Made by a program: the position numbers and the translations under genes. From the NCBI RefSeq assembly GCF_022549215.1, contig NZ_JAKZFC010000001.1, positions 372,001 to 436,000 of the forward strand: a stretch of DNA of 64,000 nucleotides, read 5' to 3'. Shown one piece after another: positions 1 to 64,000 of the stretch. Positions within the stretch are counted from its first letter, which is position 1. Each line of letters starts with the position of its first letter. The notes beneath the pieces were generated by a model, which saw nothing but the letters and a program-made list of their open reading frames with translations, made no database searches and was not told where the DNA came from. Origin of the DNA: Solibacillus palustris. Its GTDB lineage: Bacteria; Bacillota; Bacilli; Bacillales_A; Planococcaceae.

Positions 1-74
1 AAAGTTAATACTATATGTCCCTAACCATTCTTCAAAATACTGGACTTTTTGTCGGTCTTTGTGAAGCACGTTAA

Positions 75-254
75 GTGTTAGTGCAAACTCATTTAATTGA
101 AGAGAAAAGAATAGAAGAGAAGCAAAGTGAAGTACCCGCAAAAAAAAATCAGCTAGTAGATGTAGTGTTGGAGAGAAAGGGGAGTCAGATGTTCTCAGTA
201 AGACGTGTACGATCGCCAGAAGATACGGCAAACATCATTGTACATAGAAAATAA
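75..254 (+). pseudogene. RadC-type (JAB domain) N-terminal fragment, copy 1
   Basis: An open frame from a GTG encodes about 59 residues and then stops. Its second half contains PAKKNQLVDVVLERKG and RRVRSPEDTANII, which matches the start of plasmid- or phage-type RadC/JAB proteins. The metal-binding JAB core is absent, so this is a truncated remnant. A second copy of the same sequence lies near 1825, with SPEDAANIIRDF in the equivalent place. The function of intact relatives is not settled, so none is claimed here. Family assignment is from motif memory, not a search. Confidence 0.5.
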
Positions 255-292
255 TTTGCATACAATCATTAAGTTGATACAGGAGCATAATC

Positions 293-640
293 AGAATTTT
301 ATTACAGAAGAGGTCGGATTATGGAGATTGGGGTTTACCTGGTGGAGCAATGGAACCAGGAGAGCCAATTGAAGAAACAATGATTCGTGAGGTAAGAGAA
401 GGGGCAGGAATAAGTATTAAAGAATTTGATTTTCTTTCTGTTTATATGGGGAAAAGAATGATGTACAAATATCCTGATGGTAACGAAGTGGTTTTCGTAA
501 TGTTTTTTTTGAAGTAAAAATCGATGAACAAGGAATACTGTTAAATGATGGTGAAACATTGGATTATCAAGATAAATACAATGAATGGTTCAACAAGATT
601 TTGATAATGTTGGAATTTATAGTGTTCTGTGAGTTATGAT
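293..640 (+). pseudogene. Broken NUDIX hydrolase
   Basis: The frame reads GDWGLPGGAMEPGE followed by ETMIREVREGAGI, which is a NUDIX box (G-x5-E-x7-REUxEExGU). One of the paired glutamates of the REUxEE core is glycine here, so metal binding should be damaged. A stop follows EVVFVMFFLK near 510. Similarity resumes in the next frame (NVFFEVKIDEQGILLNDGE), which marks a frameshift at the T-run around 505. No start codon with a ribosome binding site is visible, and the 5' end runs into the RadC remnant. NUDIX family is clear; substrate unknown; non-functional is inferred. Confidence 0.65.
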
Positions 641-664
641 ATACCATAATTTCCATATTTAGTG

Positions 665-670
665 TATAAT
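665..670 (+). promoter_or_regulatory. Candidate -10 box for the stalk-domain gene
   Basis: A TATAAT lies 33 bases before the TTG start of the 277-residue protein, within AGTGTATAAT. No good -35 box is visible 16-18 bases upstream. The same ten bases occur before the TPR gene at about 8666. Confidence 0.35.
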
Positions 671-703
671 ATAATTTAGAAACTATAATAGGAGTGATGA
701 AAT

Positions 704-1537
704 TTGGATAAAAAGATGTTTGGAAAAGTCAGAAAAGGTATTGCTTCAACGATTGTTGCTAGTCTTTTAATATTTTCACAAACGGCTGTATCTGAAGCTG
801 CTGTAGTATCGAAAAAAGTTGAGACTAGCCCACAAATTAAGATTCTAAATAATAATGTTCAAGTGTCTGGTAATGTTGGTCCAATCGTTATCGATGGAAC
901 TACTTATTTACCTGTGCGTTCCTTGTCGAATGTACTTAACAAAAATGTTCGTTGGGATGGACCAACTAAATCTATTTTTATTACGGATACAGTGGACCCA
1001 AATGAATCAAAGAATGAAATTTATAATTTAGAAAAATTTATTAAAACTCAGGAAGCTAAAATTACTGATTTTGAAAGTTCAATTAAATCCAAAGATACTA
1101 AAATTACAGAGTTAGAAAACTCAAGTAAATCCAAAGATGCAAAAATTTTAGAATTAGAAAATGCAATTAAAGCAAAAGATGCTAGAATTGCTGAATTGGA
1201 AAAGAAATCTAGTACTTCCCTAAAAGATTTACAAAATCAATTGAATAAAGACTACGATGATTGGAGTGATTTGGCATTTGATATTACACTCAAAGGAGAT
1301 AAGGATGATATTGATGTCGAAATCGAAATTGATTTAGGTAAAAATAGTTATTATAAAGAGTGGAATGCACTATCGGATTCAACAGTTAAAAAATTCATAA
1401 CTTATATCGTTGAAGATATTTGGGATGAATATGAAGATGCTGAAATCACGGGTGAAGTGATTGATATTGATGAAGATGATACATTAGTTACATTCTCTGG
1501 TAAAGATGAGAAATTGGAAAAATTTAAACGATACTAA
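704..1537 (+). CDS. Secreted stalk-domain protein with coiled coil
   Basis: 277 residues. The TTG start is chosen because AGGAGTG sits 7 bases upstream. Residues 1-33 form a signal peptide ending at SEA. Residues about 45-95 match the copper-amine-oxidase N-terminal 'stalk' fold, seen as IDGTTYLPVRSLSNVL then VRWDGPTKSIFI. Residues about 105-170 are a coiled coil built from a 14-residue unit repeated three times (KSKDTKITELEN, KSKDAKILELEN, KAKDARIAELEK), also visible as a 42-bp DNA repeat. The acidic C-terminal domain (about 175-277) is not recognised. It sits alone between decayed genes and may be recently acquired cargo. It is probably a cell-surface protein; no enzymatic role is suggested. 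Confidence 0.75.
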   Translation: MDKKMFGKVRKGIASTIVASLLIFSQTAVSEAAVVSKKVETSPQIKILNNNVQVSGNVGPIVIDGTTYLPVRSLSNVLNKNVRWDGPTKSIFITDTVDPNESKNEIYNLEKFIKTQEAKITDFESSIKSKDTKITELENSSKSKDAKILELENAIKAKDARIAELEKKSSTSLKDLQNQLNKDYDDWSDLAFDITLKGDKDDIDVEIEIDLGKNSYYKEWNALSDSTVKKFITYIVEDIWDEYEDAEITGEVIDIDEDDTLVTFSGKDEKLEKFKRY

Positions 1538-1824
1538 GAATAATGAGTAACTACCAACAATAGATATCGTGTACCAGGTTCACAAATAACTTTGATAATT
1601 ACCTGTAGTTTATGAAAATATAGTGAATGTTGTTAGTTGAGGGAAGTCCTTTGCGAGAGTAATCTTGCATGGGGCTTTTCTTTTGCGCTCCTTGCCTTAG
1701 CTCCTGTCGAGAGCCGTAACAACTCGACTTTCAAATGGTTAAAATAATTATGAAGCAATGTATTAATGCCTTTCATTCCAATATGGAGTAAAGGGCTATT
1801 TTTCATTTTGAAGGAGGAATTCAT

Positions 1825-2043
1825 ATGGAAGAAAAACAAAAGAATGTACCTGCAAAGCGGATTCAGCTAGTTGATGTGGTGCTGGATAAGAAAGGGTTCA
1901 TAGATGTTCGAGGGAAGACGCGTTCGATCGCCAGAGGATGCAGCTAACATCATTCGAGATTTCATCGGGGACAGAGACAGAGAGAAGTTTGTGGTGCTTG
2001 GGTTGTCGATGAAGAATGAGCCGTAGCTGCTACAGGTGGTGCG
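1825..2043 (+). pseudogene. RadC-type (JAB domain) fragment, copy 2
   Basis: The ATG has a good GGAGG 9 bases upstream. The frame begins MEEKQKNVPAKRIQLVDVVL and then shifts: the family sequence continues one frame over as VRSPEDAANIIRDFIGDRD, then FVVLGLSMKNEP followed by TAG. Related RadC-like proteins read through with NEPTALHV and continue to the JAB metal site, which is missing here. This copy is therefore broken by a frameshift, a stop and a 3' deletion. It resembles the fragment at 75-254, so the two bracket the NUDIX remnant and the stalk-domain gene. Confidence 0.6.
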
Positions 2044-2254
2044 TATTACAGAGAAAAAAATACAATGGGATTATTACTGTAATTTTCCATTACAACCAGT
2101 AAAGCCTTGTGAAATTGTAGAAGAAGTAAAAATCGAGGTAGATGAAATCCTACATTTACTTAATAAAATACAGGATGTAAAGCAACGAAGCATAATTCAT
2201 TATTACATTGCCTATTTAGTAAAAATAAGTATTAGGAAATTAGACGATTTTTAG
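2036..2254 (+). CDS. Short ORF of unknown function (doubtful)
   Basis: 72 codons from a GTG that lies inside the tail of the RadC remnant and in its reading frame, with no Shine-Dalgarno sequence. The product (KIQWDYYCNF... then IVEEVKIEVDEILHLLNKI) is acidic, probably helical and not recognised. It may be the tail of another deleted gene fused to the RadC fragment rather than a real gene. Confidence 0.25.
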   Translation: MVRITEKKIQWDYYCNFPLQPVKPCEIVEEVKIEVDEILHLLNKIQDVKQRSIIHYYIAYLVKISIRKLDDF

Positions 2255-2334
2255 TTGAACATTTGAATGTGGCACGTAATGGTAATCGCAAAAGAAATTA
2301 TTGAGGAGAACTCTATGTAGCTCTGGCTGTGTAG

Positions 2335-2546
2335 GGTATTTTTAAATATGAAGTAAAGAATGAACTTCCCCCATTTGATTTAGATTTAGTAGGTGATGCA
2401 AATAGTGAACAAGTTTGCCACCACCCATTCTGCCATCAATTCCTCCACAAAATCCATTCGTTACAGCGGAAGAAGCGGTGTTCAAGGCTGAACAAAATAG
2501 TCTATATGAAAACTATAAATGCACGTGGTTTCAAATTTTGTATTGA
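2335..2546 (+). pseudogene. Frameshifted remnant of an unrecognised gene
   Basis: One frame reads KYEVKNELPPFDLDLVGDAN, and after about 2415 a protein-like sequence continues in another frame as NPFVTAEEAVFKAEQNSLYE and ends at TGA 2544-2546. The join looks like a frameshift. No family is recognised. It belongs to the decayed patch that begins at position 1. The remaining sequence to 2731 is AT-rich and shows nothing else. Confidence 0.3.
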
Positions 2547-2731
2547 AAAATGCTCGTTATGAGTTAGTATTATTTTTTTGTATCCGGTGCATGAAATTTA
2601 AAATTTGAACATAAATCAAAAATTGAACGCAGTTTAAAAAAATGTTGCATTACCGAAAATAGTTAGATAAAATTAAAATAATCAGAAAATACAGAAAGTA
2701 GAATACGTGCATTAAGGGGGAATAATTAGAC

Positions 2732-3880
2732 GTGAAAGCTACTTTTTTAACAAATGAACATGACATGTTTCGTGAGGCACTTCGGAAAATGCTCCAAAAA
2801 GAAGCGTATCCGTATTACGAAAAATGGGAAGAAGAACGCAATATTCCACGAGAATTTTGGTTAAAGCTGGGTGAAAATGGTTTTTTACTTCCATGGGTGG
2901 ACGAACAATATGGTGGCTTAGGGCTTGATTTTTCTTACTCTATGATTTTAACGGAAGAATTAGAAAAAGTTGGGGTTGGTTTAGCCAGTGGCATCTGTTT
3001 GCATTCAGATATTGTAAGCCCTTACATTGAGGCGTATGGTACAGCGCAACAAAAACAAAAATGGCTGCCAAAGAGCGTTACAGGTGAATATATTTCTGCA
3101 ATCGCTATGACAGAGCCAGGTGCTGGTTCCGACTTAGCTGGCATTAAAACGAATGCGCGCAAAGACGGAGATTACTATATTTTAAACGGAGAGAAAACAT
3201 TTATTACAAATGGCATCCATGCAGATTACGTCATTGTTGTTTGTAAAACAGATCCCCATGCACAACCCGCGTATCGAGGGATTAGTTTACTCATCGTAGA
3301 AAATGGCGCACCTGGGTTCAAACGGGGAAAAAAGCTAAATAAAATCGGCATGCATTCGGGTGATACTGCAGAGCTTATCTTTGAAGATGTAAAAGTACCT
3401 GCCGAAAACCTGCTTGGTGAAGAAGGAAAAGGCTTTTATTACTTAATGGAAAAGCTGCAGCAAGAGCGTCTTGTCGTAGCACTTCAAGTTCAAATAGAAG
3501 CAGAGGTCATGCTGCAACTGACAATCAATTATGTGAAAGAACGGAAAGCTTTTGGTAGCAGGATTGCCGATTTCCAAAATACACAGTTTAAGCTAGCAGA
3601 AATGGCCACAGAGATCGACATGGGAAGAAACTATGTGAATACACTGACTGAAAAACATATGCACGGCGAAGATATTGTCAAAGAAGTATCGATGGCAAAG
3701 TGGTGGATTAGTGAAATGGCGAAACGAGTCGCAGCCGAATGCCTTCAACTTCACGGAGGCTATGGCTATATGGAGGAATACGAAATTGCTCGAAGATATC
3801 GCGACATTTCCGTGACGTCCATCTATGCGGGGACAACCGAAATTATGAAAGGCATTATCGCCAAAAAAATACTGTCGTAG
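2732..3880 (+). CDS. Acyl-CoA dehydrogenase
   Basis: 382 residues, typical family length, with a GTG start behind AAGGGGG. It is a FAD-dependent enzyme that oxidises acyl-CoA to trans-2-enoyl-CoA. The signature AMTEPGAGSD is at residues 125-134 and the C-terminal flavin signature LHGGYGYMEEYEIARRYRD at about 340-358. The usual catalytic Glu of the C-terminal YEGT motif is Ala (YAGTTE). The alternative catalytic Glu of isovaleryl- and long-chain acyl-CoA dehydrogenases is present as Glu245 in QQERLVVA. It opens a five-enzyme acyl-CoA operon, and the next gene starts 9 bases after its stop. Chain-length preference cannot be read from the sequence. Confidence 0.92.
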   Translation: MKATFLTNEHDMFREALRKMLQKEAYPYYEKWEEERNIPREFWLKLGENGFLLPWVDEQYGGLGLDFSYSMILTEELEKVGVGLASGICLHSDIVSPYIEAYGTAQQKQKWLPKSVTGEYISAIAMTEPGAGSDLAGIKTNARKDGDYYILNGEKTFITNGIHADYVIVVCKTDPHAQPAYRGISLLIVENGAPGFKRGKKLNKIGMHSGDTAELIFEDVKVPAENLLGEEGKGFYYLMEKLQQERLVVALQVQIEAEVMLQLTINYVKERKAFGSRIADFQNTQFKLAEMATEIDMGRNYVNTLTEKHMHGEDIVKEVSMAKWWISEMAKRVAAECLQLHGGYGYMEEYEIARRYRDISVTSIYAGTTEIMKGIIAKKILS

Positions 3881-3889
3881 GAGGTCTAT

Positions 3890-4474
3890 ATGAAACTCTC
3901 TGAGAAAAAAATCCTAAAGAAGAAAGAACAAATCTTATTATCCGCCATTACGATTGTAAATCGGAGAGGGTATGACGGTGCAACAATGGAAGAGATTGCT
4001 GCAGAGATGTTGATGACAAAAGGTTCATTATATTATTACTTTAAAAATAAAGGCGATTTAATGTACCAATGTCATAAACTTGTGCTCGCGCAAGCAACGC
4101 AAGAGCTTGAGGAGGAGTTACAAGGTGAGGGAACCGCGGAAGAAATTCTTCGGAAAATGGTCGCTACACATATCAACTATGCGGTGGAGGAAAAAGAAAC
4201 ATTCAACATGATTATCGAACCGAAACAAATGTTTAACCCTGAACAAATCGAACCTGTGCTGAAATTACGAAAGCATTACGCTAGTTTGTTTGACCAAGTG
4301 ATTGAAAAAGGTGTCTCTACAGGGGAATTTCATGTGGAAGAGCCGATTATTGTCCGAATGATCATACTTGGTGCAATGAACTGGATTCAACAATGGTATA
4401 GAGCGACTGGGAGATTGGCAAAGGAAGAGCTAAAACAGCATTTTGCAGAGTACATTATTAAACTACTGAAATAA
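3890..4474 (+). CDS. TetR-family regulator of the acyl-CoA operon
   Basis: 194 residues with GGAGGT just upstream. The N-terminal TetR helix-turn-helix spans about residues 10-56 (GYDGATMEEIAAEMLMTKGS then LYYYFKNKGDLM). The C-terminal helical domain should bind a small ligand. Placement between the acyl-CoA dehydrogenase and acyl-CoA synthetase genes suggests a FadR-like repressor relieved by long-chain acyl-CoA. That ligand is inference from Bacillus FadR, not visible here. No palindromic operator was recognised upstream of 2732. Confidence 0.85.
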   Translation: MKLSEKKILKKKEQILLSAITIVNRRGYDGATMEEIAAEMLMTKGSLYYYFKNKGDLMYQCHKLVLAQATQELEEELQGEGTAEEILRKMVATHINYAVEEKETFNMIIEPKQMFNPEQIEPVLKLRKHYASLFDQVIEKGVSTGEFHVEEPIIVRMIILGAMNWIQQWYRATGRLAKEELKQHFAEYIIKLLK

Positions 4475-4487
4475 AGGGGAGATTGAC

Positions 4488-5990
4488 ATGTTACTACCTG
4501 AATTATTCGGGAATTATGCGAAAAATCAACCGGACAAAGTGTTTACATCTTATAACGGACGTGAGTGGACGTATCATGAGTTTTATGAAAAGGCGAAACG
4601 AATCGCAGCTTATTTTCAAACAAAAGGGTATGAAAAGGAAGATATTATTGCGCTTTATTCATTAAACACTGATGTATTTTTAGTATGTTATTTCGGTTTA
4701 CAATTAGGTGGATTTACTGTAATGCCCGTTAATACAAAGCTTGCTGTACCTGAGGTGGAATATATTTTCAATCATTCAGAAGCAAAGTCTCTTATTTATG
4801 ATGTACGAATTGAAAATGTCATTAATGAAACACAGCATGTATTCCATGAAAAGCTAGCAATCGGTGGGGAGGATCAGCTTGGAAAAATTCTTGAAGACGA
4901 ATCACTCCACTTTTCACCTGTGCCATTAGGAGAACATGATACGTCCGTTATTATGTACACATCTGGAACAACAGGAAAACCAAAAGGAGTTATGTTGACG
5001 CATCGAAATATCATTGCGGCTGGGGAAGTTTGGTCAGAAGTAATGGATATTACGGAAAATGATCGGATGCTAGTGTCCACGCCATTATTCCATTGTGCGG
5101 CAGCCCATGTATTCGTTGTCCCAGTCACGTATAAAGGGGGCACAATTATTATTGAAGAGGCATTTTCTACTGACAAAACATTAGCTCTTTTACAAAATGC
5201 ACAGCCGACCATGTTTTTCGGTGTTCCAGCTATGTACACAATCCTGTTGAATTTGCCACATATAAAGGAAATTGAACTTCCAACATTGCGCTTGTTTGGT
5301 TACGGAGCTGCGCCAATGCCTTATGAAATATTGAAGAAATTAAAAGAAACATTCCCAAATATTAAAGTACAAAACTTATATGGTCAAACGGAAAATGCAC
5401 CTGCTGCTTCTTCTCTAAAAGACCATCATGCACTTAACAAAATCGGCTCAGTTGGTGAACCACTTCCACAAACGGAAGTACGAGTAGTCGATGAAAATGG
5501 AAATTCATTACCTATTGGGCAAGTGGGAGAAATCGTTGTTAAAGGCGCACAAGTCATGAAAGGCTATTTAAAAGATGATCAAGAAACAGCGCGCGCCATT
5601 AAAGATGGTTGGCTTTATTCAGGCGATTTAGGGCGATTCGACGAGGATGGGCTTCTGTATATTGTCGACCGCAAAAAAGACATGCTTATTCGAGGCGGAG
5701 AAAATGTTTATCCTGTTGAAGTTGAAGAGGTGTTATATCAAATCCCTGAATTATTAGAAGCCGCAGTAGTCGGTGTGCCGCATCCAGTGTACGGGGAAGT
5801 GCCGAAAGCATATGCGGTTTTGAAGGAAGGAAAATCATTGACGGCAGCCCAAGTAATGGACTATTGCTCAACACAGCTCGCGAAATATAAAGTGCCAATG
5901 GAAGTAGAATTCCTGAATGAATTACCTCGAAACGCTTCAGGTAAAGTATTGAAACATACATTGGGACCTAAAGAGAATATGAGTGTATGA
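4488..5990 (+). CDS. Long-chain fatty-acid--CoA ligase (AMP-binding)
   Basis: 500 residues. The ATG follows AGGGGAG with normal spacing. It activates a carboxylic acid with ATP to acyl-adenylate and then acyl-CoA. Visible adenylate-forming motifs in order are YTSGTTGKPKGVMLTH (residues about 155-170), LYGQTENA, the GWLYSGDLGRFDEDG loop, DRKKDMLIRGGENVYP, and the C-terminal catalytic lysine in PRNASGKVLK. Substrate is inferred from the fatty-acid operon; a medium-chain, aromatic or branched acid is possible. Its stop overlaps the start of a 42-residue membrane ORF. Confidence 0.9.
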   Translation: MLLPELFGNYAKNQPDKVFTSYNGREWTYHEFYEKAKRIAAYFQTKGYEKEDIIALYSLNTDVFLVCYFGLQLGGFTVMPVNTKLAVPEVEYIFNHSEAKSLIYDVRIENVINETQHVFHEKLAIGGEDQLGKILEDESLHFSPVPLGEHDTSVIMYTSGTTGKPKGVMLTHRNIIAAGEVWSEVMDITENDRMLVSTPLFHCAAAHVFVVPVTYKGGTIIIEEAFSTDKTLALLQNAQPTMFFGVPAMYTILLNLPHIKEIELPTLRLFGYGAAPMPYEILKKLKETFPNIKVQNLYGQTENAPAASSLKDHHALNKIGSVGEPLPQTEVRVVDENGNSLPIGQVGEIVVKGAQVMKGYLKDDQETARAIKDGWLYSGDLGRFDEDGLLYIVDRKKDMLIRGGENVYPVEVEEVLYQIPELLEAAVVGVPHPVYGEVPKAYAVLKEGKSLTAAQVMDYCSTQLAKYKVPMEVEFLNELPRNASGKVLKHTLGPKENMSV

Positions 5991-6111
5991 GTCAAGTACG
6001 ACGAGCAAGCCGGTATATTTCTTTGTACCAATTGGTTTTCTTTTCATGTTATTAGAAGTACTTTTACGATTTGTACGGAAGTCCGAAGAAGGAGGCGAAG
6101 TTGGATTATGA
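5983..6111 (+). CDS. Candidate 42-residue membrane protein between ligase and thiolase
   Basis: An open frame fills the gap exactly. GTG 5983 lies in the last codons of the ligase (GTGTATGA), and its TGA overlaps the thiolase ATG as ATGA. The peptide has a polar N-terminus (YESSTTSKP), one hydrophobic segment (VYFFVPIGFLFMLLEVLL) and a basic exit (RFVRK), so it would span the membrane once with the positive end probably inside. There is no strong Shine-Dalgarno for GTG 5983, so translation would rely on coupling. It could instead be the tail of a degraded integral membrane protein. Existence as a gene is inference. Confidence 0.4.
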   Translation: MYESSTTSKPVYFFVPIGFLFMLLEVLLRFVRKSEEGGEVGL

Positions 6112-7289
6112 AAAATGTATATATAATAGACGGAGCAAGAACAGCATTTACAGCGTTTGGAGGGTCATTTGCAAGTGTTGGGGCAACCGAACTTGGTGCG
6201 GCGACAGCGATTGAAGCGATGAAGCGTGCCGATATACAACCGAATCAAGTAGATCATGTTATTTACGGAAATGTAATTCATAGTAGTGAAAGTGCATCGT
6301 ACCTAGCGCGTCATATTGGACTTCATGCAGGTGTTCCTCAAGATGTTCCCGCCTTGACGCTCAATCGATTATGTGGTTCAGGGATGCAAGCCATTGTATC
6401 AGGAGCCCAGCATATTTTACTTGGTGAAGCACAAATTGTGTTAGCGGGTGGGGCAGAAAATATGTCGCAATCCCCATATGCGAACTTTGAACAACGGTTC
6501 GGTGGGGTGAAAATGGGTGCACTGAAATTTCAAGACATGCTGCAATCCACGTTAACTGATCAATATACAGGAAGCGGTATGGGGCTAACGGCGGAAAAAT
6601 TAGCTGAACAGTACGAGATTCCACGTGAAGAACAGGATGCGTTTGCCATTGAATCGAATCAACGCGCCGCACAAGCACAGCAAGACGGAATATTTGCGGA
6701 AGAAATTGTCCCAGTCGAAGTAAAAACACGCAAAGGTACCATCATTATAGATAAAGATGAACATATTAAACCACAAGTAAATACAGAAGGAATGGCAAAA
6801 CTTCGGCCTGCATTTAAACCAGATGGAACTGTGACAGCTGGTAATGCTTCGGGAATTAATGATGGCGCGGCATCCATTGTTATAGCGGGTGAAGATGCCG
6901 TACAAAATCACGGGTTAAAACCTTTAGCGCGCATTGTTTCTTGGGGAGTCGTTGGAGTGGACCCAACAATTATGGGCATCGGTCCGGTGCCTGCTATCAA
7001 GCAAGCATTAGAACGTGCGAACCTTACAATTGATGATATTGATGTATTTGAAGTAAATGAAGCGTTTGCCGCGCAATTTTTAGCGGTTGAAAAAGAACTT
7101 GGATTAAATCGTTCCAAAACAAATATCCATGGTGGTGCGATTGCGCTCGGACATCCTGTAGGTGCAAGTGGCGCACGCGTTTTATTGTCAGCAGCCTATG
7201 AACTAAAACGTCGTAACGAAAAATATGCAGTCGCGAGTTTATGTATCGGTGGCGGGCAAGGAATTGCGGTGGTAATTGAACATGCTTAA
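6108..7289 (+). CDS. Acetyl-CoA acetyltransferase (thiolase)
   Basis: 393 residues, normal thiolase length, with GGAGGCG upstream of the ATG. It interconverts two acetyl-CoA with acetoacetyl-CoA, or cleaves 3-ketoacyl-CoA. The nucleophile is Cys89 in NRLCGSGMQA, the active-site His is His349 in ALGHPVGASGAR, and the second catalytic Cys is Cys379 in SLCIGGGQG. The C-terminal NEAFA motif is also present. Together with the hydroxyacyl-CoA dehydrogenase it supplies the last two beta-oxidation steps. No enoyl-CoA hydratase is in this window, so that step must be encoded elsewhere. Confidence 0.93.
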   Translation: MKNVYIIDGARTAFTAFGGSFASVGATELGAATAIEAMKRADIQPNQVDHVIYGNVIHSSESASYLARHIGLHAGVPQDVPALTLNRLCGSGMQAIVSGAQHILLGEAQIVLAGGAENMSQSPYANFEQRFGGVKMGALKFQDMLQSTLTDQYTGSGMGLTAEKLAEQYEIPREEQDAFAIESNQRAAQAQQDGIFAEEIVPVEVKTRKGTIIIDKDEHIKPQVNTEGMAKLRPAFKPDGTVTAGNASGINDGAASIVIAGEDAVQNHGLKPLARIVSWGVVGVDPTIMGIGPVPAIKQALERANLTIDDIDVFEVNEAFAAQFLAVEKELGLNRSKTNIHGGAIALGHPVGASGARVLLSAAYELKRRNEKYAVASLCIGGGQGIAVVIEHA

Positions 7290-7389
7290 ACTACCAGTCA
7301 TTGTTTCTCCAATGTTTTTAGTGTCCACCCAATTTCCACTGAAAGCAACGGACTTACCAGCTTTTATGAAGGCGGGTGAGAGAAGTTGA
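7282..7389 (+). pseudogene. Nitronate-monooxygenase-like N-terminal stub
   Basis: A 35-codon frame begins at ATG 7282 inside the thiolase tail and ends at TGA 7389, overlapping the next start. It opens LKLPVIVSPMFLVS, which resembles the N-terminal FMN-binding strand of nitronate monooxygenase/2-nitropropane dioxygenase-like proteins. It then departs (TQFPLKATDLPAFMKAGERS). A near-complete internal deletion of such a gene is the simplest reading. A short coupling peptide is the alternative. Confidence 0.4.
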
Positions 7390-8225
7390 AGATAGGTGTT
7401 GTCGGTTCAGGAATTATGGGAAATGGCATTGCCCAAACATTTTCTATGGCCGGATATGATGTCATACTGAGTGACCTTAATGAGGAGGCACTAGTAAGCG
7501 CGCGTGAAGTCATTGCCATGAATATAGAAAGAGTATTAAAAAAGCAAGAAAGTACGCAGGGCGGACATGAAATTCTCCAACGGATTCAGTTTACTACGAG
7601 TAAGGGTGAATTAGCAGATGCGGATTTGATTGTAGAAGCCATTGTTGAAAATATGGAAATGAAAAAGGCAATTTTCAAAGAGTTAGATGAAATTTGTGAG
7701 CAAAAGACCATTTTTGCCTCTAATACTTCTAGTTACTCAATCACTGAAATAGGAGCTGCAACAAAACGCCCTGATCGTGTGTGCGGTATGCATTTCTTCA
7801 ATCCAGTACCGGTTATGAAGCTCATTGAAGTGATTCGAGGGGAGGCAACTTCGGATGAAACGGTCGCATGTATCCAACAGTTAGTAACGCACATGGGGAA
7901 AGAAAGTATTACGGTGGCAGATGCACCATTATTCGTTGTCAATCGTATACTCATACCGATGATTAGTGAGGCGATTTTTGTTTTAGATGAGGGTATTGCC
8001 ACTGCAGAAGATATCGATAAAGGGATGGTTTTAGGAACAAATCAGCCCATTGGTCCATTAAAGCTTGCGGATATGATCGGCTTAGATACGTTACTTTACG
8101 TTCAAGAGACATTGCTAAATGAAACTGGTGATTCGAAATATCGCATTCCACAATCACTGAAAAAGCTAGTACGCGCAGGGCATTATGGACGAAAAACAGG
8201 ACAAGGGTTTTATCGTTATACTTAA
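7386..8225 (+). CDS. 3-hydroxyacyl-CoA dehydrogenase (3-hydroxybutyryl-CoA type)
   Basis: 279 residues from a TTG start behind GGGTGAGAGAAG. It oxidises (S)-3-hydroxyacyl-CoA with NAD+ or NADP+, or reduces acetoacetyl-CoA. The N-terminal dinucleotide fold shows GVVGSGIMGNGIAQTF. The family signature runs through ASNTSSYSI and GMHFFNPVPVMKLIEVI, including the catalytic His of the HFFNP motif. The C-terminal domain ends GRKTGQGFYRY. The length is that of stand-alone short enzymes such as Hbd or PaaH, not the FadB fusion. Last gene of the acyl-CoA operon; a phased repeat array follows directly. Confidence 0.92.
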   Translation: MKIGVVGSGIMGNGIAQTFSMAGYDVILSDLNEEALVSAREVIAMNIERVLKKQESTQGGHEILQRIQFTTSKGELADADLIVEAIVENMEMKKAIFKELDEICEQKTIFASNTSSYSITEIGAATKRPDRVCGMHFFNPVPVMKLIEVIRGEATSDETVACIQQLVTHMGKESITVADAPLFVVNRILIPMISEAIFVLDEGIATAEDIDKGMVLGTNQPIGPLKLADMIGLDTLLYVQETLLNETGDSKYRIPQSLKKLVRAGHYGRKTGQGFYRYT

Positions 8226-8269
8226 TGGGTGAACTGTGTGTCTTGTGCCCTGTGCTACTGTGAGGATTC

Positions 8270-8418
8270 GTGCGATTTTTCGGTGTTTATGTGTGAATTT
8301 ATGCAAAATGCGTGCGGTATTTCAAATTTATGTGCGATTTTCGAGCATTTGCGTGCGAATTTTGAAAAATACGTGCGAATAACCATTTAATACCGATTAT
8401 ATGCGGGGATATGTGCGG
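8270..8418 (+). repeat. Phased ~20.5-bp repeat array, locus 1
   Basis: GTGCG cores (CGCAC on the other strand), some imperfect, begin at 8270, 8291, 8312, 8332, 8353, 8373 and 8413. The steps are 21, 21, 20, 21, 20 and 40 bases, so the array keeps two helical turns with one degenerate unit skipped. Between cores are TTTATGTG or AATTTTGAAAA-like fillers. The right end reads GGGGATATGTGCGG, whose complement CCGCACATATCCCC recurs at the end of the array at 63255. Confidence 0.8.
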
Positions 8419-8424
8419 TTAGGG

Positions 8425-8493
8425 AAGCCCCCATGCACTATAAGAAAATCGAAATGAGAGGTCCTTCATTGCTATAGCTGTGTAGGGCTTTTT
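8425..8493 (+). terminator. Possible terminator of the acyl-CoA operon
   Basis: AAGCCC at 8425 can pair with GGGCTT at 8484, and TTTTTC follows. The loop is long and the stem short. From here to 8660 the 495-base gap is AT-rich with nothing else recognisable. Confidence 0.3.
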
Positions 8494-8720
8494 CTTATTT
8501 GCAAACACCGTTAATGGTTACATTAATAATATTCGCAAACAATTAGGGAAAATATCACGCAACAGGTTTTGTTGATTTCTTTGTAGAAATATCCAAGCAA
8601 GCAATATAATCGAATAGATAATATTGGATAAAATAACAATCCATTTTATGAAACTCTAGCAAAATAGTGTATAATAAGTAAGGTCAATTTATTAACTTTA
8701 TATTAAAGGAATGGAATGAA

Positions 8721-9218
8721 ATGAATTTAAAAGAATCTACTAGAAGATACATATTGTTAGGAGCTTTACTATTTATTGTAGCAGGGCTTATAGCAGCGAA
8801 TGTACTTGCGAATGGGCAAGATGCGCAATTTACAAAGGAAGATGCACTTTACCAGCAAGTCGCTCAGCTTTATAGTGAGAAAAATTATGAAGAAGCCTCG
8901 GTTCATATGAAAGAACTTTTAAAAGCACAGCCTAAATCTGAGGCAGTGAATTATTTAGGGGGTTTAGTAGCAGCAAATGTAGGGGACAACAAGCAAGCTG
9001 CTATTTTACTACAAAAAACATTAGATATTAATCCGCATAAAGTAGAAGATGCGATGTTCATGCTTCAGTTTGGGGAAGTCTTGGTGCTAGCTGAGCGAAA
9101 AGAAGATGCGAAAACGGTATTAATGCGCTGCCAAGAGTCAGCATGGGCTCCAGAGGATTTCCCAGAATATCAAAATCGTGTAGCTGAATTACTTGCACAG
9201 ATAGACACTATACAATAA
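8721..9218 (+). CDS. TPR protein heading the exopolysaccharide operon
   Basis: 165 residues. One N-terminal membrane helix (YILLGALLFIVAGLIAANVLA) is followed by tetratricopeptide-like helices at about residues 40-110 (LYSEKNYEEASVHMKELLKA, then AVNYLGGLVAANVGDNKQAA). It is probably a membrane-tethered adaptor facing outward or lying at the membrane surface. It starts the polysaccharide operon, 17 bases before the Wzy/ligase-like gene. A TATAAT at 8670-8675 is the only promoter-like element seen. The role in polymer assembly is inferred from position. Confidence 0.75.
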   Translation: MNLKESTRRYILLGALLFIVAGLIAANVLANGQDAQFTKEDALYQQVAQLYSEKNYEEASVHMKELLKAQPKSEAVNYLGGLVAANVGDNKQAAILLQKTLDINPHKVEDAMFMLQFGEVLVLAERKEDAKTVLMRCQESAWAPEDFPEYQNRVAELLAQIDTIQ

Positions 9219-9235
9219 GGAAGGTATATAGAATA

Positions 9236-10801
9236 ATGACTTCATTTTACGAAGAACTGAATAAAACAAGCAAGGTTGGCGACGACAAAGAAAACGCCCA
9301 ATCCCGTGCGAATGTAGACAAATGGATTTTCCGCCTATTGCTACTTCTAATTGGGGTAATGCCACTAATCGTACTTGCTAGTGTTGAGCAAGTAGTAAGC
9401 CCACTCATTTCCAATATTAGTGAACTCTCCTCTGGCATGAAGGGGGATTTATTTACACATTACAAAGCATTGTTTGTAATTGCTATTACGGTTATTACGG
9501 GCGCAATGCTATTCGTCAAAATCTTTTTTATGGATGGTCAAATTCGAAAAACGCCTTTTAACTATGTAATTGGATTATTCGCATTTGCAATCATCCTATC
9601 TACGTTATTTTCACCAAATATTACAGTTGCATTAAATGGTTTATACAATCATTCGGATGGTGCGATTAGCTGGTTATGTTATTTAGCGCTAATGTTCATC
9701 GCGATGAATATCGAATATCCGAAAAATGTTACTAAATATGTCATGTACACAATGATACCATTTGTTTTCATTAACTTATTTATAACTTCAATGAACTTTT
9801 ACGGAAAAGATTTACTTCAGTATGGATGGATGCAAAAGCTCGTTTCAATTGTGCTTCCAGAAGGTGCAAATCTTACGGCAGGCTCAACGTTAGTCGGAAC
9901 ATTAAATCAATGGAACTATATGAGCGGGATGTTTGCGATGATGACGGTCATGTATGTTGCTTGGGCTATTATTGAAAAATCATGGGTACATAGTATAGTC
10001 GGTGCGATTACAGCAGCTGCTGCTATTGCTGTTATGTTTATGTCGATTTCTACAAGTGGATTTTTAGCAGTATTAATGCTTTTACCTGTATTACTTGTAT
10101 TAATTTTTAAAGTGCAGCATAAAAAGAAAGCCGCTATTATGCTCGCTATTTTTATCGGGATTTCAGCGCCTATTTTCCATATCCTTGCCGAAAAGGATGA
10201 CCGCGTTTGGGGAGAATCGTTTGGTTTCTTTGTAGGGAACAACCCTTACTTAGATGAAGAGCCAGTCGCAGTAGACAACTCAAAAACGCCGCTAAATTGG
10301 ACAAATAAAGCATATGCCGCGGAGAAAGCATTAGAGCTACCAGTTTTACCGGAACGAGGAATGGCATTTGGCTCCGGTCGCGGTTATATTTGGAAAGAAA
10401 CTTGGGAATTAGTACAGGATCGACCACTAGTTGGTTACGGTAGTGATACCTTAATGTATAATTTCCCGCATTTCCAACTAGAAAGCCGAGGCGCGCTAAA
10501 TTGGGAAGAAATTGTAACGGATAAACCGCATAATGTGTATGTCGGTATTTTATATGGAATGGGTATATTAGGATTTATTGCGATCATCGTACTAGTAATC
10601 TTCCAAGTATTAAAATTGCTTCAACAATTATTTAATAAAAAAGGGAATTTAGCGGCGATTGTATTAGGGGTAGGTGTAACAGCTTATTTCATTCAAGCGA
10701 TGTTTAATGACTCTTTACCAGGTATTACAACCGTTGCCTTCGTATTATTTGGCATGATGATTTCGATGATTTCAAATTCTAAAAGGGAGCCAATGAATTA
10801 A
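9236..10801 (+). CDS. Wzy / O-antigen-ligase-like polytopic protein
   Basis: 521 residues with about ten membrane helices and a large extracytoplasmic loop (about residues 320-410). The layout matches the O-antigen ligase/polymerase superfamily (Wzy_C), enzymes that join lipid-linked repeat units outside the membrane. A conserved-looking arginine-rich patch (GSGRGYIWKETWELVQDRP, then GYGSDTLMYNFP) lies in the large loop, where Wzy_C proteins keep catalytic residues. The last bases overlap the next start (TAATG). In this operon it is the best candidate for the polymerase; a ligase or glycan-attaching enzyme is the alternative. Confidence 0.82.
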   Translation: MTSFYEELNKTSKVGDDKENAQSRANVDKWIFRLLLLLIGVMPLIVLASVEQVVSPLISNISELSSGMKGDLFTHYKALFVIAITVITGAMLFVKIFFMDGQIRKTPFNYVIGLFAFAIILSTLFSPNITVALNGLYNHSDGAISWLCYLALMFIAMNIEYPKNVTKYVMYTMIPFVFINLFITSMNFYGKDLLQYGWMQKLVSIVLPEGANLTAGSTLVGTLNQWNYMSGMFAMMTVMYVAWAIIEKSWVHSIVGAITAAAAIAVMFMSISTSGFLAVLMLLPVLLVLIFKVQHKKKAAIMLAIFIGISAPIFHILAEKDDRVWGESFGFFVGNNPYLDEEPVAVDNSKTPLNWTNKAYAAEKALELPVLPERGMAFGSGRGYIWKETWELVQDRPLVGYGSDTLMYNFPHFQLESRGALNWEEIVTDKPHNVYVGILYGMGILGFIAIIVLVIFQVLKLLQQLFNKKGNLAAIVLGVGVTAYFIQAMFNDSLPGITTVAFVLFGMMISMISNSKREPMN

Positions 10802-11718
10802 TGGAGGAAACGATTGAATTAAGAGAAATAATTAATATTATTTTAAGAGGGAAATGGCTTATTTCACTTATTACCATAATCGCCCTATTATTCGCTGGTA
10901 TTCTATCTTGGTTTGTAATTCCTGAAAAATATGAGTCGAAAGCAGTTATTCAAGTAATTGCAGATGCTCAAGATGCAGGGATTATTAATTCATATGTGAG
11001 CGCGGAATTTACACCCGTTATTTATACACAGCGTATTCAAAATGAAGCAGTAATGGATGCATTATTCGAACAAAATAATTTTGGACAATTTGACGTAAAA
11101 AACTTAGTTGTTTCGTCAGATGTTCAATCGAATTTAATTAATCTAAGCTATCTGTCAAAAAATCCTGCAGAGGCACAAAAGCATCTACAGCTATTAACGG
11201 AAGAAACAAAAAAACAAATGAATGAATCCGTACAAACGACGTTAGAGAATTTAGAGAAAACGTATTTAGCTGAATCTAAAAATTTAGCAGAAGAAGTAGC
11301 GGTACTAATGGAAAAGTACAATCGACTCATTATTTCTAATAATTTACCAGAAGTATTAATTTTACAAACGATTTCAACGGAACAATATGTATTAAATTTA
11401 AATGAAAATCAAACAGCGGCATTGGCTTCGATTAATGGTGCAATGCAAAATGAATTATCACAATTAAAGAGTGAAATCGATATAAAATCAGAACAATACC
11501 GTCAAGTGTTAGCCAATTATCAATCCGTAAAAACCGGTTTGGACAGCTTTAAGCCAGATCCATTTATCCGCGTGATTGTAGAGCCTACATTACCTAAAGA
11601 TCCTTCTGCACCAAACAAAGCAATCAATTTATTGGTTGCCCTTGTTTTAGGCGTAATGATTGGTATAGGGGTCGTATTTTTCCGCGAATATTGGAGAAAA
11701 TCAGCGATTGTAAAATAA
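10801..11718 (+). CDS. Wzz-like polysaccharide co-polymerase
   Basis: 305 residues. A membrane helix at about 20-42 (LISLITIIALLFAGILSWFV) and a second near the C-terminus (LLVALVLGVMIGIGVVFF) flank a mainly helical extracytoplasmic domain. This is the topology of chain-length regulators. It ends soon after the second helix, so no BY-kinase domain is fused, and no separate kinase or phosphatase gene follows, unlike most Gram-positive capsule operons. Overlap with the upstream stop implies translational coupling with the polymerase. Confidence 0.85.
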   Translation: MEETIELREIINIILRGKWLISLITIIALLFAGILSWFVIPEKYESKAVIQVIADAQDAGIINSYVSAEFTPVIYTQRIQNEAVMDALFEQNNFGQFDVKNLVVSSDVQSNLINLSYLSKNPAEAQKHLQLLTEETKKQMNESVQTTLENLEKTYLAESKNLAEEVAVLMEKYNRLIISNNLPEVLILQTISTEQYVLNLNENQTAALASINGAMQNELSQLKSEIDIKSEQYRQVLANYQSVKTGLDSFKPDPFIRVIVEPTLPKDPSAPNKAINLLVALVLGVMIGIGVVFFREYWRKSAIVK

Positions 11719-11743
11719 ATGTATTTGAAAGAGGTTGCTAGAA

Positions 11744-13558
11744 GTGGGTTATAAGCTGCGTTATTTTATATTTTTCATAGTAGACTCTTGTATTGTACTT
11801 TCTGCTATTTTCATTAGCTATTGGCTGCTTCATCCAACACTTAGTGTCTATTACGATAAAGTAATTGTATTAAGTGCGCTTACATTGTTAGTGAGTCATC
11901 ATATTGCAGCTTATATATTCCAACTTTACACACGAATGTGGAGTGTTGCAACTGTTCGAGAATTGCTAATCATTGTATACGCGGTAACTATTTCTGTTGT
12001 TGCGGCGAGTATTTTACAACAGATCATTAATTCCGATATTTATTTTCGTGTCATGACTGTTACGTGGATGCTACATATTATTATGATTGGTGGTTCACGT
12101 TTTATATTACGCTTATTAAATGATAGAGAATCGTTTAAACACGCGCCAAACAGTAAACAAATTTTGATTGTAGGTGCTGGACAAGCTGGAACAATGCTCG
12201 CTAAAAATTTGCAAAGCGCACAAAATCAAGAGTCTTATGCGGTAGGCTTTGTCGATGATGATGTCAATAAAACGCATTTGAAAGTCATGGGACTACCTGT
12301 TTGGGGTTCTACAAAAGATATTAAGCGTATTGTCAAAGCGAAAGGAATCGATGAAATTATTATTGCGGTTCCTTCACTTGGCAAGAAAGGTGTTCAGAGC
12401 ATCTATCAAGAGTGCTCGAAAACCGATGCAACGGTGAAGATTATGCCGAAAATTGAAGATGTTATGACAGGTAAAGTAACGGTTAATGATATGCGTGAAG
12501 TTGATATTAATGATTTACTTGGTCGTGATGAAGTAAAGCTGGATATGATTGCAATCTCCGAAAAATTAACGGATAAAGTTATATTGGTAACCGGTGCGGG
12601 AGGCTCCATTGGTTCGGAAATTTGCCGCCAAGTAATGAAGTTCCAACCGAGAAAATTAATTTTGCTAGGTCATGGAGAAAACTCGATTTATACCATTCAT
12701 ATGGAATTATTCGAGAAAATTGGTGGGGATATCGAGCTGATCCCTGTTATTGCGGATATTCAGGATAGAGAACGTATTTTTGAAATCGTGAAGCATTATC
12801 AACCAGATGTTATATATCATGCAGCAGCACATAAACATGTACCATTAATGGAATACAATCCACGTGAGGCGATGAAAAATAATATTTTTGGTACGAAAAA
12901 TGTTGCCGAAGCAGCACATGAATACGGTGTCGGCAATTTTGTGATGATTTCAACAGATAAGGCAGTCAACCCACCGAATGTGATGGGCGCAACAAAACGC
13001 GTTGCCGAAATGGTTGTCCAAAACTTAGCGAAAACAAGTAGCACCAAATTTGCAGCAGTACGATTTGGTAATGTTCTTGGCTCTAGGGGTTCTGTTATTC
13101 CACTATTTAAAAAGCAAATTGCTGCAGGTGGTCCAGTAACTGTCACGCATCCAGATATGACACGTTATTTTATGACCATTCCAGAAGCATCACGTCTTGT
13201 CTTACAGGCCGGTACTCTTGGTGGTAATGGTGAAATCTTTGTTCTTGATATGGGGGAGCCTGTAAAAATTGTAGATTTAGCGCGTAACCTGATTCAGTTA
13301 TCTGGCTTTATGGAAGATGAAATCAAAATTAAATTTACCGGTTTACGTCCGGGAGAAAAAATGTTCGAGGAGCTACTAAATGAAGAAGAAATTCAAGAAG
13401 AGCATATATTCCCTGGGATTCATATTGGACGAGCCAATGTACTTGAAACGAGTAGTCTTTACGAATTGCTTGAGTGTATAAAATACATGTCTGAAGAAGA
13501 GCTGAAAGCAACACTATTAGGGGTTGCTAATAATAAACTAGTCGAAATGAGTTTATAG
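11744..13558 (+). CDS. UDP-N-acetylglucosamine 4,6-dehydratase (CapD/WbpM type)
   Basis: About 604 residues. GTG 11744 is preferred over TTG 11735 because AGAGG ends 9 bases before the GTG and only 1 before the TTG. Four N-terminal membrane helices are followed by a CoA-binding-like fold (ILIVGAGQAGTMLAKNL) and the catalytic SDR domain (VILVTGAGGSIGSEICRQV). The active site shows STDKAVNPPNVMGATKR, with Met in place of the usual SDR Tyr ahead of Lys, as in FlaA1/PglF-type dehydratases. It makes a UDP-4-keto-6-deoxy-HexNAc. With the reductase at 20332 and the sugar transferase at 21195 it could supply QuiNAc or FucNAc. Confidence 0.92.
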   Translation: MGYKLRYFIFFIVDSCIVLSAIFISYWLLHPTLSVYYDKVIVLSALTLLVSHHIAAYIFQLYTRMWSVATVRELLIIVYAVTISVVAASILQQIINSDIYFRVMTVTWMLHIIMIGGSRFILRLLNDRESFKHAPNSKQILIVGAGQAGTMLAKNLQSAQNQESYAVGFVDDDVNKTHLKVMGLPVWGSTKDIKRIVKAKGIDEIIIAVPSLGKKGVQSIYQECSKTDATVKIMPKIEDVMTGKVTVNDMREVDINDLLGRDEVKLDMIAISEKLTDKVILVTGAGGSIGSEICRQVMKFQPRKLILLGHGENSIYTIHMELFEKIGGDIELIPVIADIQDRERIFEIVKHYQPDVIYHAAAHKHVPLMEYNPREAMKNNIFGTKNVAEAAHEYGVGNFVMISTDKAVNPPNVMGATKRVAEMVVQNLAKTSSTKFAAVRFGNVLGSRGSVIPLFKKQIAAGGPVTVTHPDMTRYFMTIPEASRLVLQAGTLGGNGEIFVLDMGEPVKIVDLARNLIQLSGFMEDEIKIKFTGLRPGEKMFEELLNEEEIQEEHIFPGIHIGRANVLETSSLYELLECIKYMSEEELKATLLGVANNKLVEMSL

Positions 13559-13633
13559 TACCAAATAACATGTATTTGGCATACATGTTGAAACGATGGA
13601 TTTTACTGTTCTGGTTATAGTAGGGGATAAAAA

Positions 13634-14791
13634 ATGAAAATACAAATATTTATTTATATAGTGGTCTATAGTTTAATATATTTCCTTTTGTCAACCAGTT
13701 TATATTTTATCAGTGTAAACAGTGGCTATAACGGATTGTCACTGCCGCTATTTGGCGGTGGGGATGATGGGCAATTTTACTATGAACAAGCAATGCATTT
13801 TGCAAATGGTGAGCCTTATATTTATACGTCTATGCATGTGTGGGTACTTGGCATAATTTTAGCTGTTTTTAACACGGAGAGTGTCATGATTTTACGGCTG
13901 TTTAACTTAATATCGAATCTATTAATCCTCATTTTTTCACTATTGATTTTAAAGAAGATAAGTAAGGAACAAACTTTCCATTTGGCTGCTACATTGCTCG
14001 TTCTATTATTAACGCTTTATCCAAGTTTATTATTAAATTCTACGCTTTCCATTTATCGAGATTCATGGATTTATGCGTTTTTCTTATGGGCCACATACTT
14101 ATTTATTAATCTATTTATTAGTAAAGGCAAATGGCCAAGAGTCATATATTTCGTTCTTTTAGTGTTTGTATTAATCATGCTTGGTGGCTATAGAAAGTAT
14201 GCATTATTAAGTTTTGTAATCGGTTCTATAGTTTACTTATTTATTAAATTGATTAGTAAGAAAAAAGTGAGCTTCTTTAAAATTGGTGGATTATTATTTA
14301 TAGGAATATCGGTGTTTTATCTATTGTTTCGCAACTTTAAATTCCCAGTAGTAGGGCTTTCATTTTCGGATGTACTGCAATATAGGCAGTCGAGTTTGGA
14401 AATAGGTGGAAGTCAGATGGGGATTTCCCTGGATCATTCGAATATCCTGTTATTTTATGCTAATTATCTTTATAGTGTTTTGAGTAATTTTATAGGACCG
14501 TTTCCTTGGCAAATTACGGGTGGCTCGACATTGCTATTGATGGTAACAGAGGGGATTTTATTTTTCTTTATTAGTATTTATTTAGTAAAAAAGATAAAAG
14601 TCTTTTCTAAAATCGAATTATTTTTATTCATCCAGGCGGTTGTATGGTTCTTATTAATTAGTATTTCAAACGACAATTTTGGGACGGGTTCTAGGCTAAG
14701 AATCGTTGGTTGGTTACCATTACTCATTATTTTTGTGAAATATTATTCAGAAGGAATATATAGAAGGAAGTTAAACAGTAAGCGGGTTTAG
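13634..14791 (+). CDS. Polytopic membrane protein, GT-C-like
   Basis: 385 residues with about ten membrane helices. The first extracytoplasmic loop carries GGGDDGQFYYEQAMHFANGE, an acidic pair placed where GT-C glycosyltransferases keep a catalytic Asp. Another loop reads STLSIYRDSWIYAFF. Family membership is not certain: GT-C transferase using a lipid-linked sugar, or a second Wzy-like protein, are both possible. It starts 75 bases after the dehydratase gene in an AT-rich section of the operon. Confidence 0.65.
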   Translation: MKIQIFIYIVVYSLIYFLLSTSLYFISVNSGYNGLSLPLFGGGDDGQFYYEQAMHFANGEPYIYTSMHVWVLGIILAVFNTESVMILRLFNLISNLLILIFSLLILKKISKEQTFHLAATLLVLLLTLYPSLLLNSTLSIYRDSWIYAFFLWATYLFINLFISKGKWPRVIYFVLLVFVLIMLGGYRKYALLSFVIGSIVYLFIKLISKKKVSFFKIGGLLFIGISVFYLLFRNFKFPVVGLSFSDVLQYRQSSLEIGGSQMGISLDHSNILLFYANYLYSVLSNFIGPFPWQITGGSTLLLMVTEGILFFFISIYLVKKIKVFSKIELFLFIQAVVWFLLISISNDNFGTGSRLRIVGWLPLLIIFVKYYSEGIYRRKLNSKRV

Positions 14792-14811
14792 TGCAGTAAG
14801 GAGTTTTTTAG

Positions 14812-15729
14812 ATGCCTAAAATTTCGGTAATTATCCCCATTTATAATAAAGGGAATCGATTAAAAACTACGATTCAATCGGTTTTGGATCAAAGCTATCA
14901 GGATTTCGAAATAATTTTAATCAATGATGGTTCAACTGATAATACTGATGAAATCATCCAATTTTATAAAGAGCAATATCCAACTAAAATTAACTGCTAT
15001 TCTCAAACGAACAAAGGGGTTTCGGCAACACGTAATTTTGGAATGACTGTATCAAAAGGGGACTATATTTCATTTTTAGATGCAGATGATTCTTATCATC
15101 GTGATTTTTTGCAAGAAACAATGGTCCAAGTGAATGAAAAGGGCAGCGATGTTATTTTAACAAAACATCATAAGCATTTTTTAAGTAGTGGTAAATTAAT
15201 TCAATCAAAAATGAAAATAAATAGCCGAGATATTCTAAAAGATTTTATTCTAGGGAAAATAGATGCCAATACTGATTCTTGGTTGATTAAGAAAACGTTA
15301 TTGAACGATAATCAAATCTGTTTTAACGAGGCACTAACTTTTGGAGAAGACATGCTATTTTTTATAGAAGTTTTAACAAATGCGCATAATCCGAGCTGTG
15401 TTTTAAAAGAGTTGACTACCTATAACATCGGCGTTGAGAATTCACTAAGTTCGAATTCAATTGATAAAATTTATAAGGATATTGAATGGATCACATTAGC
15501 AGTTCAATATATTTCGAAGCATTGCAACGATGAATCAAGGAAGTTAGCTTTGCTAAGTGCACTAGAATGTTATCGATTACCCGCTGCAATTGTCTATCGA
15601 TTGCATTTGAATAAAACGGTTGAAAATTATAGCGAACATAAGACAGCGCTTATGAAATATATTAAAAAGTTTCGATTTAATAATGGCCTTAGAAGTATCA
15701 AGCTGTTTAAAGCGATTCGGTCACTTTAG
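14812..15729 (+). CDS. GT2-family glycosyltransferase
   Basis: 305 residues. The GT-A fold is clear from KISVIIPIYNKGNRLKTTIQ, IILINDGSTDNTDEII and the DxD-bearing SFLDADDSYH at about residues 84-93. It is a cytoplasmic enzyme that should add one sugar from a nucleotide donor to the lipid-linked repeat unit. Donor and linkage cannot be told. A 138-base gap with a perfect 11-bp inverted repeat follows before the flippase gene. Confidence 0.88.
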   Translation: MPKISVIIPIYNKGNRLKTTIQSVLDQSYQDFEIILINDGSTDNTDEIIQFYKEQYPTKINCYSQTNKGVSATRNFGMTVSKGDYISFLDADDSYHRDFLQETMVQVNEKGSDVILTKHHKHFLSSGKLIQSKMKINSRDILKDFILGKIDANTDSWLIKKTLLNDNQICFNEALTFGEDMLFFIEVLTNAHNPSCVLKELTTYNIGVENSLSSNSIDKIYKDIEWITLAVQYISKHCNDESRKLALLSALECYRLPAAIVYRLHLNKTVENYSEHKTALMKYIKKFRFNNGLRSIKLFKAIRSL

Positions 15730-15785
15730 ATGTAAATGTAGATGAAAAGACAAGGGTCATCCCGAAAAATAACTGCACAATTAGT

Positions 15786-15809
15786 AGGATGAATGAAGTC
15801 ATTCATCCT
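15786..15809. promoter_or_regulatory. Perfect inverted repeat inside the polysaccharide operon
   Basis: AGGATGAATGA and TCATTCATCCT are 11-base arms around a two-base centre. No T-run follows on either strand, so it is not an obvious terminator. It may be an operator, an mRNA-stabilising hairpin or a partial attenuator between the GT2 and flippase genes. Confidence 0.55.
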
Positions 15810-15867
15810 TATTTGAATTATAAAATCGTATACACTAGGCATCAAATAAATAATAAGGAACTTAACA

Positions 15868-17379
15868 ATGAATCAATTAAAAATAGGAATTGTTTTAAAT
15901 TATGTCTCAGTTGCTGCGACATTTGTTATTGGTTTGCTGTATACGCCATTCCTAATTCGGACATTAGGACAAGCGGATTACGGAATTTATTCATTGGCAT
16001 TAGCAATTGCGGGCTATTTATCATTGCTCGATTTAGGTATTGGGAACGCCATCGTAAGATATATCGCACAAAACCAAGCAATCGGAACAAAAGATAAAGA
16101 AGCAAGATTAGTAGGCTACTTTTTTAAGCTTTTTTCATATATCGGGCTAGCTACTTTAGTAATCGGGATTTCCATTGCAATGAATTTGCAAAACGTTATA
16201 TCAAGCGATTTTACAAACGAACAAATTGAAACATTACAGTGGATGATTCTCATCTTGACAGTGAATTTCGCAGTAGGTTTTATATTAAATACATTTTCAG
16301 CTGTTTTACAAGCTTATGAAAAGTTTATCTTTTTAAAGCTAGCGAATGTATTGCGCGTTTCTTTGACACCGATCATTTCTGTCTTTTATTTGTTTTATTC
16401 AACGAATCTCATCGTGTTAACGGTGATTTTAACAGTGGTGAATAGTGCCGTTTTAATGGTCAGTTATTTCTACTATAAAAAATCATTGAAAATTAATATG
16501 TCTTTTGAGCGAGTGCAAAAAGACTTGAAGAAGGAAATTCTAGGCTATTCTATTGTGATTTTTGTTGTGGCCATTGCAGATAAAATTTACTGGCAAACCG
16601 ATCAAATCTTATTAGGAATTTTAAAGAACCCTGAAACTGTCGCTGTTTTTGCTTTGGCCATTCAATTCGTCAATATATTTATGTCATTATCTATTGCGAT
16701 TAATAGCGTATTTTTACCCCGAGTGACACATATTGTGAGTGCCGAAAATTACGTCAATCAGTTAAATGCTTTATTTATTAAAGTGAGTAAGTTTCAAACA
16801 TTTGTAATGGGGCTCTTCTTGTCTGGTTTTATCATCATTGGGGAAATATTCATTGAGCTATGGGTGGGAAAAACTTTTGAGCTGACATATGTCATTGTTC
16901 TGATCTTAATGTCCACTTTCTCATTAGATTTAATCCAAAATTTAGGATTAGTCATTATGCAAGCAAAAGGGAAATACATATTCCGAGCGTATACATTAAT
17001 CATTTGTTCGTTATTAAATGTCTTGATTTCTATTCCGATAATAAAGATTTATGGTAGCTTAGGCACAGCAATAATTACTGCTATATTTGTGTTTATCGGA
17101 AATGTGCTCGTTTTGAATATTTATTATCACCAAAAATTACAGCTAGATATGCTTGCTTATTGGCGAGAGATAGGCAAACTGATAGGGAGTATTAGTGTAG
17201 TTGCTCTATTAGGGTTTGTTTTAAAAGGAATATTTTTAGTAGATGACTGGGCCTCATTATTTACGTATATTGTGATTTACTCCGTGCTCTATTGTGTAGT
17301 TATTTATTTTACTTATTTGTCAAAAAACGAAAAACGATGGATTATTAATAAAGTGAAGCGGTTGAAGAATAGAGATTAA
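15868..17379 (+). CDS. Wzx-type polysaccharide flippase
   Basis: 503 residues with about 14 membrane helices, the layout of MATE-like MOP flippases. The N-terminus IGIVLNYVSVAATFVIGLLY, then TPFLIRTLGQADYGIYSLA and GYLSLLDLGIGNAIVRYIA, matches the conserved start of the Polysacc_synt family. It moves the undecaprenyl-diphosphate-linked repeat unit across the membrane for the polymerase. The ATG at 15868 follows a weak AAGGAAC; an overlapping frame starting at 15789 is not the gene. Confidence 0.9.
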   Translation: MNQLKIGIVLNYVSVAATFVIGLLYTPFLIRTLGQADYGIYSLALAIAGYLSLLDLGIGNAIVRYIAQNQAIGTKDKEARLVGYFFKLFSYIGLATLVIGISIAMNLQNVISSDFTNEQIETLQWMILILTVNFAVGFILNTFSAVLQAYEKFIFLKLANVLRVSLTPIISVFYLFYSTNLIVLTVILTVVNSAVLMVSYFYYKKSLKINMSFERVQKDLKKEILGYSIVIFVVAIADKIYWQTDQILLGILKNPETVAVFALAIQFVNIFMSLSIAINSVFLPRVTHIVSAENYVNQLNALFIKVSKFQTFVMGLFLSGFIIIGEIFIELWVGKTFELTYVIVLILMSTFSLDLIQNLGLVIMQAKGKYIFRAYTLIICSLLNVLISIPIIKIYGSLGTAIITAIFVFIGNVLVLNIYYHQKLQLDMLAYWREIGKLIGSISVVALLGFVLKGIFLVDDWASLFTYIVIYSVLYCVVIYFTYLSKNEKRWIINKVKRLKNRD

Positions 17380-17402
17380 GCTCAGAAAGGAGGCAATTCT
17401 AT

Positions 17403-18107
17403 ATGATTCCTAAAAAGATCCACTATTGTTGGTTTGGAGGCAATGAATTAGATGAAAAATCTAAAGGCTATATACAAAGCTGGAAGCAGCACCTTCCTGA
17501 ATATGAAATCATCGAATGGAATGAAACGAGTTTTGATCTGAGTCAAAATGACTTTGTAAGAGAGGCTTATGAACAAAAAAAATATGCATTCGTTTCAGAT
17601 TATGTCAGGTTATACGCGTTATATCATCACGGTGGCATATATATGGATACGGATGTAGAAGTGACAAAATCTTTCAATGATCTATTAACTAATAGGGCGT
17701 TCACAGGTGTTGAACGAGGCGACTATTGTATAACGGGCACAATGGGAGCAGAGGCATACCATCCATGGATCGAGAAATTGCTACATTACTATAATGGAAG
17801 AAAGTTCATTTTAGAAAATGGTGAACTTGATTTAACGACAAACACTGTCATTATTACGAAAATCACAAAAGAGCATTATGGATGGAAAGAGGGCAATACG
17901 TATTCTGAATTAGCTGAAGGGATTGCTATTTACCCATTTGATTACTTTTGTGCTAAAAATGGCATGACGAATGAGTATCATATTACAGACAATACATATA
18001 CGGTACATCATTTTAATGGTTCATGGGCGTCTAAGTCGAATAAATTATTGAAAAATTATGTTCGAATAATTAGGAGACTATTTTTTAGTAAAAAATACAA
18101 AATTTAG
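17403..18107 (+). CDS. GT32-like capsular glycosyltransferase
   Basis: 234 residues with AAAGGAGG upstream. It opens MIPKKIHYCWFGGNELDEKS, the usual beginning of DXD-sugar-binding (OCH1/GT32-like) transferases. The motif FVSDYVRLYALYHHGGIYMD followed by TDVEV supplies the DxD metal site at about residues 80-84. The C-terminal YTVHHFNGSW segment is also typical. It is cytoplasmic and adds one residue to the repeat unit; donor unknown. Confidence 0.87.
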   Translation: MIPKKIHYCWFGGNELDEKSKGYIQSWKQHLPEYEIIEWNETSFDLSQNDFVREAYEQKKYAFVSDYVRLYALYHHGGIYMDTDVEVTKSFNDLLTNRAFTGVERGDYCITGTMGAEAYHPWIEKLLHYYNGRKFILENGELDLTTNTVIITKITKEHYGWKEGNTYSELAEGIAIYPFDYFCAKNGMTNEYHITDNTYTVHHFNGSWASKSNKLLKNYVRIIRRLFFSKKYKI

Positions 18108-18124
18108 TTAGAAAAGAGAAGGAT

Positions 18125-19240
18125 ATGAAAATACTATTTGTAGCCTCCGTATACCGTCACCTTACAGTATTCCATATCCCCTATATGCAGTATTTCCAAT
18201 CGCAAGGATATGAAGTATGGGCCGCGGCAGGTATTGGAAATGAAGATAAAGAGAATTTACAGAAATTGAATATAAAATGCGTAGACATACCTTTTTCAAG
18301 AAGTCCGCTTAGTGCGCAAAATATGACAGCGTACCAAGCGCTCAAAAAGTTGTTCCATAGTGAACGCTTTGACTTAGTGCATGTACATACACCGATAGCT
18401 GCGTTATTATCAAGAGCGGCTTTTCGAAATGTCAAGCATGGAAAAATCGTTTATACAGCGCACGGCTTTCATTTTTATAAGGGAGCGCCGAAACAAAATT
18501 GGCTAATCTATTATACAGCCGAAAAGTTGGCCGCAAAATGGACAGATCATTTAATTACGATGAATGATGAAGATTATAAAAATGCTCAAAAATTATTGCC
18601 AGTGGAGAAAATTTCATACGTGCATGGTGTTGGCGTAGAGTTTACAACGGAAGTATTAACATCATCAGAAAAAGCTGAAATGAAGGCCCAGCTTTGTTTA
18701 CCAAATGATGCCGTTGTTATTTCATGTGTTGCAGAGATGAATTCCAATAAAAATCATCAGTTTTTACTTCGGAATTGGCAACAGTTGAAGCAGGACAATC
18801 CAAACTTAGAGCTATTATTAATTGGTAATGGCGAAATGGAACATGAATTACAGACATATGTAGCAAAAGAGCAATTAGTAGGCATTCATTTTTTAGGGTA
18901 TAGACGAGATGTTCCAAAGCTGCTTCAAATTTCAGATATCGTCACATTGCTATCTCATCGCGAGGGGCTACCGAAAAGTATAATGGAGGCGATGGAGGCA
19001 AGTATTCCTTGTGTTGTAACAAATACGAGGGGGCTACGTGATTTAGTTCAAACAAATGAAAATGGCTATGTCATAGAACATGGGGACGACCAATCCCTTA
19101 TAGCAGCCTTTGCAAAGTTAGCACAATCAGCGCATCTAAGAGAGCAAATGGGACAGCGAGCGAAACAATTAGTAGAGCCGTTTGTGTTGGACATGGTTTT
19201 ACAGGAATATATAACGATTTATAAGAAATTGCTAAAGTAG
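18125..19240 (+). CDS. GT4-family glycosyltransferase (EpsD-like)
   Basis: 371 residues, two Rossmann-like domains. The N-terminal half has HVHTPIAALLSRAA and YTAHGFHFYKGAP. The C-terminal half has the GT4 donor site, REGLPKSIMEAMEASIPCVV then TNTRGLRDLV, containing the E-x7-E pattern. The N-terminal pattern resembles Bacillus EpsD and CapM-type transferases. It retains configuration at the donor sugar by family rule. GalE follows 8 bases after its stop, which may mean galactose is supplied for this or a neighbouring transferase. Confidence 0.9.
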   Translation: MKILFVASVYRHLTVFHIPYMQYFQSQGYEVWAAAGIGNEDKENLQKLNIKCVDIPFSRSPLSAQNMTAYQALKKLFHSERFDLVHVHTPIAALLSRAAFRNVKHGKIVYTAHGFHFYKGAPKQNWLIYYTAEKLAAKWTDHLITMNDEDYKNAQKLLPVEKISYVHGVGVEFTTEVLTSSEKAEMKAQLCLPNDAVVISCVAEMNSNKNHQFLLRNWQQLKQDNPNLELLLIGNGEMEHELQTYVAKEQLVGIHFLGYRRDVPKLLQISDIVTLLSHREGLPKSIMEAMEASIPCVVTNTRGLRDLVQTNENGYVIEHGDDQSLIAAFAKLAQSAHLREQMGQRAKQLVEPFVLDMVLQEYITIYKKLLK

Positions 19241-19248
19241 GTGAAAGC

Positions 19249-20265
19249 ATGACGATTCTAGTCACAGGTGGCCTAGGATTTATAGGTAGCCATACAGTAG
19301 TAGAATTAATTGAACAAGGGGAAGATTGTTTAATCATTGATAATTTATCAAAATCTGTTATTGATGTATTAGAGCGAATCGAAACAATTGTTCATAAGAA
19401 AATTCCATTTATTCAATTAGATTTATTGGATTTAGATAAGTTGCGAACGGTTTTTAAGGAAAACGCGATTACCGCTGTCATTCATTTTGCAGGCTTTAAA
19501 TCGGTAGGTGAATCTGTTCGTAATCCACTGATGTATTATCAAAACAATTTAATGAGTACGCTCAACTTGCTCGATGTGATGAAAGAATTTGATGTGAAGA
19601 AATTGGTCTTTAGTTCTTCTGCAACGGTTTATGGAGACTTGCATACACCGCCACTAAAGGAAGATTTATCCCTTCATGCACCGAATCCATACGGCCGTAC
19701 AAAATTAATGCTAGAAGAAATTTTACAGGATATCGTCGCAGCACAAGCTGGCTGGAGTTTTGCGTTAATGCGTTATTTTAATCCAATTGGCGCGCATAAA
19801 AGTGGCTTGTTAGGAGAAATGCCCTTTGGTGTGCCAAATAACTTGATGCCTCATATTTTAAAAGCAGCTAGCGGAGAAACTTCGGCATTACAAGTGTTTG
19901 GTGGCGATTATGAAACCGAGGACGGTAGCTGTATCAGGGATTTTATTCATGTGATGGATTTAGCAAAGGGACATGTAAAGGCGCTAAATTATATAAAAGC
20001 ATTTGAAGGCTGTGAGGCGTTTAATCTTGGTACGGGGATTGGTTACTCTGTTTTTGATTTAATTCGTACATTTGAGGATGTAAATAGCGTAAAGGTTCCA
20101 TTTGACATTGTTGCACGCCGAGAAGGGGATATTGTTGCAAGTATTGCTGATATTTCCAAAGCGAGCATGCTGCTTGGATGGGATGCTCAGTATGATTTGC
20201 AGGCTATGTGTTATGATTCATGGAATTGGTATCAAAATATTTTACATAGCATGACCGAAGATTGA
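19249..20265 (+). CDS. galE: UDP-glucose 4-epimerase
   Basis: 338 residues, normal GalE length. NAD-binding TGGLGFIGSHTVVELIEQ at the N-terminus, the Ser of SSSATVYG and the YxxxK of YGRTKLMLEEI are all present, as is MRYFNPIGAHKSG. It interconverts UDP-glucose and UDP-galactose, and in some bacteria also UDP-GlcNAc and UDP-GalNAc. The operon position points to polymer synthesis rather than galactose breakdown. Confidence 0.93.
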   Translation: MTILVTGGLGFIGSHTVVELIEQGEDCLIIDNLSKSVIDVLERIETIVHKKIPFIQLDLLDLDKLRTVFKENAITAVIHFAGFKSVGESVRNPLMYYQNNLMSTLNLLDVMKEFDVKKLVFSSSATVYGDLHTPPLKEDLSLHAPNPYGRTKLMLEEILQDIVAAQAGWSFALMRYFNPIGAHKSGLLGEMPFGVPNNLMPHILKAASGETSALQVFGGDYETEDGSCIRDFIHVMDLAKGHVKALNYIKAFEGCEAFNLGTGIGYSVFDLIRTFEDVNSVKVPFDIVARREGDIVASIADISKASMLLGWDAQYDLQAMCYDSWNWYQNILHSMTED

Positions 20266-20331
20266 TAGTTTGTAAGTGTTAGCAGGAGTACATTCTTAAC
20301 CACTGAAATAGGTAGTAATGGGGAGTAATTT

Positions 20332-21198
20332 ATGAAGGTATTGATAATCGGAAAAAATGGTTATGTAGCCCAAAAATTAGTAAAAGCATGCAAGAATAAT
20401 CCGCTAATTACGGATACGGTAGCAGTAAGTGTGCGTCAAGGAATAAAGGATATTGAATTTAATCATTTTGACGTATGTATCCACACAGCCGCGTTAGTTC
20501 ATAAGAAGGAAAGCCATTATCAAAAAGCTGATTATTTTAAGGTGAATACAGATTTAACGATTGAAATTGCTGAAAATGCTAAGAGTCAAGGTGTAAAGCA
20601 TTTTATTTTCTTAAGTACGATGGCTGTGTATGGACAACAACGAGGCGAAATTAATGGACATAGCTCGTTAAAGCCAATAACTTTTTATGGAGAGTCTAAA
20701 TTGGCTGCCGAACAAGCATTACAAGCATTACAAGATGAGTATTTTACGGTATCTATTGTTCGACCACCGATGATTTATGGACCGAATTGTCCGGGGAATT
20801 ATGCCTTGCTTCGGAAATTGGCAAAGAAAACGCCAATCTTCCCTTCTATTGAAAATGAACGTAGTATGTTATTTATTGATCATTTATGTGAATTTATTAA
20901 TCAATTGATTTTGAGTAAAGATGCTGGCATTTTCCATCCGCAAGATGGGGCTTTTATGAATACGTCGCAAATGGTGTTAATGATTTCTAAGCACAATAAT
21001 CACCGTATTTTTTTGAGTAAGATGGGTAGAGCTCTAATAACTAAAACACTTTCGAATGTCTCGTTAATGAATAAAGTCTTTGGGAATTTGACATATGCGC
21101 AAAATATTTCACAGTATAATGGGAATTCGTATCAAAAATTCAATCTAGCTGAGGCAATTGAACTTACAGAACGGCAGTGGAAGGAGGATGTCAAATGA
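20332..21198 (+). CDS. SDR-type nucleotide-sugar 4-reductase/epimerase
   Basis: 288 residues. The nucleotide site is a short GKNGYVAQKL form, the catalytic triad is STMAVYGQ with YGESK, and VRPPMIYGPNCPGNY follows. The short length and NSDR features resemble WbpV/WreQ-like reductases that act after a 4,6-dehydratase to give UDP-QuiNAc or UDP-FucNAc. Its stop overlaps the start of the sugar transferase (ATGA), as in other QuiNAc loci where reductase and initiating transferase work on the same sugar. The reaction is inferred from family and context. Confidence 0.75.
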   Translation: MKVLIIGKNGYVAQKLVKACKNNPLITDTVAVSVRQGIKDIEFNHFDVCIHTAALVHKKESHYQKADYFKVNTDLTIEIAENAKSQGVKHFIFLSTMAVYGQQRGEINGHSSLKPITFYGESKLAAEQALQALQDEYFTVSIVRPPMIYGPNCPGNYALLRKLAKKTPIFPSIENERSMLFIDHLCEFINQLILSKDAGIFHPQDGAFMNTSQMVLMISKHNNHRIFLSKMGRALITKTLSNVSLMNKVFGNLTYAQNISQYNGNSYQKFNLAEAIELTERQWKEDVK

Positions 21199-21758
21199 AG
21201 CGTCTGTTAGATTTTTTCCTTTCTTTGGTTGCAATCATTATTTTTGCAATTCCGATGTTACTAGTAGCAACTTGGATTAAGCTAGATTCGAAAGGATCTA
21301 TTCTATTCAAACAAAAGCGAGTCGGTTTAAATGGCGAATTATTTGAAATTTATAAGTTTCGTTCTATGTATACAGAAACACCGAATGTATCGACAGAAGC
21401 TTTAGGGGATCCTAGTGTGTATATTACGAAAGTAGGGAAATTTATTCGCAAAACGAGCTTAGATGAGTTGCCCCAACTTTTTAATATTTTAAAAGGTGAT
21501 ATGTCGGTGGTAGGACCTCGCCCTGCACTTTATAATCAGTATGAGTTAATCGCAATGCGCGATGAGGTAAATGTAAACGCTGTGAGACCGGGATTAACAG
21601 GGTATGCGCAGGTAATGGGACGTGACTTTATTTCCGATGAAGAAAAGGTTCGTTATGATCTTCATTATGTAGAAAATAAGGGTATTGGTTTTGATTTGAA
21701 AATTATTTGGCTGACGTTATTTAGTGTGTTAAAGGCTGAAGGGGTTAAATTGAAATAA
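21195..21758 (+). CDS. Initiating undecaprenyl-phosphate sugar-1-phosphate transferase
   Basis: 187 residues. ATG 21195 is chosen over the in-frame GTG at 21177 because AAGGAGG sits between them. One N-terminal membrane helix (DFFLSLVAIIIFAIPMLLVA) precedes the bacterial sugar transferase domain: FKQKRVGLNGELFEIYKFRS, then TSLDELPQLFNILKGDMSVV, GPRP and RPGLTGYAQV. It is the short PglC-like monotopic type. It loads the first sugar phosphate on undecaprenyl phosphate. Finding it last in the operon and coupled to the reductase suggests the first sugar is the reductase product. Confidence 0.92.
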   Translation: MKRLLDFFLSLVAIIIFAIPMLLVATWIKLDSKGSILFKQKRVGLNGELFEIYKFRSMYTETPNVSTEALGDPSVYITKVGKFIRKTSLDELPQLFNILKGDMSVVGPRPALYNQYELIAMRDEVNVNAVRPGLTGYAQVMGRDFISDEEKVRYDLHYVENKGIGFDLKIIWLTLFSVLKAEGVKLK

Positions 21759-21917
21759 ATTTAGAAGATGGCTCCTTGGTAACGGTACGCCCTTCAGGAA
21801 CTGGTCTGAATTGTAAGAAAATTACAATACAAAGTGAGTGGTCTTATTTAACTCGAAATATTAGGCAACACCAAACTTAAAAAGTCGCTAAATGAATAAG
21901 TCTTTAGTAACTTTACC

Positions 21918-21963
21918 AAAAGCATTGTGGAATGAAAATTTCTGCAGTGCTTTTGTTTTTTTT
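21918..21963 (+). terminator. Terminator of the exopolysaccharide operon
   Basis: AAAAGCA at 21918 pairs with TGCTTTT at 21948-21954, and a T-run follows. The 160 bases between the last stop and this hairpin contain no recognisable gene. Confidence 0.75.
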
Positions 21964-22120
21964 CTTTAAAGTCATTCAAATGCCGAACAGTATTGAAGTA
22001 CAGTACTCCTATATTTCCAAACTTTCATTTGCGAATATTATAAAATTACGTAGCGTAAAAAAAGTTCATTTTCTAGCGATGTATCGTTAGAGTCCGTATT
22101 AATTTTGCCTCTTGCAGTTT

Positions 22121-22144
22121 TAAATTCTTTGTACGAACCGATAT
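22121..22144 (+). promoter_or_regulatory. Sigma-D-like promoter candidate
   Basis: ACCGATAT at 22137 matches seven of eight bases of the sigma-D -10 consensus GCCGATAT. A TAAA lies at 22121, but the spacer is 12 rather than about 15 bases, so the match is imperfect. It precedes the ATG at 22187 by about 43 bases. Confidence 0.35.
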
Positions 22145-22186
22145 AAAGCGTATATGCTATTTTGGAAATTTGAAGGAGCTAAAAAA

Positions 22187-23302
22187 ATGAAGAAAATAAT
22201 TATTACTGCATTATTCGTGTTACTCATCAGCTTTAACCTACACACACCAAATACATATGCCAATTCCTACGGTGTTGTAGAGGATGGCTCAAATCGCACA
22301 CTTGTACCGCTGCGTATGATTGCAGAAACATTTTCAGTGGCTGTCGATTGGGACAATGCCAGTAAGGTTGTGACAATCGACAATAAATACAAGCTAACGC
22401 TGGGAAGTAAGGCGATTAAAAGTGCGGGACAAGTCATTCGCCAAATGGATACACAGCCGAAGATGCTTCAAAGCACGGTGTATGTTCCTGTGCGTGAAGT
22501 CGCATTTTTATTTGATGCACCGATGAATTGGGATCAAGCGAAAAAAGAAGTTTCTTATCAGGTTGGAGCAACTACATATAAGGTTTCAGTCTATCCAGAG
22601 CAAGTTATGAGCAAGCCAAAAGTAACGGTGACAAAGAAAACAGTCAATGCTGGTGGGAAAAAACTAGCGATGAATGTGGTGTCTGTGAATTTATTAGCGC
22701 CAAATACATCATTGCATGTGGAGCTAGCGAACGACAAATTAGGTTCAGTTGGTTCGTTAGCTACCATTGCAAAAAAGCATAATGCACAAGTTGCGATTAA
22801 CGGTAATTATTTTGATGCCTATTCGAATTCTAGCTACCGTACAGTGTACAACGGTTTAGTAATGAACGGTGAGCGTGTAAAGGTATTTGATCCAAAATTC
22901 TCGGTATTTTATGTGTTAAAGGACGGCAATGTCAGCATTTTACCAGGCGAGCAATTTATGAAACTATTTGCAGAGGGAAATGTACAAGAAGCGATTCAAG
23001 TAGGACCGCGTTTAATAACAAATGGCTCGGTAACGGTTGATCCGATTGCAGAAGGCTTTTCAAGTCACAAAATTTTGAGTTCACCTGGTGCGAGAAGTGC
23101 GATCGGTATTTTACCAAATCGTCAGCTTATTTTTGTAACAACAAGTGGTGCAACTGTGCAACAACTTGCTTCAGCGATGAAACAATTAGGCGCAGTGGAT
23201 GCGATGAATTCCGACGGTGGTGCATCAAGCGGTCTTTATGCAAACGGGAAATACATCACACCACCAGGACGCGATATTGCAGTCGGCTTACTAGTGAAAT
23301 AA
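22187..23302 (+). CDS. Secreted stalk domain + phosphodiester glycosidase protein
   Basis: 371 residues. ATG 22187 is used because GAAGGAG lies 8 bases upstream; an in-frame ATG at 22154 lacks this. A signal peptide covers residues 1-26. Residues about 30-115 are a stalk (copper-amine-oxidase N-terminal) domain with RTLVPLRMIAETFSVAVDWD and TVYVPVREVAFLF. The rest is an NAGPA-like phosphodiester glycosidase domain with AINGNYFD, VGPRLITNG, MNSDGGASS and GRDIAVGLL. The mammalian homologue removes GlcNAc from a phosphodiester-linked glycan. Here a wall or S-layer glycan substrate is possible but unproven. Confidence 0.85.
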   Translation: MKKIIITALFVLLISFNLHTPNTYANSYGVVEDGSNRTLVPLRMIAETFSVAVDWDNASKVVTIDNKYKLTLGSKAIKSAGQVIRQMDTQPKMLQSTVYVPVREVAFLFDAPMNWDQAKKEVSYQVGATTYKVSVYPEQVMSKPKVTVTKKTVNAGGKKLAMNVVSVNLLAPNTSLHVELANDKLGSVGSLATIAKKHNAQVAINGNYFDAYSNSSYRTVYNGLVMNGERVKVFDPKFSVFYVLKDGNVSILPGEQFMKLFAEGNVQEAIQVGPRLITNGSVTVDPIAEGFSSHKILSSPGARSAIGILPNRQLIFVTTSGATVQQLASAMKQLGAVDAMNSDGGASSGLYANGKYITPPGRDIAVGLLVK

Positions 23303-23388
23303 TCGTGTATATTCGAACATGCCCCACTTTCTCTACCAATCATTTGGTAAGATAAAAACGACAACAATGATGTGAGATGAGGAAGCCT

Positions 23389-25206
23389 ATGAAATTTTTT
23401 AAAATCATGTTGAGTGTGCTACTTTTTACTGCGCTATTGCCAAATCCATTTGTTATGGCGCAGGAGGAAGGGCAGCAATATATAGTGACAACGACAAATG
23501 GCGTGTCACTGACAGCAAGTGCAGATGAAAAAGGGATGGTTGTCGCGAAACTATCTAAGGGTGCGCGAGTGAATTTTGTTCGCCAACAGGACAATTGGGT
23601 GAAGTTAGATTACAAAGGTAGGCTAGGCTGGGTGCCAAGTGAAACCATTGCACCGTTTACTGCAGATTTATTGTCTATTTATGCAGGCTATTATCAGCAA
23701 CTTTCAAAATTTGACCATATTATATACGCCTTAGTTGCTGATTTTACACAGGATGGTATCGAGGACCTTTATATCGTACGTGATGCAGATCCATCAAAAG
23801 GTCAGTATGAAGAATACATATATAGCGGTGAACAACTGATTTATCAAAAGAACAGTAAAAGCGGCTTAACCATTTTAAAAAACGGCGATAACTATTACGT
23901 ATATCATCATGCTCAAATGAATGATGAAAAAAAGTATATGCTTAAGCAATTAAACAGCCAAGCCAAAACCGATTACTTTGAAGTGAGTGCAGGCAAAGAA
24001 AGCTACGAAATTACTGCAAATAGTTATGTAAAGTCGTATTTTGTATTGAGTGCAGGGGATGGCTCTTTGGATGAGCAAACGTTCACCTATGAGCAAGTTG
24101 CCTCAAAGGATTATTACGGGGCAGAGCTAAAAAATGATTATGAAGAATCGATTTACTTAGAGAATTATGCGTTGTCAAAGGATGGTCAAACAACGACATT
24201 AATGGAGCAGGACTACCGTGAATTATTTTCGACCTATGAAAAATCAAAAGTAATCAAAGTAATTTACGATGATCACTATAAATCATCTGCATTGAATGAG
24301 CGTTTCCAATTTGATACCAATCGTATAAAAAAGGAATTATTGGATTTAGCGGAGACGGTTATGCCTGAAAAGCAATTCGATTTTGAACAAACGGAGCTTG
24401 AAAAACTACAGCTACTGCTTGACCAATCTGTTTATTTAGAAATCCCTTACAAAAGTAATATTGAGCGAAATATGTTGACGTATTTTAAAGCGGTACAGCG
24501 CGGAATAGCAAACGGTATGACCGGCTTCGATTCAACGCAGTTACTCATAACGAACAACGAAACAGCTATTACATATGAACGAGCTTCTATCGATCAAATG
24601 ATTTACGATTTTTATGGTGAGAAAATGAAGCCAGATGATTTTAACCAGTTGGCTAATGATACGGGCTACTTAATGACCAATGAAAATTATGTAGCAAACA
24701 TAATAGAGGAAACTCAAGTGGAGACATACATATATCGTCAGCTATTAGCGATAAAAACGTTAGAAAACGGCTATATTGCACTGAATTACACGGATTATGA
24801 AATGCCGCTAGAGATGAAGGTTTCGCCAACAAATGAAAGCATGATTATTGCAGGCAACAAAGTTGGACAGGGGTATGTACTTTTAAAAAGACTGCCATTT
24901 AAATCAGATGTGAAATTCGTCTATATCGATACTGTGGACTCGCTTGATTATTTAAATGTAAATCAATTCGGCGTGTATGAAAATTCTTTGGATGCTATTC
25001 AGAAACTATCTGCAGAGCAAAAAGCAGGGCAACCAGAGGAAAAACAGGAAATGGAAGTAACGGAAACAGAGGAGGATGCACGAGCGCAACTTGAAGCGGA
25101 AGATGGACCACCGATTAGTTGGTGGCTATTATTAGGGGGAGCTATGTTAGTAGTGAGTACTTTTGCATCGTCGTATTATTTTTATCGTAAACGTATTCTT
25201 AAATAA
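23389..25206 (+). CDS. Membrane-anchored SH3b protein of unknown function
   Basis: 605 residues from ATG 23389, which has GAGGA 6 bases upstream; ATG 23377 is the alternative. A signal peptide (1-25) precedes an SH3b domain at about 30-90 (GVSLTASADEKGMVVAKLSK through WVKLDYKGRLGWVPSE). The central 450 residues are not recognised. The C-terminus is an acidic linker, a membrane helix (ISWWLLLGGAMLVVSTFASS) and a basic tail, so the protein should be anchored with its bulk outside. There is no LPxTG. SH3b domains of this kind usually bind peptidoglycan. Confidence 0.72.
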   Translation: MKFFKIMLSVLLFTALLPNPFVMAQEEGQQYIVTTTNGVSLTASADEKGMVVAKLSKGARVNFVRQQDNWVKLDYKGRLGWVPSETIAPFTADLLSIYAGYYQQLSKFDHIIYALVADFTQDGIEDLYIVRDADPSKGQYEEYIYSGEQLIYQKNSKSGLTILKNGDNYYVYHHAQMNDEKKYMLKQLNSQAKTDYFEVSAGKESYEITANSYVKSYFVLSAGDGSLDEQTFTYEQVASKDYYGAELKNDYEESIYLENYALSKDGQTTTLMEQDYRELFSTYEKSKVIKVIYDDHYKSSALNERFQFDTNRIKKELLDLAETVMPEKQFDFEQTELEKLQLLLDQSVYLEIPYKSNIERNMLTYFKAVQRGIANGMTGFDSTQLLITNNETAITYERASIDQMIYDFYGEKMKPDDFNQLANDTGYLMTNENYVANIIEETQVETYIYRQLLAIKTLENGYIALNYTDYEMPLEMKVSPTNESMIIAGNKVGQGYVLLKRLPFKSDVKFVYIDTVDSLDYLNVNQFGVYENSLDAIQKLSAEQKAGQPEEKQEMEVTETEEDARAQLEAEDGPPISWWLLLGGAMLVVSTFASSYYFYRKRILK

Positions 25207-25298
25207 GAAGAAACAACATGTAATTAGTAGGAATATCACCGTAACAAGGGGGTGATATTCCTGATAAGGTACTATACTGCTTCGGTGAGCTACGGTAT

Positions 25299-25410
25299 GT
25301 GCGCTTTTCGAAATATACGTGCGAATTTTGTGCAGATCTGTGCGAATACACGCAAGATACGTGCGGATTTCTGGGGTTTATGTGCGATTTTAGAGCATTT
25401 GCATGCGAAT
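25299..25410 (+). repeat. Phased ~20.5-bp repeat array, locus 2
   Basis: GTGCG cores begin at 25299, 25319, 25340, 25361 and 25382, with a degenerate ATGCG at 25403. The steps are 20, 21, 21, 21 and 21. The stretch GTTTATGTGCGATTTT followed by GAGCATTTGC closely matches the array at 8332-8353. Overlapping small frames on both strands here are produced by the repeat. Confidence 0.78.
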
Positions 25411-25512
25411 ACTCTGAAAAATCCATTCCTGATTAAAATTGGAATCTCATGTCATCCTCAATGAACCATTAGCGATGGATATTACAAAATAATGACAAGC
25501 TCATATTAAATG

Positions 25513-25555
25513 AAAACACGTGAAGAATTCTTTATTGAATCTTTTCGTGTTTTTT
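25513..25555 (+). terminator. Intrinsic terminator
   Basis: AAAACACG pairs with CGTGTTTT, extended by AAGAATTC-like pairing inside, and ends in T6. It lies about 310 bases beyond the SH3b gene and before the S-layer promoter. Confidence 0.65.
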
Positions 25556-25770
25556 AATTTTCTTAAACAAGAAATATCATCGGAAATAGCTAAACATCTT
25601 ATTGATGGATAATAAATAGCGGATTTTTAATAGATAATCAATTGATTGGGATAAATGCAATTATTAGTAATTAATACCTCATAGAACCATATATTGTATT
25701 AAAATGACATCATTGTTAACTATTTTCTAACATTTGTAATGGAAAATTAATAAAAATGTAATAAGAAAAG

Positions 25771-25799
25771 TTAGTACTTTACCAAATGTATGTTATAAT
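25771..25799 (+). promoter_or_regulatory. S-layer gene promoter with extended -10
   Basis: TATAAT at 25794-25799 is preceded by TG and one base (TGTTATAAT), the extended -10 form. TTAGTA at 25771 is a weak -35 with a 17-base spacer. The implied leader is about 155 nt, with a GCGAAAGC tetraloop-type hairpin near 25845 and a perfect AGGAGG before the ATG. Long leaders are common for stable S-layer mRNAs. The upstream 200 bases are AT-rich without other signals. Confidence 0.7.
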
Positions 25800-25963
25800 C
25801 AAATAGAATTATTAATAGAGAAATCTGTTAAAAATAATTCATTAGCGAAAGCGTCAGCCATTTTCTTTTGGAATACATAGTGAAAAAAGAGTAATAATGG
25901 TGAAATTTATAGTTTTGTTTCAAAAATGTGTTGGAACAATGATACGTCTTAGGAGGAAATTTA

Positions 25964-28795
25964 ATGTCAAAACAAAATACAGGTCGTAAATTCTTTGCGA
26001 CAGCTGCAACTGCTGCATTAGTAGCATCAGCAATCGTACCAGTAGCTTCAGCTGCTGAATTCACAGATGCAGATCAAATCGCATCTTGGGCTAAAGAAGC
26101 TGTAGAAGCTTTAGCTGCAAAAGAAGTAATCACTGGTAACCCAGATGGTTCATTTAACCCAGCTGGTACTGTAACTCGTGCACAAGCTGCAAAAATGTTC
26201 ACAGTTGCATTAGGTTTAGATACTGAAGGTACTGAAAACTTCGCTGACGTTAAAGATGGCCAATGGTTCCAAGAGTACGTTGTTGCTGTAGTTAACGCTG
26301 GTATCGTAAACGGTATGACTGCAACTGAGTTTGCTCCAAACGGTAAATTAACTCGTGAACAAGCTGCGAAAATGATCGTAGAAGCTTACGGTTTAGAAGG
26401 TGAAGCAGACCTTTCAAAATTTGCTGACGCAAAATCTGTATCTGGTAAATGGTCTGAAGGTTACCTTTCAACTGCTGTAGCTAACGGCGTTATCAACGGT
26501 AAAGGCGACAAATTAGCTGCAACTGATTCAATCTCTCGTCAAGAGTTTGCTGTAATGTTAACTCGTGCGATTGACGCTGGAACAGATAACTCAGCTGAAT
26601 TATTAGCTGCTGTTGAAGAAGCAACTAAAGCTTTAGATGAAGCTGTAAAAGCATTAAAAACTGAAGTTAAAGTAGAAGAAATTGAAGCTGCTAAAGCTGG
26701 AGTTACAACTGCTGAAACTGCAATTGTTACTGTAGAAACTGCATTAGAAGCTGCTAAAGAAGTAGTATCTGAAGAGCAAGCAGCTAAAGTTAATGAAGCA
26801 ATTGCTTCTGCTAAAAAAGCTGTAGAAACTACTAAAGCTGCAATCGCTAAAGCTGAAGAAGCTGCAAAAGATTTAAATGTAGAATCAGTTACTGCGATTA
26901 ACGGTTCAACAATCCAAGTTAAATTCACTAAAGCTGTAAAGAAAGAAACTGTTATTGATACTAATGGTGATGTAGATGCTGATTTCACGTTAGTTGAGGA
27001 TACTGCAACTGCTACTCCAGTTACTTTAACTGGTAAAAAAGCGGAGTTATCTGAAGATGGCAAAACTTTAAATGTTTACGTAGCTTCTAACTTAGAGGGT
27101 AACTATGTATTAAAGATTGCTAAAGATGTAGTTTTAACTGCTGATGGCAAAAAAGCTTTACCAGAAGTAAAAGCAAAATTCAGCATTAAAGACACAACTC
27201 GTGCTGCAATTGAAGGTGTTAAAAACGAAAGTAAGTATGTTTTCAATATTAATTTAACTGAACCAGTAACTTCTACTGGTAACGTTACTGCTACTTTAGC
27301 AGATGGAACTTCAGTAATTAGTGGTGCAACTACATTAACTAACAATGGTAAAACATTACAAGTTACTTTAGTGAATAACAATAATGCTGTAAACGCTGGT
27401 AAAGAAGTAACTGTTACAATTCCTTCATTAACTGATTTTGCAGGTAACATTTCTGTTCCAACTACACAAACAGTAACGGTATCAAATTCAGATGTTACTG
27501 CTCCAAAAGTTGTTTCTACAGTAGCTACATCTGCTACTTCAGTTGAAGTAACATTTGATGAAGCGGTAACTCTAGATACAACTGTTACTGCAGGTAACTT
27601 TGATAAATTTAAATTTAACGGTTCTCAAGCTAACACAGTAATTTCTAGTATCGCTCCAAAAGCAGGAGATACTACAAAAACTAAATTTGTTGTTACTTTA
27701 GCGTCAGCTCAAACAACAGCAGCTTATTTAGACTTACTAGCTGGTGCAGCTACAGACCTATCAGGTAATACTTTAGAAGCAACTTCTAAATTAGTAACAT
27801 TCAATACTGATAAAACTGCTCCAACAGTTACTTCTACTTCTGTACAAAAAATTGCTGGAGTTAACTACTTAGTAGTAAACTTCTCTGAAAAAGTATCTAA
27901 AGTTGGTAATACTGCTTTAGCATTTAAATTTAAAGATGAGTTTGGTGTTGAACAAACTGCTACTTTAGCAGCAGGTAATATTGCAGCTGACGTAACTCCA
28001 AACGGAACAGATGGAACTTCATTTAAAATTAATTTAACAAACGTTTCACCTGCACTAAAAACGGGTGTAGAATATTCAGTTGAATTTGCAAAAGGTTACT
28101 TTAAAGATGCATTCTCTAATGACTTAGAAAAAACAACTGTTAAGTTTGTAAACAACTCTTCAGATGCAACTACTACAAAATTAGTAGCTACAATTGGTGC
28201 TGAAGGTGTAGATGCTGATGGCCGTTACGTTACTGTGAACTTTGATAAAACTGTAGACCCAGCTTCAGCAACAGACAAAGCGAACTATACAGTTGAAGGT
28301 GCTACTGTAAAAGAAGTTAAATTAGCTTCAAATACAGCGGCTTCTGGTTCTGTTAAAGTTTACTTAACTGCCGATACTGTAAAACTTACAGGAAATTATC
28401 AAGTAACTGTACAAAATGTAAAAGGATTTAACTCTTCAATTAAAGCAATTGACTCAACAACTGCATCTGTAGTAATTAAAGAAAACGTTGCTGCTAAAGT
28501 TAAATCAAAGTCTATTACTTTTGGTGCAAACTCAGTAATTGACTTAACATTTGATGAAAATGTGACAGTTGCAACTGGTACTGATTTTGATCTATACATT
28601 GATGGTGTTAAATCTACTGCAACAGTAGCAACAGCTCAAAATGGTACAACTGGTGTTCGTGTAACAGTTACAGGATTAGACTTATCATCTGATATTGCTT
28701 CTACTAAAAAAGTAGTATTAAAAGCAAATGGTACATTTGATATTGAAGATGATAATGATAACATTGCTTCTACATTAGATGTAACATTAAACTAA
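25964..28795 (+). CDS. S-layer protein (SLH-anchored)
   Basis: 943 residues. A signal peptide ends at VASA30. Three SLH domains fill residues about 31-210 (ASWAKEAVEALAAKEVITGN, LTREQAAKMIVEAYGL, ISRQEFAVML) and bind secondary cell-wall polymer. Residues about 210-305 are an Ala/Lys/Glu-rich helix. The rest is a chain of Ig-like beta domains rich in Thr, Val and Asn. The highly uniform codon choice (GCT/GCA, GTA, GGT), the strong ribosome binding site, extended -10 and GNRA-capped terminator all point to very high expression. SLH proteins this large in Bacillales are S-layer subunits; SecA2 and SlaP at 51-54 kb may be its export route. Confidence 0.93.
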   Translation: MSKQNTGRKFFATAATAALVASAIVPVASAAEFTDADQIASWAKEAVEALAAKEVITGNPDGSFNPAGTVTRAQAAKMFTVALGLDTEGTENFADVKDGQWFQEYVVAVVNAGIVNGMTATEFAPNGKLTREQAAKMIVEAYGLEGEADLSKFADAKSVSGKWSEGYLSTAVANGVINGKGDKLAATDSISRQEFAVMLTRAIDAGTDNSAELLAAVEEATKALDEAVKALKTEVKVEEIEAAKAGVTTAETAIVTVETALEAAKEVVSEEQAAKVNEAIASAKKAVETTKAAIAKAEEAAKDLNVESVTAINGSTIQVKFTKAVKKETVIDTNGDVDADFTLVEDTATATPVTLTGKKAELSEDGKTLNVYVASNLEGNYVLKIAKDVVLTADGKKALPEVKAKFSIKDTTRAAIEGVKNESKYVFNINLTEPVTSTGNVTATLADGTSVISGATTLTNNGKTLQVTLVNNNNAVNAGKEVTVTIPSLTDFAGNISVPTTQTVTVSNSDVTAPKVVSTVATSATSVEVTFDEAVTLDTTVTAGNFDKFKFNGSQANTVISSIAPKAGDTTKTKFVVTLASAQTTAAYLDLLAGAATDLSGNTLEATSKLVTFNTDKTAPTVTSTSVQKIAGVNYLVVNFSEKVSKVGNTALAFKFKDEFGVEQTATLAAGNIAADVTPNGTDGTSFKINLTNVSPALKTGVEYSVEFAKGYFKDAFSNDLEKTTVKFVNNSSDATTTKLVATIGAEGVDADGRYVTVNFDKTVDPASATDKANYTVEGATVKEVKLASNTAASGSVKVYLTADTVKLTGNYQVTVQNVKGFNSSIKAIDSTTASVVIKENVAAKVKSKSITFGANSVIDLTFDENVTVATGTDFDLYIDGVKSTATVATAQNGTTGVRVTVTGLDLSSDIASTKKVVLKANGTFDIEDDNDNIASTLDVTLN

Positions 28796-28823
28796 TTTAT
28801 TGTAACTTAAATTGAAGTTGAAA

Positions 28824-28858
28824 AACCTGTCGGAGAGAAATCTTCGGCAGGTTTTTTC
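28824..28858 (+). terminator. S-layer gene terminator
   Basis: A 13-bp stem with two G-U pairs (AACCTGTCGGAGA with TCTTCGGCAGGTT) closes on a GAAA tetraloop and is followed by T6. The 240 bases beyond it, up to the next gene, show only short hairpins at about 28912 and 29028. Confidence 0.9.
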
Positions 28859-29099
28859 ATATATGCTAGGTTTACTAATGAACTATAGGTTGCAGCACAA
28901 AATTTTTAATTCAAAGGGGTTTATGACCTAACCTCTTTTGGTCGATCTAGCTAGATTAAATCCAAACAACTGTCACTTCTATCTTAATAATTTCCAATTA
29001 ATTTCTATTCTAAAAGTATCATTATTCGCTTTTGCTCCCATCTAAGCAAAAGTGTATGTTATCATAGTGAAAGACTTGAAAAGTGTGAGGAGTGTAAAG

Positions 29100-31031
29100 A
29101 TGAAAAAATATCTTGCGGTACTGTTTACGGCAGTACTGGCAATGAGTTTGTTCTTTGTAAGTCCAAGCTATGCCGCAGAAACGAATAAAAACTTAGTCGA
29201 ACAAAAGGTCACAGTAATCATTAATGGAGAAATTATTTCGTTTAATGATCCTATTTTAAATAATAGTGGGACAATTCTTTTACCGATGCGTGATTTTTAT
29301 GAAGCAATTGGCGCAGAAGTAAGCTGGAATCAAATAGATAAAATAGCGACAAGTGAACGTAATGGTCAAATTGTTGAATTGACAATTAACTCAAAAACGG
29401 CAAAAGTGAACGGCGATAATGCGCAATTACTTGTTGCCCCAATGATTTACAAAGATCGTACCTATATTCCAATGCGATTTGTCAGTGAAAATTCAGACGG
29501 ACAAGTATATTGGAATCAAGAAAACAAAGTAGTAGAAATTATTTTAAACGAAGATACGAATGATGGCCAAAGCCCAGGTGAAGAAGAGCCAGAAGAGCCA
29601 GCGCCGATCATACCTGAAGAAAAGTATATTTTATATATGAACAATCAGCGTGTTGAAATGGAACTGCCGCCAATTACAAAAGATGGGCGCATGTATATCC
29701 CAGTGAATTATTTCAGTGATTATTTACAGGATAGTTTTAACCAGTGGGTGAATGAAACGAGCTTGGATCTAACAATTTCAGGTATAACATTTAATTTCAC
29801 AGAGAACAGCAATAAAATTTATATCAATGGAGAGCTGTATTCGGGGAACGAGAAGCCATTTATTCAATATGGCGAAATGTATGTACCCGTGAAATTTATT
29901 GTGGATTCATTTAAAAATGGTGGCTCATTACGCTATGTACAAGAAGATAGAACTATCTATATTTCTTTGTATGACTACATAATGACAAGTGACTTTTTAG
30001 AAAAATCATATGGTTCATTAAATGTACCACAATTAGTCGAAAATGCAGCATTAGATGGTAAGCGTGAGTTATTTGTCAGTGACAACCCTGAGGAATTAAC
30101 TCCGACAATTATTATGAGTGCCAATGAAACATTAGCTGAAAATCATGTGCAAGGTGTTACTTCGACAAAAGAGCACCGTGTCTATGGTTGGCATATTAAC
30201 AAACTAGGTGATCGCGCTAAAATCGGGATTACTATTCAAAATACTTCATCTTCTGAAATTCAAGTGATGAATTCTAAAGGTGTGTCACAAACAACAAGCA
30301 ATAGCTGGAGTACATTCGATGTAGGCTTACCTTTATCAGATGCGGTATTAACGAATACGTTACGCGATGCAAAGGAAAGTAAGATGACCATTGCGCCAGG
30401 TGAAACGAAAATCATTCAATCATATGATATTGGTAAAAATTATTTACTAGGATTTACACATGATTTTGATATCCGTTCGGTAACAGGAGCTGAGGTGAAT
30501 TATACAATTCGAACAGTCATTAGCTTAGATAGTGAGCCGAAGCTAGAAGCAATTCAAACGCCTGCTGTACGAATTAATGAATATGCAGCACATCCGCGTG
30601 GAGTATGGCCAAGCTCGGCATTAAAGGTAACTTTACCATCGTATACAGTTGATAGTGAGCAAGTTGGTTATAACATTTCAAACGGAAAAACAGACCATTT
30701 CTTAACAGCTGAAAACTCATTAGATAAAATGAATGGCACAGTTGGCAACCCAGGGCATTTTGGTATGACTTATAAAGTCGATATTCCAGTTGTCAATAAC
30801 ACGGGTAAGCTAAAATATGTTGTTGTTAAAATAACAGGACGCGGCGGCTTTTATAGTGGTGCGGTGAAAATGAATGGGAGAACGTATTTAATCCCAACTT
30901 TAAAACCAGGTCAAGAATATGTACAATTACCTGTACACCGTTCGAAAAAAATGAATGATGTCATCAACCTAGAAATCATTCACGCAGGCGGCAGTAATTT
31001 GCCAGTCGCAATTTATGTAGAAACGAGATAA
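29100..31031 (+). CDS. Secreted protein with tandem stalk domains
   Basis: 643 residues. ATG 29100 follows GAGGAGTG at 8 bases; an in-frame GTG at 29052 is too far upstream. A signal peptide ends at SYA22. Stalk domains occur at about residues 30-150 (TILLPMRDFYEAIGAEVSWN, RTYIPMRFVSEN) and, after a Pro/Glu linker, at about 175-285 (RMYIPVNYFSDY, EMYVPVKFIVDSF). The remaining 350 residues are beta-rich and unrecognised. No SLH, LysM or membrane anchor is visible, so how it stays on the cell is unclear. Confidence 0.78.
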   Translation: MKKYLAVLFTAVLAMSLFFVSPSYAAETNKNLVEQKVTVIINGEIISFNDPILNNSGTILLPMRDFYEAIGAEVSWNQIDKIATSERNGQIVELTINSKTAKVNGDNAQLLVAPMIYKDRTYIPMRFVSENSDGQVYWNQENKVVEIILNEDTNDGQSPGEEEPEEPAPIIPEEKYILYMNNQRVEMELPPITKDGRMYIPVNYFSDYLQDSFNQWVNETSLDLTISGITFNFTENSNKIYINGELYSGNEKPFIQYGEMYVPVKFIVDSFKNGGSLRYVQEDRTIYISLYDYIMTSDFLEKSYGSLNVPQLVENAALDGKRELFVSDNPEELTPTIIMSANETLAENHVQGVTSTKEHRVYGWHINKLGDRAKIGITIQNTSSSEIQVMNSKGVSQTTSNSWSTFDVGLPLSDAVLTNTLRDAKESKMTIAPGETKIIQSYDIGKNYLLGFTHDFDIRSVTGAEVNYTIRTVISLDSEPKLEAIQTPAVRINEYAAHPRGVWPSSALKVTLPSYTVDSEQVGYNISNGKTDHFLTAENSLDKMNGTVGNPGHFGMTYKVDIPVVNNTGKLKYVVVKITGRGGFYSGAVKMNGRTYLIPTLKPGQEYVQLPVHRSKKMNDVINLEIIHAGGSNLPVAIYVETR

Positions 31032-31042
31032 ATAGTACGGGG

Positions 31043-31252
31043 CTGACCAAAAAGTCATAACTTTTTGGTCAGTGCAAAGGGGTCTGCGCGAGAAGTAAAT
31101 ATTTCTCGCGTAGTGCTTTTGCGGTGGTCGAAATAAGAACGAATGCTAAAACCGTCATATCATGTGACAACGCATTCATAACCAGCATCGTGCTGGCCTC
31201 CATCCTCGGCGCAAAGGAGGTGTCCCAGAATCTTTTCTCGGACACCTCCTTT
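31043..31252 (+). repeat. Composite hairpin element, copy 1
   Basis: A perfect 13-bp hairpin (CTGACCAAAAAGT, loop CATA) is followed by a second hairpin at 31087-31110 (CGCGAGAA). Next come a core holding TTGCGGTGGTC and CATCCTCGGCGCAAAGG, and finally a perfect 13-bp hairpin (AAAGGAGGTGTCC) with T4. The same order of hairpin, core and hairpin occurs reversed at 59907-60060. It probably terminates the upstream gene as well. It fills most of the 331-base gap; a TATAAT at 31306 may serve the next gene. Confidence 0.7.
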
Positions 31253-31362
31253 TATATTAATTTTCAATGACGTATGTTTCAATTAATTGAATTTCCACCG
31301 TTGACTATAATAGTATGTTATCCTTTTGAAAGACAGAATGTAATAGAAATGGAGAGAGACTT

Positions 31363-33861
31363 GTGAACAAAAAAATTGTGACCGCTGCTGTGGCAGTAGT
31401 CGCTGCGCAGGCTACGTTTTTTGTAGCAGATAGCGAAGCGGCATTTGACGAAAAAGTGACGGATAAAAAAACAACCGTTTCACCGGGTGTAGAGTACATA
31501 CAAGAACAATATCAATCAGCAGAAACAAAAGAGGTTGTCAACTTTTTAAATATCGATTTGAACAATCGCTACACCTCATTAGAAGTAGGTATGCCCGATC
31601 CAATCAATTCCTTAAAAACAACTTCTGCTATTTCGAAAATACATAATTATGAAGGACATAGAGTAGTAGGCGCAACTAACGCGTCATATTTCCTAGGAAA
31701 TGGTTTACCAGCAAATTTATTAGTGAATAATAATGTTATTGTCAATTATGGTATTTTAGGTGAAAACGCAAACAGCCCAACTCAGCAGCCGGTTGCATTT
31801 GGTGTAACGGCTTCGGGTCAAGCAATTGCCGATTATTATACAACGGATTTATCCTTTACGGTTGCAGGTCAACAATTTACGATAGACCGCATTAATACGG
31901 AGCGTGTCACAGGGACAACAGTGCTATATACGGCTGATAAGGCTTCAACAAGCACCAATAACTGGGGTCTAGAAATTGTCGTGACGGGTGCTTCAAAAAG
32001 CACGAAATCATTAAGCTTTGGCGATTCAATTTCAGGTACAGTCGCAAGTGTGACGGAATACGGTCAATCCGGTAACTCCGCTGTACCAACGGATGGTTTT
32101 GTAATCTCAATCCAAGATAAAGCAACTGCCGAGCAATTGAAGGCATCACTTGAAGTAGGTGCACCAATTCAAGTCGATTTGAATATTGATGATAAATGGA
32201 AAAATGCCAAATTCATTTTAGCTGCGGGTCCATTATTGGTGAAAGATGGGAAAGTGAATATTTCGATGCCGACCGATTCGTCATTTGTCAAAACACGTAG
32301 CGACCGTACAGCAGTGGCGGTAGATGCTACAGGTACAAAGGTGTTTTTAGTAACAGTTGATGGGCGTCAAAGCGGCTATAGTAATGGTACGTCTTTAACA
32401 GACTTAGCCTCTTATTTAATTTCAAAAGGGGCAAAATACGCGATTAACCTAGATGGTGGCGGTTCTACGACAATGGTTGCGCGTACACCAGGTCAAGAGG
32501 CGCCTTCGCTTGTGAATCGACCTTCTGAAGGGAGCGAGCGCCGAGTTTCTGCTACGCTTCAAGTAATTAATAACGCACCTGCTGGAACAGTAAAAGCCTT
32601 TTCAATTACAGGCATTCCAAGCTCAATGCCGATAGAAACAACTGCAACAGCAGATGTGTCATTAGCCTATGATGAATTTTTAAATCCGGCTGTCATTCAA
32701 AAGGATCAGGTGAAGTGGTCTGTAGAAGGGGGTATCGGTACATTAAATGGGACAAGCTTTACGGCAACAAAAGTAGGCGCTGGCAAAATTGTCGCTACTT
32801 ATAATGGCGTACGTTCCGAGTTTCCTATAAAAGTGACAAAAGCCCCGGAAGCAGTTGAAGTGGTGGATTCATTTGACGTTACTTCGAATTGGGCTGTTAC
32901 GACAGCAAAAGCTACGGCTACCATTGTGAATGCTTCAAAAGCTGAACCGTTCCGCGAAGGTCAGTCATCATTAAAGCTTAACTATGATTTCACAACGGCA
33001 GAATCAGGCACGAAAGCGGCATATGCTGTAGCACAATCACCAATTACTATGGAAGGTTTGCCGAAACAAATCGGTGTTTGGGTATACGGAGATGCGGCGA
33101 AGCATTGGTTGCGCGGTTCGATTATTGATGGCAATGGACAAAAGCATACTCTTGATTTCACACAACAAGGCAAGCTAGATTGGTCAGGCTGGAAGTACGT
33201 TACGGCTGAAGTTCCACAAACATTAGCATTACCGATAAAATTCGACCGCATTTATGTGACAGAGCCTGATGCAGCAAATCAAAATAAAGGCGTGCTTTAT
33301 TTCGATCAATTACAGGCGGTTTATAAGGACGATTACAAAGAGCCATTATATACAGATTTGAAATTATCACATTGGGCAAGTTCAACCATTGAATATTTAA
33401 ATACAAAAGAATTGGTAAAGGGCTATCCAAACGGAACATTCAAGCCTGAAAGTACAATTTCTCGTGCAGAGGCAGCAACAATTATTGCACGCGCACTAGG
33501 GATTTCATCTACCAATAAGGTTGAATTTGATGATGTCAAGGCGAGTCACTTTGCATACGGCGCGATTGCAGCTGTATCAGAAAAAGGCATAATAACAGGT
33601 CGTGAAGCAAGTAAATTCAGTCCAGACGGTAAGCTAACGCGTGCCGAAATGGCGACAATCTTAAAGCGTGCCTACAATTTATCAGGCACTGCGAAATTGC
33701 CATTTAAGGATGTGCCAAGTTCTCACTGGGCATATGATGCGATTGCAACCGTATATTCAAACCAATTAACAGGCGGCTACCCGGATAATACCTTTAAACC
33801 AAATAACAGTATCACGCGTGCCGAATTTGCTACATTCCTATCAAAAATTTTGCAAAAATAA
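31363..33861 (+). CDS. SLH-anchored phosphodiester glycosidase protein
   Basis: 832 residues from GTG behind GGAGAGAG. A signal peptide covers about 1-26. The NAGPA-like domain (about 40-405) has VVGATNASYF, LAAGPLLVKDG, FVKTRSDRTAVAVD and INLDGGGSTTM. A bacterial Ig-like segment (about 410-500) and a carbohydrate-binding-like beta domain (about 500-655; IGVWVYGDAAKHWLRGSII) follow. Three SLH domains end the protein (about 660-832; WASSTIEYLNTKELVKGYPN, LTRAEMATILKRAY, ITRAEFATFL). It is a surface enzyme on the wall polymer. The domain also occurs at 22187 without SLH. Glycan substrate unknown. Confidence 0.88.
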   Translation: MNKKIVTAAVAVVAAQATFFVADSEAAFDEKVTDKKTTVSPGVEYIQEQYQSAETKEVVNFLNIDLNNRYTSLEVGMPDPINSLKTTSAISKIHNYEGHRVVGATNASYFLGNGLPANLLVNNNVIVNYGILGENANSPTQQPVAFGVTASGQAIADYYTTDLSFTVAGQQFTIDRINTERVTGTTVLYTADKASTSTNNWGLEIVVTGASKSTKSLSFGDSISGTVASVTEYGQSGNSAVPTDGFVISIQDKATAEQLKASLEVGAPIQVDLNIDDKWKNAKFILAAGPLLVKDGKVNISMPTDSSFVKTRSDRTAVAVDATGTKVFLVTVDGRQSGYSNGTSLTDLASYLISKGAKYAINLDGGGSTTMVARTPGQEAPSLVNRPSEGSERRVSATLQVINNAPAGTVKAFSITGIPSSMPIETTATADVSLAYDEFLNPAVIQKDQVKWSVEGGIGTLNGTSFTATKVGAGKIVATYNGVRSEFPIKVTKAPEAVEVVDSFDVTSNWAVTTAKATATIVNASKAEPFREGQSSLKLNYDFTTAESGTKAAYAVAQSPITMEGLPKQIGVWVYGDAAKHWLRGSIIDGNGQKHTLDFTQQGKLDWSGWKYVTAEVPQTLALPIKFDRIYVTEPDAANQNKGVLYFDQLQAVYKDDYKEPLYTDLKLSHWASSTIEYLNTKELVKGYPNGTFKPESTISRAEAATIIARALGISSTNKVEFDDVKASHFAYGAIAAVSEKGIITGREASKFSPDGKLTRAEMATILKRAYNLSGTAKLPFKDVPSSHWAYDAIATVYSNQLTGGYPDNTFKPNNSITRAEFATFLSKILQK

Positions 33862-33984
33862 GTAGAATAGCATGAAATAATAGTTATTTCTAATAAAGAA
33901 TAGATTAAGTGCAGTGCGCTCAATCAATGCAGCATCAGTTGAATTTAAAATTATTAGTATAGAATAATAGAAAAAGCTAGCTGT

Positions 33985-34020
33985 GCAATCTGAAACTTAA
34001 TTCAGATTGCATAGTTTTTT
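33985..34020 (+). terminator. Intrinsic terminator
   Basis: GCAATCTGAA and TTCAGATTGC form a perfect 10-bp stem around ACTTAA, followed by T6. Confidence 0.8.
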
Positions 34021-34146
34021 ATTTGTTAAAAAAATTAATTTAATAAATTTTATAGTATAAAAGTATAAAGTATCCAAAACTAGTGAATTATAGTTAATTG
34101 TTTGTTAAAATAATAGTTAATTATTAGCTGAAGGAGGACTACAGCC

Positions 34147-35946
34147 GTGCGCGTAAAAAAAATCAGCTTGCTGTTTATCATTTTTATGATTTCCTTTTTT
34201 ACAATTCACAGTTCAAAAACACAAGCAGCAACAATTTCATTTACAGATGTATCTTCAACGAATCCAGCATATGGGGAAATTATGTACCTCGTAAAATTAG
34301 GGGTGTTAGAAGGCTCCTTTGAAAATGGGAAGCGTGTTTTTAAGCCAACTGAACAAGTGACACGTGGACAAGCGGCGAAAATGGTCATAGTGGCAACAGG
34401 AAAAACACCATTAGTCGTTGAAAAATCTTCGTTCACAGATATTGATGTAAAAACTAATGCAGCATTATCAGGCTACGTTGAACAAGCAGTGCAGCTTGGT
34501 TATTTCAGTGAGTATTCTCCAGGCAAATTTGAACCAAAAATTCCACTAACTCGTACTGAAATGAGTAAAGTGCTTTCATTAGCATTCAATTTAAATGTAG
34601 ACCAAACAGCCAATTTAACAATACCATTTGCGGATGTTGCCAAAAGTGACCCATACTATAAATATATTTCCGCAATTTACTACAACGGGATTACTAATGG
34701 AACACATAATTCCACAAAGTACAGTGCCAATGAACCGGTAACGAGAGCGCAATTTTCATCGTTTGTTGCGCGTGCAGCATCAGATACATACCGATTAAAA
34801 TTACCGGTACAGGATGTATCTAATACGAATCCAGATCCTACAAAAGCGATTGGTAAAGTTTTTGTTTCGGTGGACGGGTTAAATATTCGTTCTTCTGCTA
34901 CAAGTACCAATCAATCGAATATTGTAGGGAAAGCGAATACAGGGAAAGAATTTTCAGTTTATGAAGACCAAGGTTATTGGTTGAAGGTCGCTTATAACGG
35001 AAAAATGGCTTTCGTGGCGAAAGAATTTACGAAAACGGCTGAGCAGCTAGAGCAAGAATTAGAGCAGGAACAAGAAATAGAGCTAGAGCAAGAGGTAGAA
35101 CAAGCCGAAGATAATTCTAATCCACAAGAAACAGAAACACCTGATGCTGAAGAAAATAATGAAGAACAACCTAATGAGCAGCCTAGTACAGTAGGGTTAG
35201 CTACGATCAATGATTTAGTTATTCGTGAAAAGAACGATGCAGCTTCCAAATCGTTAGGGAAGATCAGTCGTGGAACTGAAGTGGATGTTCAGTCGATTAA
35301 CGGAGAATGGGTTGAAGTATCGTATAATGGGATAATAGGCTTTATTGAAAAACGCTTTATACGATTAAAAAATACCGAGGATAGCCCAGTAAAAGATCGT
35401 ATTATTGTACTCGATCCAGGCCATGGTGGTAAAGATGTAGGGGCAATAAACGAGATATCAAAAACAACAGAAAAATCAATTGTATTAAAAGTAACGACTT
35501 TAGTGAAAGAAAAGCTAACTGCAGATGGGGCAATTGTGCAAATGACACGTATAGATGATACGTATCCATCATTGGATGACCGTATTAAATTCGCTAAAGA
35601 TAAATATGGTGAAATGTTTATTAGTATTCATGTTAATAGTGCTGACAATAAATCAGCAAGTGGAACTGAAACCTACTATAGCGTTTCTTCAAACGTGAAT
35701 GAAAAAGAAGATCAAGTATTGGCGACAAATATCAAGAATCAAATTGTAAAAAATGCAAACATGAAAGATCGTGGGGTAAAACGTGCTGATTTTAAAGTTA
35801 TTAAAGGCTTAACAATTCCTGCTGTATTAGTGGAATTAGGCTTTATTAAAAATGATCAGGATCATGCAAAGTTAATAGACGATAAATACGTCGAAATTTT
35901 TGCAGATTCGATTTATCAAGGCATCGTTGAATACTATGCGAGATAA
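34147..35946 (+). CDS. SLH-anchored N-acetylmuramoyl-L-alanine amidase
   Basis: 599 residues, GTG start 10 bases after GGAGG. The order is: signal peptide (1-27), three SLH domains (about 30-215), SH3b domain (about 235-295), a Glu/Gln-rich linker (about 298-345, EQLEQELEQEQEIELEQ), a second SH3b (about 347-400), then Amidase_3. Catalytic zinc residues appear in VLDPGHGGKD (His), ...TEKS (Glu), FISIHVNSAD (His) and LVELGF (catalytic Glu). It cleaves the lactyl-Ala bond of peptidoglycan. Double SH3b plus SLH gives two ways to hold the wall. Confidence 0.93.
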   Translation: MRVKKISLLFIIFMISFFTIHSSKTQAATISFTDVSSTNPAYGEIMYLVKLGVLEGSFENGKRVFKPTEQVTRGQAAKMVIVATGKTPLVVEKSSFTDIDVKTNAALSGYVEQAVQLGYFSEYSPGKFEPKIPLTRTEMSKVLSLAFNLNVDQTANLTIPFADVAKSDPYYKYISAIYYNGITNGTHNSTKYSANEPVTRAQFSSFVARAASDTYRLKLPVQDVSNTNPDPTKAIGKVFVSVDGLNIRSSATSTNQSNIVGKANTGKEFSVYEDQGYWLKVAYNGKMAFVAKEFTKTAEQLEQELEQEQEIELEQEVEQAEDNSNPQETETPDAEENNEEQPNEQPSTVGLATINDLVIREKNDAASKSLGKISRGTEVDVQSINGEWVEVSYNGIIGFIEKRFIRLKNTEDSPVKDRIIVLDPGHGGKDVGAINEISKTTEKSIVLKVTTLVKEKLTADGAIVQMTRIDDTYPSLDDRIKFAKDKYGEMFISIHVNSADNKSASGTETYYSVSSNVNEKEDQVLATNIKNQIVKNANMKDRGVKRADFKVIKGLTIPAVLVELGFIKNDQDHAKLIDDKYVEIFADSIYQGIVEYYAR

Positions 35947-35973
35947 TTCATAAGATAATGTATTTTAAATTGA

Positions 35974-36020
35974 AGGGGCTGTCCAAAAAGAACACTTTTT
36001 GGACAGCCCCTCGCCTTTTT
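35974..36020 (+). terminator. Strong terminator after the amidase gene
   Basis: A perfect 17-bp stem (AGGGGCTGTCCAAAAAG and its complement) closes on AACA, followed by CGCCTTTTT. The stem starts like hairpin 1 of the composite element at 31043. Confidence 0.9.
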
Positions 36021-36029
36021 ATGATAACT

Positions 36030-36170
36030 AACAGTTAAAATGTTCGGATTTTGAAACAATAAAAGTGAATATCCATTAGCGGTTACTCGTCGCAAAGCGT
36101 TTGTCAACGCTTTGAAGCCACGCCCCCAGAAAAGCGTCCCTCGTAGCGTAGCAGAACGGACTTTATTAGA
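36030..36170. repeat. GC-rich intergenic block
   Basis: It contains an 8-bp hairpin (AAAGCGTT, loop TGTC, 36094-36113) and, on the minus strand, CTGGGGGCGTGGCTTC. GC-rich intergenic blocks with this look recur in Bacillales genomes. It is out of character with the AT-rich surroundings. No coding potential is seen. Confidence 0.35.
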
Positions 36171-36273
36171 TACATGCACTTGATTCCAAATTTCGTATTG
36201 AGAAATGATCTTTATAAGTTTAAATATTATCTAGATATTATTTTCCTATATTTAGAATTTACAATTTTGTAAC

Positions 36274-36300
36274 TAAACACCTATATGATCTTACCGATAA
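36274..36300 (+). promoter_or_regulatory. Sigma-D-like promoter
   Basis: TAAA at 36274-36277, a 15-base spacer and ACCGATAA at 36293-36300 match the B. subtilis sigma-D consensus TAAA-N15-GCCGATAT at 10 of 12 positions. Transcription would begin near 36307. Sigma-D controls flagella and autolysins, which suits a surface-protein gene. This assignment rests on the B. subtilis consensus. Confidence 0.55.
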
Positions 36301-36306
36301 AATAGA

Positions 36307-36516
36307 GAGAAGTATGAAATTCGAAACCATTTTACTTGCTTCAGCAGGAATCCTTTACTTATAAGTTGGGGTGAAAGCCAAAGTATGTCCTACATTCAGT
36401 GGGGGTTCAACCCTCCGCTGTTACCCCTCGGGCGGATGTCACAGATTTTTAGAAGAGTTTTTCGAGCGGCTCGAAAAAAATCTGGACGAAAGTTAGCCGA
36501 GACATAATTAAAATAG
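36307..36516 (+). ncRNA. Structured 5' leader, possible riboswitch or cis-RNA
   Basis: GGGGT 36368-36372 pairs with ACCCC 36423-36427 and encloses the hairpin CAGTGGGGGTT/AACCCTCCGCTG (36397-36420). CTCGG at 36427 pairs with CCGAG at 36497 and encloses a 9-bp stem CAGATTTTT/AAAAATCTG with an inner TTTTTCGAG/CTCGAAAAA hairpin (36442-36484). No U-run follows, so these are not terminators. GGGGTGAAAGCC and GTTACC recall phrases in cyclic-dinucleotide riboswitches, but no family consensus is met. Confidence 0.5.
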
Positions 36517-36530
36517 AGGAAGGTGTCAGC

Positions 36531-39500
36531 ATGAAAAAAAATATGAAGATCGGTTTGATGGCAGGTTTGCTTATTACACCTGCAGTTGTCGCGCAGGCAG
36601 CACCAGTAGCAGCGGAAGAAACTACACCAGCTAGTGTAAATGTCGAGAATTTTCTACAAGCACAGGCTACATTTTTAGCGTCGACACCACCCGGAAGCAT
36701 ATCAGCTTTATATACAGCAGTGAATAAAGTGAAGTCTGCTTACAATCGATTGACTACGCAAGAAAAAGCAGCACTCACTGAAGAGGCAAAAAAACAATAT
36801 GATAATATTATTGCTACGTATTCAATTGCGAAAAATATTGATGATTTAGTCAAAAAAACAGATACGACAGCAAAGCTATTAGAAGCGATTGTAAGTATAG
36901 AGACGAGCTATAATGACTTAGGTAGTGCGGATTATCAAAAATTTATCATGAATTATGCGAAGTTAGAGGAATTAAAAGGTTCTGTTCAGCAAGTAGTCAA
37001 ATTAGAAAATGAGATTGCTAAAATTCCTACTACTACAGAAGCACTGACGCTAATTGCTAATATTGTTACAGATTCTAAGGGATTATCACCACTTCAGCGC
37101 AAATATTTATCAGTAGAAAATCAAGCGTTATTAACTTCGTGGGAACAGACCATTGCAGCGGCATCAAATTTAATTAAAGAAATTGACGCCATTTCGACAA
37201 CGGCATTTGCCACATGGGGAACTACGAATTTATCAGCGAAGGCTAACACAGTAAAGCAATTTAATACAAAAATTGCTGCCCTTTTAGTGAAGCTAAATAA
37301 TATTAAGCTAGCATCCATTCCTGCTGGGATAGATTCAAAAGAGCTTGTTACAAATAAGGCGCGTTTATATGCGTTAAACGATTTTGTAGACATTTCAGCA
37401 TCTATTTTAGAACTAAATGCAGACTCAGCGCGTGTAGCAGAAACGCTGAATGCAGCAAAGGTGAAATTAGCTACATTTGAGGGGAAAATGACCGCCAATG
37501 CCAATCACTTATCTGGAACGGATAAATTAAATTTACCCCATCTACAAACCTTTTTAGATGAATATATTAAAAACTTGGAGCAAGAGTTAGTTGGTATTAA
37601 AGAGGTAGAGGACTTAATAAAAGGCTTAGAAACAAATATGGACTTGGTCAAATTAGCTGCTGCACGTGAAAAATATAATGCATTGTCTGCAGAATCTAAA
37701 AAGTTCGTATCCAATGCAAGTCAATTAACAACCCTAGAAAATGCCTATAAAACTGCCTTATCTGTCGTGACGCAAATTGAAGCAATCGAACCAACTGCGA
37801 AGGATTTTGCCAATAAGGTAACAACAGCAAAGGCTGCTTACGATAAATTGGCGACTGCCGCATTAAAAGAATCCGTAACAAACTATGCCGTATTAGAGGG
37901 CTATTTAGCAATCGCGAAATTAATGCAAGACATTGATGCGTTACGTGTCACGAACAAAAGTTTCCGCCAAGATTATGAAAAAGCGAAAAGCACATTTACA
38001 ACATTAACGGCAGGGGTAACGCTTGATTCTGAAAGCAATACAGAAAATCCAGATGCAACCCCGTCCAATGATAAAGTGCTGATTGCCAAGAAGCAGCTGT
38101 TAAAGGTGTACGGACCAAAGCTTGATCAATTCGGAATGAGCATAGCAACGGCAGATCGTATTGATCAGCAAATTGCAGAGCTTGCTTCAAAATCAGGGGA
38201 AAGCTTTATGACAGCACTAAAACAGCTTTCAGAAGAATATAAAAAACTAGATTCTACTATAAAAAGTCTAATTGCCAAAGCTAACGAATTAAAAGCGTTT
38301 GAGAAAGATTACAACGCTTCGTTAAAGGTATTTAATTTAATCGAGCAGCTTCCAGTTAGTTCGGACAAGCAATTTTCTTCAAAAGTTACATCGGCTGAAG
38401 CGGCTTATCAGAGATTGACGACGGCGCAAAAGGCGAATGTCTATAATTATAACAAGCTAGCTGATGTCCTTAAGGCAGCAACACTTATTTCAAGTATCGA
38501 TAAGCTACGAACAACAAGTAAAACATTTGAAATGGATGTCAAAGCGTTACGTGAACAATACGAGGCGCTTAGCGATGAAGAAAAGGCGATTGTGCACAAT
38601 ATTGCAAAGCTCGTTGAAGCAGAAGAAAGCATTGGACAGGCCGAAAAGGTAATTGAGCTTATTAACCAAGCTGTCCCAACTGCCGAGAATTACCTAGCAA
38701 AATTAAGAGCAGCTCGAGAGGCATACGATAAGTTAGACCGTTCCAAGCAAGCGATTGTAGTTAATGCGAAGGAATTATTTGCAAGAGAGCGAGCAGTAAA
38801 ACCAATATTAAAATTAGATAGCGATATATTAAATTTAGACCCATCGAATGCCAAAAGTTTTATTTCAAAATATAATTCTGCTCAAAAAGCGTATGAAAAA
38901 TTATCGATAGTAGACCGTAACCTTTTAGAAAATGCCGGCTTACTTACAGGTGAGCTAAAGGAGCTTTATACGGTAATTAATGCCATTAACTCGATTAAAA
39001 GCTCAAGTAAAACCTTTGTTTCTGACACGCAAACAGCCCGTAATATGTATGAAGCATTAACTCCGGAGCTAAAAGCGAAAGTATCCAATTACAAAGTATT
39101 AACGGATCATGAGTTAAATGTTGCAGGAGGAGCAGCGGTTGATGAACAAATTCGTAATTTATCATCCGTTGAGCCATTGCAATTTATTGGAAAGGTGAAG
39201 GAAGCAAGTGAGGCTTACAAAAAGCTGAGCTCTTCAAATAAAAAGGCGGTCACTTTAATAAAGGATTTACAAAGCCTAGAGAAGTATATTAAGCCTGTAG
39301 AAAAAGTCATTGACGAAATTGAAGGCCTATCAAACCCACGTAATAATTTGGCGAAACAATTTTCAAAAGTAAGCACATCTCTACAAAAATTGGATGCGAA
39401 ACAATATAGCTATATTACGAATATGGATAAATATTCGAACTTAGCAAATGTTATTCATGCCTATGAGCTGATTGAAAAACTAAAGCCAAGTGACAAATAT

Positions 39501-39947
39501 TACGAAGGAAACTTAGAGGCTGCAATAACTGCATACAATAAGCTTTCAGAAGACGAAAAGAAAAGAGTAACCAATTACTATAAGCTACAAGAAGCACAGT
39601 TAAATATTGATGAAACCAAAGTAGTGATTAATTTAATCGGTTCGTTAACAAGTACATCAAGCTCTTATATGGACGATGTAGCAAAAGCAGCCGCGGCATA
39701 TAAAGCACTTCCTTCAAGCGTACGTAAGCAGGTAGTCAATTACGATGTGCTAAAGCAGGCTGAAAAGGATATTCAAGAGGCGCAAAAGGTTATAAAACAA
39801 ATTGCAGCTTTAGATCTTACTGCAAAAAGTGCAGAATCAAAAGTGAAATCTGCAAAAAAAGCATTTGAAAAACTAACGAAGGAACAACAGTCATTAGTAA
39901 GTAACTACAATATTTTACAAGCTGCGATTTTAGAGTTTGAGCTATAG
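36531..39947 (+). CDS. Giant secreted helical-repeat protein
   Basis: 1138 residues, ATG 7 bases after GAGGAAGG. A signal peptide ends at about AQA23. The rest is almost entirely alpha-helical and consists of about a dozen tandem repeats of roughly 75-85 residues. Each carries a pattern like AYDKL...(A/E)K..V.NY..L..(A/E) followed by I..L. No SLH, LysM, SH3b, LPxTG or C-terminal membrane helix is visible. It could be a rod-like spacer, a partner of the S-layer or a released protein. Similar short repeats appear in Bacillales surface proteins of unknown function. The structured leader and sigma-D-like promoter are specific to this gene in the window. Confidence 0.75.
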   Translation: MKKNMKIGLMAGLLITPAVVAQAAPVAAEETTPASVNVENFLQAQATFLASTPPGSISALYTAVNKVKSAYNRLTTQEKAALTEEAKKQYDNIIATYSIAKNIDDLVKKTDTTAKLLEAIVSIETSYNDLGSADYQKFIMNYAKLEELKGSVQQVVKLENEIAKIPTTTEALTLIANIVTDSKGLSPLQRKYLSVENQALLTSWEQTIAAASNLIKEIDAISTTAFATWGTTNLSAKANTVKQFNTKIAALLVKLNNIKLASIPAGIDSKELVTNKARLYALNDFVDISASILELNADSARVAETLNAAKVKLATFEGKMTANANHLSGTDKLNLPHLQTFLDEYIKNLEQELVGIKEVEDLIKGLETNMDLVKLAAAREKYNALSAESKKFVSNASQLTTLENAYKTALSVVTQIEAIEPTAKDFANKVTTAKAAYDKLATAALKESVTNYAVLEGYLAIAKLMQDIDALRVTNKSFRQDYEKAKSTFTTLTAGVTLDSESNTENPDATPSNDKVLIAKKQLLKVYGPKLDQFGMSIATADRIDQQIAELASKSGESFMTALKQLSEEYKKLDSTIKSLIAKANELKAFEKDYNASLKVFNLIEQLPVSSDKQFSSKVTSAEAAYQRLTTAQKANVYNYNKLADVLKAATLISSIDKLRTTSKTFEMDVKALREQYEALSDEEKAIVHNIAKLVEAEESIGQAEKVIELINQAVPTAENYLAKLRAAREAYDKLDRSKQAIVVNAKELFARERAVKPILKLDSDILNLDPSNAKSFISKYNSAQKAYEKLSIVDRNLLENAGLLTGELKELYTVINAINSIKSSSKTFVSDTQTARNMYEALTPELKAKVSNYKVLTDHELNVAGGAAVDEQIRNLSSVEPLQFIGKVKEASEAYKKLSSSNKKAVTLIKDLQSLEKYIKPVEKVIDEIEGLSNPRNNLAKQFSKVSTSLQKLDAKQYSYITNMDKYSNLANVIHAYELIEKLKPSDKYYEGNLEAAITAYNKLSEDEKKRVTNYYKLQEAQLNIDETKVVINLIGSLTSTSSSYMDDVAKAAAAYKALPSSVRKQVVNYDVLKQAEKDIQEAQKVIKQIAALDLTAKSAESKVKSAKKAFEKLTKEQQSLVSNYNILQAAILEFEL

Positions 39948-39984
39948 CTTTTTCGTTGAATATATGTAAAAATTTGATATTATT

Positions 39985-40030
39985 GAAAGAGCGTCCTTCT
40001 ATTGATGAAGAGACGTTCTTTCTTTCTTTT
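39985..40030 (+). terminator. Intrinsic terminator
   Basis: GAAAGAGCGTC pairs with GACGTTCTTTC (one G-U), with CTTCTATTGATGAAGA in the loop forming more pairs, then a T-rich tail. Confidence 0.75.
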
Positions 40031-40075
40031 TATTAAATAATTGTATAAGATAGTTTTTTGAAAAGGAGTGGTTAA

Positions 40076-41134
40076 GTGAAAAAAATATTATTAGCTAGCT
40101 CATTTGCGGTATTATTTTGGGGGAGTGTGCAAACACAGAGTTTAGCAGCTACATCCTCTTTTAGTGATGTACCTGCAAAGCATTGGGCGGCTACTACTAT
40201 ATATGATTTAGTCGCAAAAGGGTATATGCAGGGCTATGAAGATGGCACATTCAAGCCAAATCAAACAACGACTCGTGGAGAAGCGGCTGTTATCATTGCA
40301 CGAACAATGGGCATTGATTTAACGACGGACTTTAAGCCAAGCTTTCAAGATGTTCCAGAAACGCATCCATATTATAAACAAATAAGTAAATTAACTGAAT
40401 TAGGCGTGTTACAAGATGGTTACTTTTTTTATCCAAATGCACAATTAAAGCGTTCAGAAATATCGAAAATGATTGCACTTGCATATGGGATCGAAGTGGA
40501 CAATCAAAACAAATCGGCATTCAAAGATTTGTCTAACAATTTTTGGGCAAAAGATTATATTGAATCATTAGCTGATGTGTCAATCGTTCAGGGGATAACT
40601 GCCAGTAGATTTGAACCAAATCAATATGTAACACGTGCACAAATCGCATTACTTACAAAGCGCGGCATGGCATTTAAAGGACAACTTGAAAAGAAAGAAA
40701 TAATCTATGATTTTTTACAAAAGGATTATATTACAACGGTTAATCATTATAAAAATTGGGAAACGAAAATTTTATCTCTCGTAAATGAAATTCGTGTAAA
40801 AAATAATTTGTCGAAGCTCACAATCGATTCGGATTTAACGCAAATTTCAATTATAAAAGCAAAGGATATGATGAAGCGCAATTATTTTGAGCATTGTTCA
40901 CCATTCTATGGGAACCCATGGGATTTAGCGACGTTATTTGACTATGAATATATTAGTTTTGGGGAAAATATTGCACGGAATTTTACGACAGCACAAGCAA
41001 CTTTTGATGCATGGATGGCCTCACCAAAGCATCGTGCAAATATATTAAATAGTCAATATGAGTATATGGGCATCGGAGTCGAGAAAGCAAAAAATGGTAA
41101 ATATTACATAGTCCAACATTTTTCTGCTAAGTAA
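40076..41134 (+). CDS. SLH-anchored CAP (SCP/PR1) domain protein
   Basis: 352 residues from GTG behind AAGGAGTGG. A signal peptide of about 25 residues is followed by three SLH domains (about 28-205; WAATTIYDLVAKGYMQGYED, TTRGEAAVIIARTM, VTRAQIALLTKRGM). The C-terminal CAP domain (about 225-352) has ILSLVNEIRVKNNLSKLTID, YFEHCSPF, SFGENIA, WMASPKHRANILN and YYIVQHF. This is the YkwD-like bacterial group. Their activity is unsettled, so only a wall-surface location is claimed. Confidence 0.88.
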   Translation: MKKILLASSFAVLFWGSVQTQSLAATSSFSDVPAKHWAATTIYDLVAKGYMQGYEDGTFKPNQTTTRGEAAVIIARTMGIDLTTDFKPSFQDVPETHPYYKQISKLTELGVLQDGYFFYPNAQLKRSEISKMIALAYGIEVDNQNKSAFKDLSNNFWAKDYIESLADVSIVQGITASRFEPNQYVTRAQIALLTKRGMAFKGQLEKKEIIYDFLQKDYITTVNHYKNWETKILSLVNEIRVKNNLSKLTIDSDLTQISIIKAKDMMKRNYFEHCSPFYGNPWDLATLFDYEYISFGENIARNFTTAQATFDAWMASPKHRANILNSQYEYMGIGVEKAKNGKYYIVQHFSAK

Positions 41135-41275
41135 TTACCAAATATTAGATTGCTATATTACAAAAATATTACACTGGATAATAGTGTGTTAAAAATTCTC
41201 TAGTTTAATCAATAAATTTCTGCTTTGTGTTGTGAATTTAGTTCGTTGTGTTATCGAGGGAAATCTGATGAACTG

Positions 41276-41305
41276 TTACAGAAGTGAAAAATTATAGCGT
41301 AAAAT
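41276..41305 (+). promoter_or_regulatory. Sigma-A promoter candidate for NlpC-SLH gene
   Basis: TTACAG at 41276 and TAAAAT at 41300 are separated by 18 bases, with the ATG 62 bases further on. Confidence 0.4.
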
Positions 41306-41366
41306 TATGTGTTACTCTATTTCTAGGTTAAATAAACCTTATTTTTCGGAGGGAGTAACATTTAAC

Positions 41367-42308
41367 ATGAAGAAAAAAATTTTACTGCCGATTTTCGCAG
41401 CATTTATGATTTTTGCTGGAACGGCTACTACAACAAACAATTCTGCAGAGGCAGCATCAATTTCAGAATTAACAGCAACAGCTTCTAAATATATCGGTGT
41501 ACCATATGTATACGGAGGGACAACAGCTCAAGGGCTAGATTGTTCAGGTTATACAAAACTAGTATTTAAACAATTAGGTTATACATTAAACCGTACAGCT
41601 GCGATGCAATATAAACAAGGTACTTCAGTTTCGAAGGCAAACTTACAAGCAGGGGATTTAGTATTCTTTGATACATCTGGTGGCGTTTCACATGTAGGTA
41701 TTTCATTAGGTGGAACTAAATTTATCCATGCTGGTGTAAGTACAGGCGTTACAGAGGCTGACATTAACACATCATACTGGAGCAAGCGCTATGTTGGTGC
41801 CAAGCGTGTAACAACTTTTGGTGAAAATACAACTGTAGCAGCTGGTGAAGCGAAAAAAGAGGAAGTAAAAGACGCAGCAATTGATTTTACTGTATATGCT
41901 TCACGTGGTGAAGTAGCATTACAATTAGCTGAAGCATTAGGTCTTGATACATCAGATACAACTTCTGTATTCCCAGATGTAAAATCGTCTTCAAAATTTG
42001 CAGGTGCAGCGAAGGCGTTATATGAGTTAGGTGTTTTCACTGGTGATGAAAACGGTAAATTTAATCCTGGTTCACCATTTACACGAGCTCAAATGGCAAA
42101 AGTCTTAGTTGCTGCATATAAATTAGAGTTACAAGAACAACAATTAAGCTTTACAGACGTACCTGCTTCACACTGGGCTTCAAATGATATCTCGATTTTA
42201 GCTTCAAATGGCATTACAAATGGTTTAGGTGATGGCACATTCGGTGTGAGTAACAATGTAAAACTAGTAGACTTAGCTGCATTTATCGAGCGCGCTCAAA
42301 ATAAATAA
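41367..42308 (+). CDS. SLH-anchored NlpC/P60 endopeptidase
   Basis: 313 residues. ATG 41367 follows GGAGGGAG; an earlier in-frame ATG at 41307 would break the signal peptide. After the signal peptide (about 1-32) comes NlpC/P60 with the catalytic Cys in QGLDCSGYTKLVFKQLG, the His in GGVSHVGISLGG and a third polar residue in FIHAG. SLH domains follow at about 185-313 (two clear, one shortened N-terminal one; FTRAQMAKVLVAAYKL). It should cut D-Glu-type gamma linkages in peptidoglycan stem peptides. Confidence 0.9.
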   Translation: MKKKILLPIFAAFMIFAGTATTTNNSAEAASISELTATASKYIGVPYVYGGTTAQGLDCSGYTKLVFKQLGYTLNRTAAMQYKQGTSVSKANLQAGDLVFFDTSGGVSHVGISLGGTKFIHAGVSTGVTEADINTSYWSKRYVGAKRVTTFGENTTVAAGEAKKEEVKDAAIDFTVYASRGEVALQLAEALGLDTSDTTSVFPDVKSSSKFAGAAKALYELGVFTGDENGKFNPGSPFTRAQMAKVLVAAYKLELQEQQLSFTDVPASHWASNDISILASNGITNGLGDGTFGVSNNVKLVDLAAFIERAQNK

Positions 42309-42372
42309 CCAACATAAGTTTTATTATGATTGCTTAGCTACATAGCTAGATGAAAGTAATAAAGTAAAAGGG

Positions 42373-42404
42373 ACATACTAGCTAATTGCTAGTATGTTTT
42401 TTTG
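42373..42404 (+). terminator. Intrinsic terminator
   Basis: ACATACTAGC and GCTAGTATGT form a perfect 10-bp stem with loop TAATT and a T8 tail. Confidence 0.9.
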
Positions 42405-42563
42405 TTTATGTATAGAGTGTATGACGATTAAGTAATAAAATCTATAATACTCACATTGAACAGATTCACTTCTGGATTAAGTGCAGTATTACTTATTTTG
42501 GAGGTCTACTGCATGGTGACATGTAGGGCCCATCGAATTAAATTTTTGTTTTTTGAGATTTAT

Positions 42564-42597
42564 AAAACGCCCGACGGATTTCCTGTCGGGCGTTTTA
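42564..42597 (-). terminator. Terminator of the glucosaminidase gene
   Basis: AAAACGCCCGAC and GTCGGGCGTTTT form a 12-bp stem around GGATTTCCT. It lies 13 bases beyond the minus-strand stop and can also act on the plus strand. Confidence 0.85.
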
Positions 42598-42609
42598 TGG
42601 TTGGTAGTA

Positions 42610-44613
42610 TTAATTTGCTTGGAATTTTGTTACTAAGTCTGAGCGTACCCATACGTAACGGCTTGGTGGGTTGGCATCTGAAATAATTTTGTACCATACA
42701 TAACCATCAGCAGCTTGTGTTTCTTCAACGATTACTACAGGATATCCGAAAGTCTTCGTTTCACCAACATTTTTTGCTTTATACGTAAATACTTTTTCAG
42801 AGTCAGTTGTAGCCTCGGCACGTGTATTAACTAAGTCACCATTATTCACAACAAAACCTAGTTGAGAAGTTTGGCTATCTTTTTTACCGAAACGATTGTC
42901 GATACGGTACATATGGCCTGCGATTTTACTACCCCAGAAAGGATCTGATGCATAGTGCACGTTCATACCGGAAGTCTTATTTCCGGGAGCTGCGCCTTTT
43001 GCATAACCACCAGACTGTGGCACATAGTTTAGATTTGTATATTGATTGATAAAGGCACGTACACTATCGTCGCGTGAAGCAAATGTTGTACCTAGTGCAG
43101 TGTTAGAATCATACACTTTAATACCGAAAATATTATTCTTTTTCAATGCATTTTCACTTATCCCATAGTTACTTTCATGGATAGCAGCTGCTAGGATGAA
43201 CAGTGCATTAATATTATATGTTGCTTCAACTTCTTTTAATAAGGTACCTAGACCGATTAGTCGTGAATCGGTTAGTACATTTTCATAGCCTGCTAGAACT
43301 TGGCGCTCAGTTAATAGCGTCATAATAATGTTATCCAGCTCTTCTGCAGTGTAATTTGTATGTTGACGAATTGAGGCAAATTGGAAATACGGGTAGTATG
43401 TTCCGACTTTTGCCGTTAATAAAAAGTCGCTATAGAAATTGACACCGTCTTGGCTATAATAGTGCACGTTTGGTTTCATAAAGCTTGGTGCAGGTCCAAT
43501 CGTATAGGCACCATAATATTTTTTTGTAATATGGTTATAGGTGTTGTGATGTAGGATCCCATCTACTACAGAGTAATACGAAGATTTATCATTTACTAAG
43601 CTAGATGGCGTTAATGTAATCTCGTCCATTTTAGCATAGCCCTTTGTATCGGCTAAGCGGACAATGGCGTATTTATCGGTACTAGCGTAATATTTAAACT
43701 CGCTTCCTTCAACAGCACCAGTTAGTACAGTTTTAAAGTTTGGGTCTGAATAAATTGTAACCGTATTGGCTGTTGTATCAGCTGCTGATGCGATACCAGC
43801 TGGCATGTTAATGATTTTTTCGCCTTTAAAGATTAAATTTAAGTTAGCTGCCTTTTGAGCTTCAACTGCTTGTTCGTAGGAATAATAGCTTGTTGGGTTT
43901 TTTGTCACAACACCATTGTTAATTTTACCGATATAGTAATTTGATGCATCCACAGGTGGTGTTACAGGTGGTTCTTCACTATTTTCACTATACTGGTCAA
44001 TTACTGTTTGCATACGATATAAAAACGCTGCAGCTTGAGCAATTGTAGCGGACCCCTTAGGCTCGAAGTAAATCCCTTTAGCCGTTTGTGAACCACGAAT
44101 AATATTGTAGTAAACGTTTGTGGCAACAGCCGGTTTAAATTCATTTCGGATTTTATCATTGTCTTTAAACGTAAGAGGTGCCCCATTTAGTGGGACCTTT
44201 CCGTACGTTAATGTACGTAATAATAGTGCCGACATTTGTTCGCGTGTAATTTTGTCATTCGGGCGGAAAGTTCCATCAGGGTAGCCGCTTAAAATACCTG
44301 CCCCAGCAGCTGCTTGAATTTCATTTGTTAATGTTTGACCGGCCTTTAAATCTTTAAATGTATGTGTGGACGATTCTGGTAAATTAAGTGCGCGTGTAAT
44401 ATATGAAGCGAATTCGCCACGAGTTACAGCACGATTCGGATTGTAATTTCCATTAGCGTCAGGTCGAATAACATTTAAATTAGACCAATATGTCAATTCA
44501 TGTACCATGGGATGGTTGTCAATATCATTAGCATTAGCAAATGAAGGTGATAGAATTGAAAACGACATAATGAGTAATAATGTTATACCGAAGCTAAATA
44601 TTTTTTTTATCAC
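42610..44613 (-). CDS. SLH-anchored endo-beta-N-acetylglucosaminidase
   Basis: 667 residues from GTG 44613, with AAAGGAGTG 7 bases upstream. A signal peptide (1-28) precedes three SLH domains (about 33-205; VTRGEFASYITRALNL, ITREQMSALLLRTLTY). A middle region (about 220-440) has repeated SH3-like or wall-binding segments (YYIGKINNGVV, YYSVVDGILHH, VHYYSQDGVNFYSDF). The glucosaminidase domain (about 465-600) shows the catalytic Glu in FILAAAIHESNYG and then NNIFGIKVYDS. An SH3-like tail follows. It is a LytD/LytG-like autolysin. Confidence 0.9.
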   Translation of the reverse strand: MIKKIFSFGITLLLIMSFSILSPSFANANDIDNHPMVHELTYWSNLNVIRPDANGNYNPNRAVTRGEFASYITRALNLPESSTHTFKDLKAGQTLTNEIQAAAGAGILSGYPDGTFRPNDKITREQMSALLLRTLTYGKVPLNGAPLTFKDNDKIRNEFKPAVATNVYYNIIRGSQTAKGIYFEPKGSATIAQAAAFLYRMQTVIDQYSENSEEPPVTPPVDASNYYIGKINNGVVTKNPTSYYSYEQAVEAQKAANLNLIFKGEKIINMPAGIASAADTTANTVTIYSDPNFKTVLTGAVEGSEFKYYASTDKYAIVRLADTKGYAKMDEITLTPSSLVNDKSSYYSVVDGILHHNTYNHITKKYYGAYTIGPAPSFMKPNVHYYSQDGVNFYSDFLLTAKVGTYYPYFQFASIRQHTNYTAEELDNIIMTLLTERQVLAGYENVLTDSRLIGLGTLLKEVEATYNINALFILAAAIHESNYGISENALKKNNIFGIKVYDSNTALGTTFASRDDSVRAFINQYTNLNYVPQSGGYAKGAAPGNKTSGMNVHYASDPFWGSKIAGHMYRIDNRFGKKDSQTSQLGFVVNNGDLVNTRAEATTDSEKVFTYKAKNVGETKTFGYPVVIVEETQAADGYVWYKIISDANPPSRYVWVRSDLVTKFQAN

Positions 44614-44895
44614 AAATCAACACTCCTTTCGATACTATAATTTTAACAAATAATGAATCCATATAATAGCAACAAATAGACTATAGGACTCTTTCGAATA
44701 TATACGATAAGAATTTGTCAATATAGCAAAATAATTATTATTAGCTAATAATATAAAAATACTACTAGAAATGAGATAAAATGTTATTTTTATGCCGGAA
44801 TCCTTTATTTTGAAAGATAATTATTATATAATAAATGTGAAATTATTGGAAATTATCAGTACTAAACATCTGAAAAAGAGATAAGGTGGAGAAGT

Positions 44896-45492
44896 ATGGC
44901 TAGAGGACGTCGAGTAAATTCAAGCGGAGAAAAAAGTAAAAAATTATTATTAGAAAAGGCAATTGAGCTTTTTTCTACACATGGATATCATCAAACAAAA
45001 ATTAGTGATATCGTAAAAGCGGCTAGTTTAACACAGCCAACGTTTTATTTATATTTCCAAAGTAAAGAGTCATTGTTCAATGACCTCAATGAAAAATTTC
45101 GAAATGATTTGGTTGAGATTTTTTCTAACTCTGGTGAAGCTGTTAGCACCGAAAAAGAGGATTCTATGGTAATTGAACAGAACCTAAAATGTATCTTTGA
45201 CTATTTTATTGAAAATCCAAGTTTAACAAAGATAGGTTTTTATGAAGGTGATCAATCAGCGATAGTGAAGCAAATACTTGTTTCAAAACTAGAAAATATG
45301 ATTAATGAAGACCTTAAAGATTATACAATTGTAAAGAGCGTGAATTCCAATATACTTGCACAAAGCATAGTTGGATCGATGGAGCGTTTAACATTAACGA
45401 ATCTGTTAACAAATAAATCGAATCCTAAAAAGCTTGCTGAAGAAATTAGTAAGATTTATTTTGTAAACGAACATAAGCTTGTACATCAATAA
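44896..45492 (+). CDS. TetR/AcrR-family regulator
   Basis: 198 residues, ATG after AAGGTGGAG. The N-terminal HTH spans about residues 14-62 (AIELFSTHGYHQTKISDIVK, ...LTQPTFYLYFQSKESLF). The C-terminal ligand domain is family-typical but unassigned. It is transcribed away from the glucosaminidase gene. The shared 282-base upstream region has a TATAAT at 44827. It may control itself and the divergent autolysin; there is no direct evidence of the target. Confidence 0.82.
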   Translation: MARGRRVNSSGEKSKKLLLEKAIELFSTHGYHQTKISDIVKAASLTQPTFYLYFQSKESLFNDLNEKFRNDLVEIFSNSGEAVSTEKEDSMVIEQNLKCIFDYFIENPSLTKIGFYEGDQSAIVKQILVSKLENMINEDLKDYTIVKSVNSNILAQSIVGSMERLTLTNLLTNKSNPKKLAEEISKIYFVNEHKLVHQ

Positions 45493-45505
45493 TTACATAT
45501 GAAAT

Positions 45506-45551
45506 AAAAAGAGTTTGTTAAAAGTTGAAAAACTTTTGACAAACTCTTTTT
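45506..45551. terminator. Bidirectional terminator between convergent genes
   Basis: AAAAAGAGTTTGT pairs with ACAAACTCTTTTT, with inner AAAAGTT/AACTTTT and a GAAA loop. It gives T-runs on both strands and serves both the TetR gene and the protease gene. Confidence 0.92.
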
Positions 45552-45553
45552 CA

Positions 45554-46924
45554 TTATTTCGTTGTTGTTACGTGTAAATAAATACCTGTTTTTAAGCTTT
45601 GGCCGCTGTCTGTTTTCACTTTTGGATGAATGATCAGCATGTATTCTTTGCCTGCATCTAACGGTTTTTTTGGCGTCACTACTAATTGCTCGTTGGATAC
45701 GTTAACTGTTGATTCTATTGAACCGCCACCAAGGGCCACTAATTCAACGGCAGCTGGATCGATCTTTGTAGTAAGTAATTTCGAGAATTTCACGGTAAAC
45801 GATTTGTTTAAAGGAACATTTTTTAAGGCTTTCATTTCTTTATAGTTTACTAAGCCACTAGCAATTGTATCGAAATGCGCTTTATAGATGGCATTACCAG
45901 TTGTTGTGACGTGTGGCTTCACACCAGTGTGGTTAATGACTGTACCTTTTGGACCGAAAAAATGCCCGATTGTTAGCTTTAAGAAACTGCCATCTTCAAG
46001 TTCAAAGAATCCTTGCATTGCCCCTTTTCCATAAGTTGTTTGGCCGTATAGCTTTGCCGCATTTTGATCTAATAGGGCAGCTGCTGTCATTTCAGAAGCA
46101 CTTGCACTATGGGCGTTTATCAGTACTTTTGTATTTTTAGGGAATTGTGTTGTTTGCTTTAATGCTCGAACGTTAGAAGTGACGGATGCCTCTTGTAGCT
46201 TGTAGGCATAGGTTGCGTTAGGGAACATACCTATTAATTGTTCGGCCGCTGATACGTAGCCACCACCATTATTTTGTAAGTCGAAAATAAAAGCTTTAGC
46301 CCCTTTGTTTTTCAAATCACGAATCGATTTTGCTACTAAACTAGCTGTGTCATTTGAAAATGAATTTAATGAAATATACCCTACATTTCCGTAAAGCATT
46401 TCAGCTGCTACGTTTGGTAATGAAAAAGCTTTACGCACAAGATCTTTCGTTAAAATTGTGCCATCCTCACGTAAAATTGTTAGGGAAACACTTGTATTTG
46501 CAGCTCCTTTAATGCGCGCAGAAGCTTGCTCGATCGTTAATGCAGCTGTAGGGGTACTATCGATTGTCGTAATAATATCGCCAACTTTTAATCCTGCATT
46601 TTTTGCACTACCACCATCAATTACCTGTGTAATGTTAATCCCATTATCCACTTTTTCAATAACAACGCCAATTCCAACGGACGTTAGTTCAACACCACTT
46701 ATAAAACTTTCAAATTCTTCAACTGTAAAATAAGTCGAATATGGGTCAAGCATATCCATCATTTCATGGATGCTTGTTGCTTGGTCAAGATTGCCATCAA
46801 TATCCCCTACGTAGTTGTCTTTTACGATATCGCGTACTTCATCGATAGAAGCACCAAATGCTGTAACTGGGATTGAGATGCATAGTACAAATAGCAATAA
46901 TGCTGTTAGCTGTTTTTTAAGCAT
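45554..46924 (-). CDS. S41-family secreted carboxyl-terminal protease
   Basis: 456 residues from ATG 46924, with AAGGTGGG 8 bases upstream; a GTG at 46936 sits inside that ribosome binding site. A signal peptide (about 1-25) precedes a short N-terminal cap, a PDZ domain (about 80-160; SVGIGVVIEKV, AGLKVGDIITTID) and the tail-specific protease domain with VGYISLNSFSND, FDLQNNGGGYV, the catalytic Ser in SASASEMTAAALLDQ and Lys in TYGKGAMQG. The last 90 residues resemble an SbsA-type Ig-like domain (VNVSNEQLVVTPKKPLDAGK). A substrate among exported surface proteins is likely. Confidence 0.92.
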   Translation of the reverse strand: MLKKQLTALLLFVLCISIPVTAFGASIDEVRDIVKDNYVGDIDGNLDQATSIHEMMDMLDPYSTYFTVEEFESFISGVELTSVGIGVVIEKVDNGINITQVIDGGSAKNAGLKVGDIITTIDSTPTAALTIEQASARIKGAANTSVSLTILREDGTILTKDLVRKAFSLPNVAAEMLYGNVGYISLNSFSNDTASLVAKSIRDLKNKGAKAFIFDLQNNGGGYVSAAEQLIGMFPNATYAYKLQEASVTSNVRALKQTTQFPKNTKVLINAHSASASEMTAAALLDQNAAKLYGQTTYGKGAMQGFFELEDGSFLKLTIGHFFGPKGTVINHTGVKPHVTTTGNAIYKAHFDTIASGLVNYKEMKALKNVPLNKSFTVKFSKLLTTKIDPAAVELVALGGGSIESTVNVSNEQLVVTPKKPLDAGKEYMLIIHPKVKTDSGQSLKTGIYLHVTTTK

Positions 46925-47118
46925 AATTTTGCCCACCTTATAATGTTATTTAAGGAAAAATTCCGTGTTTCTACTATTATATATACTTATTTTATAGAAA
47001 TTACCCAGTTAAGTCCAATTCGAATAGGGAAATGTTTGGAGGATAGTGTTAAAATTTTGCACCAGCTGCATGACAACTTCGAAAATGTATAAATAGAAAG
47101 GATTCTAGAGGATGGAGT

Positions 47119-47150
47119 AAAAAAAGCATAGCGAAATTTCCGCTATGCCT
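47119..47150 (-). terminator. Terminator of the brnQ gene
   Basis: GCATAGCG and CGCTATGC form an 8-bp stem. On the minus strand it ends in T7 just after the brnQ stop. Confidence 0.85.
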
Positions 47151-47164
47151 TTTATCTGCTAATT

Positions 47165-48481
47165 TTATTTATGCTTTACAATATACATAATATAACCAAT
47201 TACGCCACCGATTAATGCCGGAACAACCCATGCAATTCCTTGCTCGTAGAATGGGAAGATGGATAAGAAATTGTCATAAGCCTCAATTTCAAAACCAGCT
47301 TCCTTAATGCCATCATATAGGGCAACGACACCTGTGAAAATTAATGCAACGCCATACACGCTAGGTGCATGATTGAATAAGTTACCGAATAATGCAAATA
47401 CCATTAACACAATTGCAATTGGGTAAATTGCTACTAGCACTGGCAAAGAAATTTGAATTAAATCCGCTAAACCGAAGTTAGAAATGGCGAATGAAAATAT
47501 CACAAAAATGACTAAGTACACTTTATACGAAATCTTCGGGAAAATCTTATGGAAGAATGTCGCATTGGCCGACAGTAAACCAACCGAAGTTGTTAAACAA
47601 GCTAAAATAATAACTGCTGACAAGATAATATTACCTGCTTGCCCGAAAAGCTGTTGCGCTGCCAATGAAATAATTGTACCGCCATTATCGTGGAAGCCAA
47701 TTGCCGAAGTACTTGTTACCCCAATATAACCTAAAGATACATAAACAAACACTAAGCCTGCAGCGGCAATAATACCTGCGAAAACGGTAATTTTAATTTG
47801 TGCTGCTTTTTCTGTTACACCACGTGCAACTAATGATTGAACAATAACAATCCCAAATACTAACGAGGCTAGTACGTCCATAGTTAAATAGCCTTGAATG
47901 AATGATTCCCCAAATGCGTTATCAATATAGGTGCCCTGTGCTTGGCCAATTTCACCCATAGGCGTAATGACGGATTTAATTGCTAATAAGCAGATAATGA
48001 TCAATAATGCTGGTGTTAATATTTTCCCTACACGGTCAACGATTTTTGTAGGGTTAAACGCTAAGTAGAATGTAAGTCCAAAAAATAATATAGTTGTAAT
48101 AAATAGTGGAATCCAACTATCTTTCATTCCTTCAGATAAAAATGGTGCAATACCAATTGAAAATGAAACGGCACCTGTACGGGGAATCGCAAAGAATGGC
48201 CCAACTGATAAATAAACAATCGAAGTGAAGATAATTCCGAAATAAGGATTAACACGACCTGCTAAAACTTCTAAATCACCACCGTTTTTTGCAACGGCAA
48301 TAATACCTAAAAGAGGTAAACCTACCCCAGTAATTATAAATCCAATCATTGATATCGTAATATTTTCCCCTGCCATTTGACCTAGCAGTGGTGGAAATAT
48401 GATATTACCTGCACCAAGAAACAGTGCAAATAACATGAAACCTACCGCGATATTTTCGCGGAAAAAACTCTTGTTATCCAT
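47165..48481 (-). CDS. brnQ: Branched-chain amino acid transporter
   Basis: 438 residues. ATG 48481 (MDNKSFFRENIAVGFMLF) follows AAGGAGT by about 10 bases; a frame extension to 48562 is rejected. About 12 membrane helices and the family start FALFLGAGNIIFPPLLGQMAG identify the LIVCS (BrnQ) family, Na+ or H+ symporters for Leu, Ile and Val. A single gene inside the surface island with its own terminator. No T-box was seen in the 316-base divergent region (48482-48797), which holds only AT-rich sequence and the promoter zones of both neighbours. Confidence 0.93.
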   Translation of the reverse strand: MDNKSFFRENIAVGFMLFALFLGAGNIIFPPLLGQMAGENITISMIGFIITGVGLPLLGIIAVAKNGGDLEVLAGRVNPYFGIIFTSIVYLSVGPFFAIPRTGAVSFSIGIAPFLSEGMKDSWIPLFITTILFFGLTFYLAFNPTKIVDRVGKILTPALLIIICLLAIKSVITPMGEIGQAQGTYIDNAFGESFIQGYLTMDVLASLVFGIVIVQSLVARGVTEKAAQIKITVFAGIIAAAGLVFVYVSLGYIGVTSTSAIGFHDNGGTIISLAAQQLFGQAGNIILSAVIILACLTTSVGLLSANATFFHKIFPKISYKVYLVIFVIFSFAISNFGLADLIQISLPVLVAIYPIAIVLMVFALFGNLFNHAPSVYGVALIFTGVVALYDGIKEAGFEIEAYDNFLSIFPFYEQGIAWVVPALIGGVIGYIMYIVKHK

Positions 48482-48797
48482 GTTAAGAAAAAACTCCTTC
48501 AAAATTGAAAATACTAAACTTTCTAAAAATTTAAACCTTGCAACAAGACGTAATTCTATCATAAAAAAGTCGGAATAGGAAATGAAAAAAATGTAAAAAT
48601 AACGAAATCGTCAGAATTTGTGTAATTTCGATAGAATTCAACTTAATTATGCTAGAAAAATGGTATGGGGAAATTTATATTTTTATTAGAATATTAATAG
48701 TAAATAATCTATCTAATGGCATGTTGTGAACATGATAGTAAATTAAGTAAAATGAATACGAGAGTATAAGTTTCACAGAGAAGGAGGAGTTTTCAAT

Positions 48798-49739
48798 ATG
48801 AAGAAAGCTATAAAGATAGCGCTAGCTGGAGCGGTAATTTCAGGTGTATTATGTTCGGCTTCATTAGTAGAAGCATCACCTTATATCGTACAAAAAGGGG
48901 ATACACTATCAAAAATTGCGAAAGCTCACAACACGACAATTCAGCAGTTGAAACAATGGAATCAATTATCAGGGGATCAAATATACATAGCACAATCCCT
49001 AGTTGTTACTAAATTAGGAAGTTCAAACAATGGCGGAACTACTAATACTGCATCTGAAGAAATCAAGCAAAATGTGCAAAAGTCCCTTTCTCACAAGGTG
49101 ATAAAAGGGGATACACTATCAAAAATTGCAAAGAAATATAGCACAACTGTTGAAAACATTATACTATGGAACAATTTAAAATCCGATGCTATTAAAGTAG
49201 GGCAGAAGCTTAAGATTAATAAAGATACGGATATAATTGATGAAGCACCGACAGCAAATGAAGTCGAGGCGGAGATTAATTTTAAAGAAACAGCTGATGA
49301 AGCAATTGAAAAACAACTAAATAGTGAAAAAACAGCATCACTTTCTATATCAAAGGCCAATACAGAGTTGTATACAAAAGCGCTTGAAATTGCCAAGTTA
49401 GCTATTGATATACCATATAAATACGGTGGTAATACAATAGAAGGTTTTGATTGCAGCGGCTTTATAAGCTATGTATATAACAATGCTGGGCTTAAGCTAG
49501 AGCGCAAATCAAGCCTACAATATTTTGAACAAGATACACAAAAGGTACAACAACCATTACCGGGGGATATCGTATTTTTCAAAAATACTTATATTCCAAC
49601 CATTTCACATATGGGAATCTATATTGGTGGTGACCAATTTATTCATGCAGGTACAAAGGGAATTACCATTAGTAATGTCAATGAAAAATACTGGAATGAG
49701 CGTTTTGTAGCGTATAAACGTTTATCTACCGTAAAATAA
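48798..49739 (+). CDS. LysM-NlpC/P60 endopeptidase
   Basis: 313 residues with AAGGAGGAG upstream. A signal peptide (1-27) precedes LysM domains at about 29-72 and 98-140 (VQKGDTLSKIAKAHNTTIQQ, VIKGDTLSKIAKKYSTTVEN), an acidic linker, and NlpC/P60 from about 195. The catalytic Cys is in GFDCSGFISYVY, the His in ISHMGIYIGG, and FIHAG completes the site. It resembles B. subtilis LytF/CwlS-type D,L-endopeptidases. LysM rather than SLH binds it directly to peptidoglycan, unlike the enzyme at 41367. Confidence 0.92.
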   Translation: MKKAIKIALAGAVISGVLCSASLVEASPYIVQKGDTLSKIAKAHNTTIQQLKQWNQLSGDQIYIAQSLVVTKLGSSNNGGTTNTASEEIKQNVQKSLSHKVIKGDTLSKIAKKYSTTVENIILWNNLKSDAIKVGQKLKINKDTDIIDEAPTANEVEAEINFKETADEAIEKQLNSEKTASLSISKANTELYTKALEIAKLAIDIPYKYGGNTIEGFDCSGFISYVYNNAGLKLERKSSLQYFEQDTQKVQQPLPGDIVFFKNTYIPTISHMGIYIGGDQFIHAGTKGITISNVNEKYWNERFVAYKRLSTVK

Positions 49740-49936
49740 TGTGAAACTTTGCTCGGTGGGGGTTTTCCTCATCCATAAACGAGCATTAGCTTTCACCAAT
49801 TGGGCTTTTAGGGGCAGTGGATAGCCATATTAACTGTCTCATGACAATTGCCAGTTTGAAGTGGGCGTCTTACTGTCCCTTAATGCGAGATAAACGAGTT
49901 TGTGCCATAATCTTTTAGTGGGACAAGCAAAAGTAG
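49740..49936. other. Unassigned non-coding block, possible RNA or repeat
   Basis: No plausible ORF. It is richer in G and C than the flanks and contains GCTCG/CGAGC pairing, TTAGGGGCAGTGG and GGGCGTCTTACTGTCCC, and later TAGTGGGACAAGC, which can pair with GTCCC. It has the look of a dispersed Bacillales intergenic repeat, possibly read on the minus strand. Identity not established. Confidence 0.35.
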
Positions 49937-49937
49937 G

Positions 49938-49977
49938 TCGACTATGTTTTGAGTATTAAGACATAGTCGATTTTTTT
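49938..49977 (+). terminator. Intrinsic terminator
   Basis: TCGACTATGT and ACATAGTCGA form a perfect 10-bp stem followed by T7. It may end the LysM-NlpC transcript after the non-coding block. Confidence 0.8.
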
Positions 49978-50023
49978 GATAGAAAGGAAAAGAGAAGTTT
50001 TTCAATGTAATCTTTTTTAGAAA

Positions 50024-50068
50024 AGACATCAACTCGCGCTATTTTGGCACGAGTTATGTGTTTTTTTA
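50024..50068 (+). terminator. Second hairpin with T-run
   Basis: AACTCG pairs with CGAGTT, extended by ACATC/GTGT-like pairs, then T7. It lies about 50 bases after the previous terminator, so a very short transcript between them is conceivable. Confidence 0.5.
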
Positions 50069-50087
50069 CGTTAGTACTTACGACTTA

Positions 50088-50104
50088 TGTTACAAATGTT
50101 ACAA
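50088..50104. promoter_or_regulatory. GTTACA direct repeats
   Basis: ATGTTACAAATGTTACA is a near-exact direct repeat of ATGTTACA with a 9-base period, upstream of the NlpC gene. The same GTTACA half-site recurs at the promoter (50238). Confidence 0.35.
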
Positions 50105-50208
50105 GAGATACTTTGCAGTAGGGTTAAATTGTAATTTATTAGATTATAAATTAATTGATAGAGCGTGAAAATGTTGGTATATCAGGGTTTTTAGTTGTTG
50201 TTTAATAA

Positions 50209-50243
50209 TTACAGTTGAGGATAAGTGTAACTATAATGTTACA
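50209..50243 (+). promoter_or_regulatory. Sigma-A promoter with overlapping dyad
   Basis: TTACAG (50209), a 17-base spacer and TATAAT (50232) form a good promoter. TGTAAC and GTTACA exactly flank the -10 box, a dyad that a repressor could use. A related TGTAATGTTATA follows at about 50248. Confidence 0.55.
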
Positions 50244-50331
50244 TAACTGTAATGTTATAAAGTGGAATCTCGTGTTAACCTAATATCAATCAAGTTTTCA
50301 GAAAATTTATTGAAATGGTTGGAGGAACACG

Positions 50332-50883
50332 ATGAACTACATTAAAATAATACGTAATACGGTACTAACTTTGGCAGCGGCATTCGTCATCTTCTTCTCA
50401 CCAGTGCATGAAAACGAAGCTTCTGCTGCATCATATTCTATAGAGGAATTAGATAAAATAACTTCAAAATATATGGGTGTTCGTTATTCATATGGTGGAA
50501 CAACTTCAAATGGCTTTGACTGCTCAGGTTATGTTCGCCAAGTGTTTAAAGAGTTAGGTATTACTTCACTAGATCGTACATCTTCAGATATGTATGCCCA
50601 AGGTACAACAGTGAAGAAAAGCGACTTACAACCAGGTGATTTAGTATTCTTCAACACTTCTGGTAATCGCGTATCACATGTAGGAATTTACATTGGCTCA
50701 GGCAAGTTTGCCCACGCTTCAACTAGTAAGGGTGTTATTAAAACGAGCATTAATGATAAATATTATTGGGCTAACAAATATGTAGGCGCTAAACGCATCG
50801 CAAATTTCCAAACAAATAGTCAAATCGCTGCTTTAGAAGATGATTCTGACGTAGATAACACACCAGAAACTGACACAGAATAA
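50332..50883 (+). CDS. Secreted NlpC/P60 endopeptidase
   Basis: 183 residues, ATG after TTGGAGGA. A signal peptide of about 32 residues (LTLAAAFVIFFSPVHENEAS) is followed by a minimal NlpC/P60 domain. The catalytic Cys is in NGFDCSGYVRQVFKELG, the His in NRVSHVGIYIGS, and FAHAS replaces the more usual FIHAG. There is no SLH, LysM or SH3b domain, so it is probably released. A short acidic tail ends it. Of the three NlpC enzymes here only this one shows an operator-like dyad. Confidence 0.9.
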   Translation: MNYIKIIRNTVLTLAAAFVIFFSPVHENEASAASYSIEELDKITSKYMGVRYSYGGTTSNGFDCSGYVRQVFKELGITSLDRTSSDMYAQGTTVKKSDLQPGDLVFFNTSGNRVSHVGIYIGSGKFAHASTSKGVIKTSINDKYYWANKYVGAKRIANFQTNSQIAALEDDSDVDNTPETDTE

Positions 50884-50911
50884 TAAATTTTTCTTACAGA
50901 TTATATATCCA

Positions 50912-50952
50912 AATCTCTCATCCTTTTAATTAAAAGGAGCGAGGGATTTTTT
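50912..50952 (+). terminator. Intrinsic terminator
   Basis: AATCtCTCaTCCTTTT pairs with AAAAGGAgCGAGgGATT around AATT, then T6. Confidence 0.85.
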
Positions 50953-51095
50953 GTTGTGAGATTTTACATAATTTTTTTATCAAAAGAAGGTCTGTAAGTC
51001 ATTTGGAAAAATCTATTACACTAAATCTATTACTTGCTAATAATAACCTGTGTTAATAGCAAAAGACATAAAGTGGCTATTTGATGGCTAGCATG

Positions 51096-51151
51096 ATACC
51101 TGTAGTGAAGATACTCGATCAAAAGAGTATCTTCACTACAGGTATTTTTTT
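51096..51151. terminator. Perfect 21-bp hairpin, orphan terminator-like
   Basis: Two 21-base arms (51096-51116 and 51125-51145, starting ATACCTGTAGTG) match perfectly around GATCAAAA, with T7 after. The NlpC gene already has a terminator 150 bases before, so this one has no obvious transcript. The 324-base gap holds no gene. Confidence 0.75.
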
Positions 51152-51166
51152 ATGGATATAGACTAC

Positions 51167-51199
51167 AAAAAAACAGCACTCCAAATATTGGAGTGCTGT
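51167..51199 (-). terminator. Terminator of the secA2-slaP operon
   Basis: ACAGCACTCCAA and TTGGAGTGCTGT form a 12-bp stem with loop ATA. On the minus strand T7 follows. Confidence 0.9.
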
Positions 51200-51207
51200 C
51201 AAAATAA

Positions 51208-52113
51208 CTATTGAGGTACGCGTGCTGTCCAGCGAGATAGGTCTGCTCCTTCAGCTGTAACAAGCTGTGCTGGGAAGATGAACGTCCAAGGTTTTGTAGT
51301 ATTTGGTTGAACGGATAATACAGGATCTAAATTGAACGAACCCTTTGCTACAACGACTCCGCGAGCATCCACGATTTCAAGCGGCAATTGCTCTAAGTTA
51401 ATCGCTTTATCATGACCGTTGCGGATGAAGATTGAAGCATGTAAACTATTGTCATCATTTAATTTTGTTTGTAAACCTGTAAAGTTAACTTCTGTTTTAC
51501 CTAGCTTCGGTAACGTTTTGACGATTTCAGCTAATTTTTCTTGCTCTTTTTCTGGTAGCTGCTTTTTCCAAGTGTCATCTAAATCTAATTGATGACCGCG
51601 TAATGAAAGTAAGTTAAATGAAATTTTCCAGCCTTCTTCAGGAATTTCCTCACTCGTAATTGTTGATTTAGGGAAGTTGAAAATCCAAGGGCGCGCACTT
51701 TCAGCTGGAATGACACCAAGCTTTTTGAAATCAAAGTAGTGAGACGCTATACGGTTGTCATCTTTGTCTAAAACTAATAGCTCGATATCACCAAGCTCGA
51801 TCGCTTCTGGTAATGAAGAACGGAAGAATGCTTTAACATTCCAAGAGCCATTTGCTGATACAGGCTCAATGTTAATTGCCGAAAGAGAAAGTTGATTTGG
51901 TTTTAATGGTGCTAAATCGTTTGCTAAGAAGTTGAACACGTATTTTTGTTCTTGTGGCACATTCCACTCTGGATGGAATGATAATTTCGTTACAACATCA
52001 CGATTTGCGTCCTTTTTTGCTGTTTTTGCTGTTGATTTTACGACTGATGATGAATCAATTGCACTGTCTTGACCGACTTTATCGCCTTTTTTAAATAAAT
52101 CGAATAAACCCAT
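51208..52113 (-). CDS. slaP: Accessory Sec S-layer assembly protein
   Basis: 301 residues, ATG 3 bases after the secA2 stop, so the two are translationally linked. It contains two related modules at about 40-165 and 170-300, each with a HPEW/LPKLG-type opening and a KPNQ or NGHD centre (LSFHPEWNVPQEQKYVFNFL, LAPLKPNQLSLSAINIEP, ARPWIFNFP; then TKPWTFIFPAQLV). This double module is characteristic of the SlaP family of B. anthracis and relatives, which works with SecA2 in S-layer protein secretion. No signal peptide, so cytoplasmic. The Lys/Asp-rich N-terminus may be a flexible tether. Confidence 0.88.
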   Translation of the reverse strand: MGLFDLFKKGDKVGQDSAIDSSSVVKSTAKTAKKDANRDVVTKLSFHPEWNVPQEQKYVFNFLANDLAPLKPNQLSLSAINIEPVSANGSWNVKAFFRSSLPEAIELGDIELLVLDKDDNRIASHYFDFKKLGVIPAESARPWIFNFPKSTITSEEIPEEGWKISFNLLSLRGHQLDLDDTWKKQLPEKEQEKLAEIVKTLPKLGKTEVNFTGLQTKLNDDNSLHASIFIRNGHDKAINLEQLPLEIVDARGVVVAKGSFNLDPVLSVQPNTTKPWTFIFPAQLVTAEGADLSRWTARVPQ

Positions 52114-52116
52114 TTT

Positions 52117-54477
52117 TTATTCCTCCACGTTCATCGTAATGTTTTTCATAAATGTTACAAGATCTTCAACAATTTTGCGACGTAGCTCTTGATAGTTTTT
52201 TCCGAATAGTTCTAAGCCTTCACGTTGGTAAATGCGCATCGGGTCTTCTTGTTGGTAATGACGTAAGCCGATACCTTCTTTTAAATGCGCCATCTGCTCT
52301 AAGTGACGAACCCACATATGGTCGATGAAGCTAAGCATTACTTTAGGAATAATGGCCATCATTTGCTCATTTTGCTCGAAGCTCTCGATAACGGTCTTTA
52401 GTTCTTTAACGGATGAATCTAGAGAATCTAAAATTTTCGTTACTTTTGTTTCATCGCGGTTTACTGAAACTGATGTAATAAACAATGAATTGACCGTGCG
52501 CTCGATTTTATCGAAGTCCCATTCAATAACATCTTTATCCTCTGGAGCATTTTCGCGAACGGCAAAATCAACTGTTTCGTACATCATTGTTATTAAATGT
52601 TCTAAGATGCCTTCGTTTTTTAGCACTTTATCACGTAAACCATAAATAACACGACGTTGATCATTAATCACGTCGTCGAGCTTTAAATTGTATTCACGCA
52701 TCGAGTAGTGTGCGCCTTCAACGATACGCTGTGTACGGTCAAGGAGCTCAATAACATCTTTGTTTTGAACGCAACCGATTTCGTTTGTTGTCATTTTTTT
52801 GCGGAACTTTTCGACATCGTCTTTTGCAAAGCGTTTGAACATATCGTCTTCAATCGACAGGATAAATTGACTTTCGCCAGGGTCACCTTGACGACCAGAA
52901 CGACCGCGTAATTGATTGTCGACACGGCGGGATTCGTGTTTTTCTGTACCGATAACGAAAAGACCGCCAATTGTCTCAACACCCTCACCTAATACGATAT
53001 CTGTACCACGACCGGCCATGTTTGTCGCAACAGTAATACGTTTCTTTTGACCGGCTTCAGATATTAATTCAACTTCTTGCTCCACTGTTTTGGCATTTAG
53101 AAGTTGGAATTGGAGACCATATTTTTTTAAATAGCTCGCTACTTTTTCGGATTGTAAAATAGAAGTAGTTCCGACTAAAACCGGTTGACCTTGTTCATGG
53201 CGACGTAATACTTCCTGTGCCACATATTCGTATTTTTGCTCGATCGTCTCGAATACGATATCGGTTTGGTCCATGCGTTTGCGCGGACGGTTCGTTGGGA
53301 TTTGAATCACGTGCATGCCGTAAACTTCTAGAATCTCCTTTTCTTGCGTTTTCGCAGTACCAGTCATCCCTGATAATTTCGGGTACATACGGAAGTAGTT
53401 TTGAATCGTTACTTGAGCTTGTGCTTTGTTTTCTTCAGTGATTGTCACGCCTTCTTTCGCTTCAATCGCCTGGTGTAAGCCATCTGAAAGTGAACGTCCT
53501 TCCATAATGCGGCCTGTAAACATATCGACAAGTTCGATTTTATCTTCACGCACGATGTAATCAACATCGCGCTCAAACATGACATGCGCACGAACGGCTT
53601 GGATTACATAGTGGTACAGTGTTTGGTGCTCAAGATCGTATAAGTTATCAACACCAAACGCGGCTTCAACTTTTTCAATTCCTTGATCTGTTAATGAAGT
53701 TGCCTTCGTTTCATCGTCGAAGTCATAGTCTTCATCGACATTAAAACGTTTCGCTAACATGGCAGCAATGCGGTGTAATTCTTCATTTGCCCCCATTTTA
53801 CCAGCAATAATTAATGGTGTTTTCGCTTCATCGATTAATACCGAATCCACCTCATCGATAATAGCGAAATGGTATGGACGCTGAACTTTGTCGCCAATTG
53901 TATGCGCCATATTATCACGTAAATAGTCGAAGCCAAATTCCGTACCAACACCATATGTGATATCTGCATTGTACGCTAGTTTTTTATCGGCAGGCTCCAT
54001 CATTGGTACGTTCAGACCAACTGTTAAGCCAAGGAAGCGGTGAATTTGACCGATTAATTCGTAGTCACGCTTTGCTAAGTAATCGTTTACTGTGATTACG
54101 TGGACTCCTTTGCCTTCTAATGCACGAACGTAAGAAGGGAGTGAGGCAACTAAAGTTTTACCTTCACCTGTAGGCATTTCAGCAATATTTCCTTCTGTTA
54201 ATACAAGACCACCAATTAATTGCACATCAAAATGGCGCATGTTTAAAACACGTTTAGATGCTTCACGCACGACAGCGAAGGCATCAGGGATGATGTTAAC
54301 TAGCGCTTCGCCGTTCTCTAAACGTTCTTTGAATGTAAATGTCATATTGCGGAGCTCGTCGTCCGTCATTGGACTGTAAGTTGCTTCAAGCTTGTTAATT
54401 TGGTCTACAGTTTTGTAGTATTTTTTTAGCTCTCGGGCACTTGTTTGCTCCGGATTGCGTTTAAAAATTGAGAACAT
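52117..54477 (-). CDS. secA2: Accessory SecA2 translocase ATPase
   Basis: 786 residues, ATG after AAAGGAGAG. The DEAD motor shows Walker A MPTGEGKT (101-108), DYLAKRD, Walker B IIDEVDSVLIDEA, NMAGRGTDIVLGEGV and GRSGRQGDPGES. It is shorter than housekeeping SecA and lacks the C-terminal Cys-rich zinc tail. Pairing with SlaP marks it as the SecA2 that drives S-layer protein export. A TTGATA-N18-TATATT promoter lies upstream. The housekeeping secA is not in this window. Confidence 0.93.
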   Translation of the reverse strand: MFSIFKRNPEQTSARELKKYYKTVDQINKLEATYSPMTDDELRNMTFTFKERLENGEALVNIIPDAFAVVREASKRVLNMRHFDVQLIGGLVLTEGNIAEMPTGEGKTLVASLPSYVRALEGKGVHVITVNDYLAKRDYELIGQIHRFLGLTVGLNVPMMEPADKKLAYNADITYGVGTEFGFDYLRDNMAHTIGDKVQRPYHFAIIDEVDSVLIDEAKTPLIIAGKMGANEELHRIAAMLAKRFNVDEDYDFDDETKATSLTDQGIEKVEAAFGVDNLYDLEHQTLYHYVIQAVRAHVMFERDVDYIVREDKIELVDMFTGRIMEGRSLSDGLHQAIEAKEGVTITEENKAQAQVTIQNYFRMYPKLSGMTGTAKTQEKEILEVYGMHVIQIPTNRPRKRMDQTDIVFETIEQKYEYVAQEVLRRHEQGQPVLVGTTSILQSEKVASYLKKYGLQFQLLNAKTVEQEVELISEAGQKKRITVATNMAGRGTDIVLGEGVETIGGLFVIGTEKHESRRVDNQLRGRSGRQGDPGESQFILSIEDDMFKRFAKDDVEKFRKKMTTNEIGCVQNKDVIELLDRTQRIVEGAHYSMREYNLKLDDVINDQRRVIYGLRDKVLKNEGILEHLITMMYETVDFAVRENAPEDKDVIEWDFDKIERTVNSLFITSVSVNRDETKVTKILDSLDSSVKELKTVIESFEQNEQMMAIIPKVMLSFIDHMWVRHLEQMAHLKEGIGLRHYQQEDPMRIYQREGLELFGKNYQELRRKIVEDLVTFMKNITMNVEE

Positions 54478-54508
54478 ATTTTTACTCTCCTTTAAAATTG
54501 GCTACTTC

Positions 54509-54538
54509 AATATAGTAGACACTCCACTATTTTATCAA
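54509..54538 (-). promoter_or_regulatory. secA2-slaP promoter
   Basis: On the minus strand TTGATA (54538-54533), 18 bases, then TATATT (54514-54509). ATAGT and ACTAT form a short dyad within the spacer. Confidence 0.55.
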
Positions 54539-54763
54539 ATTTTGAGCATAATGACTACTAGACAATAGGTGATTCATAGGGTAATCTCCATTTGTTGGGT
54601 ATTATTTGGATTTTTTTGAAACGATTGCATAGTAAATAAAGCTATATTTTATAATTTGTCCGTGATATAATTAGCTTGAATAAAAATGTATATTTCTTAT
54701 GAAACTTCAACTTACACGAAATCGTTGTAGTAGTTGAGACTACAAATATTAAGGAGGAGAGAC

Positions 54764-55819
54764 ATGATTTATGTGTCTTTAATCGTGGCCTTTGTTGCTG
54801 CTATTTTACTTACTCCGCTTGTGAAGCGTTTAGCGTTTCGCCTTGGCGCTGTAGATGCCCCAAACTATCGAAAAGTACATGCACGCATTATGCCACGTCT
54901 AGGTGGATTAGCGATTTACCTTGCATTTATGATAGGAATTTTGTTTTTAAAATTTGTCACGAACTTTGAAAGTGACTATTTATATGCGATCTTAATCGCC
55001 GCTACAATCATTGTGATTACAGGTATTGTTGATGATATGCGCGAACTTTCAGCAAAAGTAAAGTTAGTAGGGCAGTTTGCTGCTGCGTGTATCGTAGTAT
55101 TTGTGGGCGGTATTCAAATTGTTAATATTAACTTACCATTTGGTGGAGAGCTTGACTTTGGTTGGCTAGGCATCCCACTTACAATCGTATGGATTGTAGG
55201 GATTACAAATGCGATCAACTTAATTGATGGTCTTGATGGTCTTGCTGCTGGTGTTTCAACAATTGCGCTTATGACATTGGCTATCATGGCGATGTTATTA
55301 GGAAATGGTATTGTTATTGCAATGGCAGCCATTTTAGCTGCTGCCACAATTGGTTTCTTATTCTTTAACTTCCACCCTGCGAAGATTTTCATGGGGGATA
55401 CGGGAGCACTGTTTTTAGGTTTTATGATTTCGGTACTAGCACTTCTAGGATTTAAAAACGTAGCGGTCATTTCGTTCGTTATCCCAGTTATTATGCTAGG
55501 TGTTCCAATTTCTGATACATTCTTTGCAATTGTGCGTCGTTTACGTAGCGGGAAAAAATGGTCAGATCCTGATAAATCTCATTTACATCACCGTTTACTA
55601 GATTTAGGATTCTCCCATCGTCAAACAGTGTTGATTATCTATGCAATGGCGGCTATGTTTGGTGTTGCAGCGGTTATATTCTCAATGGCAAAAGTATGGG
55701 GTGCGATTTTATTAATCACGGTCATTCTAGTAGCAATTGAGTTATTCGTAGAAGTTATTGGACTTGCTGGTAAAAACTATAAACCACTGTTGAATTTAGT
55801 GAAGATATTTAATAAATGA
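54764..55819 (+). CDS. tagO: UDP-GlcNAc:undecaprenyl-phosphate GlcNAc-1-P transferase
   Basis: 351 residues. ATG 54764 has AAGGAGG 6 bases upstream, so the upstream in-frame extension is rejected. About 10-11 membrane helices. Catalytic motifs of the WecA/MraY family are visible: VDAPNYRKVHARIMPRLGG, TGIVDDMRE, NLIDGLDGLAAG, FMGDTGALFLG and HLHHRLLDLGFSHRQ. It starts teichoic-acid-type or other wall glycopolymers. In S-layer Bacillales this includes the secondary polymer that SLH domains bind. A small dyad (TTGTAGT/ACTACAA, 54725-54745) lies just before the ribosome binding site. Confidence 0.94.
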   Translation: MIYVSLIVAFVAAILLTPLVKRLAFRLGAVDAPNYRKVHARIMPRLGGLAIYLAFMIGILFLKFVTNFESDYLYAILIAATIIVITGIVDDMRELSAKVKLVGQFAAACIVVFVGGIQIVNINLPFGGELDFGWLGIPLTIVWIVGITNAINLIDGLDGLAAGVSTIALMTLAIMAMLLGNGIVIAMAAILAAATIGFLFFNFHPAKIFMGDTGALFLGFMISVLALLGFKNVAVISFVIPVIMLGVPISDTFFAIVRRLRSGKKWSDPDKSHLHHRLLDLGFSHRQTVLIIYAMAAMFGVAAVIFSMAKVWGAILLITVILVAIELFVEVIGLAGKNYKPLLNLVKIFNK

Positions 55820-55828
55820 AAAGATCGA

Positions 55829-55867
55829 AACAAGTAACTAGTTTGCGCTAGTTGCTTGTTTTTTTGT
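55829..55867 (+). terminator. tagO terminator
   Basis: AACAAG(T)AACTAG pairs with CTAGTT(G)CTTGTT around TTTGCG, then T8. Confidence 0.9.
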
Positions 55868-55903
55868 TGTTTTACGCGTTTGGTGTCTTCATGTCTTCGA
55901 TAT

Positions 55904-55950
55904 TTGCGATGTTTATCGGTTTATTAGCGAAATATCGAGGGTATTTGCGG
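55904..55950 (+). repeat. Phased ~20.5-bp repeat, short locus 3
   Basis: Three degenerate GCGA/GCGG cores (TTGCG, TAGCG, TTGCG) begin at 55904, 55925 and 55945, 21 and 20 bases apart, with GTTTAT and GAGGG-like fillers. It matches the longer arrays in spacing and flank composition but not in the fifth base of the core. Confidence 0.5.
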
Positions 55951-55977
55951 CTCCACCGCGTCCACTAATAAACTTTA

Positions 55978-56020
55978 CAAAAAACCCCGAAGCTCATATT
56001 ACTAAATAAGCTTCGGGGTT
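55978..56020 (-). terminator. Terminator of the LCP gene
   Basis: AACCCCGAAGCT and AGCTTCGGGGTT form a perfect 12-bp stem. On the minus strand T6 follows. Confidence 0.9.
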
Positions 56021-56032
56021 AAAAATTATAGT

Positions 56033-57076
56033 TTATTGTGTTAGTGAATCTGAATCGTCTTCTGTATAAGCGGAGTCAGATTGTGTGCCGGTACCTGAAT
56101 AGTTTGTTGATTCAGGGTTTAAACCTAAATGGCTTTGTAGGATTTGGCTGATTTCTTCTACGTTTTCATCGTCTAACTTGTAATAGTAAGTGCCTGTAGA
56201 CATATCATCATAGCCTTTTAATGTTAATGTGTCGATACGTGGCATACCAGCTGTTAAATAGCTGAAGAACGAACGCATTTCATCGAAGGTCATGTCTGTT
56301 TTCATATTTGAACCAACAGCAGATAGGATATCATCGTATTTTGAGATAGATGTGAAAGATGCTGATTTTTTAGCAATGGCTTTAATAATTTCTTGTTGGC
56401 GTTTTCCACGCTCGATGTCACTATCTTGCTTACGAGTACGTGCCAATGCTAATGCTTCGCGGCCATCTAATGTTTGAAGGCCTGCTTCTAAGTCGACTGT
56501 CTTTTTGTCGAACTCATCCATTTCAAGCATATCGTATGGTACTTCGACTTCGATACCACCTAAAGCATCGACAATATCGATAAATGCATTGAAGTTCATG
56601 CGTACATAGTAGTCGATTGGAATATCAAATAGTTCTTCCACCGTTTCGATTGAAGCAAGTGTTCCACCAAAAGCATGGGCATGAGTGATTTTATCTCGAT
56701 AGCCAACATGTGGTATATAAACATAAGAATCACGTGGAATACTTAATAGTTTTACAGTTTTTGTTTTGTTGTTTAATGTTGCTAATAATAGGGCGTCTGA
56801 ACGAGAGTTTTCTGCACCTTGGTCGCGCTTTTCGCTATCATCGACACCTAAAATTAAAATAGAGACATTGTCTTGCTTTGGCTCGGCTTTTACTTCTGAT
56901 TGTTTACGATTTTCAAGTTCCTCGTAGGCACCATCAGCTGCGTGTTTCGCTTGCTTTGTTAAATAAACGCCATATGCTGTGGCACAAATTGTTAGCGAAA
57001 ACGCAACGAGAATAGCTACTTTTAAAAATAACTTGAATTTCGAAGAGCCGCTCTTTTTGTTTTGCCTGTTTCTCAT
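56033..57076 (-). CDS. LCP-family wall glycopolymer ligase
   Basis: 347 residues. A short basic N-terminus and one membrane helix (about 17-40) place the catalytic domain outside. The LytR-CpsA-Psr domain shows VSILILGVDDSEK, SRSDALLLATL, LLSIPRDSYVYIP, GYRDKITHAHAFGG and LALARTRKQDSDIERGKRQQ with the usual Arg/Asp set. LCP proteins attach undecaprenyl-linked glycopolymers to peptidoglycan. It occupies the position of B. subtilis tagV (yvhJ), between tagO and yvyE, but inverted relative to tagO as there. The Ser/Thr-rich tail is non-conserved. Confidence 0.92.
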   Translation of the reverse strand: MRNRQNKKSGSSKFKLFLKVAILVAFSLTICATAYGVYLTKQAKHAADGAYEELENRKQSEVKAEPKQDNVSILILGVDDSEKRDQGAENSRSDALLLATLNNKTKTVKLLSIPRDSYVYIPHVGYRDKITHAHAFGGTLASIETVEELFDIPIDYYVRMNFNAFIDIVDALGGIEVEVPYDMLEMDEFDKKTVDLEAGLQTLDGREALALARTRKQDSDIERGKRQQEIIKAIAKKSASFTSISKYDDILSAVGSNMKTDMTFDEMRSFFSYLTAGMPRIDTLTLKGYDDMSTGTYYYKLDDENVEEISQILQSHLGLNPESTNYSGTGTQSDSAYTEDDSDSLTQ

Positions 57077-57254
57077 AAAGATTCTCCTCTTAAATTACGA
57101 ATAGGTTGCTGTATACATAGGGTATTTTGAGCATAAATAATAGTAAGGGTAAAGGGTGTTACTATAAAAATTAATAGTTTCAAATCTTATTTATTATACT
57201 ACTATCCACTTATGCAGTAAAGTTTTCGACAAAAAAGAATGACATAAAGACCAA

Positions 57255-57887
57255 TTATTTTAAAAATTCGATAAATAGTGATTCCTCGTTAGTGATAACA
57301 GCCTGTCCATTTGTTAATTCAGTAATCCACTCCATAAATGTTGCTTCATCTTCTTTTAACACGTGCACAAAAATTTCTACATTGTCTGCGTAGCCGATAT
57401 CGCGAAGTGTGTAGTCGGAATTACGAATTTCATTTTCCAATTTACCTAGCCAAACATAGTCAATTGCAATTTTCATGACATAGTGTAATTTGCGCTCGAC
57501 AACTTGTGCTGCCGCAATACCTTCTGTTGTGGCATTGCCATAAGCACGAATTAAACCACCGCCGCCGAGTTTAATCCCCCCGAAATAACGGGTAACGACT
57601 ACAACTGTGTCTTTTAGTCCTTGCTTTTTTAAAACTTCTAACATAGGGACGCCAGCTGTTCCACTCGGTTCCCCATCATCGTTTGCTTTTTGAATTTGGT
57701 CATGCTCGCCGATTAAATAGCAGGAGCAATTGTGCGTAGCGCTAGCATGCATTTTTTTTATTTTTTCGATGAACAGTAGGGCTTCTTGTTCGGTTTCGAC
57801 ACGTTCAACGTATGTTAGAAACCTAGATTTTGAAATTATAATTTCAGATTCGCCATAACCTTTGACAGTAAAATAGTTATTTCTCAT
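57255..57887 (-). CDS. yvyE: YigZ/IMPACT family protein
   Basis: 210 residues, normal for YigZ. The N-terminal IMPACT domain shows SRFLTYVERVETEQEALLFI, HNCSCYLIG, NDDGEPSGTAGVPML and TRYFGGIKLGGGGLIRAYG. A ferredoxin-like C-terminal domain follows. Exact function is unknown; homologues are linked to translation or nucleotide binding. It lies just upstream of degS, as yvyE does in B. subtilis, with its start facing away from degS. Confidence 0.9.
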   Translation of the reverse strand: MRNNYFTVKGYGESEIIISKSRFLTYVERVETEQEALLFIEKIKKMHASATHNCSCYLIGEHDQIQKANDDGEPSGTAGVPMLEVLKKQGLKDTVVVVTRYFGGIKLGGGGLIRAYGNATTEGIAAAQVVERKLHYVMKIAIDYVWLGKLENEIRNSDYTLRDIGYADNVEIFVHVLKEDEATFMEWITELTNGQAVITNEESLFIEFLK

Positions 57888-57964
57888 TAAAAATTCTCCT
57901 TATAATTACATTAAATTACTTTTTTTGTAGTTACAATATATCTTAAAAAATGATTTAATAATGC

Positions 57965-57970
57965 TATAAT
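57965..57970 (+). promoter_or_regulatory. degS promoter, extended -10
   Basis: TGCTATAAT (57962-57970) is an extended -10 box 60 bases before the degS ATG. No clear -35. Confidence 0.5.
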
Positions 57971-58029
57971 AGTAGTGGAACAAATAGATAGCAGTAGTTA
58001 TTATTTTGGTCGAGTAAGGTGGGGATAGT

Positions 58030-59193
58030 ATGTTTCAAGATGATCAGATAGATATAGCCTCGCTTGATATGATTTTTAATCGAATGTTAGAAACTATTAC
58101 AAATTCTAAGGACGATATATTTATTATAAGCGAACAGAGCCGAAGAAGCTTTGAAGAAATGCAACAAGAGCTCGAAATAGTTCGTCAAGAGATTAAAATT
58201 ATGATTGATGAAACCGATAGTTCAGAGAAACTACTGCAATTATCAAAGCATCGATTAGTTATTGTTAGTAAAAGCTTTAACGATCATTCGGAAGAACAGA
58301 TTCGTGTAGCTTATGAAAATACAAATAATTTACAACTTAAAGTGTCGTTATGCAAGGAAAAAGAGAAACAATTACGTGACAAACGAGATGATTTAGAAAG
58401 ACGACTACGTGCACTTTATGATACGATTGAAAGAGCAGATCACATTGTCAATCAGGTAAATGTCGTTATTAGCTTTTTGACAACTGATTTAAAAAATGTG
58501 GGTGCTGCACTCGAGCAAGCTAAAATCAAGCAAGACTTTGGTATTCGTATTATAAAAGCTCAGGAAGAAGAGCGTAAACGATTGTCGCGTGAAATCCACG
58601 ATGGGCCAGCTCAAATGATGGCTAACGTATTAATGCGATCTAATTTAATTGATCGGATTTTCCGTGAAAAGGGCGCCGACAAAGCACTACAAGAAATTCA
58701 AGATTTAAAAATAAACGTCCGCAACGCTCTGTCAGAAGTCCGTCGAATAATTTACGATTTACGCCCAATGGCACTTGATGATTTAGGCATAACTCCAACA
58801 TTAAAAAAATATTTATCAACCGTTATGGAATATAACCCAGGCGTTGATATACAATTTATGTCCTACAATAATGAACGCCGCATTTCGTCGGATTATGAGG
58901 TAGCGATTTTCCGTTTAGTGCAAGAATGTGTCAATAATGCAATAAAACATGGCAAATCTACATTAATACATGTAAAAATCGAGTGGCTACGTGACGAAAT
59001 AAATGTTGTAGTAAAAGATAATGGTAAAGGCTTTGATACGGAAAACGTTCGAGAAGGCTCATTTGGTATTATAGGCATGAAAGAAAGAATTGATTTACTA
59101 AGAGGTAACATGAATATTAACAGCGTTGTAGGTAAAGGCACGACTGTTTTAATAAAAATTCCTTTACCTATCGAAGAGGAAGAAACAATATAA
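58030..59193 (+). CDS. degS: Sensor histidine kinase DegS
   Basis: 387 residues, matching B. subtilis DegS in length. Entirely cytoplasmic: a long coiled-coil signalling domain (about 35-175), the HisKA_3 box with His190 in SREIHDGPAQMMANVLMRS, and the HATPase domain with VQECVNNAIKHGKS, DNGKGFD and GIIGMKERIDLLRG. It phosphorylates DegU. Ser80 in LVIVSKSF lines up with the regulated serine of B. subtilis DegS. ATG 58030 follows GGTGGGG. Confidence 0.96.
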   Translation: MFQDDQIDIASLDMIFNRMLETITNSKDDIFIISEQSRRSFEEMQQELEIVRQEIKIMIDETDSSEKLLQLSKHRLVIVSKSFNDHSEEQIRVAYENTNNLQLKVSLCKEKEKQLRDKRDDLERRLRALYDTIERADHIVNQVNVVISFLTTDLKNVGAALEQAKIKQDFGIRIIKAQEEERKRLSREIHDGPAQMMANVLMRSNLIDRIFREKGADKALQEIQDLKINVRNALSEVRRIIYDLRPMALDDLGITPTLKKYLSTVMEYNPGVDIQFMSYNNERRISSDYEVAIFRLVQECVNNAIKHGKSTLIHVKIEWLRDEINVVVKDNGKGFDTENVREGSFGIIGMKERIDLLRGNMNINSVVGKGTTVLIKIPLPIEEEETI

Positions 59194-59214
59194 GTAGACT
59201 TAGGGGGTATTACC

Positions 59215-59889
59215 ATGACAAAAATTATTATTATTGATGACCACCAATTATTCCGTGAAGGCGTTAAACGTATTTTAGATTTTGAAGATACGTTTGAAGT
59301 TGTCGCTGAGGGCGATGACGGTACAGATGTAGTGAGTCTATACGAAAGAAACCAGCCAGATGTTGTGTTAATGGACATTAACATGCCGGGGAAAAACGGT
59401 GTAGAAGCAACAGCAGACTTAATCGCGGAATATCCAGATGCAAAAGTAATGGTGTTATCAATTCACGATGACGAATCTTACGTTACAATTGCATTAAAAT
59501 CAGGTGCACTAGGTTATATGCTAAAAGAAATGGATGCAGACGAAATCGTAGAAGCGATCAAAGTTGTATCAAACGGTGGCTCTTACCTACATCCGAAAGT
59601 AACGAAAAACCTAGTAGCAGAATTCCGTCGTCTATCTGAGCATGAAAACAAAGGGAATTTCCACCAAACAGAAATTCGCCGCCCATTCCACTTATTAACG
59701 AAGCGTGAATGCGAAGTGCTACAGTTATTAACAGATGGTCAATCAAACCGTACAATCGGCGAAACATTATACATCTCAGAAAAAACAGTAAAAAACCATG
59801 TTTCAAGCATTTTACAAAAAATGAACGTAAACGACCGTACTCAAGCAGTAGTAACTGCCATCAAAAACGGGTGGGTAGAAGTTCGATAA
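59215..59889 (+). CDS. degU: Response regulator DegU
   Basis: 224 residues. The receiver domain has the phospho-acceptor Asp54 in [14 protein letters not shown], and the LuxR-type HTH shows [20 protein letters not shown] and [17 protein letters not shown]. DegU controls exoenzymes, exopolysaccharide, motility and competence in B. subtilis. It is a natural candidate for regulating the surface enzymes in this window. ATG follows AGGGGGTATT; it lies 21 bases from degS. Confidence 0.97.
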
Positions 59890-59906
59890 TTGAATTACTC
59901 ACGAAT

Positions 59907-60060
59907 AAAGGGCTTGTCCGGAAAATGATTTCTGGACAAGCCCTTTGCGCCGAGGATGATGAGAATTTAAACTGACCACCGCAGAAGTACCGCTTAGTGG
60001 ATAATTAACACATGTGGAGGACTGACCTAAAAGTAATCACTTTTAGAACAGTCCTTTTTT
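59907..60060 (-). repeat. Composite hairpin element, copy 2
   Basis: In the plus direction: hairpin AAAGGGCTTGTCC/GGACAAGCCCTTT (59907-59946, also the degU terminator), core TGCGCCGAGGATG...GACCACCGCA, then hairpin AGGACTG..CTAAAAGT/ACTTTTAG..CAGTCCT with T6 (60018-60060). Read on the minus strand it has the same order as the element at 31043. The rest of the 379-base gap, to 60240, holds a TTGACA at 60199 with AT-rich sequence after it, a weak promoter candidate. Confidence 0.7.
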
Positions 60061-60268
60061 CTTTTCAAAAAATGTGCTACATAAATAAGTTTTATTTTGC
60101 CACGCTATTACGTACGTATAATTCACTAGAAATCGTCTCTATTTTACATGTATGAAACATCTGTGAACTTCTGGCGTCTTATTGTGTGGTAAGTATGTTT
60201 TGACAATCCGAGATATCGAATTTTTAATATTAGTGTGCTAAAATGTTGTGCGGGAGGTTTGTAAATAT

Positions 60269-60784
60269 ATGAAAAAATGGTTAATGGCTGTCATGGCAAT
60301 GTTCCTGTTGACGGCTTGCGGCGATGAACAAGACGCATCACCAGAACAATTACAAAAAAAGATTGAAGATGGAACGGTAGGCTTTGAGGTTATGGGAGAT
60401 TCGATTCAAGAAGCCGCAAATATTCCAGCAGATGAAAAAGAAAAGATAATTTATGCGTTTAACGAATACATCAAAGCCTTTAATGACAAAGATTTAGAAA
60501 GTTATAAAAATATTATTTCCAAAAATGCACAGGGCTTTAATTATGATGAGGATGTAAAGGCGGTTGCGGACGTATTTCAGCAATATGACGTCAATCGTAC
60601 TGCTGAAGATATAACAATTGTGAAATATAGCAAAGAAGATGCACAAGTATTTTCGAATTTAACGACAAATACTAAAGAACTTGAAACTGGAGCAGAACTA
60701 TCGGGTACAGGTCGACAAGTAACGGTATTTGTAAAAGAAGATAGCTGGAAAGTTTCGAGTATTTATTATATTGGAAATGAATGA
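60269..60784 (+). CDS. Small lipoprotein
   Basis: 171 residues. ATG 60269 follows GGGAGGT by 12 bases; a GTG-like upstream extension would spoil the signal. The signal ends in the lipobox LLTAC, so Cys at about residue 18 is lipidated and the protein is anchored outside. The rest is a 130-residue mixed alpha/beta domain, possibly of the NTF2/SnoaL type (FNEYIKAFNDKDLESYKNII, VTVFVKEDSWKVSSIYYI). Ligand and role unknown. Confidence 0.8.
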   Translation: MKKWLMAVMAMFLLTACGDEQDASPEQLQKKIEDGTVGFEVMGDSIQEAANIPADEKEKIIYAFNEYIKAFNDKDLESYKNIISKNAQGFNYDEDVKAVADVFQQYDVNRTAEDITIVKYSKEDAQVFSNLTTNTKELETGAELSGTGRQVTVFVKEDSWKVSSIYYIGNE

Positions 60785-60803
60785 TTGATGAGCAATTTCT
60801 AAA

Positions 60804-60838
60804 ACATCCTAATCGAGTTATCGGTGGGATGTTTTTTT
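60804..60838 (+). terminator. Lipoprotein gene terminator
   Basis: ACATCC and GGATGT enclose a TCGA/TCGG-containing stem, then T7. Confidence 0.85.
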
Positions 60839-60950
60839 GCGATAATTTCCCCATGGAATTAAGCTTTGCTCGATATGACAAATGTCATTTTTTCATTCAC
60901 ATTTACATACAGATACGGTAATATAGTTGACATAGGAGAGTGGGGAAGCG

Positions 60951-61796
60951 ATGAAAACAGCAATTGTTACAGATAGTACAGCCTATTTGACGCTTGAAGA
61001 ACGTCAGCGTCTTAATGTTTATATGATTCCTTTAAGCGTTAATATAGAAGGAACAATTTATGATGAAGAAATCGATATCACAGCTTCTGAATTTTATGAT
61101 CGTGTACGTGGAGCTAAGGAATTCCCTAAAACAACACAGCCACCGATTGGTAAATTTGTAGAGCTTTATGAAACATTAGCAAAAGAGTATGATGAAATTG
61201 TAACAATCCATTTATCAAGTGGCATTAGTGGTACTTTCCAAGGTGCGGTACAAGCAAGTGATATGGTAGAAGATGTAAATGTTTATGCATTTGACTCGGA
61301 AGTTGCGGCTTATTTACAAGGCTTTTTTGTAATAGAAGCGGCGAGAAAAGCAGCGGAGGGCGCTTCGGGTGAAGAAATTATTGCGCATTTAGAACTTTTA
61401 CGTCCAACACGCGAGGAATATATTATTGTAGATGACTTGCAGCATTTACAGCGTGGAGGTCGTTTATCCGCAGCGGCGGCATTAATTGGTGGGCTACTAC
61501 AAGTAAAACCGGTATTAACCTTCCAAAACAAAGTCATCGTTCCATTTGAAAAAATTCGTACGCGTAAAAAAGCCTTACGCCGTGTAGAAGATCAACTTGC
61601 TGTAGCAGTTGAAAAGCACGGTGCACTGCGAGCTACGGTTATTCATGGAAACTGCGAAGAAGAAGCGGTTGAATTGATGAGTAGCTTAGCTGAAAAATAT
61701 CCAACTGTAGAGTTTACATTAAGCTACTTCGGCCCAGTTATCGGTACGCACTTAGGTGAAGGCGCGATGGCAATTGGCTGGATCAAAAAAATATAG
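60951..61796 (+). CDS. DegV-family fatty-acid-binding protein
   Basis: 281 residues. DegV family motifs: IVTDSTAYLT, KTTQPPIGKF, SSGISGTFQGA, YAFDSEVAA, DDLQHLQRGGRLSAAAALIG and FGPVIGTHLGEGAMAIGW. These proteins bind a fatty acid and present it to the fatty acid kinase FakA (FakB role). It is the counterpart of yviA next to degU in B. subtilis. The kinase gene is not in this window. Confidence 0.93.
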   Translation: MKTAIVTDSTAYLTLEERQRLNVYMIPLSVNIEGTIYDEEIDITASEFYDRVRGAKEFPKTTQPPIGKFVELYETLAKEYDEIVTIHLSSGISGTFQGAVQASDMVEDVNVYAFDSEVAAYLQGFFVIEAARKAAEGASGEEIIAHLELLRPTREEYIIVDDLQHLQRGGRLSAAAALIGGLLQVKPVLTFQNKVIVPFEKIRTRKKALRRVEDQLAVAVEKHGALRATVIHGNCEEEAVELMSSLAEKYPTVEFTLSYFGPVIGTHLGEGAMAIGWIKKI

Positions 61797-61806
61797 CACT
61801 AGCACA

Positions 61807-61842
61807 ACAGTCACTACGAAAATTTTGTAGCGGCTGTTTTTT
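61807..61842 (+). terminator. DegV gene terminator
   Basis: ACAGTCACTAC pairs with GTAGCGGCTGT around GAAAATTTT, followed by T6. Confidence 0.85.
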
Positions 61843-61901
61843 GGTTTTAGTTACGTAGTGCTTGCGTTTTTATTGTGAGAATTAGGAGGAGACTGTGGAC
61901 T

Positions 61902-62035
61902 CGAGCGTATATTACGAAATTCGAGCATAATACTTCAATTTCCGAGCATAAATTCTGAAACCCGCGCATAAACTCAGGGATTTCGAGCATAAATTTCAAA
62001 ACCCGAGCATATCCCCCGAAAGTCCACCCGAGCAT
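61902..62035 (+). repeat. Phased ~20.5-bp repeat array, locus 4 (CGAGC variant)
   Basis: CGAGC cores (one CGCGC, one CGAGCG) begin at 61902, 61922, 61943, 61963, 61984, 62004 and 62029, giving steps of 20, 21, 20, 21, 20 and 25. Cores are followed by ATAA, as in CGCACATAA of the other arrays. The penultimate unit reads CGAGCATATCCCCC, matching CGCACATATCCCC at 63255. It fills much of the 360-base gap between the DegV and NERD genes. Confidence 0.8.
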
Positions 62036-62156
62036 TGGCATACATCAAAGGCAATAATGCACATTTCGCCCCTTTTTAATAGGTAAAAAGAAATTTCCGC
62101 GCAAAGGATTTCACTTTAAAAATTTTTATTTTATGCTATATGTAGAGGTGATGTAC

Positions 62157-63098
62157 ATGCAAAAATCCGAGCACTACGTATTTATGGACGCACTTGTTCG
62201 TAGAATTCACGAGGATGATGAGGAAGCATTGCTATTTCAAGAAGAATTTTATCGTTTACAAGCTGGACTAGCAGGTGAAATGAAGTTAAAAACGACACTC
62301 GCAGACTATTTTTTTAAATCGGATTATGAGATTTTATACAATTTTGAATGTATCAATCTACGTGGCTTTACACATCAAATCGATGCGCTACTCATTACCC
62401 CGCATTTTATAATCATTTTTGAGGTCAAACAAATCTCGGGTAGCCTATTCTATAAACCTGCTGTTCAAGAGTTTTATCGTGTTACCGATAATGGTATCGA
62501 AGAAAATTTCGCCAATCCATTCGATCAAGTGTATCGCCATCAATTGTTTATTGAGCAGTTTTTGCAGCAATCTGCACTCAAGTTACCCGTGCTGCATATA
62601 GTTGTTATCGCAAACTATCGTGCAAAACTCGATAATGGTTTCGAATCGATGCCTATTATCCACTTGAGCAGCCTACCTAAATTTCTCGAATCCTTATATG
62701 AGCACTATCCGAGCACCACTGTCGTCCCCCGTCAAATTAGTGAGCTTTTTAAAAGTATTCACCAGCGTCTTCCAGCTCGCCGTCAAATTGAAGCAAGTCG
62801 TTTGAAGACAGGTGTATTTTGTCATCATTGTAATGTGATTGGTCCGATGCTTTTTTACCGTGGTTTTTGGCATTGCGAGCATTGTAAAACGAAATCTACA
62901 GATGGGATCATCGATGCGTTACAGCATTATCGTATTTTAATTGGTCCTCATATTACGAATCACGCGTTTCGAAACTTCTTAGGTATTAAAAGCAGATATG
63001 CAGCTATTCGATTGCTTTCTAAATTAAATGTGGAAGCAGTTGGACAAGGGAAAAGTCGCTATTATGTCATTCCAGAGGATTTGCTTTATGGGGATTAA
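62157..63098 (+). CDS. NERD-domain protein with zinc ribbon
   Basis: 313 residues. ATG 62157 is taken because AGAGGTG lies 6 bases upstream; an ATG at 62133 is possible. A NERD (nuclease-related) domain at about 35-150 shows DYEILYNFECINLRGFTHQI, DALLITPHFIIIFEVKQISG and FANPFDQVYRH. This has the D...E-x-K core of restriction-like nucleases. Near residues 225-250 CHHC and CEHC form a zinc ribbon, and a winged-helix-like tail follows. It sits between two phased arrays and upstream of comFA. DNA processing is possible but untested. Confidence 0.85.
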   Translation: MQKSEHYVFMDALVRRIHEDDEEALLFQEEFYRLQAGLAGEMKLKTTLADYFFKSDYEILYNFECINLRGFTHQIDALLITPHFIIIFEVKQISGSLFYKPAVQEFYRVTDNGIEENFANPFDQVYRHQLFIEQFLQQSALKLPVLHIVVIANYRAKLDNGFESMPIIHLSSLPKFLESLYEHYPSTTVVPRQISELFKSIHQRLPARRQIEASRLKTGVFCHHCNVIGPMLFYRGFWHCEHCKTKSTDGIIDALQHYRILIGPHITNHAFRNFLGIKSRYAAIRLLSKLNVEAVGQGKSRYYVIPEDLLYGD

Positions 63099-63110
63099 GG
63101 GATGGTAAAC

Positions 63111-63262
63111 CGCACGCAAATTGAGAAAATCGCACATAAACAGTCGGAAATCGCACGCAAATTGAGAAAATCGCACATAAACAGTCGGAAATCGCACGCA
63201 AATTCAAAAAACCGCACATAAACACCTATAATCCGCACGTATTCATCCGAAAATCGCACATA
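63111..63262 (+). repeat. Phased ~20.5-bp repeat array, locus 5 (CGCAC type)
   Basis: CGCAC cores begin at 63111, 63131, 63152, 63172, 63193, 63213, 63234 and 63255, with steps of 20, 21, 20, 21, 20, 21 and 21. Units alternate CGCACGCAAATT and CGCACATAAAC. Bases 63111-63151 and 63152-63192 are an exact 41-bp duplication. The array ends CGCACATATCCCC, just before the comFA ribosome binding site. This is the best-preserved copy of the family. Confidence 0.88.
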
Positions 63263-63307
63263 TCCCCTGCCATCCAACCCCCCAAACCACTCAAAAGGAG
63301 GATTCAC

Positions 63308-64000
63308 TTGAAGCATAAAAAAATTCATTCAATCCACCTCAAAAAGGAGATATCTCCTCGCTTTATTACCTACTACGGCGTCATTCCTGAACCAAGAATC
63401 GAAAATTTCTTCACTGGTCGTATATGGTCACGTCATAATACACCGTTCCCCCAAGCGATAATCAATACTTATATTACCCAAAATTACTTCGCAAAAAGCC
63501 CAGCCGTCACTACAACCCCAAAGTTAAGGTGCAACCGCTGTTTAAATGAAACTCACCATAAATTTATTTCCTTCCACTGTGCAAAGTGCCAGCAAATTTG
63601 TCATTATTGCCGGCATTGTATTACGATGGGACGCATGTGTAGCTGTGAAGACCTCATTACGTGGGCTGGGCCAAGCTACTTCGTTAAACAAGCATCTCCA
63701 CATTTTACATGGACTGGAACGCTAACATCACAGCAACAAAAAGCAGCACATGCGTTAAATGAAAGCCTTCAGCGAAAACGTAATCATCTTATCCATGCGG
63801 TCTGTGGTGCGGGGAAAACCGAAATTCTATTTGCGGCAATCCACAAAGCGCTCGAACAAAACAAAAGAGTTTGTGTTGCGACGCCACGGACAGATGTTGT
63901 GCTCGAATTATACCCTCGTTTTCTACAAGTTTTTCAAAATATTACGATTCACGCGCTATATGGGGGAGCTGAGCCAAATAGCCAATTTGCGCAGCTTGTT
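63308..64000 (+). CDS. comFA: Competence helicase ComFA (3' end cut by window)
   Basis: 231 codons are present and the frame is still open at the end. TTG 63308 has AGGAGG 8 bases upstream. The N-terminal part carries a four-cysteine zinc module (LRCNRCLNE, HCAKCQQICHYCRHC), and Walker A appears as HAVCGAGKTEILFAAI. It is the ATP-dependent DEAD-type translocase that helps pull single-stranded DNA into the cell during transformation. Position after DegV matches B. subtilis. The following ATPase motifs and any comFB/comFC are outside the window. Confidence 0.93.
   Translation, partial: MKHKKIHSIHLKKEISPRFITYYGVIPEPRIENFFTGRIWSRHNTPFPQAIINTYITQNYFAKSPAVTTTPKLRCNRCLNETHHKFISFHCAKCQQICHYCRHCITMGRMCSCEDLITWAGPSYFVKQASPHFTWTGTLTSQQQKAAHALNESLQRKRNHLIHAVCGAGKTEILFAAIHKALEQNKRVCVATPRTDVVLELYPRFLQVFQNITIHALYGGAEPNSQFAQLV

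Follow-up and report, generated by a model that had tools for sequence, protein, structure and literature searches.

The sites of the Noc/NBS, SlmA/SBS and ParB/parS systems are single palindromes that are conserved between species, tens of them being dispersed per protein. Plasmid iterons are direct repeats of approximately 20–22 bp, placed two helical turns apart, and CRISPR repeats are approximately 23–50 bp long and are separated by longer, unique spacers. The NERD domain is said to have been originally described by Grynberg and Godzik. REP/REPIN sequences, as presented in PMC3116915 and PMC2817692, are groups of repeats tied to specific RAYT (TnpA-REP) proteins, with dispersed extragenic copies. 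A passage in PMC9040797 indicates that the role of NERD in bacteria was without experimental study before SmdA, and a figure legend in a 2023 CRISPR survey (PMC10910872) lists NERD among putative auxiliary genes; no connection to phased arrays could be made from that legend.

The DNA studied here, called the window below, is a stretch of 64,000 nucleotides from Solibacillus palustris, the genome of which comprises 4.0 Mb. NERD-type genes of the window and of other genomes are linked to arrays in which a short core recurs every 19–21 bp. The pair of gene and array resembles REPIN/RAYT in population behaviour and fails two defining features of REPIN/RAYT. As in REP/RAYT, the arrays adjoin the gene of the matching protein, the action of which on the repeat is predicted, the copies are dispersed and extragenic, and the repeat groups are tied to specific proteins; unlike in REP/RAYT, the cores (CGCAC, TTCTAATA, GGCTAGTT and others) are non-palindromic, helically phased direct repeats, and the protein contains a NERD domain instead of being a Y1/HUH tyrosine transposase. 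Tens of dispersed sites per protein, the binding being predicted here, are also a feature of Noc, SlmA and ParB, but the sites described below form multi-site arrays and their cores change fast; the spacing of about two turns between direct repeats is that of iterons, but the arrays occupy many chromosomal loci and accompany another protein. A CRISPR array was ruled out by the 5–9-bp cores and the 12–16-bp spacers. The window protein belongs to the NERD proteins (PF08378), with a score above the Pfam cut-off; an array partner, however, is not mentioned in the passage of PMC9040797 cited above. Searches of the openly licensed literature, outside which most subscription papers lie, found no earlier report of such arrays or of a NERD–array pairing; the openly licensed papers on the NERD domain included, by title and opening of the abstract, none on repeats, and a broader search on such arrays gave none on point among the matches listed.

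The features of the window are as follows:
8270–8417, minus strand: phased array with six exact cores, CGCAC on the minus strand (GTGCG on the plus strand).
25299–25407, minus strand: phased array with five exact cores and one CGCAT; CGCAC core, aligned with the same-species genome G101.
55904–55963, minus strand: weak array with a CGCAAATA-like core, probably decayed; the orthologous place in G101 has no array.
61902–62033, plus strand: phased array on the 5' side of the NERD gene, with a CGAGC core; the core there is CGCAC in G101.
62133–63098, plus strand: NERD-domain gene between two arrays, encoding 321 amino acids (aa) from the ATG at 62133.
63111–63259, plus strand: phased array with eight CGCAC cores, directly 3' of the NERD stop codon.

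In the first array, GTGCG starts at 8270, 8312, 8332, 8353, 8373 and 8413; the steps are 42, 20, 21, 20 and 40 bp, and those of 42 and 40 bp indicate two units without an exact core. GTGCG starts at 25299, 25319, 25340, 25361 and 25382 in the second array (steps of 20, 21, 21 and 21 bp), and CGAGC starts at 61902, 61922, 61943, 61984 and 62004 in the array upstream of the gene (20, 21, 41 and 20 bp), where the last core, at 62029, is off phase. The eight CGCAC starts from 63111 to 63255 follow each other at 20, 21, 20, 21, 20, 21 and 21 bp. At the 55904 locus, GCG is found at 55906, 55927 and 55947 (steps of 21 and 20 bp); its units, read on the opposite strand, are similar to CGCAAATA, and the stretch CGCAAATACCCTCGA is common to this locus and an array of core CGCAAATA at about C1:1353245–1353313, which suggests that the locus is probably a decayed array member.

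At four loci of the window, one and the same 5-mer recurs at 20/21-bp steps in a chain of four or more copies, and 200 first-order Markov shuffles of the window contained a mean of 0.005 such loci (maximum 1). In 856 kb of the window contig, the 20/21-bp step gave six loci, and the other steps from 12 to 40 gave zero or one locus, except for four at 12/13 and two at 21/22. The CGCAC triple (three CGCAC with 15–16-bp gaps) occurs 43 times in the whole genome versus 0 for the reversed pattern; the CGAGC triple occurs seven times, and its reversed control is uninformative, since this pattern is identical when read backwards. Reversed-pattern controls were nonzero in 7 of the 101 genomes of the CGCAC-triple survey (at most five matches, in G026 and G051), as well as in G009 in the TTCTAATA search and in G101 in the search for CGCAC triples (control 1). 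Rfam covariance models gave no match at the arrays of the window, the sole match at gathering score being Bacillaceae-1 at 31130–31196. A first-pass annotation, made from the window sequence alone, had placed arrays at the five positions listed above, described them as a helically phased intergenic family and named random spacing as a result that would speak against it. All five are real, four being strong in the shuffle test and that at 55904 weak; each falls in a gap between ORFs of 90 aa or more, and the spacing is non-random in the genome-wide and shuffle tests; the description is right. The end unit said to be common to the window arrays, CGCACATATCCCC/CGAGCATATCCCC, is present as well, and the proposed mean step of about 20.5 bp applies to the CGCAC type but not to the other types, which have steps of 20 or 21 bp or fixed mixtures.

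The NERD gene, for which a start at 62157 after AGAGGTG is also compatible, has as neighbours a gene of the DegV family (Pfam DegV) and one for a helicase (Pfam ResIII and DEAD), the latter presumably being comFA. The NERD domain occupies aa 45–159 and scores 64.4 bits in Pfam PF08378 (cut-off 22.1). All 24 aligned family proteins match PF08378 at E-values up to 1; D84, E97 and K99 are found in at least 90% of the 24 aligned rows, and the four cysteines of a zinc ribbon (C230, C233, C248 and C251) are invariant in them. In the AlphaFold model (mean pLDDT 84, six sequences), the C-terminal end is helical with two short strands, and we read the segment of approximately aa 258–318 as winged-helix-like. 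A Foldseek search of the PDB with this model gave mostly nucleases as best hits, at E-values of 0.0009 and worse and query TM-scores of at most 0.28; among these weak top hits are the R2 retrotransposon protein, BspD6I, Bax1 and Can2, which we take to be PD-(D/E)XK-type nucleases. Sequence searches revealed no solved relative at an E-value of 0.001 (two zinc-ribbon matches had 0.2 and 0.28), and one single-protein scan revealed no viral relative; weak transposase matches cover the zinc ribbons only. Assignment of the window protein to the defence proteins BREX PglW or MADS6 was rejected, the matches being under every curated cut-off: PglW scored 12.9 bits in PADLOC, where it has no curated cut-off, and 10.7 versus 990 in NCBIfam, and MADS6 scored 21.7 bits with a cut-off of 460.

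Homologues were fetched by protein similarity, and arrays were scored within 1.5 kb of the gene. In the genus, chains of at least four units were found at 25 of 30 homologous loci and chains of at least three at 28 of 30. In the family, 36 further loci were scored, 30 fetched among the matches in 13 other genomes plus six named ones; 28 of them had at least four units and 35 at least three, in a set where CGCAC hits had guided the choice of 14 of the 16 searched genomes, five of the named loci duplicate G004 and G006, and the array steps were the only ones run. A class-wide protein search covered 348 genomes not chosen for arrays, 53 of which matched; with L264 dropped as a repeat of L126, at least four units were present at 18 of 21 previously unseen loci, including 7 of the 10 from beyond the home family. 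Non-overlapping background windows of equal length contained at least four units in 5 of 217 cases in G000, 12 of 101 in G001, 0 of 35 in G009 and 0 of 30 in G010; three-unit chains are common (6 of 35 background windows in G009 and 6 of 30 in G010), so the argument rests on the four-unit counts. Chains of five units appeared at none of the other steps tested, either in the 30 genus loci or in the class-wide loci, steps sharing 20 or 21 bp being omitted from the class-wide comparison. Among control loci at DegV-family homologues, 8 of 30 had at least four units; two of these contain the arrays that belong to the NERD gene itself, and the remaining six are in the orthologous gap behind degV and have the core of the NERD gene of the same genome. 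NERD loci without a clear array are L123, L134, L275 and L284 (at most two units) and L170 (none). The family profile matched nothing in genomes G009 and G010 (a single-protein search gave one weak match in G009), and their sequence as read, 140 and 120 kb respectively, showed no chain of at least four units; a three-unit array is present in G009, where the gene is absent.

Comparison of the loci showed that each protein clade has its own core. Twelve cores were scored in gene orientation at 37 loci (L123, L134, L135 and L247–L249 were omitted), 36 of which had paired units, mainly of one core per locus; as the cores were picked from these very loci and recorded in gene orientation, this test shows within-clade consistency only. 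The paired units were on the gene strand except for one antisense pair (L116), L245 had no pairs, and stray pairs of a second core occurred at L117, L128 and L201. On a tree with 35 rows, 30 of which are distinct (L110 and L122 omitted), 11 core labels, including one 'none' (L245) and with five labels, 'none' among them, borne by a single row, need 10 changes, which is the minimum, and the shuffled mean is 22.6; TGACGA needs two changes because L224 groups with L245 next to the TGAGGAT rows. Similar cores are found in sister clades (CGCAC/CGCTCAT, TGACTA/GACTATT and TGACGA/TGAGGAT). The array is downstream in most clades, on both sides in the CGCAC clade and mainly upstream in the TGACTA clade. 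A helix at approximately residues 286–296 is alike within clades and different between them, and clade-diagnostic columns make up 3 of 64 in the winged helix versus 2 of 281 elsewhere, a concentration that is only mild.

Dispersed copies were surveyed in 16 genomes of the genus; mostly, a core is dispersed in genomes with the matching gene and absent elsewhere, the exceptions being G012, G013, G014 and G003. GGCTAGTT pairs number 40 in G002, the sole genome with that clade, and 0 in the 15 others. GTTCTACT pairs are present in all six genomes with the gene (G001, G004, G005, G007, G008 and G012) and in one of the ten without it (a single pair in G003), and CGCAC triples in all three with the gene (43 in G000, 27 in G101 and 33 in G013) and in none of the 13 without. 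TTCTAATA pairs occur in all nine genomes with the clade, the gene being in two pieces in G008, and in three of the seven without a found gene: G012 (105), G013 (13) and G014 (1). One-sided Fisher tests, done by hand and ignoring kinship, gave approximately 0.06 for GGCTAGTT, 0.0009 for GTTCTACT, 0.002 for CGCAC and 0.02 for TTCTAATA. The genomes of the family-profile search were mostly picked for CGCAC arrays. Of 101 genomes, 19 contain the CGCAC triple: in the genus, G013 and that of the window itself; in the family, 14 genomes from other genera; and in the class, three, each with a single match. Counts above control were found in G024 (411), G058 (144), G048 (33), G039 (27) and G056 (26); with a reversed control of up to 5, one or two hits do not exceed the control, as in G046, G051 and the three genomes of the class. 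In G001, an unbiased scan (400 kb) yielded 13 loci, ten with TTCTAATA- or TTCTACTT-type 5-mers and three (AATAT, AATAA and ATAAA) inside TTCTAAT arrays. By a crude ORF call, 25 of 28 dispersed arrays lie fully outside ORFs and three overlap a called ORF; 1 of 28 is located between divergent genes versus 129 of 653 background gaps. Relative to co-directional neighbours, seven arrays are antisense and three of the same sense in G000, and six and four in G001; no sense bias is claimed, the counts (10 arrays in each) being too few.

All seven TTCTAATA arrays in the 400 kb of G001, i.e., one per 57 kb, have nine sites, four to eight of them exact in each, and one spacing series (20 or 21, 20, 19, 21, 21, 21, 21 and 21 bp), which is also found in nine gene loci (one from G001; two repeat G004 and G006). 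The TTCTAATA-type gene-locus arrays of G000 and G101 have plain 21s, and the CGCAC and TTCTACTT types have no single fixed series. Among the nine-site arrays of G001, the core identity is 0.92, and the spacer identity is 0.43 at the same index versus 0.35 at different indices, so some spacer likeness remains. Compared with G101, most array flanks match at 90–99%, the NERD gene at 86% and the flank beside C1:1282459 at 73%; the flank of C1:145251 has no match in G101. The seven arrays inspected differ from G101 by whole-unit gain or loss, as in the length of the 63111 array, or are missing there (55904 and C1:1328175) or replaced; in the four alignable arrays, 5 of 144 sites are changed in cores and 30 of 338 in spacers. 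The CGCAC-clade NERD gene of G101 has an in-frame stop at approximately codon 245 of 320 translated, and the genome retains its 27 CGCAC triples despite this interruption. The degV–comFA gap contains arrays in six genomes with an TTCTACTT-clade gene and, judged by eye, array remnants in G003 and G006, which lack such a gene. Several CGCAC-type arrays of G000 are inside an element of approximately 300 bp with flanks common to the copies, some of which hold one unit or a different core. The ends GGCTCATCACC and GGTGATGAGCC of this element are taken from different copies and are inverted only by cross-copy comparison; no inverted repeats were found within the two copies tested.

The arrays are, quite probably, binding platforms of the NERD-domain protein family, a prediction that points to an unrecognised protein–DNA partnership scattered through Bacilli genomes. 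The core would be read by the zinc ribbon and winged helix of the C-terminal part, with two helical turns for each NERD protein or dimer; neighbouring proteins would be located on one DNA face and could assemble cooperatively, and the PD-(D/E)XK-like NERD domain would then act on the complex or be held by it. The gene and its own dispersed repeat may evolve like RAYT/REPIN, as several independent pairs per genome with gain and loss, the arrays being weakened in genomes where the gene is missing. On balance, we favour a new system of Bacilli, with orthogonal NERD proteins, each predicted to occupy its own dispersed arrays of fixed geometry, with spacing and core under selection and with recognition helix and core co-diverging; a third partner could be the source of the linkage and co-divergence. 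Perhaps the pair is a self-maintaining element, the array serving as the assembly and control site of a nuclease-like protein, a guess to which we would give somewhat less than an even chance. The first-pass annotation had suggested a cooperatively binding protein, for which the NERD gene at 62133–63098 is a strong candidate; it overlooked that gene, as well as the dependence of the core on the gene clade and the fast turnover, and its reading is partly supported.

A REPIN-like selfish repeat, i.e., non-autonomous mobile DNA without host function that the NERD protein or an unrelated transposase disseminates, is a tentative but substantial alternative. It would fit the element of about 300 bp with common flanks around several CGCAC-type arrays of G000, the absence of some arrays at orthologous G101 places and the unit order that, by eye, is common to dispersed arrays. 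In G001, however, the spacers are near the composition baseline while the cores and the spacing series are kept, which looks like selection rather than recent copying; neither a clean empty site nor a target duplication was found, and the inverted ends of the element exist across copies and not within the two tested. The selfish repeat overlaps the best explanation. Chromosome organisation, with the arrays as nucleoid sites like those of Noc or SlmA and NERD as a bridging protein, agrees with the density of nine-site arrays in G001 and with the placement of the dispersed arrays mostly outside ORFs and seldom between divergent genes, but it appears unlikely, as G009 and G010 have neither the gene nor long arrays in the part read, genomes contain several independent pairs, and arrays differ between strains of one species.

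The near-invariance of D84, E97 and K99, the nucleases among the weak Foldseek hits, the sub-threshold NERD matches to PglW and MADS6, and the presence of NERD in Mokosh type I and Nhi-like defence systems in a table of a review (PMC10952713) could indicate that the arrays hold or titrate an active nuclease, the release of which hits foreign or damaged DNA; with both matches under every curated cut-off, we regard such control or defence as improbable. More doubtful still is an ordinary operator, with an array that autoregulates the NERD gene and dispersed copies that form its regulon: the arrays flank the gene and are upstream in two clades, but in the scored loci of the remaining clades they are downstream only, and the dispersed arrays are rare between divergent genes. 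That there is no system, the arrays being products of chance, coding heptad repeats, CRISPR or structured RNA, is scarcely credible; strict 21-bp steps can stay open in frame, as in G024, and three of the 28 arrays overlap a called ORF, but mixed 19/20/21 steps break the frame, the spacers are 12–16 bp long, the arrays lie on either strand relative to neighbouring genes, the window arrays have no Rfam match, and neither the window shuffles nor the reversed controls, which in the home genus are zero or close to it, reproduce the phasing.

If the pairing of NERD proteins with arrays is true, a large protein family known mainly by its domain name gains a DNA target, and unexplained bacterial repeats gain a protein partner; the many pairs with different cores would make a natural table of DNA choice by winged helix and zinc ribbon and let one ask why the helical phasing of many sites is selected. 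The NERD proteins of two genomes of the genus are identical to proteins of Solibacillus faecavium and S. merdavium.

Very long arrays adjoin genes of the nuclease-related domain (NERD) protein, with a 43-unit chain in locus L184 (genome G031; first step 20 bp) and a 28-unit chain in locus L181 (G051; first step 21 bp). No gene of the clade matching the core TTCTAATA was detected in genomes G012, G013 and G014, although TTCTAATA arrays are present there (105, 13 and 1 TTCTAATA pairs, respectively); the gene may have been lost recently or may fall in an assembly gap, or the proposed pairing of protein clade and array core may be flawed.

In the same-species genome G101, an in-frame stop interrupts the NERD gene:

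G101:C1:658888-659841, NERD gene (locus L110)

The window NERD protein and this counterpart are 86% identical, and the adjacent DegV-family proteins 99%.

Several CGCAC-type arrays of the window's own genome (G000) are enclosed by a dispersed element of about 300 bp, whose copies have common flanks:

L098 8924-9126, copy of the element
L097 7571-7838, copy of the element
L099 10210-10509, copy of the element
G000:C1:1406215-1406481, copy of the element

Copy-to-copy comparison indicates that the ends of the element appear inverted; a within-copy repeat search of two copies found no inverted ends. Another array of G000 is nearly a 41-bp tandem repeat, and is the only one of 28 arrays examined with divergent genes on both sides:

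G000:C1:1378838-1379047, 11-unit array, steps alternating between 21 and 20 bp

Separately, the window contains a Bacillaceae-1 RNA (Rfam RF01690) at 31130-31196, the sole Rfam match at gathering score in the whole window.
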